Part shown: positions 1 through 39,371 of the stretch, piece after piece
How the letters are laid out: the number at the start of each line of letters is the position of its first letter
Position numbering within the stretch: the stretch's first letter is position 1
Assembly (NCBI GenBank): GCA_026391315.1
Contig: JAPLDT010000056.1
Location: forward strand, 1 to 39,371
DNA: 39,371 nucleotides
Reading direction: 5' to 3'
Source of the DNA: Bacteroidia bacterium
Lineage (GTDB): Bacteria > Bacteroidota > Bacteroidia > Bacteroidales > Prolixibacteraceae
Position numbers and translations under genes: made by a program
Notes under the pieces: generated by a model
Database searches by the model: none
What the model was told of the DNA's origin: nothing
Seen by the model: the letters and a program-made list of their open reading frames with translations, nothing else

Positions 1-540
1 TTTGGAGAATAAGGTATTGGCACTGTCGAGCATAGCAATTACGCCCAAATAGATATCTCTTTGCGAATCGAAAGCGGGTTTGAAAAATTCAGAGCCCTGC
101 TCTCCTTTTAGCGCCTGTCTAAATGGAGCATCTCCCCATAAATCGGCAATCATTCAAAAATTATAGGCTTTAAAAACCATCGCGACCCCTGCCTGAAAGT
201 CAAGGTTAGCTGCTTTCGACTTCTTAAGCATCTCCTCCGCATTTCTCAGTATACCATAGTATCCGGCCCAGCTCTGGTCACTCCAGTCATACCTGTTATG
301 GCCACCCGACCAACCATCTTTCTGGGTATGTTGCATGACTCCTGCGATATCTCCATACCCCATTCCAAGAACGTTACCACCAGTTGAGGTGATCACCGTT
401 GCCATCAAAAAATTGGGAGAGGCGTTTGCAGGATCAACACCGTTCGGGTTTATGTTCATCTCTTCCAGATTCTTACAGCCAAATATTAGAATTGAAAACA
501 ACACTAAAACTGCTGAAATTTTATTTTTTATCGTGTACAT
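1..540 (-). pseudogene. SusD/RagB-like outer-membrane lipoprotein, 5' part, interrupted by an in-frame TGA
   Basis: This is the N-terminal part of a SusD-like glycan-binding lipoprotein, the surface lid partner of the SusC channel encoded 21 bp upstream. It has a signal peptide ending in IFGC (lipid-modified Cys22), then the NINPNGV segment typical of the SusD-like_2 type. The frame is open from 540 to 157, meets TGA at 154-156, and stays open from 153 to the window edge. The downstream residues MIADLWGDAPF are the well-conserved SusD segment that normally follows directly on AYNFG. The expected residue at the stop is Gly, so GGA to TGA is the simplest change. Other genes here use TGA as a real stop, so recoding is unlikely. 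Either the gene carries a nonsense mutation or this is a base error. The 3' end lies outside the window. Confidence 0.85.
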
Positions 541-561
541 AATATTGAATTTTTAAAATTT

Positions 562-3500
562 CTAAAAAGTCAGGTCTAATTTAACACCAACAGGTATTAC
601 CCAAGGTTCGAGATTATATCTTTCAATCCCTTGTTTAAATTGTACACCTCTTTTCCCTTCGGTTGAAGATTCAACCTGGAATGCACGTTCCGGATCAATA
701 CCTATTTTGGCTTTTGTCCAGAGCATGATATTACGGCTATAAACCGATACAGCAAGTCCTTTAATACCACCCAACTTATTGATAATACTTGACGGTAACT
801 TATAGCTCAGGGATACTTCCCTGAGTTTTATAAAATCGGCGTCAAACATGGCATCTCTTGCAAAATCCCATCCATTACTGATCACATAAGGTTGAAATAA
901 AGTACCGTCCTCTCCAAGATTTTCCTTGTAAGTTGTACCGCCATGTCCATCAGAAACAGCAACTACCCCGGGGACAAAAACTCCGTCATTTAAATAAGTA
1001 CCGCTCAGATTTTCACGAAATCCGCCTAATTCCTTCGTTGGTCCGCCAACCACATGAAATCCATTTAGAATCAGTTGATCCTGATTGGCAACCAGCCAGT
1101 CGCGAAGTTCTTTTCCGGTTCTTCCATTTGGATTGATCATGCTTTTCAACCAGGATCCTGATAATCCGTCATCACGTCCATAACGCTCGGTTTGCGAAAT
1201 GAATTGTCCGCCGCATCTCCAATCCATGGTGAAACTAAGGGTGAAGGATTTATAGGAAAGCGTAGAATTTAAACCTAAGATAAAACGGGGGTTATAATTG
1301 CCGATCTGGTTTCTTTCCCCGGCTCCCTGTTGCTGTATTTGTTTATCCCTTTGCCACTCATAATCTGGTTCAGGGCTGATGATTGGATAACCATAATAGG
1401 GAGAGGCTTTATCCTTGACAACCAACATTGATGCATCATAAATGGCACCAACTTCGTCGCCTACATAAGACCAGGCACCACCATTGGCCTGTTCCCAGAA
1501 TTTGATCGCTTCAATTCCCGGGGAAATTGATTTTACCCTTGTTCTGTTGCGTGTCAGGTTGGCGCTGATATCCCAGTTCCAGTGAGTCGTTTTAATTGGT
1601 GTTCCACCCAAAGATATTTCCCATCCCCTACTCTCAAGCAAACCTGCATTGATGTTGATGGCATCAGATCCGGTAGAACTTGCAATTGGGATATTTCTCA
1701 AAATCTGGTTGCGGTTGTCTGCCTTGTAATAAGTCCCTTCAAATCTTAACCTATTGTTAAACAGCCCTAAGTCAAGACCACCTTCCATTGAAGTTGCTTC
1801 TTCCGGTTTTAAATTTGGCGTTAACAAAGTTCCTGATTTGGCCAATCTTATGGCTCCGCCCCACTGTCCAACATTTCCATAAGTATTTACTAATTGATAA
1901 GGATCCGTATCGTTACCAACTTTAGCCCAGCCTCCGCGAACTTTTAACAAAGTGACTTTGTCGCCCAGATCAACCATTTTATTGACCAAAAGGCTCAATG
2001 AGGCTGATGGATAAAAATAGGACTGATTGGCTTTCGGTAAAGTACTCGACCAGTCATTACGTGCTGTCAAATCCAGATAGATCTTGTCTTTCCAACCCAG
2101 GTTTGCCAGACTATATAAACTGTATATCTCTTTTTGGGACCAACCACTTCCGTAAGATAAAGTTCCCGACTTAATGTTGCTTATCGAGAAAACATTTGGA
2201 ACAATAAGACCCGCTGTTGATGAAGTGGAAATGGATTGTCCCTTGGTGTACAGGACATTTCCACCCACAGAAAATGAAAGGCTAATGGACTTCAGTTGTT
2301 TTGCATATGTTGCCAGGAAGTCTGTATTCCGTTGATAGCTATTCGATTGTTGAATACCATAAGCTCCATTGTTTGGTTCGCGGGTATAGCCGGGTCCGAT
2401 TTTTGATTCACGGGTTTCGTTAAACTGGTCTAGTGAATAGCGCGCAAAAACGCTTAGTTCCTCAGTTATCTTCCAGTCAGCCTTTAAATTACCATAAATG
2501 CGGTCTCTTTCATAACTGTTGTTGACTTCATAGGCCAGAAAATATGGGTTGTTATAGGTATAATAAGGAACGTTTTGTTGAATGCCTTCTTTGCCGGGCG
2601 CCCAGTAATCCTTAAAAACACGGATATCCGTGTTTTGAGGCATAGAGAATGCCCATTGCATCGGATTTGTTCCGGTGTTCCCTGAAGGGCGGTTATTTGA
2701 CCAGGACTTATTGATATTGATATTTGAACTGATCGTAAAGTTATTTCGAACTTTCAGTGAAGCGGATGTTGTTAAGTTGTTCCGGAACATATCGGAATTG
2801 GGAATAATCCCTTTGTTGGTCATATTGGATACCCCAATTCGATAGTTGAAAGCTTCTGTGCTGTTTGAAACCGCAACCTCGTTTGATGTTGTAATCCCGG
2901 TTTGAACGAAATTTTTAACATTGTTGGGGTGCGAAACCAATTCAATTGGAACCTGTACACCATTGGCATCTTTGGGACTGTTCCACTGTACAGCAAAATA
3001 CCCTCTATCCATAGGAATACCACTACCACTCGTAATAGATGGATCTACAACCATAGTCGTACCAGGAGGTAAATCAGCTGGTGTAAACGGCAAGGCGCCG
3101 TTTGCAAATTCCTTGGAGATATCCCAAAATTTATAGGGCTTGTCGAAAACCGTATTGGAGGTGATATCAATTTTGACCCCTTTGTTTTTCTTACCCGATT
3201 TGGTGGTGATTAATACGACCCCGTTACCGGCGCGCGAACCATACAATGCTGCTGCGCTGGCGCCTTTTAATACCGATACGTTCTCAATATCATTGGAATT
3301 AATGTCAGAAATGGCATTCCCATAGTCGACGCGATTGTCGCTACCAAAACCGGAAATGTTATTCAGCGTATTCGAAATTGGAACTCCGTCAACCACAAAC
3401 AATGGCTGGTTATCATTACTCAAAGAGGTTGCACCCCTGATTACCATGCTCACGGAGGAACCTGTTCCTCCGGTTGAATTAATTTGAACGCCTGCAACCT

Positions 3501-4017
3501 TACCAGAGAGGGCATTAATTGCATTTTCCTGAACGACTCTTGACAATTCCTCCCCGCTAACTTTGGCTACGGCAAATCCAAGGGACTTTTCCTTTCTGGT
3601 AATTCCCAATGCGGTCACAACCACTTCATCAACGGCTGCAATATTCTCGCTTAACACAACATTGATTACTTTCCTGCCATTGAGGGGAACTTCCAGCGTT
3701 TTGAATCCGATAAAAGAAAAAATCAATACCGAATTATTTTCGGGTACCACAATGTTAAATTCTCCATCACCATTGGTGACAGTCCCTTTCTGCGTTCCTT
3801 TAAGTTGAATCGTCACACCCGGCATAAAAGATTTATCACTCCCCGAAGTTACCTTTCCGGTAATACCAATACCTTGCTGAGCTTCTGAATTTCCGGATAA
3901 AGCAATTTGACCGGGAGATTTGGAATAAGCCCAAGCCGATTGGATAAGTAATGCTGTTACCAACATCACAGGCATCAAATGCCTTGCTATTTTTTTTAAT
4001 ATGCTTATATATTTCAT
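562..4017 (-). CDS. SusC/RagA-like TonB-dependent outer-membrane receptor
   Basis: This 1151-residue outer-membrane beta-barrel imports glycan or peptide ligands using TonB energy. The order of domains is a signal peptide (about 1-30), a carboxypeptidase-regulatory-like Ig domain (about 50-130, with GVTIQLKGTQKGTVTNGDGE), a plug domain beginning near VVVTALGITRKEKSLG, and a long barrel ending in LDLTF with the terminal Phe expected for Bam insertion. ALSGKVAGVQINS and PLFVVDGVPI are SusC plug signatures. The length is normal for the family. It is followed at once by the SusD-like gene. A PKD lipoprotein and a GH92 enzyme lie upstream on the same strand, which suggests a small polysaccharide utilisation locus. 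Its start is preceded by a 78-bp element that also occurs before two other genes in the window. The substrate is inferred only from the neighbouring GH92. Confidence 0.95.
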   Translation of the reverse strand: MKYISILKKIARHLMPVMLVTALLIQSAWAYSKSPGQIALSGNSEAQQGIGITGKVTSGSDKSFMPGVTIQLKGTQKGTVTNGDGEFNIVVPENNSVLIFSFIGFKTLEVPLNGRKVINVVLSENIAAVDEVVVTALGITRKEKSLGFAVAKVSGEELSRVVQENAINALSGKVAGVQINSTGGTGSSVSMVIRGATSLSNDNQPLFVVDGVPISNTLNNISGFGSDNRVDYGNAISDINSNDIENVSVLKGASAAALYGSRAGNGVVLITTKSGKKNKGVKIDITSNTVFDKPYKFWDISKEFANGALPFTPADLPPGTTMVVDPSITSGSGIPMDRGYFAVQWNSPKDANGVQVPIELVSHPNNVKNFVQTGITTSNEVAVSNSTEAFNYRIGVSNMTNKGIIPNSDMFRNNLTTSASLKVRNNFTISSNININKSWSNNRPSGNTGTNPMQWAFSMPQNTDIRVFKDYWAPGKEGIQQNVPYYTYNNPYFLAYEVNNSYERDRIYGNLKADWKITEELSVFARYSLDQFNETRESKIGPGYTREPNNGAYGIQQSNSYQRNTDFLATYAKQLKSISLSFSVGGNVLYTKGQSISTSSTAGLIVPNVFSISNIKSGTLSYGSGWSQKEIYSLYSLANLGWKDKIYLDLTARNDWSSTLPKANQSYFYPSASLSLLVNKMVDLGDKVTLLKVRGGWAKVGNDTDPYQLVNTYGNVGQWGGAIRLAKSGTLLTPNLKPEEATSMEGGLDLGLFNNRLRFEGTYYKADNRNQILRNIPIASSTGSDAININAGLLESRGWEISLGGTPIKTTHWNWDISANLTRNRTRVKSISPGIEAIKFWEQANGGAWSYVGDEVGAIYDASMLVVKDKASPYYGYPIISPEPDYEWQRDKQIQQQGAGERNQIGNYNPRFILGLNSTLSYKSFTLSFTMDWRCGGQFISQTERYGRDDGLSGSWLKSMINPNGRTGKELRDWLVANQDQLILNGFHVVGGPTKELGGFRENLSGTYLNDGVFVPGVVAVSDGHGGTTYKENLGEDGTLFQPYVISNGWDFARDAMFDADFIKLREVSLSYKLPSSIINKLGGIKGLAVSVYSRNIMLWTKAKIGIDPERAFQVESSTEGKRGVQFKQGIERYNLEPWVIPVGVKLDLTF

Positions 4018-4024
4018 TTGAAAA

Positions 4025-4102
4025 TAATTTGATTTTTAAAGGCCAAATGGAATACCCACATTATCATTTTCGGTTGATCTAAAAATTTCTAATGGGTATT
4101 TC
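4025..4102 (-). promoter_or_regulatory. Conserved 78-bp leader element, copy A (before susC-like gene)
   Basis: Read on the minus strand it begins GAAATACCCAT, continues through GTGGGTATTCCAT and ends in CCTTTAAAAATCAAATTA, 7 bp before the SusC-like ATG. Copies B (21931-22009) and C (26965-27042) match it over the whole length; A and C agree at roughly four of five positions. GAAATACCCA and TGGGTATTCC are inverted repeats (9 of 10 pairs) about 35 bp apart, so a long-loop stem or a two-site binding palindrome is possible. Its function is not known to me. Confidence 0.75.
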
Positions 4103-4160
4103 ATAATAATATACTGGTTATCAATTAATCATATCAATTCTATCCTAATTGCGATAGCTG

Positions 4161-5096
4161 CTATTTAACCACTTCAAAGGTTAGAATCAGCGCATGGGTG
4201 TTCTTGGGAAGATCACCTGGGGAGGCCGCCATAAACATTACAAGCCTCATCGAATTATCTGTGACTTCCTTAACAATCACTTTTCTTTGAAAATCCATAA
4301 ACCCAATAAATTCGGTTCCTGAAAAATCGAGTGTACTTACACCAGGATAAGTTACAACCCCTCCGGCGCCATACACTGAAGGAACTTTGAAGTCTTCCTT
4401 TTCGACATAAGTAAAAGTAGCCCCGGTTTGCGGTGTATATTTTCCCGTACATAGGCCAAAATCAGCACCATTGGCATTCACAATTCCCGCTCCTCCGGTA
4501 GTCACATATTGATAAACAATGCCGCCAAATGATGCGCCGTCAGCTTTAACATCATGCGAATACTTACCGTTAAAATAAAAAGTATAGGTGTCATTGTACA
4601 CTTCGCCCATACCCAGACCGGTACCGAAAATACCTGCCGGGAGGGGATCCGGTGTGCCGCTTACGGTAGAAAAAGCTGCGTCTGCATTAGCAAACTTATC
4701 ATAAGGGGAAGATCCTGAAGCAAGTTTCCATGTTTTTCCTTTAACAGCGTTTACACCACCCGTCATTAAGACATATGGAGTCAATGAAACAGCAAGGGTA
4801 GCTTTGGAAGAAGCAGTATCACCCTGGGCGTTGGTTCCAATCAGTTTGACGTTGTAATACCCTCCATCTTTATAAACATGAACAGGATTCATCTCTGTAC
4901 TGGTTGTCCCATCCCCAAAATCCCAGTTCCAGCTCTCAACGTGTTTTGTCAAGGCGGTAAAGGCAGCCTGTTTGGCAACAACGCTGTAAAATAGTCCTAC
5001 CTGAGGCGGATCATTTGATGCCTCCTTTTTGCACGATTGGAAGAGTATCATTCCAATAGCAAATGCAAAGCACAACAATAGAAATTGTTTTTTCAT
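4161..5096 (-). CDS. PKD-domain surface lipoprotein
   Basis: This 311-residue lipoprotein has a signal peptide with lipobox LFQSC (Cys22) followed by charged KKEAS, which in Bacteroidota is compatible with surface export. A PKD domain spans about residues 35-105, with the hallmark WNWDFGDGTTSTE and a following PVHVYKDGGYYNVKLIGTN. The rest (about 110-311) is a beta-rich region with no motif that I recognise. PKD domains usually act as spacers or glycan/protein binders in secreted enzymes. Its place between GH92 and SusC resembles the surface glycan-binding proteins of polysaccharide utilisation loci, but that role is inferred from context. The ATG start is supported by the signal peptide beginning right there. 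Confidence 0.8.
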   Translation of the reverse strand: MKKQFLLLCFAFAIGMILFQSCKKEASNDPPQVGLFYSVVAKQAAFTALTKHVESWNWDFGDGTTSTEMNPVHVYKDGGYYNVKLIGTNAQGDTASSKATLAVSLTPYVLMTGGVNAVKGKTWKLASGSSPYDKFANADAAFSTVSGTPDPLPAGIFGTGLGMGEVYNDTYTFYFNGKYSHDVKADGASFGGIVYQYVTTGGAGIVNANGADFGLCTGKYTPQTGATFTYVEKEDFKVPSVYGAGGVVTYPGVSTLDFSGTEFIGFMDFQRKVIVKEVTDNSMRLVMFMAASPGDLPKNTHALILTFEVVK

Positions 5097-5133
5097 AGTT
5101 AAAGTTAATTGGTTAATAATTAGATATTTGTAA

Positions 5134-5169
5134 ACTCAGACATTTTTTTTAAACAATAATTGTCTGAGT
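5134..5169. repeat. 9-bp inverted repeat upstream of the PKD gene
   Basis: ACTCAGACA (5134-5142) and TGTCTGAGT (5161-5169) are perfect inverted repeats around an A/T-rich 18-bp spacer, in the 292-bp gap between GH92 and the PKD gene. It could be an operator or a weak terminator for GH92. Neither is proven by the sequence. Confidence 0.4.
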
Positions 5170-5388
5170 ATTTTAAATGCACGAAAACCAGAAATTTTAG
5201 TCGATTACCTCGCTAGCCTAAAATTTTAACATTTGAATTCAAAAATTAACGAATTGTCACACTTACAATATTAGTTAAAATATTCATAATAGATGATATT
5301 TTGAGGAAATCTTTTGATATATTTACAAAATATGCAAAAAATCATAGGAATGGGTTAATATTTAATCAATTCTTTGATTGAATATTGT

Positions 5389-7725
5389 CTAGTTGTTCAT
5401 CCTTACCGGCAGATAACTCATTTCAAATTTTAATATTCCTCCGTTGGCTATTTGCTGATGGTTGAGTCTGAAACTACTCAAAAGTTTGCCGTTGAGCCAG
5501 ATTTTTGATACATATCTGTTCTTTGGTGAATAGTTATCAGTTACTACTTCGAGGATCTTATCACCCAGGTGAATGGTCGCCTTTATAAACATCGGAGCAC
5601 CCAGCTCATAATAATCGGAACCTGCAATCGGATAAAGGCCCAGCGAGGCAAAGAGATACCACGAAGAGAGCGTTGCACCATCATCATTCCCATCAACTCC
5701 CTCGGCATTTACATCGTATTTGTTGTCCAGAATCCATCCCGACCATTTCTGTGTCAGATCAGGTCTGTGGGCTTCATTGAACAGATAGGCCGAATGAATA
5801 TCCGGCTCGTTGCCATGCCAATAGTAACAACCCGGATTCCAGCTGCTCATGGTTGGATCCGACTTTTCGAAAAAATCATTGAGTTCCCTGGCAAAAGCCT
5901 CATCTCCTCCAAAAAGAGTGATCAGTCCCTGTGGATCATAAGGTACTGCGAATCTCCACTGCAATGCGCTACCTTCGACAAAATCTTTGGTGTATTTTCC
6001 GTCTGTATCAAAATAGGACAACCGCAACGGTTCAAAAGCTTTTGAAAACACACCTTTGGAATCGCGCGACTGAAAATACATGGTAACCGGATTCCAGACA
6101 TTCTTATAATATTGCGCATGTTCGTAAAAAAGCTTTGCATCCTCCTTGTATCCAAGAGAATCAGCCAGAATAGCTATGGCATGATCGGCCCAGGCATATT
6201 CGAGGGTGCGCGAGACGGCCTGGTCCATCAGATCGGTCGGACAATAGCCATATTGGTTGTAAGCCTCAATTCCTCTCCTCCCACCAAACCGCGCACCCTT
6301 TGGTGTCGGATTCAAGGCCAGAAATTTCATCCCTTCGTAGGCACTCTTTACATCAAAATTGCGAATTCCCTTCTGGTAAGATTCAGATATAACCATGTCA
6401 GCCGGTGAGCCCAGCATCGAACCTGTGTATCCATTACCAGAAGGCCATCTGGGTAAATATCCGCCTTGTTCCTTCATTTTTACAAGTGATACAAGCATAT
6501 CACGCTGCTCTTTGGGTGCGATCAATATGTATAATGAATGAAGTGTTCTGAAGGTATCCCAAAGAGAAAGGTCGGTATAATAGTTGAACCCTTCGGTTTT
6601 GTGCACTTTTTTGTCAAACCCTAAGTAATCGCCGTTCACATCCTGAAAAAGAGTGGGCATTTGAAAGGAACGGTAAAGCGCTGTATAAAAGATTATTTTG
6701 GTCTTCTCATTGTCAAAAACTGGTTCAATCAGAGCGAACTTTTCTTCCCATTTGCTCTTACCTGCCTCTACCAATGCATCAAAGCTTAATCCGCCGGTTT
6801 CCGTTTCCAGATCCTGCCTGGCATTTTCGATGCTCACATGCGAAATTCCAATTCTTAGGCCAATGGGTTTCTGTGTTTTGTCAAATTTAAAATCCACTCC
6901 CAGACTCTTTCCTGATCCTTGACGCTGATCCGAAACCGGGGAAACTCCATCCAGGATCACCGACCGCGAAAAGGAACGATCAAAACGTCCAAACAGGTAT
7001 ACTTTGATACCGCCATACCTGCTTGCAAAGGTGCCGAACGTCTTTACCTCAGCCGAAAATTCCGTTTTGTTTGGATCAATTGTCACACTGCCACTCTCGA
7101 TATCCTTGTCGCCAAGCACACTACAAACATCCAGTAACAGATGAGGTTCTGCTTCATTCGAAAATGTATACCGGTGTATTCCTGTTCGCATGGTGGCCGT
7201 GAATTCGGCTAAAACATCCGGTTGATTCAACTTTACAGCATAATATCCGGGAAAGGCACGTTCATTTTCGTGCCGAAACGAGGAATAGCGACCCTCCTGA
7301 TAATCCTTCCAGCCATTATCACTTGTCGCCGGAATGATTCGGAAATGACCGCCATCGGTAGCGCCCGTGCCGCTCAGCCGCGTATGGCTAAACCCAATAA
7401 TCTGATTATCGGGGTAATAGTACCCTGAAGTATTCATCGCCTTCTTTCGAAACAGGGACGATTCGGTATCAGGACTCAGCCGAACAACCCCAAATGGCAT
7501 GGAGGCCCCTGGGAAATTGTTGGCACAAACCCAGAAATAGCCACCGGTTCCGATGAAGGGAACTACATTTCGACCAAGCCGACCTGGTTCGAAGGATGTT
7601 TTCAGTTGCCCGAATGGTTGGTGGTCCCGGTAGGTAAAATAGGCATAGAGTGAGCCAATGAACAAGATTGCTATCAAAAGCAACACTCCAAATCCGATCA
7701 GAATTCCTTTGAGAAATTTCTTCAT
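5389..7725 (-). CDS. GH92 family alpha-mannosidase-like glycoside hydrolase
   Basis: GH92 enzymes are Ca2+-dependent exo-alpha-mannosidases, mostly acting on alpha-1,2/1,3 mannose. This 778-residue protein has the family N-terminal signature IGTGGYFWVCANNFPGASMP (about 58-77) with PFGVVRLSPDT, then WDTFRTLHSLYILI, GNEPDIHSAYLFN with the expected acid Glu near residue 640, and GNDDGATLSSWYLF near 679-692 in place of the usual GNEDCGQMSAWY. Residues 7-29 form a hydrophobic helix without an obvious cleavage site, so it may be anchored to the inner membrane on its periplasmic side instead of being secreted freely. The length is normal. It heads a run of minus-strand genes (PKD lipoprotein, SusC, SusD). 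Exact linkage specificity cannot be read from the sequence. Confidence 0.9.
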   Translation of the reverse strand: MKKFLKGILIGFGVLLLIAILFIGSLYAYFTYRDHQPFGQLKTSFEPGRLGRNVVPFIGTGGYFWVCANNFPGASMPFGVVRLSPDTESSLFRKKAMNTSGYYYPDNQIIGFSHTRLSGTGATDGGHFRIIPATSDNGWKDYQEGRYSSFRHENERAFPGYYAVKLNQPDVLAEFTATMRTGIHRYTFSNEAEPHLLLDVCSVLGDKDIESGSVTIDPNKTEFSAEVKTFGTFASRYGGIKVYLFGRFDRSFSRSVILDGVSPVSDQRQGSGKSLGVDFKFDKTQKPIGLRIGISHVSIENARQDLETETGGLSFDALVEAGKSKWEEKFALIEPVFDNEKTKIIFYTALYRSFQMPTLFQDVNGDYLGFDKKVHKTEGFNYYTDLSLWDTFRTLHSLYILIAPKEQRDMLVSLVKMKEQGGYLPRWPSGNGYTGSMLGSPADMVISESYQKGIRNFDVKSAYEGMKFLALNPTPKGARFGGRRGIEAYNQYGYCPTDLMDQAVSRTLEYAWADHAIAILADSLGYKEDAKLFYEHAQYYKNVWNPVTMYFQSRDSKGVFSKAFEPLRLSYFDTDGKYTKDFVEGSALQWRFAVPYDPQGLITLFGGDEAFARELNDFFEKSDPTMSSWNPGCYYWHGNEPDIHSAYLFNEAHRPDLTQKWSGWILDNKYDVNAEGVDGNDDGATLSSWYLFASLGLYPIAGSDYYELGAPMFIKATIHLGDKILEVVTDNYSPKNRYVSKIWLNGKLLSSFRLNHQQIANGGILKFEMSYLPVRMNN

Positions 7726-7805
7726 GATAATATCCTATTATTTAAAATTCATTTAAACATTTATATTTCAATTACTTATCAAATTTTTATATAACCTGTT
7801 GGGTT

Positions 7806-7858
7806 TAAGGTATTGTAGAAAATTAGTGATTGTCCATTCTCCTCTACCTGTTCAGGTT
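7806..7858 (-). repeat. REP-like palindromic element, copy 1
   Basis: On the minus strand it reads AACCTGAACAGGT, a 22-bp spacer, then ATTTTCTACAATACCTTA. The same layout recurs at 16006-16057 (AACCTCTACGAGGT, 20-bp spacer, ATTTTCTACAATACTTTA). It overlaps the end of the signal-peptide stub at 7844-7951, supplying that stub's last codons and stop. Confidence 0.55.
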
Positions 7859-7951
7859 TAGGACAGCCCTGGTTTCAGTTTGGGCTGACAGGTTAATATA
7901 GGCAACAATCAAAAGGAAAGTTACACTAAATAAGGTACTTATGGTTTTCAT
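7844..7951 (-). pseudogene. 35-residue signal-peptide stub of a lost secreted protein
   Basis: An ATG at 7951 opens a 35-codon frame whose first 24 residues, MKTISTLFSVTFLLIVAYIN followed by LSAQ, form a textbook Bacteroidota signal peptide cleaved after Ala or Gln. Only about 11 residues follow before TAG at 7844-7846. Those last codons coincide with a REP-like palindrome, which suggests that the gene body was replaced or deleted at the repeat. The original product cannot be identified. It could alternatively be a very small secreted peptide, but nothing supports that. Confidence 0.5.
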
Positions 7952-8304
7952 GAATATTCGTTAATTGCAACAGGGTCGTTTCGGTTATACGACAAGGGAT
8001 TCGATCCAAATTTATAAAAATTTGGCTGATAATTCTATAGGTATTTTACCATTTGAGCTCCTTTTAATTAGCAAACAGTGAAAAAAATTTGACTTCTCCT
8101 ATCGCTGTCAATGCCTGATTCATTCAATTCCAAAACATGTTAAAACATCTATATACATTTATATATCAACCATATGTGAATTAATGTTATCTTAATATTG
8201 AATATCTGATTTGTTAATTTTTTTTCGACACCTTTGAAAGTGATTAGGGTTCCACCAGAATACTTTCCGTACAGATATACTATATTTAACTGAATCAAAA
8301 TGAC
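7952..8304. other. A/T-rich intergenic gap
   Basis: About 350 bp between the divergently oriented GH92 side and the hppA relic. I see no gene, no terminator-like hairpin and no clear TTTG-N19/20-TAnnTTTG promoter. A weak -7-like TATATTTA lies at about 8281-8288. Confidence 0.5.
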
Positions 8305-8991
8305 ATGGTTGATGCGATTTTTTGGGTGATTCCAATCTCTTCGATTGTCGCTTTGTGTTTTGCTTATTATTTCTATCGTGACATGATGAGCTACAGTGAG
8401 GGGACTGACTTAATGAAAAAAATTGCCAAACATGTGCGGATAGGCGCAATGGCATACCTTCGTCAGCAGTACAAAATTGTAGCACTTGTCTTTGTTTTTC
8501 TGGCACTCTTCTTCGCCTTTCTGGCTTATGGCCTGAAGATTCAAAATCCCTTCGTACCAATTGCTTTTCTAACGGGTGGATTTTTCTCAGGACTGGCCGG
8601 ATTTTTTGGAATGAAAACGGCTACTTATGCCGCAGCACGTGCAGCCCATGCTGCCAATCAATCACTGAACAAAGGACTGGTGGTTGCTTTCAGAAGCGGT
8701 GCGGTAATGGGTCTGGTGGTGGTCGGATTAGCCTTGCTAGACATCTCCTTTTGGTTTGTTTTTCTTAACTGGATCTATCCTGCAGCAGATACGATCGACG
8801 GATCCAATCTTAACATTATTACCACAACCACTTTGACCTTCGGAATGGGAGCCTCCACACAGGCGCTTTTTGCCCGGGTTGGCGGGGGTATCTTTACCAA
8901 AGCTGCACAAAATCTGATTAAACTGATGACCATGGTTTCCATTGTGATGGTGGGAGTTACCCTGTCGATGAACCTTTTGATCTATTTTTAA
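8305..8991 (+). pseudogene. hppA: Membrane-bound pyrophosphatase relic with a large in-frame internal deletion
   Basis: Residues 1 to about 200 match the N-terminal part of ion-pumping pyrophosphatases: EGTDLMKKIAKHVRIGAMAY, FRSGAVMGL and the segment GASTQALFARVGGGIFTKAA. In intact enzymes (about 700 residues) that segment leads into the catalytic DDPRNPATIADNVGDNVGD loop. Here it runs directly into NLIKLMTMVSIVMVG, which matches the extreme C-terminus of the family (normally after DTSGPSLNI). Roughly 500 central residues, with all the pyrophosphate and Mg2+ ligands, are missing, yet the frame is kept. The 228-residue product would be a membrane protein of about six or seven helices with no enzyme activity. 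A genuine deletion and an assembly collapse are both possible. Confidence 0.8.
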
Positions 8992-9226
8992 TCAGTCCGG
9001 ATATTTTACTTCGGTTTTTCATAACAAAATAAAAGTCACCTTCGTATAAAATCAAAAAGGTGTCTCAGAAGAAAATTTAACCACAAAATTGCCTAATATT
9101 GAGCATCTGAATAAAAAATGAAATAACCTTGCTTTGGTAATTTCCAGGTAGGTTAAAAAATTTCTCGATCCTTTTTTGAAGAGGTCGTGTACGGCAAATA
9201 ATAAAAACTATTATACCTATCATATT

Positions 9227-10240
9227 ATGGCAGATCTTAGAACAACATTCATGGGGGTTGAGTTAAAAAATCCCATTATTCTTGGGGCTTCGAGCCTTGT
9301 AGAAGATCTCAATGCTATCAAAAAAATTGAACGTGCAGGTATTGCCGCAATTGTATACCGCTCACTCTTCGAAGAACAAATTAATCTGGAACAGATTCAG
9401 CTCGATGACCAGGTGGGTGAATATAGCTACCGAAACGCGGAGATGGGCAATATCTTTCCGGAAATCAAACACGCCGGTGCAGGGGAACACCTTTACAACC
9501 TCACAAAACTTATCAAAACGGTTAACATTCCAGTATTTGCGAGCCTCAATGCGATTTATGATCAATCCTGGCAAGATTATGCGGTTCAATTGGAAAAGAC
9601 TGGTATTGCGGGCCTTGAACTCAATTTTTACGATGTACCGACTGACGCACTGAGTGACAGTGCCAAAATCGAATCGCACCAGATTTCAATTCTGAAGAAA
9701 TTGAAGAAGCTGGTGAAGATTCCGATCAGTGTCAAACTCTCTCCCTTTTATGCAAATCCGCTCAACTTTATTGCCCAGGCTGATAAAGCCGGAGCTGAAG
9801 GTGTCGTGATTTTCAATCGTTTTTTCCAACCTGAAATCAACATCGAAAACGAAGAGTTCTTCTTTCCGTTCGATCTCACCCACGAAAAAGATTACCAGAT
9901 CACTTTACGATTTGCCGGCCTGCTTTTTGGCAATATCAAAGCCGATATCTGTGCCAGCCGTGGCATTTCGGACGGTACTGATGTGATCAAAATGGTGCTT
10001 GCCGGAGCAAGTTCTGTCCAGGTTGTCAGCACCGTATACAAGAACAAGGCAGCCCATATTACACAGATGATTGAGACCCTCGAAGAGTGGATGGATGCCA
10101 AAGGGTACAAAACCATCAACGATTTCAAAGGGAAATTGTCCATGAAAAAGAGCAAGGAACCTTATGCCTACCGAAGGGCACATTACGTCGATATTTTGAT
10201 GAAATCGACGGAGATATTTAAAAAATACCCGATGGTCTGA
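9227..10240 (+). CDS. Dihydroorotate-dehydrogenase-like flavoprotein
   Basis: This is a TIM-barrel FMN protein of the PyrD superfamily, starting MADLRTTFMGVELKNPIILG (an upstream in-frame GTG/TTG-type start adds a poorly conserved tail, so ATG 9227 was chosen). GLELNFYDVPTDA replaces the ELNxSCPN segment of true dihydroorotate dehydrogenases, so the usual catalytic Cys/Ser loop is lost. ISVKLSPF and the phosphate-binding GISDGTDVIKMVLAGASSVQ near the C-terminus remain. It is better called dihydroorotate dehydrogenase-like than pyrD. It precedes the hydrogenase genes but ends in its own strong terminator, so it is probably transcribed separately. Its substrate is unknown; a role in electron transfer is only a guess. 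Confidence 0.85.
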   Translation: MADLRTTFMGVELKNPIILGASSLVEDLNAIKKIERAGIAAIVYRSLFEEQINLEQIQLDDQVGEYSYRNAEMGNIFPEIKHAGAGEHLYNLTKLIKTVNIPVFASLNAIYDQSWQDYAVQLEKTGIAGLELNFYDVPTDALSDSAKIESHQISILKKLKKLVKIPISVKLSPFYANPLNFIAQADKAGAEGVVIFNRFFQPEINIENEEFFFPFDLTHEKDYQITLRFAGLLFGNIKADICASRGISDGTDVIKMVLAGASSVQVVSTVYKNKAAHITQMIETLEEWMDAKGYKTINDFKGKLSMKKSKEPYAYRRAHYVDILMKSTEIFKKYPMV

Positions 10241-10279
10241 TCATAAAATAAACCGGTGATGCCGGTTTTTTTATGATCA
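10238..10279 (+). terminator. Rho-independent terminator of the PyrD-like gene
   Basis: AAACCGG and CCGGTTT form the core hairpin followed by a T run. Outer arms TGATCATAAAA and TTTTATGATCA extend the stem and include the stop codon of the gene. The near symmetry also allows function in reverse. Confidence 0.8.
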
Positions 10280-10353
10280 AATTGAGAGAAACCCGCTATT
10301 TTCAAAATTTTGTACCATTTGTTAAAAAAGATGATATAAAACATGTTATATTA

Positions 10354-10385
10354 TTTGTATGCTGTGAATGAATAATTTACTTTAG
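10354..10385 (+). promoter_or_regulatory. Candidate promoter for the hydCBA operon
   Basis: TTTG at 10354-10357, 20 bp, then TACTTTAG at 10378-10385, one mismatch from the Bacteroidota -7 consensus TAnnTTTG. It lies after the upstream terminator and about 43 bp before the hydC ATG. Confidence 0.45.
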
Positions 10386-10428
10386 TCGAACCGAATCCGG
10401 TATTTTTAAATCCCTAAATTTTACCAAA

Positions 10429-10899
10429 ATGGATTCACTGCACAAACGAATTATCGCCTTGGCCGATCTCCATGGCCGGACCCGAGAGAGCCTGTTGCCT
10501 ATTCTTCAGGGCGTTGTTGAATACGACAACTATCTCTCACAAAAATCGATGGTAGAAATTTCAAAGGAGCTGGATCTCCCGGCTTCCGAAGTTTATGGTA
10601 CGGCAACCTTTTATTCGTTTCTTGAACACAGGAAGATGGGGAAATTTACCATCAGGGTCTGTAAAACCATCTCCTGTTCAATGAAGGGTAAAAACCAGAT
10701 TTTACTGGCCATCAAAGAGATGCTGAAAATTGATATCGGACAGACGACACAGGATGGAAGATTCAGCCTGGTGGAGACCAACTGTCTGGGATGGTGCCAC
10801 AAGGCGCCTGCCATGGTTATCAACCACGAAGTCTTCACTGAACTGACACCCGAAAAAGTTCGCGGAATCCTGGGCGAATACATGAAAAAAGAGATTTGA
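10429..10899 (+). CDS. hydC: NADH-linked [FeFe] hydrogenase, NuoE-like [2Fe-2S] subunit
   Basis: This 156-residue thioredoxin-fold ferredoxin carries electrons between the flavin subunit and the hydrogenase. It contains the NuoE four-helix start, VYGTATFYSFLEHRKMGKF and the cluster cysteines CKTISC (CX4C) and CLGWC (CX3C), followed by PAMVINHEVF. Length and motifs are standard for HydC/HndA. It is the first of three structural genes, separated from the NuoF-like gene by 120 bp containing a short tandem repeat. The order NuoE-NuoF-HydA is the usual one for trimeric NAD-dependent [FeFe] hydrogenases. Confidence 0.93.
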   Translation: MDSLHKRIIALADLHGRTRESLLPILQGVVEYDNYLSQKSMVEISKELDLPASEVYGTATFYSFLEHRKMGKFTIRVCKTISCSMKGKNQILLAIKEMLKIDIGQTTQDGRFSLVETNCLGWCHKAPAMVINHEVFTELTPEKVRGILGEYMKKEI

Positions 10900-10942
10900 T
10901 GTGATGATGTGTTGATGTGTTGATGTGTTGATTTGATGATGA
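10897..10942. repeat. GATGTGTT microsatellite between hydC and hydB
   Basis: Consecutive imperfect copies of GATGTGTT/GATGATGTG run from the hydC stop into the spacer. No hairpin or gene is evident. Copy-number change could alter the spacing of the two genes, but an effect is not shown. Confidence 0.7.
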
Positions 10943-11019
10943 AAGATAGCCTGGTTTTTAATCATGATCGAAAATGCAAATACAGTTTTATTGCTTCACA
11001 ATACTAAAATCCCCAAGTT

Positions 11020-12207
11020 ATGATCGAGCAACATCTGCTGTTGAAAAGAGTTGATTTCATTTTTGTTCAGGATACCGATTGGGAAAAAATCCTGCAGAAA
11101 TCGATCCACAGAACCAAACAGGAGCTGATCAACGAACTGATCAGTTCTGAACTGAAAGGACGTGGTGGCGCAGGTTTCCCGACCGGATTGAAATGGAAGC
11201 TAACCTCAGAAGCCGCCGGTGATGAGAAATATGTAATCTGCAATGCCGACGAAGGGGAGCCAGGAACCTTCAAGGACAGGGAAATTCTTACCCGAGTTCC
11301 ATACAAAGTCCTCACAGCCATGGCTGTATGCGGATTTATTGTGGGAGCAAAAAATGGCATCATCTACCTTCGCGGTGAATACAAGTTTCTCGAAAAACCG
11401 CTCAAAGATGCCATCAATGAGTTCAGTTACTTCTGCAACAAAATAAACCTCGACTTCACTATCAAGATTTTTATGGGAAGCGGCGCCTACATTTGCGGGG
11501 AAGAGACTGCTCTTTTCGAATCGCTCGAAGGGAAACGGGGTGAACCGAGAAACAAACCTCCCTACCCTTCTATCAGCGGATACAGGAAAAAACCAACCGT
11601 TATCAACAATGTCGAAACATTGGCCCATACCTATACCATCTTCAAATATGGAGCAAAAAAATTTTACGACCTTGGAGTCCAATATTCGAGAGGGTCAAAA
11701 CTCTTCTCTATTTCGGGCGATACTCCCAAACCGGGTATTTATGAGCTTGAGCTCGGCATGAGCCTGCAGGATTTCGTAGACGAATTCGGAGACGGAGATA
11801 CAAAAGCTGTTCAGGTAGGCGGTGCCTCCGGATTCCTGGTACCCCGGAAAAAATTCCATGAAACAGCCATCGGTTACCAGGGAAAATTGGTAGGAATTTC
11901 GCTTCCTACCGGCGGATCGATGATGATTTTCAACAGCTCCCGTTCGATGTACAACCTGCTGGATAACTACCTCGAATTTTTCAGGGAAGAGTCGTGTGGT
12001 CAATGCACTCCATGCCGGATTGGCTGTCAGCAGCTACTGGCAGGCATCAAGGCGGTTAAAAAGGGTGAGCGGCCAGCCCCCTACCTCGATAAACTGCTCA
12101 AGTTGAGCGAAACGATGCAATATACCGCCAAATGCGGCCTGGGACAATCGGTAGCCAACTCCTTTGCCTCCATCGTCGAAAACTTTCGGGAAGAGATGAT
12201 TTATTGA
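11020..12207 (+). CDS. hydB: NADH-linked [FeFe] hydrogenase, NuoF-like flavin subunit
   Basis: This subunit oxidises or reduces NAD(H) through FMN. The NuoF core is complete: RGRGGAGFPTG-like loop (GRGGAGFPTGLKW), NADEGEPGTFKDRE for FMN/NADH, GAYICGEETALFESLEGKRG and the 4Fe-4S motif SCGQCTPCRIGC (Cys about 326, 329, 332) with a fourth Cys near 372 in AKCGLGQS. At 395 residues it is much shorter than HydB of bifurcating enzymes (about 600). It has neither the N-terminal thioredoxin-like 2Fe-2S extension nor the C-terminal two-cluster ferredoxin domain. It lies between hydC and hydA. The short form suggests simple NADH-dependent H2 chemistry, by inference. Confidence 0.93.
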   Translation: MIEQHLLLKRVDFIFVQDTDWEKILQKSIHRTKQELINELISSELKGRGGAGFPTGLKWKLTSEAAGDEKYVICNADEGEPGTFKDREILTRVPYKVLTAMAVCGFIVGAKNGIIYLRGEYKFLEKPLKDAINEFSYFCNKINLDFTIKIFMGSGAYICGEETALFESLEGKRGEPRNKPPYPSISGYRKKPTVINNVETLAHTYTIFKYGAKKFYDLGVQYSRGSKLFSISGDTPKPGIYELELGMSLQDFVDEFGDGDTKAVQVGGASGFLVPRKKFHETAIGYQGKLVGISLPTGGSMMIFNSSRSMYNLLDNYLEFFREESCGQCTPCRIGCQQLLAGIKAVKKGERPAPYLDKLLKLSETMQYTAKCGLGQSVANSFASIVENFREEMIY

Positions 12208-12281
12208 GAATGTGAAAATTGGGAAATGTGAAAATGTGGAAATGAACGCAATCGAAAATCTAAAATCTAAAATCCAAAATT
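12208..12281. repeat. Low-complexity spacer between hydB and hydA
   Basis: Short direct repeats of the types AAATGTG and AAAATCT fill the 74 bp before hydA. No promoter or terminator is visible. Confidence 0.55.
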
Positions 12282-14072
12282 ATGTCTGATACCATCCACA
12301 TCACAATCAACGGAATCCCTGTCGATGTGACAGAGGATACGGTTATTCTGGATGCCGCCAAAAAAATCAATGTGGTAATCCCAACCTTGTGCTACCACCA
12401 GGACATTTGTGTCGCCGGCAATTGCAGGGTGTGTCTGGTGGAGGTTTCAGGGCAGAAACGACTGGCAGCAGCCTGTGCAACCCCCTGTGAAGAAGGAATG
12501 GACATCCTGACCAATAGCCTGAAAGTCAGAAATTGCCGGAAGCATATCATTGAACTGCTGCTCTCGGAACACAATGCAGATTGTACCAAGTGTTACAAAA
12601 ATGGGAAATGTGAGTTGCAAAATCTTGCTTCGGAGTACAAAATTATGACCCAGGATTTTATCGAGCTCTACAAAGAGAAAAAACGTACCATCGACAACAT
12701 CTCTCCAAGTATCGTCAAGGACGACAGCAAATGCATCCGCTGTCAGCGCTGCGTGAGAACCTGTGAAGAATTGCAGGGCGTCAATGCCCTTTCGGTTGCC
12801 TACAAAGGTCATGAAATGAAAATTTCGACCTTTTATGAGAAATCGATGAACGATGTAGTCTGCACCAACTGCGGACAGTGTGTCAACCGCTGTCCAACCG
12901 GAGCGTTGGTCGAAAAGAACTACATCGAAGAGGTGTGGGATGCCATTTCCAACCCCGATCTTCATGTGGTTGTCCAGACGGCACCAGCGGTGAGGATTGG
13001 TCTGGGAGAAGAGCTGGGATATCCGGTAGGAACCAGGGTTACAGGGAAAATGGTCGCCGCCCTGAAGAGACTTGGATTCGATGCAGTTCTTGACACAGAC
13101 TTTACAGCAGATTTAACCATTGTAGAGGAGGGATCTGAACTATTGGGCAGGCTAAAAAAAGTGCTTGTCGATAAGCAGACAGATATCGCGCTGCCAATGG
13201 CCACCTCCTGCTCGCCTGGATGGATCAAATACATTGAACACATGTATCCCGAATACCTGCCCAATCTGTCTACCTGCAAATCACCACAGCAGATGTTCGG
13301 CGCATTGCTGAAAACTTACTATGCCAAAGCAAGGAATATTGATCCTAAAAAAATAGTTTCCGTATCGGTTATGCCTTGTACTGCCAAAAAATTCGAAGCA
13401 GCCAGACCTGAAATGTACGGAAGTGGCTACCGCGATGTCGACTATGTACTGACCACCCGCGAACTGGCCATTATGATCAAGCAGGCCGGAATTAATTTCG
13501 TTCAGCTCGAAGAGATGGAATTCGACCGTTTGATGGGCGAATCAACCGGTGCTGGTGTCATATTTGGCGTCACTGGTGGTGTAATGGAAGCTGCACTCAG
13601 GACGGTATACGAAATTGTGACTGGCAGAGAGATCCCGTTTAAAAACCTGGCAGTGTTGCCCATCAGGGGAATGGAAGGGGTCAAAATGGGCAGCGTTAAA
13701 ATAGAGAATACATTAGAGGATTGGAAGTTTCTCGAAGGAGTAGAGCTGAAGTACGCAGTAGCGCACGGATTGACAAATGCAAAGAAGGCCATGGACATGA
13801 TAAAGGCCGGAACCGCCGATTTCCATTTCCTGGAGGTAATGGCCTGTCCGGGAGGATGTTTGGGAGGTGGAGGCCAGCCAATACCGACCAATCTGGAAAT
13901 AAGAAAAAAACGGGCGGCGGCCATCTATGCGGAAGACCTGGGAAAACCGATCAGAAAATCGCATGAAAACCCTGAAGTAATCAAAATCTACAACGATTTT
14001 CTGGGTAAACCCCTTGGCGAATTGTCACACAAACTTTTGCATACCTCCTACCAAATTAGGGAAAGAACCTAG
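12282..14072 (+). CDS. hydA: [FeFe] hydrogenase catalytic subunit
   Basis: It reduces protons (or oxidises H2) at the H-cluster. The N-terminal [2Fe-2S] domain has Cys37, 48, 51 and 65. The His-ligated cluster is HNADCTKCYKNGKC (His97, Cys101, 104, 110). Two ferredoxin clusters sit at Cys151-161 and Cys194-204 (CTNCGQCVNRCPTG). H-cluster motifs are intact: L1 TSCSPGWIKY (Cys310), L2 MPCTAKKFEAARPE (Cys366), L3 EVMACPGGCLGGGGQP (Cys522, Cys526). The C-terminus holds the small-subunit-like tail. At 596 residues this is the multi-cluster soluble type of trimeric NAD-linked enzymes. There is no Tat or Sec signal, so it is cytoplasmic. hydG follows after 45 bp; hydE and hydF are not in the window. 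Confidence 0.97.
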   Translation: MSDTIHITINGIPVDVTEDTVILDAAKKINVVIPTLCYHQDICVAGNCRVCLVEVSGQKRLAAACATPCEEGMDILTNSLKVRNCRKHIIELLLSEHNADCTKCYKNGKCELQNLASEYKIMTQDFIELYKEKKRTIDNISPSIVKDDSKCIRCQRCVRTCEELQGVNALSVAYKGHEMKISTFYEKSMNDVVCTNCGQCVNRCPTGALVEKNYIEEVWDAISNPDLHVVVQTAPAVRIGLGEELGYPVGTRVTGKMVAALKRLGFDAVLDTDFTADLTIVEEGSELLGRLKKVLVDKQTDIALPMATSCSPGWIKYIEHMYPEYLPNLSTCKSPQQMFGALLKTYYAKARNIDPKKIVSVSVMPCTAKKFEAARPEMYGSGYRDVDYVLTTRELAIMIKQAGINFVQLEEMEFDRLMGESTGAGVIFGVTGGVMEAALRTVYEIVTGREIPFKNLAVLPIRGMEGVKMGSVKIENTLEDWKFLEGVELKYAVAHGLTNAKKAMDMIKAGTADFHFLEVMACPGGCLGGGGQPIPTNLEIRKKRAAAIYAEDLGKPIRKSHENPEVIKIYNDFLGKPLGELSHKLLHTSYQIRERT

Positions 14073-14092
14073 CCCGTAAACTCTTTTTGGAG

Positions 14093-14100
14093 TATATTTG
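14093..14100 (+). promoter_or_regulatory. Candidate -7 box before hydG
   Basis: TATATTTG is a perfect TAnnTTTG match 17 bp before the hydG ATG, but no TTTG is found at the right distance upstream. hydG may be transcribed from here as well as from the hydCBA promoter. Confidence 0.35.
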
Positions 14101-14117
14101 CAGTTCAAAATTACATC

Positions 14118-15626
14118 ATGGGAGTTGCTGGAACAAAAGAGTGGAAAAAGGGGATTATTAACAAAGAAGAGATTGATAAATACCTGATCAACGGCAAAGA
14201 TTACATCGACAATGAGTCAATATTTTCTGTTCTGACCCGCCAATCAAATCCGGACCCGATATTCATCAGGGACATCTTGCAAAAATCCCTGTCGATCAAG
14301 ACTTTAACTCCTGATGAAACCGCTGCGCTTCTGCAAGTCAAGGATCCGGAACTCTGGCAAGAGATCAACCAAACTGCCCTCGAGGTAAAAAAGAAGGTTT
14401 ACGACAACCGGATCGTATTCTTTGCTCCGCTATACTGTGCCAACTATTGCGTCAACAACTGTGCCTACTGTGGATTCCGTGAAGCCAACAGCTTGGAGGT
14501 AAGGCGAATTCTTACCATGGAAGAGGTCAAACGCGAGACAATTTCCGTTTTGCAGGAAGGACACAAGCGGTTGGTCCTGGTGTTCGGAGAGCATCCTTCC
14601 ACGGATGTGGACTACATGGTCAACTGCATCAAAGCCGTCTATTCGGTGACAGATGTGGCCCCGAAATCTGGTCAGGCAACCAACATTCGCAGGGTCAATA
14701 TCAATGCTGCCCCCATGGAGATGGCCAAACTCAAAAAACTGAAAGAGGCCGGAATCGGAACCTATCAGGTTTTCCAGGAGACCTATCACCGCGAAACGTT
14801 CGCGAATGTACATCCATCCCAAACACTGAAAGGGCACTACCGTTGGAGGCTCTATGCCCTTCACCGTGCCATCGAAGCCGGGGTGGATGATGTTGCCATT
14901 GGAGCGCTCTTTGGATTGTATGACTGGAAATTTGAGGTGATGGGGCTTCTGCACCATACCCTTGATCTGGAACGTCAATTCGGCATCGGACCACATACCA
15001 TCTCCTTCCCGCGAATGACGCCTGCCTTGGGGTCGTGGTTAAGCAACAATTCTGAATACATTGTGTCGGATAATCATTTCAAAAAATTGGTAGCAGTTCT
15101 CCGGCTTTCTGTTCCTACTGCCGGATTGATTGTGACTGCCAGGGAAAAAGCGGCCATCAAACGGGAGGTGTTGCAACTTGGTTGTACCCAGACAGATGCA
15201 TCTACACGGATCGGAATTGGGGCCTACAGCGACCAGCAAAAAGATTTCAACGAGGAGAGCCAACAGTTTACCATCGGTGATCCCCGCGATCTGGATGCAG
15301 TGATTCAGGAGGTGGGAAAACTGGGGTATATCTCCTCTTTCTGCACTGCAGGATACCGCTGTGGCCGGACAGGTGAAACCATCATGGGGATGCTGAGCCA
15401 TTGTGAAGAGAGCAAATTCTGCAAACTCAACGCAGTTCTGACCTACCGGGAATACCTCAACGATTATGCCTCTCCGGCGACAAAAGCCATCGGAGAAGAG
15501 TTGATTCAAAAAGAGCTGACAGAAATTGAGCATTCTGATTATTTCCGACAAAAACCTCATCTGCTTGCCAGATTTCGAAAGGATTACGGGTCCATTGTCA
15601 ATGGTCAGCGGGATCTATATTTATAA
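14118..15626 (+). CDS. hydG: [FeFe] hydrogenase maturase, radical SAM tyrosine lyase
   Basis: HydG cleaves tyrosine to provide CO and CN- ligands for the H-cluster. The radical-SAM motif is CVNNCAYCGFRE within CX3CX2C (Cys111, 115, 118). GTYQVFQETYH, GVDDVAIGALFGLYDW and GPHTISFPRMTPA are strong HydG/ThiH-type segments. The C-terminal auxiliary-cluster region reads SFCTAGYRCGRTG and later KFCKLNAVLTYREYL. Cys409 and Cys435 fit the known CX2CX22C motif, but the middle position is Gly412, with a Cys at 415 instead (CX5CX19C). This may be a lineage variant. The rest of the maturation set (hydE, hydF) must be elsewhere. At 502 residues it is slightly long, through its N-terminus. Confidence 0.93.
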   Translation: MGVAGTKEWKKGIINKEEIDKYLINGKDYIDNESIFSVLTRQSNPDPIFIRDILQKSLSIKTLTPDETAALLQVKDPELWQEINQTALEVKKKVYDNRIVFFAPLYCANYCVNNCAYCGFREANSLEVRRILTMEEVKRETISVLQEGHKRLVLVFGEHPSTDVDYMVNCIKAVYSVTDVAPKSGQATNIRRVNINAAPMEMAKLKKLKEAGIGTYQVFQETYHRETFANVHPSQTLKGHYRWRLYALHRAIEAGVDDVAIGALFGLYDWKFEVMGLLHHTLDLERQFGIGPHTISFPRMTPALGSWLSNNSEYIVSDNHFKKLVAVLRLSVPTAGLIVTAREKAAIKREVLQLGCTQTDASTRIGIGAYSDQQKDFNEESQQFTIGDPRDLDAVIQEVGKLGYISSFCTAGYRCGRTGETIMGMLSHCEESKFCKLNAVLTYREYLNDYASPATKAIGEELIQKELTEIEHSDYFRQKPHLLARFRKDYGSIVNGQRDLYL

Positions 15627-15653
15627 AAATATACATTGTTGTCCGGGAAAAAA

Positions 15654-15675
15654 ATACTTTATCCGCTACGCGGAA
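15654..15675. repeat. REP-like palindrome, single copy of the TTATCCGCTACGCGGAA type
   Basis: TACTTTATCCGCTACGCGGA matches the arms at 15698-15729 and 15991-16022. TCCGCTACGCGGA is itself a palindrome with a short loop. It begins just downstream of hydG and may also act as its terminator. Confidence 0.7.
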
Positions 15676-15697
15676 ATAAAACATTTTCTCATTCTCT

Positions 15698-16022
15698 TTT
15701 TCTACAATACTTTATCCGCTACGCGGAAGAGTAATTTTGTGATCTAATTGTATTACAATAATTTAATAGAGACTGTTTAAATTTTATTTTTTTGCCCATA
15801 GGGCATTAATATCAATAGAAAAAAACAACGAAGAAATCTATTGTCCGTTAGGACATTAACAGATAAAAGATTAATTCCCTACGGGAGATCTGGATTAATT
15901 GATGTGCCCTTTCTATTGACATTTATCTCCTACGGAGAAAATTTAAACAGTCTCTAGTTTTCTGAAGTCAGTTTAAACACAACAAAGGAACTTCCGCGTA
16001 GCGGATAAAGTATTGTAGAAAA
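15698..16022. repeat. Long inverted repeat with 32-bp perfect arms
   Basis: The arm at 15698-15729, containing TTCTACAATACTTTATCCGC then TACGCGGAAG, is the exact reverse complement of 15991-16022. The 261 bp between them hold a second, independent terminal-inverted-repeat element (15767-15956). The whole 15627-16331 gap carries no gene that I can support. Confidence 0.8.
15767..15956. mobile_element. MITE-like element with 19-bp terminal inverted repeats, copy 1
   Basis: Perfect 19-bp ends TAGAGACTGTTTAAATTTT (15767-15785) and its reverse complement (15938-15956). The inside is non-coding and carries small palindromes: GCCCATAGGGC, GTCCGTTAGGAC, TCCCTACGGGA and TCTCCTACGGAGA. A related 200-bp element lies at 27556-27758. 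No transposase and no clear target duplication are seen. Confidence 0.7.
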
Positions 16023-16057
16023 TCAACCCCTGCAGAGCCCTTTACCTCGTAGAGGTT
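16006..16057 (-). repeat. REP-like palindromic element, copy 2
   Basis: It shares with 7806-7858 the minus-strand layout AACCT-N4-AGGT, a spacer of 20 bp (22 bp in copy 1), and ATTTTCTACAATACTTTA. It overlaps the right arm of the 32-bp inverted repeat, showing that these repeats are modular. Confidence 0.55.
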
Positions 16058-16233
16058 AAACAAATCAAGCTTTCCAGAGATTTCTAAATATTTAACCGGA
16101 CACCATTGTTGAAAAATATATCATTGGGAGTTATTCAGGAAGGAGTGCTTCATAGAATCATTTTTGAATTTTATTGATCAGATCGTTTAACAATTATTGT
16201 GAATCTCCTCTCCTCTAAACTGACAAAGATTGC

Positions 16234-16241
16234 TAAATTTG
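16234..16241 (+). promoter_or_regulatory. Candidate -7 box for the exbB operon
   Basis: TAAATTTG fits TAnnTTTG perfectly, 90 bp before the exbB ATG. No good -33 TTTG is present, so this is tentative. Confidence 0.3.
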
Positions 16242-16331
16242 TCGACTGATTTCTAGTGAATCAAAAGAAAACCTCGAGATTACGACCACTAAATTTTAAC
16301 TTATTTGTATCAACTTTACTCTTTTTGATCT

Positions 16332-17135
16332 ATGGATACACAAACAGGATTTTCGAAATTTCAGGATAAATTCACCGTATTGGTCATCCCAATAGCATTT
16401 ATGATTTCGGTTTTTGTCTACTTTTTTGTCATGGGCGCTCCCTCCAATTTTCAAGGAAACAACTCTGCCAACTCTCCGTTGCAGGGAAATTATCTGGGGA
16501 TCATCTACAGGGGAGGCTACATTGTACCTCTTCTGATGACATTGCTTATCATTGTGTTAACCTTTTCACTGGAAAGATATTACACCATCAAAAAAGCCCA
16601 TGGAAATCTTCCGCCTGTTAAATTTGTGGCCAGACTGAAAGAATATCTTGCCAAGGACGATATCCAGGGTGCAAAAGCTGAATGCGACAGGGTTCAGGGC
16701 TCAGTTGCCAGTGTTGCCAAATCGACGCTCGACAAATACGAGCAGATGGAAAAGGACAAGATCATGACCAAGGAGCAGAAAATACTTGATATCCAAAAAA
16801 ATATTGAAGAGGCCACTTCGCTCGAGCTGCCGAGTCTGGAGGAACATTTGCCGGCCCTTGCCACCATTACTTCGCTGGCAACGCTGCTGGGGCTTTTAGG
16901 AACCGTTTTGGGAATGATCCGTTCCTTCGCTGCCATGGCCAATGCCGGGGCCCCCGATTCTGTTGCTTTGGCATCAGGTATCTCTGAGGCACTGGTCAAT
17001 ACGGCCTTTGGCATTGGATCTGCAGCCATCGCGATGGTCGCTTATGGCTATTTTACTACCAGGATAGACAAGCTGACCTACGCCATTGATGAGGCAGGTT
17101 ATAGTATCGCACAAACATTTGCCGCTAAACACTAA
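16332..17135 (+). CDS. exbB: ExbB/TolQ/MotA-family proton channel
   Basis: This inner-membrane stator subunit uses the proton gradient to energise TonB. It has hydrophobic helices at about 15-37, 60-82, 170-200 and 215-240 over its 267 residues. The family core is ATITSLATLLGLLGTVLGMI followed by RSFAAM and then ASGISEALVNTAFGIGSAAI, the standard MotA_ExbB pore signature. The extra N-terminal helix and the linker are common in Bacteroidota ExbB. It starts an operon with two exbD genes, tonB, a solute-binding lipoprotein and a TPR protein. Confidence 0.93.
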   Translation: MDTQTGFSKFQDKFTVLVIPIAFMISVFVYFFVMGAPSNFQGNNSANSPLQGNYLGIIYRGGYIVPLLMTLLIIVLTFSLERYYTIKKAHGNLPPVKFVARLKEYLAKDDIQGAKAECDRVQGSVASVAKSTLDKYEQMEKDKIMTKEQKILDIQKNIEEATSLELPSLEEHLPALATITSLATLLGLLGTVLGMIRSFAAMANAGAPDSVALASGISEALVNTAFGIGSAAIAMVAYGYFTTRIDKLTYAIDEAGYSIAQTFAAKH

Positions 17136-17187
17136 TAATGGACTATTGTCAATTCCTTTTCTCACCTATTCAAAAAATTGAGGAGAT

Positions 17188-17805
17188 ATGCCCAAAGTAA
17201 AGATACCCCGTAAGAGTGCTGCTGTCGACATGACGGCTATGTGTGATGTGGCATTTTTGCTGTTGACCTTCTTCATGCTAACCTCAAACTTTACCAACAA
17301 GGATGCGGCAGTTGTCCATGCACCCTCCTCCATCTCAGAGATTAAGATTCCCGAACGAAACATCATGCTCGTTTTGGTGGATGCCAATGGAAAACTCTTT
17401 TTTGGCATTGATGGTCAGGAAAACAGAATGGCCCTTCTCGAAAAAATGGGTACGCTTTACAACATCAACTTCAATCAGAACGAACTCAAAGAGTTTAGTC
17501 TGGTGAACAGTTTCGGGATACCAATCAATCAGATGAAATCATTTCTTACCTTGAAGCCGGAGGAGCGCGACACGCCGGTCTATGCACCCGGAATCCCTTG
17601 TGATTCGCTCGACAATCAGTTGAAAAATTGGGTGAGCATGACCCGGAGTATCAGTAAGGAGTACCGCATTGCCATCAAAGCCGATCAGGCTACACCATAC
17701 CCTACCATCAAGAAACTGATGAGTACGCTCCAGGGCTTAAGCGAAAACAGGTACAACCTGATTACAACCCTTGAAACCTCTGCTGATTTGGACATTAAAC
17801 AATAA
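17188..17805 (+). CDS. exbD: ExbD-family biopolymer transport protein, first copy
   Basis: This is a partner of ExbB with a short cytoplasmic N-terminus and a single transmembrane helix at about 14-35 (AAVDMTAMCDVAFLLLTFFM). It carries the conserved membrane Asp (about residue 25) that takes part in proton movement. A periplasmic domain follows, ending near residue 205. The gene is 52 bp after exbB and 6 bp before a second exbD. The long periplasmic part with a LKPEERDTPVYAPG insertion is larger than in Proteobacteria but usual for tandem exbD genes in this phylum. Confidence 0.9.
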   Translation: MPKVKIPRKSAAVDMTAMCDVAFLLLTFFMLTSNFTNKDAAVVHAPSSISEIKIPERNIMLVLVDANGKLFFGIDGQENRMALLEKMGTLYNINFNQNELKEFSLVNSFGIPINQMKSFLTLKPEERDTPVYAPGIPCDSLDNQLKNWVSMTRSISKEYRIAIKADQATPYPTIKKLMSTLQGLSENRYNLITTLETSADLDIKQ

Positions 17806-17811
17806 TTTTTC

Positions 17812-18456
17812 ATGGCCGAAATTGCTCAAAACCACAGAAAAGGTCCAAAAAGGCGAAGAACCAAAAAGCTCTCCACCCGGATTGATTTTACTCCAATGGT
17901 AGACCTGGGTTTTCTGCTTATTACCTTTTTTATGCTGGCTACAACACTGAATAAGCCTCAGACCATGGAGATCGCCCTTCCTTCGAAGGAGAAATCACCT
18001 GAAGAAGAACAGACAATCATCAAGGCATCCAGGGCAATTACAATCCTGCTGGGAAAGGATAATGCGGTGTACTATTACGAAGGCACCCGAGAGAATGAAG
18101 TCGATCCGGTCTTGGTTAAAACTAGTTTTTCTCCGACAGGTTTGCGATCATTCCTCATGAAACGAAATTATGAGGTGATGTCCAAAGTCAGGGATTTAAG
18201 GACTGAAAAAGAGAAGAAAAAGTTTTCGGATGAGGAGTTTGACAAAAGATTGACAGCCATTAAAAAGGATAAAAATGCCCCCATCGTCCTGATCAAGGCA
18301 ACCGACGAATCTGTGTACAGAAACCTGATCGATGCCCTCGACGAAATGGCTATCTGCAACATCGACCGCTATGCCATCGATGATATTGCCCCTTTTGATC
18401 TGGATCTGCTTGAAAAAATAAACGCTGAAACAACGATTCAGAATGGCATCAAATAA
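17812..18456 (+). CDS. exbD: ExbD-family biopolymer transport protein, second copy
   Basis: 214 residues with a basic N-terminal tail (KGPKRRRTKKLSTR), then one membrane helix RIDFTPMVDLGFLLITFFML containing the essential Asp. The periplasmic part is lysine- and glutamate-rich. The sequence is clearly different from the first ExbD, so the two may form a mixed dimer inside the ExbB ring. Its last 14 bp overlap the start of tonB, a sign of translational coupling. Confidence 0.9.
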   Translation: MAEIAQNHRKGPKRRRTKKLSTRIDFTPMVDLGFLLITFFMLATTLNKPQTMEIALPSKEKSPEEEQTIIKASRAITILLGKDNAVYYYEGTRENEVDPVLVKTSFSPTGLRSFLMKRNYEVMSKVRDLRTEKEKKKFSDEEFDKRLTAIKKDKNAPIVLIKATDESVYRNLIDALDEMAICNIDRYAIDDIAPFDLDLLEKINAETTIQNGIK

Positions 18457-19192
18457 CGATCTGTTTTCGCGCGAATGGTGTAACCTGGTCTTTGATCCAA
18501 AGTACCGTGAATATGGCGGTTACGAATTAAGGACCAATTCACCCCGAAGGCTTTTCAAAGCGCTTTTGATCTCAGGATTGCTCTTTATCCTGATCGTTTC
18601 TGCCCCCTTGCTGATCAAACAGATTTTTCCTAAAAAAGCTGCAAAGGATACCACTGTCAGGGTTTTAACTGATATCAGGCTGGACAAAAACAGCATAAAA
18701 TTTGTGACTCCTGTCGTAAAACCGGACGAACAGATTGCAGAAGAACAGCCACTTACCCAAAAAGAACTGCTCCAGGAGAAAACTTCCATTGGCACAGTAA
18801 ATTTCGACAAGGGAACTGATGATATTTCTGCTCCGGCAGCGGCGGCAGAAAACAACAAAATAGCAGAAGTCTCTGATGTTCCACTTGTTTCTGTGGATCA
18901 AATGCCTCAGTTTCCGGGTGGTGAAAAGGAGATGATGCGTTTCATCAAATTAAACCTCCATTACCCCCCGGTTGCCCAGGAGAACAACATCCAGGGTACA
19001 GTGATCATGAATTTCGTGGTGGACCGTGAAGGAAAGATTACCAACATCAAAGTGATTAAGGGCATCGGTTTTGGTTGTGATGAGGAGTCCATCAGGGTTC
19101 TGGGGAGAATGCCGCTCTGGAGCCCAGGAAAACAACGAGGACAAACAGTTTTGGTCAGTTTTACCATGCCAATCCGGTTTGTATTGAATTAG
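18443..19192 (+). CDS. tonB: Energy transducer TonB
   Basis: 249 residues. The cytoplasmic N-terminus has the Bacteroidota signature NLVFDPKYREYGGYELR, then a membrane helix (about 34-56), a Pro/Glu-rich linker across the periplasm and a C-terminal TonB domain (about 155-249) with PQFPGGEKEMMRFI, YPPVAQENNIQGTVIMNFVV and IRFVLN at the end. It transmits ExbBD energy to TonB-dependent receptors such as the SusC-like protein of this window. The 14-bp overlap with exbD supports an operon. Confidence 0.95.
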   Translation: MASNNDLFSREWCNLVFDPKYREYGGYELRTNSPRRLFKALLISGLLFILIVSAPLLIKQIFPKKAAKDTTVRVLTDIRLDKNSIKFVTPVVKPDEQIAEEQPLTQKELLQEKTSIGTVNFDKGTDDISAPAAAAENNKIAEVSDVPLVSVDQMPQFPGGEKEMMRFIKLNLHYPPVAQENNIQGTVIMNFVVDREGKITNIKVIKGIGFGCDEESIRVLGRMPLWSPGKQRGQTVLVSFTMPIRFVLN

Positions 19193-19243
19193 TAGTTCCT
19201 CAGTATAGAATCAATATATCTGAAAAATATTAATACCACAATT

Positions 19244-20194
19244 GTGCATTCAGTATTTAAAAACCTTGGAGTCCTTCTGATATTTTTGGCGTTGTTTTCA
19301 GGATGCCGGTTCTTCAAAGGAGATCCCTACCGCAATACCACCATTTCGGGCAAGAGTGTCATCGCGGTAGATGAAACTTTCCGTCCGGTGATGGAAGCCG
19401 AGATTGAACTTTTCAAGGCAATTTACGGATATTCTGATATAGATGCCAGGTATCTGCCCGAACCTCAGGTTTTTGATCTTTTGCTCAGGGACAGTGTTCA
19501 AATGATCGTTGCCTCACGTATGTTGCGTGCAGAAGAAATTTCGGTTCTGAACGGTCGCAAACTCTTTCCCAAACAGCTGAAAATTGCCACTGACGCGATC
19601 GCCCTGATCGTTCATCCTTCCTGCAAGGATTCTCTTATCTCGTTGAAACAGATCAAGGCTATTCTAAGCGGTAAAATTGTTACCTGGAACCAGCTCAGTC
19701 CGGAGTGCCCTACCCGCCCAATCAAACTTCTTTTCGACAACAAAAATTCGGGAATCGTCAAATACCTCGCAGATTCACTTTGTCACGGAGCGTTTTCTGC
19801 CGCCAATGCTTCTGCCATGGAGTTCAACCGGGAGGTAATCGAATATACTGCCTCCCATCCTGATGTCCTTGGATTTGTTTCGACGAGCTGGATTGGCAAC
19901 AGGAACGACTCGCTGCACCTCTCTTTCCACAAAAAAATAAAAGTTGTTTCCGTCAGCGAAGCGGATGCGCCCACACCCGATAATAGCTACAAACCATACC
20001 AGGCCTATCTTCTGGGCAATATGTACCCTCTTTCGAGATCTGTGTACATGATCAATGCGGAACCCAGAAGCGGCCTTTCAACAGGATTGGTCTCCTTTGT
20101 CGCCAGCGACAAGGGTCAGCGAATTATCCTTAAATCAGGGATCCTTCCTGCGGTAGCGCCGACCAGGGTCATCAATGTCAGACCGCATTTGTAA
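19244..20194 (+). CDS. PstS-like periplasmic solute-binding lipoprotein
   Basis: The 316-residue protein begins at GTG 19244 with a lipoprotein signal and lipobox LFSGC (Cys21). The fold resembles phosphate-type binding proteins (PBP_like_2): FKAIYGYSDIDARYLPE, LKQIKAILSGKIVTWNQLS, GIVKYLADSL and GLVSFVASDKGQRIILKSGI. It follows tonB by 51 bp and precedes a TPR gene by 33 bp. No pstCAB transporter genes are nearby, so phosphate import by an ABC system is not indicated. It may sense or present a ligand to the TonB machinery, but that is inferred only from location. Confidence 0.8.
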   Translation: MHSVFKNLGVLLIFLALFSGCRFFKGDPYRNTTISGKSVIAVDETFRPVMEAEIELFKAIYGYSDIDARYLPEPQVFDLLLRDSVQMIVASRMLRAEEISVLNGRKLFPKQLKIATDAIALIVHPSCKDSLISLKQIKAILSGKIVTWNQLSPECPTRPIKLLFDNKNSGIVKYLADSLCHGAFSAANASAMEFNREVIEYTASHPDVLGFVSTSWIGNRNDSLHLSFHKKIKVVSVSEADAPTPDNSYKPYQAYLLGNMYPLSRSVYMINAEPRSGLSTGLVSFVASDKGQRIILKSGILPAVAPTRVINVRPHL

Positions 20195-20227
20195 AAAACA
20201 AACAAAGTATCCCGGATAAAAACAATT

Positions 20228-21943
20228 ATGAAGTACTTGATATTTTCACTTTTAATCTTCGGGTCATCGATCATCACCTGCAACGCACAGGAAAAGGATT
20301 TGAGTGCACCAAATTACCTTCAGGAGTTTCAGCCTGGCAAGGCAAGGAACTGGTTTCAGCAAAAGCTGAAAAACAATCCGGAAGATGCTGCCGCCATGAT
20401 CGGTCTGGCCAATACCCTGCTCTCATTCCAATCCACTGATAGTGCTAAAATACTCTTCAGAAAAGTACTTACTGCAGATGCCAAAAATCCGTTCGCGCTG
20501 GCAGGAATTGGCCTGGTTGCCTGGATGAACAATGATCGTGCCGGTGAATCTGCCTATTTTGAGCGTGCCAGACGGGCCGATAAAATCAATCCTGAAGTAT
20601 ACTGTGCAATAGCTGAAGGATGCCTGGACCTGCCCAAACAAGATACCGTCACCGCACTGACTTACTTAAAACAAGGACTCGATCTCAATCCAAAATACGC
20701 CCGGCTTCACTTCATTACCGGGAAGCTGGAAACCTCAAAAAAGAATTATGGAGCCGCAGCAAATGCCTATGAAAGAGCCATTTTCTTTGATCCAAAATCT
20801 GCTTTAGCATACCGGAATCTGGGTACGATCCTCTATTATTCCAGATCCTACAGGGAGGCGTTAACGGCCTTCAACAAATCAGTGGCACTCGATCCGAACC
20901 AAATCCTGGTATACAAAAACCTTGGCGATCTTTATTATACTGTTGCGAAGTATGCTGAGGCAGAGCATTCCTACCAAACATACATGGAAAGAGCAGAAGT
21001 TTCGAACGATGACAAGGAGCGGTTTGCATTCACCCTTTTCTTCAACAAAAAATACAGGGAATCAGAGACGCTGTTGGAACAACTTCAGCAAATCAGCCAC
21101 GACGAATCACTCCTTCTGCGGATAAGAGGATATATTGCTTATGAAACAGCTGATTATCAAAAGGGAGTCGAACAGATGATCAAATTTTTCAAACTTCATG
21201 ACACGCATAAAATCATTGCTCTGGATTACAGCTATTATGCCAAACTCCTTCAGAAAACCGGCAATGAAGTTTTGGCAATGGATAATTTCAGGAAGGCCAT
21301 TTCAACAGATCCATCCAGAACTGAGAACTATGAGGAACTTGCAAGGCTTGCCGCAAAAAACAGCCTGCACCTGGAAGCTGTTGCCTGTTACAAAAAGATG
21401 ATCGATCTGGGTGCGGACAAGGTTGTCAACAGTTTTCTGATCGGAAAAGAGTATTATTTCGAAGGGGAGCTCTGGAGGGCCAGACTGGATTCGCTGATGC
21501 AACTGCGAAAAAGCAAAAACAACCCACCTTCTGACAGTACAGAAGTTAAAAAATCGATGACCCTGTTCTACGCAAAAGCCGACAGCGCCTTCACGGTAGT
21601 GACCAGATTAAACAGCGATTATGCAGGAGGTTTTATCTGGAAAGGAAGGATCCATGCAACACTTGATCCCGATGGCATCACAACAGAAGCCAAAGATGCT
21701 TACCAAAATGCCCTGGTTTTACTGGAGAAAGCAGATCCTGAAAAAAATCGTAAATCCATCATCGAATGTTACAGATACCTTGGATCTTACTATTATCTTG
21801 GATATGATCGGCTTTACAAATCGGATAAAAAGGCAGCCGGTGAAATGCGGTCAAAAATGATCGAATGCTTCACCAAAATTTTAAAGCTGGATCCTTCTGA
21901 TGTACAGGCAAAAGATGTACTTTTCAAATTGAAATACCCATGA
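20228..21943 (+). CDS. Secreted tetratricopeptide-repeat protein
   Basis: This 571-residue protein has a signal peptide ending near CNAQ (residues 18-21), then about ten TPR units with the usual spacing of 34. Clear examples are NPFALAGIGLVAWMNNDRAG, SALAYRNLGTILYYSRSYRE and NQILVYKNLGDLYYTVAKYA. It would act as a periplasmic protein-binding scaffold, probably with the TonB/ExbBD complex since it ends that operon. The final codons KYP-stop lie inside the 78-bp conserved element that precedes the next gene, which suggests that the gene's end was set by that element. Confidence 0.88.
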   Translation: MKYLIFSLLIFGSSIITCNAQEKDLSAPNYLQEFQPGKARNWFQQKLKNNPEDAAAMIGLANTLLSFQSTDSAKILFRKVLTADAKNPFALAGIGLVAWMNNDRAGESAYFERARRADKINPEVYCAIAEGCLDLPKQDTVTALTYLKQGLDLNPKYARLHFITGKLETSKKNYGAAANAYERAIFFDPKSALAYRNLGTILYYSRSYREALTAFNKSVALDPNQILVYKNLGDLYYTVAKYAEAEHSYQTYMERAEVSNDDKERFAFTLFFNKKYRESETLLEQLQQISHDESLLLRIRGYIAYETADYQKGVEQMIKFFKLHDTHKIIALDYSYYAKLLQKTGNEVLAMDNFRKAISTDPSRTENYEELARLAAKNSLHLEAVACYKKMIDLGADKVVNSFLIGKEYYFEGELWRARLDSLMQLRKSKNNPPSDSTEVKKSMTLFYAKADSAFTVVTRLNSDYAGGFIWKGRIHATLDPDGITTEAKDAYQNALVLLEKADPEKNRKSIIECYRYLGSYYYLGYDRLYKSDKKAAGEMRSKMIECFTKILKLDPSDVQAKDVLFKLKYP

Positions 21944-22009
21944 GAAAATATTCACTCCAATCGAAAATGATTATGTGGGTATTCCATCTGGCCATTAATA
22001 AACAAATGA
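21931..22009 (+). promoter_or_regulatory. Conserved 78-79 bp leader element, copy B (before prolyl oligopeptidase)
   Basis: It starts GAAATACCCATGAG, contains TCGAAAATGATTATGTGGGT and ATTCCATCTGGCC, and ends near AACAAATGA, 31 bp before the peptidase ATG. It is one base longer than copies A and C. Its first 13 bases are also the last codons and stop of the TPR gene. Confidence 0.75.
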
Positions 22010-22040
22010 ATTATATCAACCAATTAAACTAACAATTAAC

Positions 22041-24200
22041 ATGAAAAAGCTCCTAACCTTCACTTTTGCCTTTTTTTGCCTTGCTACCTCCTATGCGCAG
22101 TTCAACTATCCGGCTACCAAAACAGTCGATGTCAAAGAGACCTATTTTGGGGTAACCTACAAAGATCCCTACCGCTGGCTTGAAGATTTTAAAGATCCGC
22201 AGGTCGTGAGTTGGTTTAAACAACAGGCAACCTTCAGCAATGACATCCTGAATAAAATATCCGGAAGGGATGAACTGGTTGCCGAGTGGAAAATGCTCGA
22301 CAAGCTGCAACCTCCACGGATTGGTGGCAGGACTTATGAGAACGGAAGAATATTCTACCGTAAAACAATGCCGGGCGAAAATCTAAGTAAACTATACTAC
22401 CGTGAAGGCTATGAGGGTAAAGAGCAGCTTCTTTTTGACCCAGACACTTATATCAAAGGGAAAAAACTGTCCATCCAAAGTTCCATGCCTAGTTATGATG
22501 GTAAAAAAATTATAATCGGCTATTCAGAAGCTGGTGCGGAAATATCAACCATCAAAATATTGGATGTTGATACCAAAACATTTTTACCGGAAACCATCTA
22601 TCCAAGCTGGTTTGGCCCCATCAGCTGGACGTTTGACAACAAGGCATTTACCTATTTTTCCCAGAAAACCGGCGACAATACGAGTCCTGAATTTGAACTG
22701 AATACCAAAACAAAATTACACAAGTTGGGGGATGAGGTTAAAAATGATGTTGATTTTTTCAGCAACGAAAGTTATCCAAAAATGGATATCAAAGCCAACG
22801 ACCTTCCATTTGCTAGCCTGAGCAAGGACTCCAGAGATTATATTTTTGCTGATCTGTCTAACGTACGAAGCGAAATGTTCACCTACTATGCTCCGGTTTC
22901 CCAATTTAATTCTGGAAAAATTGACTGGAAGATTTTGTGCAAACCGGAAGACATGATTGTCAGGGGCAGGGAGATCATCAAAAATGACGTCTATGCCATT
23001 ACGCATAAAAATGCAAAAAACTATCAGCTGGTTCATACCACATTACCAAATCCAAACTGGGACAAGGCAGACATCGTGGCGCCTGAAAAAAAGGATCAAA
23101 CACTTGAATCAATCACCCATTGCAAAGATTATCTGTTGCTAACCTATAGCGACGGCATCAACAACCACATTTTCAAATACAACCTTGCCACCAAAAAGAC
23201 AACTGAAATAAAATTGCCATACACTGGAACCGGGTATGTTTTTTGCCTGGACAACACCACCAACAACTGTTTTGCCGGAATTACCTCCTGGAACAGGCCA
23301 TATACCGAATACAATTTAAATGCAGTGACCGATCTGTTCACGCCGAGTACATTTAACAAACCGCCGGTTTATCCGGCTGCCTACAAAGATCTGCTGGTTG
23401 AAGAAGTAGAGGTAAAAGGGCACGACGGCACCATGATCCCATTGTCCATTATCTACCGGAAAGGAACAGTCTTTAATGGCAAAAATGCTTGTCTGATGGA
23501 CAGTTATGGAGCCTATGGAATGAGCATGTCACCATATTTCAACTACCTTGAAAATTCGTTGGCCATCAAAGGGGTTGTCATTGCTATACCACATGTACGG
23601 GGAGGCAGCGAAAAAGGTGAAAACTGGTACAAAGCAGGATACAAAACCACCAAACCCAATACCTGGAAAGATTTCAACAGCTGTGCCGAGTACCTGATCC
23701 AAAAGGGATATACTTCCGCCAATAAATTGGCAGGAACTGGTACCAGTGCAGGGGGTGTTTTAATCAGCAGGGCCATTACGGAAAGACCTGATTTGTATGC
23801 TGCTGCTATCTGCAATGTTGGATGTGCCAATGCGATGCGTATGGAAACAGCGCCCAACGGACCCGCAAACATTCCTGAGTTTGGAACAGTAAAAGACAGC
23901 GTTGAATGCAAAGCTTTGTATGAAATGGACGGTGTTGCACATGTTAAAAAAGGAACAAAATACCCGGCTGTGATATGCATCGGTGGTTGGAACGATCCGA
24001 GGGTCATAGCCTGGGAGCCCGGGAAGTTCGCAGCGGCATTACAAAATTCCACTACTTCAGGAAAACCGGTCATCATGAAAGTGAATTACGACAACGGTCA
24101 TTTTACAGAAGACAAATCTGTCACCTTTGGCAACTTTGCCGACCAATTTGCATTTGCAATGTGGCAATGCGGACATCCTGATTTTCAGTTGAAGAAATAG
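22041..24200 (+). CDS. Secreted prolyl oligopeptidase (S9A family)
   Basis: It cleaves short peptides after proline, here in the periplasm, since the N-terminus MKKLLTFTFAFFCLATSYAQ is a signal peptide. The N-terminal part FNYPATKTVDVKETYFGVTY, then DPYRWLED, is diagnostic of S9A and leads into a seven-blade propeller (about 70-430). The alpha/beta-hydrolase domain holds the nucleophile in GTGTSAGGVL (Ser569), the Asp in GGWNDPRV (Asp652) and the His in NYDNGHFTED (His687). VIAIPHVRGGSEKGENWYKA is the family loop. The length, 719, is normal. It has its own leader region (element B), so it may be regulated apart from the TonB operon. Confidence 0.94.
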   Translation: MKKLLTFTFAFFCLATSYAQFNYPATKTVDVKETYFGVTYKDPYRWLEDFKDPQVVSWFKQQATFSNDILNKISGRDELVAEWKMLDKLQPPRIGGRTYENGRIFYRKTMPGENLSKLYYREGYEGKEQLLFDPDTYIKGKKLSIQSSMPSYDGKKIIIGYSEAGAEISTIKILDVDTKTFLPETIYPSWFGPISWTFDNKAFTYFSQKTGDNTSPEFELNTKTKLHKLGDEVKNDVDFFSNESYPKMDIKANDLPFASLSKDSRDYIFADLSNVRSEMFTYYAPVSQFNSGKIDWKILCKPEDMIVRGREIIKNDVYAITHKNAKNYQLVHTTLPNPNWDKADIVAPEKKDQTLESITHCKDYLLLTYSDGINNHIFKYNLATKKTTEIKLPYTGTGYVFCLDNTTNNCFAGITSWNRPYTEYNLNAVTDLFTPSTFNKPPVYPAAYKDLLVEEVEVKGHDGTMIPLSIIYRKGTVFNGKNACLMDSYGAYGMSMSPYFNYLENSLAIKGVVIAIPHVRGGSEKGENWYKAGYKTTKPNTWKDFNSCAEYLIQKGYTSANKLAGTGTSAGGVLISRAITERPDLYAAAICNVGCANAMRMETAPNGPANIPEFGTVKDSVECKALYEMDGVAHVKKGTKYPAVICIGGWNDPRVIAWEPGKFAAALQNSTTSGKPVIMKVNYDNGHFTEDKSVTFGNFADQFAFAMWQCGHPDFQLKK

Positions 24201-24360
24201 GGTAAGACAATTTAACCGTAAATGGGTTCAAAGGCAAAACATGAAGGACCAAATATTTCATCCCTACGGGATTACGGTTCTATTATCTATATATTTCTAT
24301 AAATATCAGATCCCTAGCGGGATCGGAACCAACAGAACTAGATATTATTCAGGTAATTGT
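24201..24360. repeat. REP-like palindromes leading into the tandem array
   Basis: ATCCCTACGGGAT at about 24260 and ATCCCTAGCGGGAT at about 24310 are small palindromes of the same CCC-TA-GGG type found in the array units and in the MITE-like elements. A degenerate partial array unit precedes 24361. No gene is present. Confidence 0.55.
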
Positions 24361-24718
24361 GAGTCCCGCTAGGGATGCAATATTTATAGAAATACATATC
24401 AGGCTGAGTGCGAGTCCCGCTAGGGACATAATATTTATAGAAACACATATCAGGCTGAGTGCGAGTCCCGTTAGGGACGTAATATTTATAGAAATACATA
24501 TCAGGCTGAGTGCGAGTCCCGCTAGGGACGTAATATTTATATAAATACATATCAGGCTGAGTGCGAGTCCCTCTAGGGACGTAATATTTATAGAAATACA
24601 TATCAGGCTGAGTGCGAGTCCCGCTAGGGACGTAATATTTATAGAAACACATATCAGGTTGAGAGCGAGTCCCGTTAGGGACGACATATTTATATAAAAT
24701 GACGTTATATTTATAGAG
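24361..24718. repeat. Tandem array of seven 51-bp units, each with a CCC-N4-GGG palindrome
   Basis: Units start exactly 51 bp apart at 24361, 24412, 24463, 24514, 24565, 24616 and 24667. Each reads GAGTCCCGCTAGGGAC, GTAATATTTATAGAAATACA, TATCAGGCTGAGTGC with few changes. GTCCCGCTAGGGAC is a hairpin; the fifth unit has CCCTCTAGGG. A degraded partial unit ends the array. There are no unique spacers, so it is not a CRISPR. It lies directly before a transposase relic of the REP-associated kind. Confidence 0.92.
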
Positions 24719-24784
24719 AAAATCTATTTAGTCGATCCATATCCTCTGCAAATATTTATGCTTATCCCCTTAATTGAAAGCAAT

Positions 24785-24958
24785 ATGGCAAATACCTACA
24801 CTCAAATGTACATTCAGTTTGTTTTTGCTGTTCAGAACAGGATATCCCTTATTCATCCGGATTGGAAAGATGAACTTTACAAATATATAACCGGGATTGT
24901 ACAAAACAACAAACATAAACTGATAGCAATCAACGGGATTCCGGTTCTATATTCCTGA
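24785..24958 (+). pseudogene. Truncated REP-associated tyrosine transposase (IS200-like, Y1 family)
   Basis: MANTYTQMYIQFVFAVQNRI and SLIHPDWKDELYKYITGIVQ then NNKHKLIAINGIP are the first 55 or so residues of the Bacteroidota Y1 transposase family. Intact members continue with PDHVHILVG, whose His-x-His motif binds the metal, and later the catalytic Tyr. Here the frame leaves the family at GIP and ends VLYS-stop, so both catalytic elements are missing. The 57-residue product cannot be active. It sits beside the 51-bp palindromic array, the expected partner of such an enzyme. Confidence 0.85.
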
Positions 24959-24968
24959 TATCGGAAAA

Positions 24969-25006
24969 CACAAAGGGCACAAATTGATCATTTTGTGCCC
25001 TTTGTG
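24969..25006. terminator. 15-bp perfect hairpin, probable terminator of the TlpA-like gene
   Basis: CACAAAGGGCACAAA and TTTGTGCCCTTTGTG pair without mismatch around an 8-base loop, just after the stop of the minus-strand TlpA-like gene. The T-rich arm makes it plausible in both directions. Similar GTGCCTTTGTG text is a common intergenic repeat in this phylum (compare 26428-26510). Confidence 0.6.
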
Positions 25007-25035
25007 TGCACTTTGCGTCCTTCGTGGTTAAATAA

Positions 25036-26274
25036 CTACTTTTCATCCAACAATTGGTCAATCAATCCATTAAATTCCTTCTTAAACTCCTCATAGAATT
25101 TCCCGGTAGCAGGTCCGCTGAATCCTGAATGAACCTTCCTGACATTTCCTTTCTTATCGATAAAAATGGTAGTCGGGAAGGAGGCAATTCCGTTCAGTGC
25201 AGGCAGGGCTTTGGATGCGTTGTCTTTGCCCGATTGTCCGGCGACAAGTATTTCGTATTGAATACCCAAACGCGTTTTCAGGTTGGTCAATGTCTTTTTT
25301 GCCGCTTCAAAATCACCATTCCGTTCAAAACCCAATCCAATAATCTCGACTCCGCGTTGCTTGTTCTCTTTGTACCACTGAGTCAAAAATGTATTCTCAT
25401 CGAGGCAGTTTGGGCACCAACTACCCAAAATTGTGACTACCACCACTTTCCCGGTATATCCTGAATCGCTCAGCGCGACCTGCTCACCATTCAAATTTGG
25501 GAAGGTAAAGTCAATGGTCGTGTAGCCCTCCTTGAGATAGGTAACCTCGTATGCATCTGGCAAAGCAGCCTTTGAATTCCGAACTCCACTGATTTCAGTT
25601 GTTCTCCTGGGAGTTACAAATTCACCTGTAAATGTACTGTCAGAAGAAAATTTACCTTTTAATAGATATGGAGTTGAACCACCAAAGGCTGAAAGCAAAA
25701 ACCTCTTTCCTTGCACCGCCCCTTCCAGAAAGCGATAATCGCCTGTAGTCGTAAGGATGGATCCGGAAATCAACGACGCTTTCTGTTCAAAATTGCCCAC
25801 TGTTTTTTCAGCCTGGTCACCACTGCCGATTACCATATCCCAGGTACCGTTCAGCGAAACCTCAGGCTTTTCAGGGCTCACAGCAAATCTTGGAAACTTG
25901 CCATATTTTGCTGTAAATGGCACTCCCCCATCCGGTTTATCTGTTGCCGTCTTCACAAATCGTCCAGAAAGTTGATCTCCATCAACTCTTGCTTTCAAAA
26001 CAGCATCGTAAAGATCGATTGGAATGAATACTGAATCATTGCGATAGGTAATATTTTTTAGTGGAAATTTGTCTGCCCCATTGAGCAGGTATACAGTTGT
26101 GCCTTCAGATGTTTGCCCATTTACTTTAAAAAGAAACGGAATTTCATTCTCAGCCAGCGAGAAAACTCCTCTCCAATCCCCTTCTTTCAACAGTTTTCCT
26201 TTTTGCTGGCAAGAGACGAGACAGCAGGTAACCACAAAAGGGATGATCCATTTGATCCATCTTGAATTGTTCAT
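25036..26274 (-). CDS. TlpA/ResA-like thioredoxin-domain lipoprotein
   Basis: 412-residue lipoprotein with lipobox CLVSC (Cys22). The N-terminal half (about 30-255) is a beta-rich domain of the sort that precedes TlpA-like domains in Bacteroidota. The C-terminal redoxin domain has the active site SWCPNC (Cys287, Cys290), GLGFERNGDFEAAKK and the cis-proline loop SFPTTIFID. It would carry out thiol-disulfide exchange in the periplasm, such as cytochrome or exported-protein maturation. It is a single gene on the minus strand, facing away from the next redox cluster. The WCPNC dipeptide is unusual compared with WCGPC and suggests a tuned redox potential. Confidence 0.88.
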   Translation of the reverse strand: MNNSRWIKWIIPFVVTCCLVSCQQKGKLLKEGDWRGVFSLAENEIPFLFKVNGQTSEGTTVYLLNGADKFPLKNITYRNDSVFIPIDLYDAVLKARVDGDQLSGRFVKTATDKPDGGVPFTAKYGKFPRFAVSPEKPEVSLNGTWDMVIGSGDQAEKTVGNFEQKASLISGSILTTTGDYRFLEGAVQGKRFLLSAFGGSTPYLLKGKFSSDSTFTGEFVTPRRTTEISGVRNSKAALPDAYEVTYLKEGYTTIDFTFPNLNGEQVALSDSGYTGKVVVVTILGSWCPNCLDENTFLTQWYKENKQRGVEIIGLGFERNGDFEAAKKTLTNLKTRLGIQYEILVAGQSGKDNASKALPALNGIASFPTTIFIDKKGNVRKVHSGFSGPATGKFYEEFKKEFNGLIDQLLDEK

Positions 26275-26688
26275 TTTATAGTATTAAGTTTATTCATCTA
26301 ACAAGAGGGACAATGCAAAAACTCCTGATAATCAGCATTACAAGCATAACCCGGCCAGATGTAAAGATTATTTCAGAAAATTACTCATTTTCAAGAGACC
26401 ACAAAAGTAATGGATTGAAAGCATTTTTTCATTGTGAAGCCTTCGTGTCCTGGTGTCTTGGTGGCAAGAAAAGAATGCCAGAAAGGCTCAAAGGCACAAA
26501 GGTTTCACTAAGAATCTTGCACCCAATGCAACAAGGACAAAGAAATGCGAAATTGAGATATTTTATTGACATACTGGACATTACAATCAAACATCAAAAA
26601 TATTCAGTGATATTTAAACGATTTAGGTGATACTATAGCGATTTATCATTTTGATTGGTTACCTTTGCAGCATTAAGAAGACAAGCAA
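26275..26688. other. Intergenic gap with a degenerate inverted repeat
   Basis: 414 bp with no supportable gene. Between about 26428 and 26510, GTGAAGCCTTCGTGTCC and its imperfect complement CTCAAAGGCACAAAGGTTTCAC form a long, worn inverted repeat of the same family as the hairpin at 24969. A frame through it has no codon or motif support. Confidence 0.5.
26660..26667 (+). promoter_or_regulatory. Candidate -7 box for the DUF6132 gene
   Basis: TACCTTTG fits TAnnTTTG and lies 21 bp before the ATG, a typical distance. The -33 region is poor. Confidence 0.4.
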
Positions 26689-26934
26689 ATGGAAAATAAC
26701 ATAGATACCGATCCGAAAGAAAAAACCCTGAAAGAACTTCTTGCAACCTGGAGTTTCTGGAAACCTTTGGTGGCCGTTGCCATCGGGGGAACCCTTGGAT
26801 TTCTCAATTATTATTATGTCGGTTGTACCTCCGGTAGTTGTGGCATTACCAGCAATCCCTACCTCAGCATAGCTGTTGGTGGAATGATGGGATTGTTTGT
26901 GGTAAAAAGTCCCTGTGCCAGAGGAAGATGTTAA
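26689..26934 (+). CDS. DUF6132-family small membrane protein
   Basis: 81 residues with two predicted helices (about 24-45 and 60-76). VGCTSGSCGITSNPYLSIAV is the signature of the DUF6132 family, with two conserved cysteines, and the tail CARGRC adds two more. The function of the family is unknown; its members often lie beside rhodanese, thioredoxin and DUF2892 genes. Here a thioredoxin lipoprotein, DUF2892, a second thioredoxin and a 4Fe-4S protein follow on the same strand, so a sulfur or thiol redox role is inferred. Confidence 0.8.
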   Translation: MENNIDTDPKEKTLKELLATWSFWKPLVAVAIGGTLGFLNYYYVGCTSGSCGITSNPYLSIAVGGMMGLFVVKSPCARGRC

Positions 26935-26964
26935 TCTCAAACAAAATCAAATATCAGAAAAAAT

Positions 26965-27042
26965 GAAATACCCATAAGAATATTTACATACAACCGTAAA
27001 TGAATATTTGGGTATTCCATACGACCTTTAAAAAACAAATTA
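26965..27042 (+). promoter_or_regulatory. Conserved 78-bp leader element, copy C (before thioredoxin lipoprotein)
   Basis: It begins GAAATACCCATAAG, contains CCGTAAATGAATATTTGGGT and ATTCCATACGACC, and ends TTTAAAAAACAAATTA, 7 bp before the ATG, the same distance as copy A. A possible five-codon frame ATG AAA TAC CCA TAA opens it. Confidence 0.75.
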
Positions 27043-27049
27043 TATACGT

Positions 27050-27508
27050 ATGAAAATTATTTCAACACCCCTATTGCTCGGATTGATGTTACTCTTTACC
27101 AATTGTCATGCAGGCAATCCGGTGAAAACGAACGCCACTGTCAATTCAGGAAATGTCATTGTGCTGACAAATGAGACCTTTAAGCAAAAGGTATTCAATT
27201 ACGACTTGAACAAAAGTTGGAAATATGAGGGCAACCTCCCTGCCATAGTTGATTTCTATGCGGATTGGTGCGGACCATGCCGTAAACTTTCGCCCATGGT
27301 AGAGGAGCTTGCAAAGAAATACAATGGCAAGATTATCGTTTACAAAGTCGACACTGATGTGCAGCAACAGCTGGCCCAAAGCATGGGTATTTCCAATCTG
27401 CCTACCTTGCTGTTCATTCCTGTTAAAGGGCAACCAAGGTCCACTGTTGGACTTGTACCCAATGAAACGCTAGAGAAGGCAATCAATGAGGTTTTGTTGG
27501 TTAAATAA
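27050..27508 (+). CDS. Thioredoxin-fold lipoprotein
   Basis: 152 residues, with signal peptide and lipobox LFTNC (Cys19). The thioredoxin domain has PAIVDFYADWCGPCRKLSPM (Cys74, Cys77) and the cis-Pro loop GISNLPTLLFI. The classic WCGPC points to disulfide reduction, here on the periplasmic face of a membrane. It starts a row of redox genes: DUF2892, a membrane-tethered thioredoxin and a 4Fe-4S protein. A 200-bp MITE-like element separates it from the next gene, so the cluster may not be a single transcript. It carries copy C of the conserved leader element. Confidence 0.9.
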   Translation: MKIISTPLLLGLMLLFTNCHAGNPVKTNATVNSGNVIVLTNETFKQKVFNYDLNKSWKYEGNLPAIVDFYADWCGPCRKLSPMVEELAKKYNGKIIVYKVDTDVQQQLAQSMGISNLPTLLFIPVKGQPRSTVGLVPNETLEKAINEVLLVK

Positions 27509-27555
27509 TACCAATCTATAACCTGCTCAAAAGAATAGTATTTTACAAATACCTG

Positions 27556-27758
27556 AGAGCCTGTTTAAAAATTGTTTTTTTGTCCCGTTAGGGATATAAT
27601 ATCGGTAGCATATGGATTAAGATCTAAATTTCGTCCCGTACGGGCCGGGATATTTTGCGGTAAATTTTCTTTCTACCGACATTTTGTGCCTACGACACAG
27701 TCCTGATCCAGTGATTTCTGATGAATAAAATAGGAACCATAAAATTTAAACAGTTTCT
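27556..27758. mobile_element. MITE-like element, copy 2
   Basis: The left end AGAGCCTGTTTAAAAATT and right end AAAATTTAAACAGTTTCT are imperfect inverted repeats that match the ends of the 15767-15956 element. Both copies continue inward with a T run and then a CCC-TA-GGG palindrome followed by TAATATC. Inner palindromes here include GTCCCGTTAGGGA and GTCCCGTACGGGC. It is non-coding. Confidence 0.6.
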
Positions 27759-27799
27759 GAATATAATGAGTTAGTTATTACAATTAAAAAATTGAACAG

Positions 27800-28003
27800 A
27801 TGAAAAAGAACATGGGGAACCTCGACAAAGGAATCAGAATCCTGATCGCAGCTATTATTGCAATTCTCGCATACACAAAAGTATTGGACGGAACTCTGGC
27901 AATTGTATTGCTTATCCTGGCCGGAGTATTTGTATTGACAAGTATTGTTGGATTTTGTCCGCTCTATGCGGTATTAGGGATTCAAACGAACAAGAAGAAG
28001 TAA
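27800..28003 (+). CDS. DUF2892 (YgaP-like) inner-membrane protein
   Basis: 67 residues: MGNLDKGIRILIAAIIAILA starts the family pattern, followed by a second helix and VGFCPLYAVLGI, which is the typical DUF2892 end with its single Cys. The family is often fused to, or encoded beside, rhodanese domains and thioredoxins. It is 6 bp before the membrane-tethered thioredoxin, strongly suggesting co-expression. The exact role is unknown. Confidence 0.85.
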   Translation: MKKNMGNLDKGIRILIAAIIAILAYTKVLDGTLAIVLLILAGVFVLTSIVGFCPLYAVLGIQTNKKK

Positions 28004-28009
28004 GAAAAT

Positions 28010-28429
28010 ATGGGAATAGGAATTTTATTCGGAATCACTGCCCTACTTATGTTTGCAGGGTATGTTTACTGGTCTTTTCGTAAGATGAAGAACATGCCGG
28101 TAGTGGCCGATCACAAAAAAATCAGGCAATTTACTGATCAAAATTTCAATCAGCAGATCAAAAAGGGAATTGTGCTCGTTGATTTTTGGGCATCCTGGTG
28201 CGCGCCCTGTAAAATGATGGCTCCGATCCTGAATGATGTCGCGGATGTGATCACAGACGGCAAAACTGTTGGCAAAGTCAACGTCGAAGTAGCCCGCGAA
28301 GTCTCGGCCAAATACAACATCCGGAGCATTCCGACCATGGTTCTGTTCAAGGATGGAAAGGAGATCAACCGGTTTGTAGGAATCAAAACGAAAGAATTTC
28401 TGCTCAAAGAGATGGCTGGAGTGAAGTAA
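28010..28429 (+). CDS. Membrane-tethered thioredoxin
   Basis: 139 residues. An N-terminal helix (about 2-22) lacks a lipobox or cleavage site and probably anchors the protein. The thioredoxin domain has VLVDFWASWCAPCKMMAP (Cys64, Cys67) and NIRSIPTMVLFKDGKE with the cis-proline. WCAPC is a common variant of WCGPC. The orientation of the domain is uncertain: basic residues RKMKNMP follow the helix, which could favour a cytoplasmic domain. It lies between DUF2892 (6 bp) and a 4Fe-4S membrane protein (43 bp), fitting a thiol/Fe-S electron-transfer set. Confidence 0.9.
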   Translation: MGIGILFGITALLMFAGYVYWSFRKMKNMPVVADHKKIRQFTDQNFNQQIKKGIVLVDFWASWCAPCKMMAPILNDVADVITDGKTVGKVNVEVAREVSAKYNIRSIPTMVLFKDGKEINRFVGIKTKEFLLKEMAGVK

Positions 28430-28472
28430 GGATGAGAAAAGGAAATAAGTTGAAATTAGGTAGAAATATTTA

Positions 28473-28982
28473 ATGAGAAGTATTTTAAAGGTATTGGTTA
28501 GCAGCCGGTTCTATATCCTGGCAGTATTGGGCATATCCCTGTATTTAGCAATCAACCAGCTTCATATCTCACTCTGGTGGGTGCTGCTGGCCGGAGTGAT
28601 CATGGGGATTATTTTTGGTAAGGTATTTTGCAGGTGGGTTTGTCCGATGGGGTTGATCATGGAGATCATGATGAGCCTGAGTCCCGATGGTAAGACAAGG
28701 CAAATGTACCAATACCACAAGATCGGATGCCCAATTGCCTGGATTTCGGGCTATCTCAACAAATTCTCACTTTTTCGCATCCGCCTGAACGAAAGCTCCT
28801 GCATTACCTGCGGCAAATGCGACAAACAGTGCTACATCGTAGCCATGGAACCCCAAAAATACAGCCTTTACAAGTCGGAACTGAATAATCCGGGAAGCAG
28901 CTATACCTGTTCCAAATGTTTGCAATGCGTAGCTTCTTGTCCAAATGGCAGCTTGAATTACAATGTGCACAACAAAATTTGA
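28473..28982 (+). CDS. NapH/YccM-like membrane 4Fe-4S protein
   Basis: 169 residues with two N-terminal helices (about 12-28 and 33-52) and the NapH-type motif FCRWVCPMGLIMEI at the membrane edge. Two ferredoxin-like clusters follow: SCITCGKCDKQC and YTCSKCLQCVASCPNG. Proteins of this kind pass electrons between quinones or cytoplasmic donors and periplasmic partners. It is shorter than NapH (about 270), having only two clear helices. Following two thioredoxins and DUF2892, it could supply reductant across the membrane, an inference. Confidence 0.85.
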   Translation: MRSILKVLVSSRFYILAVLGISLYLAINQLHISLWWVLLAGVIMGIIFGKVFCRWVCPMGLIMEIMMSLSPDGKTRQMYQYHKIGCPIAWISGYLNKFSLFRIRLNESSCITCGKCDKQCYIVAMEPQKYSLYKSELNNPGSSYTCSKCLQCVASCPNGSLNYNVHNKI

Positions 28983-29013
28983 AACCGGAAGTGTTTTAAT
29001 AAGATTTGGTTCT

Positions 29014-29021
29014 TATCTTTG
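29014..29021 (+). promoter_or_regulatory. Candidate -7 box for the GH3 gene
   Basis: TATCTTTG fits TAnnTTTG perfectly and lies 50 bp before the GH3 ATG. A matching -33 is not clear. Confidence 0.35.
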
Positions 29022-29071
29022 GTGGATACTATTGATACACCGGGAATTCAACTTACTACAAAACTACTTCC

Positions 29072-31444
29072 ATGAGACTACAAAATCTTTTCATTGGTGG
29101 GCTGACTATTATTGCGGCTCAAATTCTGATGCAATCCTGCGCAGAAAAACCTCAAAATCAATTAGGTAAAGGCAGTATCGCCAATGTCATTGCCGCCCTG
29201 ACACCTGCAGAGAAAATTGGTCTGACAGTAGGTGACGGCAAGTTTTTGCCCACTGTCGCTTCTCCGTCAACAGATCAGGGAACTGGAATTATCATCGCCA
29301 ACCAAAACTCAAAACTGGTGGTGCCCAGGCTTTTAATCAGCTCATCACCCTTGACCGACGGACCCTCCGGGGTTAACCGGGATCCTCATCCGGCGGGAGC
29401 CAAAGAATATATCTATTCAACCGCATTCCCGACATCTACCTGCCTTGCCGCTACCTGGAACACAGAGATGGTTGAGAAAGTCGGAAAAGCTTTGGGTAAT
29501 GAAGCGCTTGAATATGATTACGATCTGATCCTGATGCCTGCCCTTAACCTGCACCGGAACCCGAAATGTGGGCGCAACTTCGAATACTATTCAGAAGATC
29601 CGCTGCTCTCCGGAAAGGCTGCCGCGGCAATGGTGAAAGGAGTTCAGTCAAACGGTGTTGGTGCGACGCTAAAACATTTTCTTGCCAACAACCAGGAGAC
29701 CAACCGCCGAACCTACAACGCGGTAGTCAGCCAAAGGGCATTGCGCGAAATATACATGCGTGGATTTGAGATCGCGGTAAAGGAGTCGAAGCCGGCTGCC
29801 ATCATGACCTCCTACAACAAATTAAATGGATTTTATACTGCCGAGACACCTGAACTTCTGAATGAAATAGTTCGTAAGGAGTGGGGATTTAATGGCGTCT
29901 TCATGACCGACTTTGATGGATACGGCAGTGCAGTGGCCAAAGTACGCGCCGGCAACAATATGCTAATGGGTGGTAACATGGATGAAGTGAAGGAACTCAC
30001 CGCCGCTTTGAAAGATAAAACGCTGGATGAGTCAACGCTCAGCAAAAACCTGGTTTATAACATGCAACTTAAACTGAATTCTCCCCGGTCGAAGGGATTC
30101 AAACCCTCCATGAAACCCGATTTGGAAGCACATGCCAGGATAGCCAGGGAGGCCGCTTCGGAAGGGATGGTATTGCTTAAAAACGAAAAAAATGCCCTGC
30201 CTTTTGATGGATTGAAATCTGTGGCTCTGTTTGGCAAGATTTCTTACTATCTGATCGAAGCTGGAACCGGAAGTGGCAGCATCCGCAGCAACAAATATGC
30301 CATATCGCTCAACGATGGCATGAAAGCGGCAGGTTTCCAAATCTCAAAAGATCTGGAGGATACCTATACTGCTTTTAATGCCAAGATTATGTCGGATAAC
30401 CTGGTGCCCGACTATTTCAACAATCCTTTCATGCTGGCCGCAAACGGGGTAAAGGACGGCAAAGCCCCTCCCCACTTCAAGAAAAGATTGATTCCCTTTC
30501 ATGATGAATTGAATCTGACAAAAGAACAAATAGCAAAAGAGGTGCCCAATTCTGATGTTGCAGTGATCACACTTGGCCGTAGCGGCGGTGAAGGTTACGA
30601 AAACGGATATTTCCCAAGTTCAGGGAACGAAATTAACCTGGTCCGCAATGTTTGTGATGCCTACCATGCAGCCGGTAAAAAGGTGGTGGTAGTCCTCAAC
30701 GTCGGCGGCGTCTCCGAAACCGCCAGCTGGAGAGATTATCCGGATGCCATTTTGCTTGCCTGGCAACCCGGACAAGAGGGTGGACATGCTATTGCCGATA
30801 TTTTAAAAGGAGCAGTCAACCCATCAGGCAAACTGCCGGACTCCTTCCCGCTTAAGGTCGATGATGTACCTTCCGCAAAATCCTTTCCTGGAGAGCCGGC
30901 CGAAAATCCCATCAACTCTTTTTACAACGAAGGAATCTATACCGGATATAGGTATTATGACTCTTTCAAGGTGCCTGTCGCTTATGAATTTGGCTTCGGT
31001 TTATCCTATACTACTTTTGAATATTCTGGCCTGAAGCTGAGCAGCAATACTTTTGAAGGCAAACTAACCGTTTCTGTTATGGTAAAAAACAGCGGCAAAG
31101 TGGCCGGGAAAGAGATTGTTCAGCTATATCTTTCAGCTCCTGACGCAGAGGTTGAGAAACCAACTGAGGAATTGAAAGGATTTGCCAAGACAAACTTGCT
31201 TCAGCCAGGTGAATCTCAGCAACTTACCTTTGACTTGGATCCACGTTCCCTGGCCTCCTTCCGGAGCGGTATCAGTTCATGGGTGGCTGACAAAGGGGAT
31301 TACCAGGTCAGAATTGGAGCATCATCCAAAGATATCAGGTTAAACGCCACCTTCAATCTGGCGAATGAGCTACTCGTCGAAAAAGTTCATGACGTCCTTT
31401 ATCCAAACTTTGCCATGAAAGAGCTGAGCAAGAAAAATAAATAA
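29072..31444 (+). CDS. GH3-family beta-glycosidase lipoprotein
   Basis: 790 residues, with a signal peptide ending MQSC (Cys23) that suggests lipid anchoring. The N-terminal TIM barrel has SSPLTDGPSGVNRDPH, ALNLHRNPKCGRNFEYYSED and GATLKHFLANNQETNR, and the nucleophile Asp in GVFMTDFDGYG (Asp280). The alpha/beta sandwich has EGMVLLKNEKNALPFDG, and a fibronectin-III-like domain closes the protein (about 690-770). This is the standard three-domain beta-glucosidase or beta-xylosidase layout. The substrate cannot be told from the sequence. Its stop is 19 bp before the next gene, suggesting co-transcription. Confidence 0.92.
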   Translation: MRLQNLFIGGLTIIAAQILMQSCAEKPQNQLGKGSIANVIAALTPAEKIGLTVGDGKFLPTVASPSTDQGTGIIIANQNSKLVVPRLLISSSPLTDGPSGVNRDPHPAGAKEYIYSTAFPTSTCLAATWNTEMVEKVGKALGNEALEYDYDLILMPALNLHRNPKCGRNFEYYSEDPLLSGKAAAAMVKGVQSNGVGATLKHFLANNQETNRRTYNAVVSQRALREIYMRGFEIAVKESKPAAIMTSYNKLNGFYTAETPELLNEIVRKEWGFNGVFMTDFDGYGSAVAKVRAGNNMLMGGNMDEVKELTAALKDKTLDESTLSKNLVYNMQLKLNSPRSKGFKPSMKPDLEAHARIAREAASEGMVLLKNEKNALPFDGLKSVALFGKISYYLIEAGTGSGSIRSNKYAISLNDGMKAAGFQISKDLEDTYTAFNAKIMSDNLVPDYFNNPFMLAANGVKDGKAPPHFKKRLIPFHDELNLTKEQIAKEVPNSDVAVITLGRSGGEGYENGYFPSSGNEINLVRNVCDAYHAAGKKVVVVLNVGGVSETASWRDYPDAILLAWQPGQEGGHAIADILKGAVNPSGKLPDSFPLKVDDVPSAKSFPGEPAENPINSFYNEGIYTGYRYYDSFKVPVAYEFGFGLSYTTFEYSGLKLSSNTFEGKLTVSVMVKNSGKVAGKEIVQLYLSAPDAEVEKPTEELKGFAKTNLLQPGESQQLTFDLDPRSLASFRSGISSWVADKGDYQVRIGASSKDIRLNATFNLANELLVEKVHDVLYPNFAMKELSKKNK

Positions 31445-31463
31445 CCTGAATAATGATATAGAC

Positions 31464-32903
31464 ATGATTTACCAATCACCAACCGAAATGAAAATAATTT
31501 TCAGAAATAAAAAATTAAATAGGAGTGGATTCCCAAATCTAATCTCAGGTGTTGCTCTTATATTTCTGTTCTTTCAGACACCTTTCGCTTTTACAAAGGG
31601 ATTAGAATCATTGCCTTTTGATAAAGATTCTAATCACTCTACTGGCTATGTGTGTGGCTCAACAAACAATCCGGACGGTAAAAGCCCGGATGAATCCATG
31701 AATCAAATAAAAAAACAGTTGGTATACGAATTAGAGTATGGCACTATTTCAAAAATCTACAGGAATACATACCACTCCCTTATCTCCCGAATGAAGGAGA
31801 ATGGATATCTGCAAGAATCGTTTACAGGGGCTTACAGAGGAGAATTTCCCAGAACTATTGGAGGTTATGTCTCTTTACTAATGGAGACAGAAGATTATTT
31901 GAGAATTCAACGATCGTTAGAATTTGTATTTGAGTCGATGATTCGGAATCATTTATCAAAGGTTCCCCATGTTATCGATTCGTTAAAAATATCAGCGGAT
32001 GGAACCGTTAATCAATGGTTTGAAACCGAAGATCAGGTCGACGGACGTGCTCATGTTGTGATGGCCTATGCAAGGTTTTGCCTTAAAAAAAATCAGCCGG
32101 AGTTTGAAAACAAGTACTATGAAATAGCCAAAAAAGAGGTTAAGTCATTTCTGGATCAGCCCTACTTTTACTACGTATATAAAAGCAACTTCTCCTGCAA
32201 TGCTATCCACCTGGTATTTAACTGCGCACTCGAACACAGTCGGGAAGGAAGAATGTGGTCGGTTTTTGACATATTAACTCAAAGTTTTGTCGGAGCCGCT
32301 GCGCAAAGTATGATGCAGCTCGCGGAAAGAAGAAACGATACCGAATTATATGAATATTTAAAGACCAGACTTGAAATACTAAAGGATGGGGTTGATAAAT
32401 ATTTGACCAGGGTGGTCGATGGGAAAAAAGTGTATTTGGAGATGCGCCTGCCTGATAGCAACTGGGGACAACCATTCACGGGAATGGGATGGCTTTGTTA
32501 CGGTCCGGTTGCATCTCAATGGGAACCCCTCGATCGTCAGGTTTTGAGGAATACCATCAATTTACTCAAACAAACACTTTTTATCAATGATGAATTGGAT
32601 AATAACCTCAAATATTTAGCCGCGGAATACGATGAAAAAGGCTCTGTCACCAAACTTGTAATAGGAAAAGCTATAGGGTGGGATATGGAGTATTGCAGAC
32701 AAGAAGGGGAGTATGATAAAATACTGGAGTGGTTTAAGTTTTTAAACAAATACCATGCAGATACGCCGATTTACGTGGAAAGCATGTTTTTTAAAGGAGG
32801 TAAATGGGTAAAGGCAGATTGTGGAAATGGCGAACAATCTGTGTGGTGGTGTTTTGCCATTGCCAGATTAAGAAAAGACCTTGGACTACCGGCGGTTAAT
32901 TAA
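31464..32903 (+). CDS. Secreted protein of unknown function, possible alpha/alpha-barrel glycosidase
   Basis: I do not recognise this 479-residue protein. An internal ATG at 31488 gives a more typical signal peptide (basic start, then GVALIFLFFQTPFAF). The mature part is helix-rich with aromatic motifs EDQVDGRAHVVMAYARFC, SNWGQPFTGMGWLCYGPVAS and GNGEQSVWWCFAIARLRKD. These recall the inner face of six-hairpin (alpha/alpha)6 glycosidases or lyases, but no family signature is certain. It follows a GH3 gene closely. It looks more A/T-rich than the GH3 and hydrogenase genes, which may mean recent acquisition. Confidence 0.6.
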   Translation: MIYQSPTEMKIIFRNKKLNRSGFPNLISGVALIFLFFQTPFAFTKGLESLPFDKDSNHSTGYVCGSTNNPDGKSPDESMNQIKKQLVYELEYGTISKIYRNTYHSLISRMKENGYLQESFTGAYRGEFPRTIGGYVSLLMETEDYLRIQRSLEFVFESMIRNHLSKVPHVIDSLKISADGTVNQWFETEDQVDGRAHVVMAYARFCLKKNQPEFENKYYEIAKKEVKSFLDQPYFYYVYKSNFSCNAIHLVFNCALEHSREGRMWSVFDILTQSFVGAAAQSMMQLAERRNDTELYEYLKTRLEILKDGVDKYLTRVVDGKKVYLEMRLPDSNWGQPFTGMGWLCYGPVASQWEPLDRQVLRNTINLLKQTLFINDELDNNLKYLAAEYDEKGSVTKLVIGKAIGWDMEYCRQEGEYDKILEWFKFLNKYHADTPIYVESMFFKGGKWVKADCGNGEQSVWWCFAIARLRKDLGLPAVN

Positions 32904-32956
32904 ATTTGGGTCTAATAAAAAATTACTTTTGCTATGGTATTCTAATATTTTTGGCG

Positions 32957-33568
32957 ATGGATGTACAACTTTTAATAGGAAGCTTTGTAGCGTTATTGGC
33001 ATTGATTAATCCGATTCAAAAGATTTTTGTCATCACCTCATTACAAAACCAGTTCACAGACAAGGAATTGAGGTACTTATCTGCCAAATCGACCTTAACA
33101 GCATTGATTATTCTGATCTTCTTTTTATTCCTTGGCCATTTGATTTTTAACTATGTATTTCATATTCAACTCTATGCCTTTCAGGTCACCTGTGGAGTTG
33201 TATTGTTTTACAATGGTGTAACGGGACTTCAAAAAGGCGCTTTTTTGCAAGTTGATCAAAATATCAAGCTGTCCGATCTTTCCGCAGTACCAATTGCAAT
33301 GCCAATGATTGCTGGTCCTGCAACCATCACTGCTGTGGTCACTTTTCCGGCCCACTACGGGAAACCCATAACCATCATTGCGATAATTTTGGCATTGTCG
33401 ACCAACCTTTTGTTAATGCTTTTCGCTAAAAATATTGGAAGATTATTTTCGAAGTTCAACCTCATGAATGCGCTAACACGGATAACAGGACTAATTGTTG
33501 CCACTATCGGAGTCCAGATGGTCTTTACCGGTATAACCAATTTTATCGGGACTTTGGTTGCAAAATAA
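32957..33568 (+). CDS. MarC-family integral membrane protein
   Basis: From ATG 32957 (MDVQLLIGSFVALLALINPI) the protein has about 203 residues and six membrane helices. The family pattern includes NPIQKIFVITSL, PIAMPMIAGPATITAVV and the end RITGLIVATIGVQMVFTGI. An upstream in-frame TTG would add 17 residues, but the family normally begins at this ATG. The role of MarC proteins is not settled; a link to multiple antibiotic resistance has been doubted. It may be co-transcribed with the preceding gene. Confidence 0.88.
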   Translation: MDVQLLIGSFVALLALINPIQKIFVITSLQNQFTDKELRYLSAKSTLTALIILIFFLFLGHLIFNYVFHIQLYAFQVTCGVVLFYNGVTGLQKGAFLQVDQNIKLSDLSAVPIAMPMIAGPATITAVVTFPAHYGKPITIIAIILALSTNLLLMLFAKNIGRLFSKFNLMNALTRITGLIVATIGVQMVFTGITNFIGTLVAK

Positions 33569-33618
33569 TTTGAACATACCAGGAACACTTTAAGCCAATT
33601 ATAAAAAGGTTACAAATA

Positions 33619-33649
33619 ATAATACCCACTGATTATCAGCGGGTATTAT
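33619..33649 (-). terminator. Hairpin downstream of tRNA-Leu, also behind the MarC gene
   Basis: ATAATACCCACTGA and TCAGCGGGTATTAT pair around TTA with one mismatch (a G-T wobble on the minus-strand transcript). The placement between two converging genes suggests a shared terminator. Confidence 0.65.
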
Positions 33650-33659
33650 CAATCTTATG

Positions 33660-33743
33660 TGCCCAGAACAAGACTCGAACTTGCACAAGCTTGCGCTCAC
33701 TAGTCCCTGAAACTAGCGTGTCTACCAATTTCACCATCTGGGC
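33660..33743 (-). tRNA. tRNA-Leu, anticodon CAG
   Basis: The minus strand folds into a class II tRNA of 84 bases. The acceptor stem is GCCCAGA/TCTGGGC with discriminator A, and the D-arm segment is TGAAATTGGTAGACACGC. The anticodon stem-loop CTAGT-TTCAGGG-ACTAG gives CAG (reads CUG, Leu). A variable arm GAGCGCAAGCTT is present, and the T-arm is GCAAGTTCGAGTCTTGT. The 3' CCA is not encoded. The long variable arm is as expected for leucine. Confidence 0.96.
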
Positions 33744-33797
33744 GGAAAGGCGTTGCAAATATATACTTTTCAACGAAAAACAAAAAACGCAACGCCT

Positions 33798-33883
33798 AAG
33801 TTATGAGTTATGAGTTATAAGTTAGGACGCACTATCTCAATTTATTACAACTCCCATCACTCATAACTCATAACTTATAACTT
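33798..33883. repeat. Imperfect 25-bp inverted repeat of TTATGAG/TTATAAG units
   Basis: The arm at 33798-33822 (AAGTTATGAGTTATGAG, TTATAAGT) pairs with 33859-33883 with two mismatches. The right arm touches the DPP IV stop codon, so it may act in termination. Each arm is itself a three-fold short tandem repeat. Confidence 0.6.
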
Positions 33884-36076
33884 TTATTTGAGGTTCTCCT
33901 GTAAAAATTCGTCAAACATGGTATAGAGGTGCCTTGTAGTGTTTCCGCCACGGATCCCATGGTTGCGGTTGTTGTACGACATCATCCTGAACTGGATCCC
34001 TGCCTGCACCATCGCCTCAGCAAACTCGATTGTATTCTGGTAATGAACGTTGTCGTCGGCAGTACCGGCCACCAACAACAGTTTTCCTTTGATACCCTTG
34101 GCTAGCTTGATGGGTGAGTTTTGGTCGTAACCCTCAGGATTCTGACTCGGTAGCCCCATGTAGCGCTCTGTATAAACGGTATCATAAAAATAATGGCTGA
34201 TCACCGGCGCTACCGCGATGGCTGCACGGATCAGGTCACCCCCTTTGCAGAGTGTCATGGCCGAGATGAAACCGCCGTAACTCCAGCCCCAAATGGCAAT
34301 CTTCTTCGCATCCACATACGATTGTTTTGACAGGTAGCGGGCCGCTTCGACCTGGTCGTTCGATTCGAGGTTGCCTAACTGACCATAGGTGCATTTGCGG
34401 AACTCCTCACCTCTTGCACCGGTTCCGCGCGGATCGACACAAACCATCAGGTAACCTTGCTGAGCAATATACGTGTCCCAGTTGACTGAAAAAACATCGA
34501 GCACCTGTTGAGAATTGGGACCACTATATTGGGTCATTAAAACAGGATATTTGGCTCCCGGATTAAACGGTACCGGCTTGATCATCCAGCCATTCAATTC
34601 AACGCCTTCTGATGTGGTAAATTTGAAAAACTCCTTCTGCGGCAACTGCATTCCGGCTAGCTTCCCTTTCAGAACAGAGTTATCCTCCAGTACCCTGATC
34701 TGCTTACCGGAAATTTCGTGCAAAGTCACCAGATTGGGGGTAGAAATATTGCTGAAGGTATTGACGTAATATTTGAACCCTTTGCTGAAATCGACATTGT
34801 TGGTGCCTGCCTGTGTCGATAGCATCACCCTTTTCTTTTTGTCGAGCGAGATGCCATATACTTCGCGTTGCATTGGCACAACGGCAGAAGCCTGGTAGTA
34901 AAAGAATTGCTTCACCTGGTCGTACCCGTAAAATTTGATGACATCCCAATTTCCTTCTGTCAGTTGTTTGACTTTTACGCCATTCATATCGTAGAGATAG
35001 AGGTGCTTAAAGCCATTCTGTTCACTAAGTACCACGAAGCTTTTGTTATCGTCCAGAAATTGAAAATTATCCAGAAAATCGGTTTCGAGGTAACGGCTGT
35101 TCTTTTCTGTATAAATCAGGCGGCTGTCTCCAGTATTGGGATTGGCAAAAAGCAGTTCCAGCTTGTTTTGCAGGCGGTTCATGCGAAAGATCCCCAGATC
35201 TGTGCCGCTGTTGGTCCAGGAGATTTTTGGCAGATAATTATCAGTCTCTTTGCCGGTTTCCATCTGGATGTTGTGGCCACTTTTCACATCATACACCCAA
35301 ATCTGAACGATGGAGTTCTTCTCCCCTGCCTTGGGATATTTGAAGCTATATTCACCAGGGTACAATTTATTTTCTTTGTGCTCGGGCGCCATTCCTTTGT
35401 ACATAGGCATGTGATAGAAGGGAACCTGCTCTTCATCGAATTTCATGTAAGCCAGCTGTTTACTGTCGGGCGACCATTCAAATCCGCGGTTGAACTCAAA
35501 CTCCTCCTCGTAAACCCAGTCGGGCGCGCCATTGATGATTTTGTTGAACTCACCGTCGTTGGTTACCTGACGCTCTGTTCCAAAACGAAGGCTCTTGACG
35601 AAAAGGTTGTTTTTGCGAACAAATGCCACCCGTTCACCATCCGGCGAAAAGGTTGCCAGCTGCTGTTCTCCCCCATTGGAAAGCCGTGAGAGTTCCTTTG
35701 TCACAAAATTGTAAACAAAATAATTGGCTGTAAAGGACCTGCGGTAGATGGGTTTGCGGTCGGTCATCAGCAATACCCGGGTTTCGTCGCTGCTGAACTG
35801 ATAATCCGAGATGGATTTGAGCGAGTCGTTTTTCAAGGAAGAAATATCCAGGACAGATGCTACCTTTTCTCCTGTTTTATAACTGTATTTCACGATCTCT
35901 TTCCCCATATTCTCGAGGGTGGTGTAATTCAGTCCGTCGTTTAGGGAAGCCAGACCATATACGGCTTTTTGTCCGTAAGTCCTTTTGATGACCACATCTT
36001 CGAGCGTCAGCTTTTGAGCCTGCAGACCTAGGGTTGCCAGTAAAACCAGGAAAAAGAAGGAATACTTTTTTAGCAT
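33884..36076 (-). CDS. Dipeptidyl peptidase IV-like serine peptidase (S9B)
   Basis: 730 residues with signal peptide MLKKYSFFFLVLLATLGLQA. It removes X-Pro dipeptides from peptide N-termini in the periplasm. The beta-propeller (about 40-480) carries DWVYEEEFEF, where the two Glu residues hold the substrate N-terminus. The hydrolase domain has the nucleophile in WGWSYGGFIS (Ser599), the Asp in GTADDNVHYQ and the His in NRNHGIRGG (His706). Length and all catalytic parts are intact. Together with the prolyl oligopeptidase at 22041 it makes two proline-specific S9 enzymes in one window. Confidence 0.95.
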   Translation of the reverse strand: MLKKYSFFFLVLLATLGLQAQKLTLEDVVIKRTYGQKAVYGLASLNDGLNYTTLENMGKEIVKYSYKTGEKVASVLDISSLKNDSLKSISDYQFSSDETRVLLMTDRKPIYRRSFTANYFVYNFVTKELSRLSNGGEQQLATFSPDGERVAFVRKNNLFVKSLRFGTERQVTNDGEFNKIINGAPDWVYEEEFEFNRGFEWSPDSKQLAYMKFDEEQVPFYHMPMYKGMAPEHKENKLYPGEYSFKYPKAGEKNSIVQIWVYDVKSGHNIQMETGKETDNYLPKISWTNSGTDLGIFRMNRLQNKLELLFANPNTGDSRLIYTEKNSRYLETDFLDNFQFLDDNKSFVVLSEQNGFKHLYLYDMNGVKVKQLTEGNWDVIKFYGYDQVKQFFYYQASAVVPMQREVYGISLDKKKRVMLSTQAGTNNVDFSKGFKYYVNTFSNISTPNLVTLHEISGKQIRVLEDNSVLKGKLAGMQLPQKEFFKFTTSEGVELNGWMIKPVPFNPGAKYPVLMTQYSGPNSQQVLDVFSVNWDTYIAQQGYLMVCVDPRGTGARGEEFRKCTYGQLGNLESNDQVEAARYLSKQSYVDAKKIAIWGWSYGGFISAMTLCKGGDLIRAAIAVAPVISHYFYDTVYTERYMGLPSQNPEGYDQNSPIKLAKGIKGKLLLVAGTADDNVHYQNTIEFAEAMVQAGIQFRMMSYNNRNHGIRGGNTTRHLYTMFDEFLQENLK

Positions 36077-36154
36077 GATTCAGATTATAAAAAGATTACA
36101 AATTAAAAATTACAGATTACAAATGAATCAACATTAGATTAGTTACCTGAATGG

Positions 36155-36182
36155 CAACAAATTGCTTCGCTACCAATGACGG
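36155..36182. repeat. Partial repeat of the AGATTGCTTCG...CAATGACGG type
   Basis: GCAACAAATTGCTTCGCTAC then CAATGACGG is a shortened relative of the left end of the element at 36271-36462. The 36077-36615 gap holds no gene apart from these repeats and the thrS promoter. Confidence 0.55.
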
Positions 36183-36270
36183 AAACATATCACCTGTCAT
36201 AATTGGCATTGTGCGACGATCAATTATCAAATATTGTCATAACCGGCTCTCCGTGTATTTGTCTGACTAC

Positions 36271-36462
36271 CAACAGATTGCTTCGTCGTTCCTCCTCGCA
36301 ATGACGGTATGCTGTTGATTTTGTGAGGGTGGAGAGAAGGAGGAGGGCGACAATTCTGCTATTACCGAAAACTGATGACCCTCCTCCTTCTCTCCACCCT
36401 CACCTCCAAAAAAATGATCCGTCATTGCGAACACGAGGCACGAAGTGTGAAGCAATCTGTTG
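36271..36462. mobile_element. MITE-like element with nested inverted repeats
   Basis: Outer ends: CAACAGATTGCTT (36271-36283) and AAGCAATCTGTTG (36450-36462). Next inner pair: GCAATGACGG (36298-36307) and CCGTCATTGC (36419-36428). Core: a perfect 25-bp pair at 36323-36347 and 36379-36403, left arm GTGAGGGTGGAGAGAAGGAG then GAGGG, all purine but one T pair of positions, with a 31-base loop. The outer sequences belong to a widespread intergenic repeat type. No transposase is present. Confidence 0.75.
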
Positions 36463-36586
36463 CCACATCACAACACCAAATGCATCCAAAAATAGAAAAT
36501 AATCCCTCCCGATCGGAGCGATTTCCTGGTAAGGGGTAAAAAAAATGCTGATTGCGAAATCTTTCGAACACAAAGATCAAAATAGA

Positions 36587-36618
36587 TTTGATGAAACGGT
36601 GGAAGTTCGCTAATTTTG
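36587..36618 (+). promoter_or_regulatory. Bacteroidota housekeeping promoter of the thrS cluster
   Basis: TTTG at 36587-36590, 20 bp, TAATTTTG at 36611-36618: a perfect match to TTTG-N19/20-TAnnTTTG. Transcription would begin near 36624-36626, so the TTG at 36616 cannot be used from this promoter. Confidence 0.75.
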
Positions 36619-38433
36619 CACCTTCATATAAAAATCAAATCGGATGCGTCGATCAAATTGCATACCTGGGACGACAAAGAGGGACGCGATACATTCTGGC
36701 ACTCATCGGCCCATATTATGGCTGAGGCCATCGAGGCATACCTTCCGGGTACGAAATTCGGCATTGGCCCATCCATCGACAATGGGTTCTATTACGATAT
36801 TGATCTTCCTGAAGGTCAGACATTAACAGATAAAGACCTCATTGAGATTGAGAAGAAGATGATGGATCTGGCGCGTACCAAATCAGACATCGTCAGATCT
36901 GAAATTTCAAAAGAAGAGGCGTTAAAATTATTCGCACAAAAAGGCGACCCCTATAAACAGGAGCTGATTTCAGAACTGACAGACGGGACCATTACCCTCT
37001 ACCGGCAAGGTAATTTCACCGATCTGTGCCGCGGTCCGCACCTTCCGAATACCGGATATATCAAAGCCCTTAAGCTAACCAGTATTGCCGGGGCCTACTG
37101 GCGTGGCAGCGAAAAAAATAAGATGCTGACCCGTGTTTATGGCATCACCTTCCCCAAACAAAAGTTGCTCGAAGAGTACCTTGTGCTGATGGAAGAGGCC
37201 AAAAAGCGCGACCACCGCAAGATCGGGAAAGAGATGGAACTCTTCATGATCTCGCAGGAGGTGGGCCAGGGACTGCCCATGTGGTTGCCCAAAGGCGCCA
37301 TGTTGCGTGAACAGCTTGAGAAATTTCTGAAAGGCGTTCAGAAGAAATTCGGATACGACCAGGTGATCACGCCGCACATCGGCGATGTGAAACTATACAA
37401 GAAATCGGGCCATTACGAAAAATACGGCAAAGACTCATTTCAGGTCATCAAAACACCGACCGAAGGCGAAGAGTACCTGCTGAAACCAATGAACTGCCCC
37501 CACCACTGTGAAATCTTCCGTTTCAAACCCCGATCCTACAAAGACCTTCCCCTTAGATTGGCCGAATTTGGCACCGTTTACCGCTACGAACAGAGTGGCG
37601 AATTGCACGGATTGACCCGCGTTCGCGGATTTACGCAGGATGATGCGCACATCTTCTGCCGTCCGGACCAGTTGAAAGAGGAATTTTTGAAGGTGATCGA
37701 CATTGTCTTTATCATCTTCAAGGCTTTGAATTTTGAAAACTATACGGCTCAGATCTCCTTGCGGGATCCATCCAACAAAGAAAAATACATCGGATCAGAC
37801 GAAAACTGGGAAAAAGCGGAACGTTCCATTATCGAGGCGTGTGCCGAGAAAGGGCTGAATACCGTTACCGAACTAGGCGAAGCCGCCTTCTACGGTCCAA
37901 AGTTAGATTTCATGGTAAAGGACGCCATCGGCAGAAGCTGGCAGCTGGGAACCATTCAGGTAGATTACAACCTTCCCGAGCGTTTCGAACTGGAGTACAT
38001 AGGCGCCGACGACAAGCGTCACCGTCCGGTGATGATCCATCGCGCACCGTTTGGATCGATGGAACGTTTCTGCGCAGTACTGATTGAGCACACGGCAGGG
38101 AAATTTCCGATTTGGCTCACACCCGACCAGGTGGTTGTGTTGCCCATCAGTGAAAAGTACAACGATTATGCACAAAAAGTTTCAGAATATCTAAATAATT
38201 CCGATATTCGCACCGTCGTTGACGAGCGTAACGAAAAGATAGGCAGGAAAATCCGTGACAACGAGATGAAACGTATACCTTATCTGCTCATCGTCGGCGA
38301 AAAAGAGAGCGAATCTGAGACTGTGGCCGTTCGTCGTCAGGGTGAAGGCGATCAGGGTACTGTTTCTTTAATCGAGTTCAAAGAGATGATCCAAAAAGAG
38401 GTCAAATCTATTCTGGCAGAATTGTACAATTAG
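36616..38433 (+). CDS. thrS: Threonine-tRNA ligase lacking the N-terminal TGS domain
   Basis: It charges tRNA-Thr. The SAD editing region ([44 protein letters not shown]), the class II core ([23 protein letters not shown] with the zinc Cys, [11 protein letters not shown]) and the anticodon-binding end are all present. The usual N-terminal TGS domain (about 50 residues, starting MIKITFPDG) is missing. The frame opens only at TTG 36616, inside the promoter -7 box. The natural-looking ATG at 36644 is out of frame, and the next in-frame start is TTG 36658. Total 605 residues against about 645 in relatives. The gene may have lost 150-180 bp by deletion, or the assembly may have. It heads the thrS-infC-rpmI-rplT cluster. 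Confidence 0.9.
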
Positions 38434-38451
38434 TCGGTATTAACTAAAAAT

Positions 38452-38457
38452 AGGAGG
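38452..38457 (+). promoter_or_regulatory. Strong Shine-Dalgarno sequence for infC
   Basis: AGGAGG lies 8 bases before an ATA codon. Such sequences are rare in Bacteroidota, and none of the other starts I examined here has one. It fixes the likely infC start. Confidence 0.65.
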
Positions 38458-38465
38458 ATAAAGCC

Positions 38466-39026
38466 ATAGCAGTTATCAGGACCAAGGGGCCAAGAGCTCC
38501 AAAAGAGGAAGAGAAATCATTGTTTCGGATCAATCACCAGATTCGTGTTCCGGAAGTAAGGCTGGTTGGCGACAATGTTGAGCCACAGGGTGTTTACAAA
38601 ATCCAGGATGCTCTTCGGAAGGCCGATGAAATGGAGCTCGATTTGGTTGAAATTTCACCCAACGCAGAACCACCTGTTTGCAGGATTGTTGATTACCAGA
38701 AGTTCATCTATGCTCAGAAAAAGAAGCAGAAAGAACTGAAGGCAAAGGCGGTCAAGATCATCGTGAAAGAGATCAGGTTCGGTCCCAATACAGACGAACA
38801 TGATTACAATTTTAAATTAAAACATGCCGAAAAGTTCCTTCAGGATGGTGCAAAAGTGAAAGCTTATGTATTTTTCAAGGGACGTTCGATACTTTATAAT
38901 GAGCAAGGGGAGATTTTATTGCTTCGCTTTGCCAACGCACTGGAAGATTTCGGAAAAGTTGAACAACTGCCGAAACTTGAAGGTAAAAGGATGACCATAT
39001 TTATTTCGCCCAAAAAGAAAAAGTAA
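38466..39026 (+). CDS. infC: Translation initiation factor IF-3, probable ATA start
   Basis: IF-3 binds the 30S subunit and checks start codons. [20 protein letters not shown] and [20 protein letters not shown] form the N-domain, and [20 protein letters not shown] with VFFKGRSI the C-domain. After an in-frame stop at 38451 there is no ATG, GTG or TTG until TTG 38520, which would cut off conserved-looking residues [19 protein letters not shown] at 38466, 8 bases after AGGAGG, gives a 186-residue protein. infC uses AUU or similar codons in many bacteria for self-repression by IF-3, so a non-standard start fits. It lies between thrS and rpmI. Confidence 0.9.
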
Positions 39027-39046
39027 TTTAAAACAGTTAGACAGAG

Positions 39047-39244
39047 ATGCCTAAAATGAAAACGAATTCCGGCGCAAAAAAACGCTTCAAGCTGACCGGA
39101 AGTGGAAGCATCAAAAGGAAACACGCTTACAAAAGTCATATTCTGACCAAGAAAAGCACCAAACGCAAACGCAACCTGACCCATTGGGGTATGGTAGCCG
39201 ATGTTGACGTAGCCCATGTAAAAAGGCTGCTCGCATTGAAGTAG
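39047..39244 (+). CDS. rpmI: 50S ribosomal protein L35
   Basis: 65 residues: [20 protein letters not shown] and the basic centre [20 protein letters not shown] are the L35 pattern; it ends VKRLLALK. It is 20 bp after infC and 92 bp before rplT in the conserved infC-rpmI-rplT order. In many bacteria, L20 represses this operon by binding mRNA near rpmI; I see no clear binding structure here. Confidence 0.96.
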
Positions 39245-39336
39245 GGTTCCTTGAAATAATTAATATTGTTAACCGGGGAATGTGCCCACAAGTATCCTGA
39301 AATATCGGGATCGCCATTGTCCTAAAATTTGTAAAA

Positions 39337-39371
39337 ATGCCAAGATCAGTCAATCACGTCGCCTCGAGGGC
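39337..39371 (+). CDS. rplT: 50S ribosomal protein L20, first residues only
   Basis: ATG 39337 opens MPRSVNHVASR and runs off the window end. This matches the start of L20, and the position directly after rpmI is the universal one. Only 11 complete codons are visible. Confidence 0.88.
   Translation, partial: MPRSVNHVASR

Follow-up and report, generated by a model that had tools for sequence, protein, structure and literature searches.

The window, by which we mean the whole stretch of 39,371 nucleotides analysed, contains three copies of a repeated element (copies A, B, and C), which precede genes for a SusC/RagA TonB-linked receptor, a prolyl oligopeptidase family protein, and a thioredoxin-like protein, respectively (Table 1). 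Each of the three copies was confirmed, in the direction reported in an earlier note on this DNA. The 78-79 bp unit described there is a genuine repeat but was measured short, the full unit being about 88-91 nt long and consisting of a hairpin (H1), the sequence TTCCAT, a second hairpin (H2, with CATnnG paired with CnnATG), and a 3' end reading ATGAA. The element had also been placed 7-31 bp before the ATG of each gene; the gene after copy B does start outside the element, at 22041, whereas the start codons of the other two genes lie inside the unit, the terminal ATG of copy A (4017-4015) being the SusC start codon and that of copy C (27050-27052) the thioredoxin start codon. Copy B was rejected as a start-codon copy, since the gene does not begin at its final ATGAA. 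The left end of copy B supplies the last codons of the upstream TPR gene, as had been claimed, and the TPR genes of five relatives end without the copy B sequence (by eye). The inverted repeat GAAATACCCA/TGGGTATTCC pointed out earlier is the H1 stem, although it contains one A.C mismatch. In copy A, the CAT of TTCCAT can pair with the right ATG, giving H2, or, as the sequence would allow, with the left ATG. Folding of the single copies A and B was not significantly better than that of shuffled sequences.

Table 1. Features of the three repeat copies and the adjoining genes in the window.
Feature	Position	Strand	Basis
Copy A, complete element (GAAATACCC...CAAATGAA)	4013..4102	-	covariance model, 100.1 bits
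Copy A left target ATGAA, chromosomal side, GAA common to element end	4100..4104	-	sequence and empty-site comparison
Copy A H1 left arm, pairs with 4051-4058	4093..4100	-	covariation/model
Copy A H1 right arm	4051..4058	-	covariation/model
Copy A central TTCCAT	4047..4052	-	sequence
Copy A H2 left arm CATTTG	4044..4049	-	
Copy A H2 right arm CAAATG, includes SusC start codon	4015..4020	-	
SusC/RagA TonB-linked receptor gene, downstream of copy A	562..4017	-	TIGR04056, above cut-off
TPR gene, upstream of copy B	20228..21943		TPR assignment confirmed
Copy B, shortened right side, nn pairing absent	21931..22010	+	covariance model, 84.2 bits
Copy B left target TTGAA, within last codons of TPR gene	21929..21933	+	
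Copy B H1 left arm	21933..21940	+	
Copy B H1 right arm	21976..21983	+	
Prolyl oligopeptidase family gene, downstream of copy B	22041..24200	+	PF02897, PF00326
Copy C, complete element	26965..27054	+	covariance model, 103.6 bits
Copy C left target ATGAA	26963..26967	+	sequence and empty-site comparison
Copy C H1 left arm, pairs with 27009-27016	26967..26974	+	
Copy C H1 right arm	27009..27016	+	
Copy C central TTCCAT	27015..27020	+	sequence
Copy C H2 left arm CATACG	27018..27023	+	
Copy C H2 right arm CGTATG, includes start codon	27047..27052	+	
Thioredoxin-like gene, downstream of copy C	27050..27508	+	TIGR01068, PF00085

The existence of further copies, which the earlier note had envisaged, was established by a covariance-model search of the host genome (G000) that detected at least 120 matches (E ≤ 0.01); the number is a minimum, as 150 of the 3,262 first-look candidates were scored with the model. 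Relatives carry the element as well. The strict pattern GAAATACCCAT-N30..60-TGGGTATTCCAT matched the host genome 38 times (20 forward and 18 reverse), and the reversed control pattern did not match it at all. The 120 or more matches span 67-112 nt, and the copies are mostly intergenic. When four copies without flanking sequence were set aside, H1 was seen by eye to begin with GAAA and H2 with CATnnG in the 116 aligned copies, 112 of which have ATGAA at the right end and 82 at the left. The small size, high copy number, and mostly intergenic position of the element, together with the ATGAA on both sides of most copies, would suit an ordinary MITE that is driven by a DDE transposase and duplicates ATGAA as a 5-bp target. 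However, the ends of the element are direct and not inverted repeats and differ from each other (ATGAA is missing from 34 of 116 left ends but only 4 of 116 right ends), the internal CAT is paired with the ATG on the right, and the copy at C48:189845 has GTGAA on the left and ATGAA on the right; we therefore regard such a MITE as highly improbable.

The base pairs of the hairpins are maintained by paired changes, and the covariation found in alignments of the copies upholds the earlier view that the element is structured. Both nn pairs were Watson-Crick in 107 of the 123 matches of the named-genome set, which had been found without demanding nn pairing, compared with a shuffled mean of 24 (left-end counts of this set omit 5 of the 123 matches that lie too near the stretch start). 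The covariation score and the number of cells paired exceeded those of all 500 shuffles in the 36-copy set, in the H2 set, and in 105 copies; the alignment of these 105 had been fitted to the model, and 8 of its 14 pairs had changed on both sides. The pair-count and pair-type measures were unexceptional (368 and 76 of 500 for the 36-copy set, 495 and 500 of 500 for the H2 set) because few positions vary. In the shuffle test of the H1 arms, the figure of 478 of 708 (shuffled mean 232) is biased by the choice of the left arm for fit, and H1 pairing therefore rests on the 105-copy test. A loose H1 label was given to 118 of the 123 matches, falsely in some cases such as locus L280. In G143, a single-contig genome from another family that carries closely similar copies, TTCC is not conserved (GTCGCAT, GTCACAT, and GTTACGT), indicating that the pairing unit common to all copies can be no more than CAT plus nn. 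The preference for ATGAA at the left end agrees with pairing to CAT, although covariation is uninformative there, as the target hardly varies.

Orthologous empty sites were found for copy A in G006 and for copy C in G001, which supports the alternative already raised in the earlier note, that of a mobile sequence landing before genes. Another copy, at C48:189845-189935 of the host genome, is an 88-bp net insertion relative to G003, G005, and G006; these three genomes read CCGTTGA(A/G) at the site, where the host genome has CCGGTGAA followed by the element ending in ATGAA. Of the two ends, the NTGAA on the left is the original target in the chromosome, and the ATGAA on the right is part of the element. 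At C48:194280, a copy is present in both the host genome and G003. Matches in sister species numbered at least 48 in G001, 65 in G003, 72 in G004, 11 in G005, 40 in G006, and 28 in G007, with none among the candidates scored in G002. The element is dispersed and has inserted since the split of related species, and its distribution across Bacteroidota is patchy. Spread on plasmids or phages was considered and rejected: one copy used as a query had no match in plasmid and phage collections, and the H2 pattern occurred in one stretch of the viral contigs. Adjacent copies have one ATGAA in common, and in 11 of 12 adjacent pairs each member was closer to a copy elsewhere than to its partner, arguing that such arrays arise by serial insertion and not by duplication.

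We next consider the position of the copies relative to genes. Among the 74 copies having ATGAA on the left and no further copy following, 53 stand at the start of an ORF of 100 codons or more (or one running off the sequence end); in 400 kb free of listed copies, the same is true of 111 of 332 non-coding ATGAA sites. ATGAA at start codons is thus over-used among non-coding ATGAA (odds ratio 5.0, P = 2.9e-9), and the preferred place and direction noticed in the three original copies are evident against this background; in G143, six of seven copies measured are in register at ORF starts. The fixed place before genes follows from the target sequence itself being a common start-codon context. After an insertion at a start codon the gene still begins with ATGAA, but these letters now come from the element, which places its A-rich leader in front of them, and individual copies may affect translation. 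A conserved leader peptide was considered and rejected, as the short frames open in the main subfamily are broken by indels and in other subfamilies (by eye).

These positions bear on the proposal, made in the earlier note, that the repeat is a cis-regulatory RNA leader of a regulon of exported proteins, in which H2 would hide the start codon until opened by a signal or a protein. The covarying hairpins, the start codon within H2, and the orientation of copies with the gene at start sites are all compatible with such a leader, as is the proportion of exported-looking downstream proteins (34 of 62, compared with 94 of 286 genes in the background, P = 0.002). The excess is not significant, however, when ATGAA-start genes are used for comparison (44 of 109, P = 0.08), so that the placement upstream of exported-protein genes, although true in the window, does not generalise to the genome. 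The downstream genes are functionally mixed and include dnaN, lpxA, miaA, metF, and mutS2, and sister-species orthologues are without a copy at the sites compared; neither the recurrence at the same genes in relatives nor the coherent gene set that would mark a leader or riboswitch was found there. Moreover, 42 of 104 non-tandem copies lie away from any ORF start, G002 gave no match, the serial insertions are unrelated, and no Rfam family reached its gathering score in the four sources searched. We consider the regulon very unlikely, and conclude that the folded element ending in ATGAA is a mobile repeat, not a common switch governing a group of exported proteins. A lesser but real possibility is that the element is mobile in origin and that many copies are now retained for setting translation through the A-rich leader and a weak start-codon hairpin. 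The over-representation of start sites beyond the supply of non-coding ATGAA, the conserved A-rich loop of H2, and the H2 pairing kept intact across diverged subfamilies would fit such retention, but purging of harmful insertions can give the same bias, and the pairing would also be needed if the structure serves mobility.

The mobile repeat is likely a non-autonomous element of about 88 nt whose insertion point lies immediately 3' of NTGAA, ATGAA being strongly preferred. Movement would take place in the form of folded single-stranded DNA, with an HUH-type (IS200/IS605-like) or comparable enzyme acting in trans to cut and rejoin it. The internal CAT of TTCCAT would recognise the outer ATGAA target, and the same CAT, extended by nn and G, would recognise the element's own right end, thereby forming H2. 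Two things would favour start codons, namely that many genes begin with ATGAA and that an insertion at this place would do little harm, and a secondary effect on translation may result from the start codon lying inside H2. In the host genome, no copy was found within 1.5 kb of 10 Y1-type genes and one relic; Y1 genes are present in 35 of 41 genomes, many of them without the element, and no Y1 clade follows the element distribution. A Y1 partner in the host genome was rejected on these grounds, for which reason movement as a single strand is something that we infer. No recurrent transposase gene was detected among the ORFs of 115 named-genome loci (clusters in at least two loci, the 14 largest of which were read), and these searches yielded neither a mobilising enzyme nor an autonomous copy. 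The H2 model gave 128 matches, few of them at places beyond the 120 or more of the family. Several of nine extra H2 places read had no clear H1 within 160 nt upstream, and an autonomous long version was not seen among the places read, the extra places without H1 being covered for only 160 nt upstream.

It is rather unlikely that the element is a REP-like sequence of atypical structure belonging to a RAYT of the subclass-2.6 type of Bacteroidetes. PMC6006769 describes atypical structures beside subclass-2.6 genes in Bacteroidetes, with copies elsewhere too. At locus L320, two copies lie at and in a broken RAYT-like gene; G010 has two element-like places about 0.4-1.4 kb from RAYT-type fragments (and only 3 H2 matches); and one H2 match of the host genome follows 18 codons resembling a RAYT start (E = 0.001, one-locus search). 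On the other hand, the subclass-2.6 type RAYT of the host genome is flanked by an unrelated palindrome, G001 and G004, with at least 48 and at least 72 element matches, yielded no gene of this type at E ≤ 1e-6, and 67 Y1/RAYT loci gave 3 matches to R2, at two distinct places, both in G010.

Literature searches, which did not extend to the structure table of the PMC6006769 supplement, returned no published description of the element. We tentatively suggest that it may represent a start-codon-directed family in Bacteroidota, in which one CAT guides either to the target ATG or to the element's own right-end ATG, so that the element finds and rebuilds start codons and hands genes a ready-made translation start; the machinery may differ from known Y1 transposases. 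If this is true, an element that targets the start codon and restores it has an unusual way of living in gene-dense DNA without killing genes, and the 5' ends of genes in Bacteroidota would have to be read differently, dozens of genes in the host genome (including dnaN and lpxA) having a transposed leader. The copies offer a natural library of start-codon hairpins for the study of translation initiation. Because the nn pairs vary, compensatory mutations could test the recognition rule directly.

Elements of the IS200/IS605 family are not known to cause a target duplication. The element resembles members such as IS608 and ISDra2 and their non-autonomous derivatives in this respect, as well as in its kept left target and element-encoded right end. 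According to PMC6006769, members of the family keep a left cleavage and target site that is external to them, carry the right cleavage site as their own terminus, have internal guides that pair with the cleavage sites, and possess subterminal hairpins, as the repeat does too. Unlike these elements, the repeat has no internal Y1 gene (TnpA), measures 88 nt in total, and uses a start-codon sequence as its target; its CAT is found on the 3' side of H1 and might act for either end, in contrast to the separate guides just 5' of each hairpin in the family. REP/REPIN sequences with their RAYT (TnpAREP) are likewise short, palindromic, mostly extragenic, present in high copy number, and probably mobilised in trans, but the element lacks a GTAG/GTGG tetranucleotide at the hairpin foot (116 aligned copies, by eye), is absent from the flanks of the Y1/RAYT genes of the host genome, and has two unlike hairpins, a fixed ATGAA right end, and a start-codon position. 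MITEs with terminal inverted repeats, such as those of Porphyromonas gingivalis described in PMC4596501, are also small non-autonomous repeats of Bacteroidota, whereas the element has neither terminal inverted repeats nor a symmetric target duplication. Finally, the TAACTGA direct repeats, according to PMC4679880, are tandem units of 7 nt, many of them directly upstream of start codons of genes without a functional pattern, and occur in some Bacteroidetes as well; the element differs from them in being 88 nt long and folded and in inserting as a unit, with empty sites and with the start codon included.

The repeat is a mobile and structured mini-element that targets ATGAA and rebuilds start codons, an observation well supported by its mobility, ends, structure and start bias. 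The three blocks shared by the copies before the SusC, prolyl oligopeptidase and thioredoxin genes (copies A, B and C) were exact in the window sequence, as the earlier note had described. The host genome, G000 (4.69 Mb, 111 contigs), held 38 matches to a strict two-block pattern and none to the reversed control pattern. Read with their flanks, these matches showed that the shared sequence runs on to ...AAACAAATTATATAC-nn-ATGAA, where nn is a variable pair, which puts the length of the unit at about 88 nt. In copies A and C the last ATG of the unit is the start codon itself. A whole-genome search with a model of 36 copies gave at least 120 matches, a lower bound because the best 150 of 3,262 candidates were scored. 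By eye, subfamilies could be distinguished by different stems of H1, the first of two hairpins: AATACCC/GGGTATT, AATAGCC/GGCTATT, ACGAGCC/GGCGAGTT, AACCCTC/GAGGGTT and AATGAGCATG/CATGCGAATT. In several copies (L028, L030, L035, L015, L154 and others) the H1 region was replaced or lengthened by small palindromes, CCGCCAGCTGGCGG and CCCGACATGTCGGG, and a GCTTCGCTGATCTTCGATTCC block. The H1 loop variants look as if short hairpins had been exchanged among repeat families.

That the repeat might be a mobile sequence, previously offered as the alternative to a regulatory leader, was borne out by orthologous sites lacking the element at A, at C and at a third copy. In the sister species G006, the same upstream (PKD-domain) gene faces the same SusC gene, but the element is absent and the start is a single ATGAAATATATAAGC. 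In G001, likewise without the element, ...AAATAATACCAATGAAGC separates the thioredoxin gene from the gene upstream of it. The third copy (G000 C48:189845-189935) adds a net 88 bp near the 3' end of an upstream gene; where G003, G005 and G006 read CCGTTGA(A/G) and then the gene end, G000 reads CCGGTGAA and after it the element, which brings its own ATGAA. The host has two adjacent copies at a fourth place (C48:194280-194462), where G006 and G007 read as empty; in G003 the place lies at a contig end and carries one copy whose nn pair differs, and thus one position is common to two species. The same place in G005 (L399, about 1376-1501) holds a stretch with GAAACCCTCAT...AATGAGGTT, which may be a remnant of an old element. 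Twelve adjacent copy pairs each share one ATGAA; in 11 of them each partner resembles copies elsewhere more than it resembles the other, and in the twelfth this holds for one partner only. Matches to the model in the sister species ranged from 0 (G002) to at least 72, and those to the model of the second hairpin, H2, from 0 to at least 91.

RNAalifold, given the alignment as its sole input, returned the same two hairpins that had been drawn by hand: H1, with 8 pairs, and H2, in which CATnnG pairs with CnnATG. The H1 pairs were invariant in the first 36 copies, partly because the search pattern fixed them, and the two nn pairs of H2 showed both-side changes in 11 and 16 of the 34 distinct rows. 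When the proposed test for covarying base pairs was carried out, neither the covariation score nor the proportion of paired cells was reached by any of 500 shuffles in the 36-copy, H2 and 105-copy sets. Counting pairs or pair types gave unexceptional values for the 36-copy set (368 and 76 of 500 shuffles) and the H2 set (495 and 500 of 500), and exceptional ones for the 105-copy set (3 and 0 of 500), where 8 of 14 pairs changed on both sides in an alignment itself fitted to the model. The 123 matches in named genomes served as an unfitted test, the pattern having left nn and nn' free: both nn pairs were Watson-Crick in 107 (shuffled mean 24.0, maximum 41 in 10,000). Single-copy fold z values were -3.8 (C), -3.2 (L013), -1.4 (A) and -1.1 (B) as RNA, and -2.6, -2.5, -1.1 and -1.0, respectively, as DNA.

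Among 116 copies with flanking sequence, the left end was ATGAA in 82, AAGAA in 10, GTGAA in 8, TTGAA in 5 and others in 11, and the right end was ATGAA in 112. Because the left pentamers vary and the right ATGAA is near-constant, we assign the left end to the target and the right end to the element; left ATGAA was also found in 102 of 118 measured named-genome copies. Apart from one A.C mismatch, an internal TTCCAT is the complement of ATGAA. Its CAT can therefore pair with the left ATG, making H1 longer, or form H2 by pairing with the right ATG. The latter pairing is shown by covariation, and the former is suggested by the target preference. The element would move by single-strand transposition, with one CAT as the shared guide for the left and right ATG; this is our best inference, with chances that we judge roughly even. 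In G143, a single-contig genome of another family, GTCGCAT, GTCACAT or GTTACGT replaces TTCCAT before TGTGACC...CACATGAA, and the conserved pairing part is thus essentially CAT plus nn. The G143 copies differ little from one another and are apparently young; seven of eight stretches taken (L445-L452) were in register, six of these at an ORF start, and the genome is a good system for experiments.

When a start was scored as a terminal ATG followed by an open frame of 100 codons or more, or by one that extends beyond the available sequence, 62 of 104 copies without a following copy were at starts, as were 53 of the 74 with left ATGAA. A 400-kb background from G000, chosen to avoid listed copies, contained 1,537 ATGAA sites (1,205 inside ORFs, 111 start-like, 221 intergenic). 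Relative to the 332 non-coding sites, starts were over-represented among the copies (odds ratio 5.0, P=2.9e-9), figures that are approximate because ORF calling was mechanical and the start criterion differed slightly between copies and background. The 118 named-genome copies comprised 84 at ORF starts, 5 in tandem and 29 others. One copy lies inside the L320 gene, and a start codon is therefore not required. Downstream genes above the NCBIfam cut-off encoded MiaA, DnaN, LpxA, methylenetetrahydrofolate reductase and MutS2 (partial sequence), together with SusC and thioredoxin in the window, where the oligopeptidase is an S9 peptidase (Pfam). By a crude N-terminal hydrophobicity test, 34 of 62 downstream products were classed as exported versus 94 of the 286 genes in the background (P=0.002), but versus 44 of 109 genes likewise starting with ATGAA the difference gave P=0.08, leaving the suggested regulon of exported proteins unsupported.

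The element is widespread but patchy in Bacteroidota. A GTDB pattern scan returned at least 115 stretches; the 80 titles among the matches listed are, judging from names (two checked), presumably all Bacteroidota, and include Algoriphagus, Lunatibacter, Cyclobacterium, Mariniphaga, Geofilum, Marinilabilia, Paludibacter, Prevotella, Odoribacter, Chitinophaga, Parapedobacter, Flavobacteriales and others. Under strict filters, H2 matches at E<=1e-4 occurred in 17 of 198 genomes across the phylum, G000 included. Searched with one copy, the plasmid and phage collections gave no match, and the H2 pattern matched one stretch in viral contigs.

No enzyme was found with good support for moving the element. 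G000 has 11 Y1 matches, one being a sub-threshold relic in the window, and no copy was found within 1.5 kb of them (best E 0.39). Y1 presence did not separate genomes with the element from those without, and no shared Y1 clade emerged among the proteins compared (37 from 43 loci). A RAYT of G000 (L045 1001-2100), of subclass-2.6 type by our assignment from motifs, has its own palindrome, CTCCCGCGCGATTGCATCGCG, on both flanks, apparently its cognate REP; a RAYT of this type was undetected in two element-rich sister genomes. Three hints point the other way, towards a RAYT: element-like sequence occurs at two places in another genome, G010, about 0.4-1.4 kb from RAYT-type fragments; at locus L320, two copies sit at and within a RAYT-like gene that is broken; and one H2 match in G000 has a short RAYT-like start beside it. 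Such wrecks may be tolerated landing sites or leftovers of a former partner. The G010 sequence (C105 and C55; L386, L389, L393), among or near the fragments, has a longer H2 start, TTCCATnGAATnCCAT, and is possibly another subfamily. At G000 C52:31843-32007 (L385, L387), all that remains of a RAYT gene is about 28 codons from its start and 28 from its end, an internal-deletion derivative.

Other repeats and the transposase fragment in the window
Feature	Position	Strand	Remarks
Tandem repeat, ~17-aa units (YFYKYYVPSGTRTQPDM-like)	24338-24687	-	
Y1-type transposase gene fragment	24758-24958	+	PF01797, 22 bits, below cut-off
~90-bp stretch	about 26425-26515		several matches, 79-87%, in G007 and G004
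Second dispersed repeat, up to ~200 bp	about 27547-27770		directly behind thioredoxin gene

The tandem repeat, which the oligopeptidase gene and the transposase fragment flank, is probably non-coding. G000 C79 and G001 C27 also hold places that match the transposase stretch. The second dispersed repeat has at least 13 further places in G000 (87-92% identity), and the ~90-bp stretch is a third repeat family of the window.

No description of this element was found in a literature search that took in few subscription papers, and an earlier one may exist. PMC6006769 and PMC3733652 provide IS200/REP background, and the repeat near start codons in PMC4679880 is different from the one described here.
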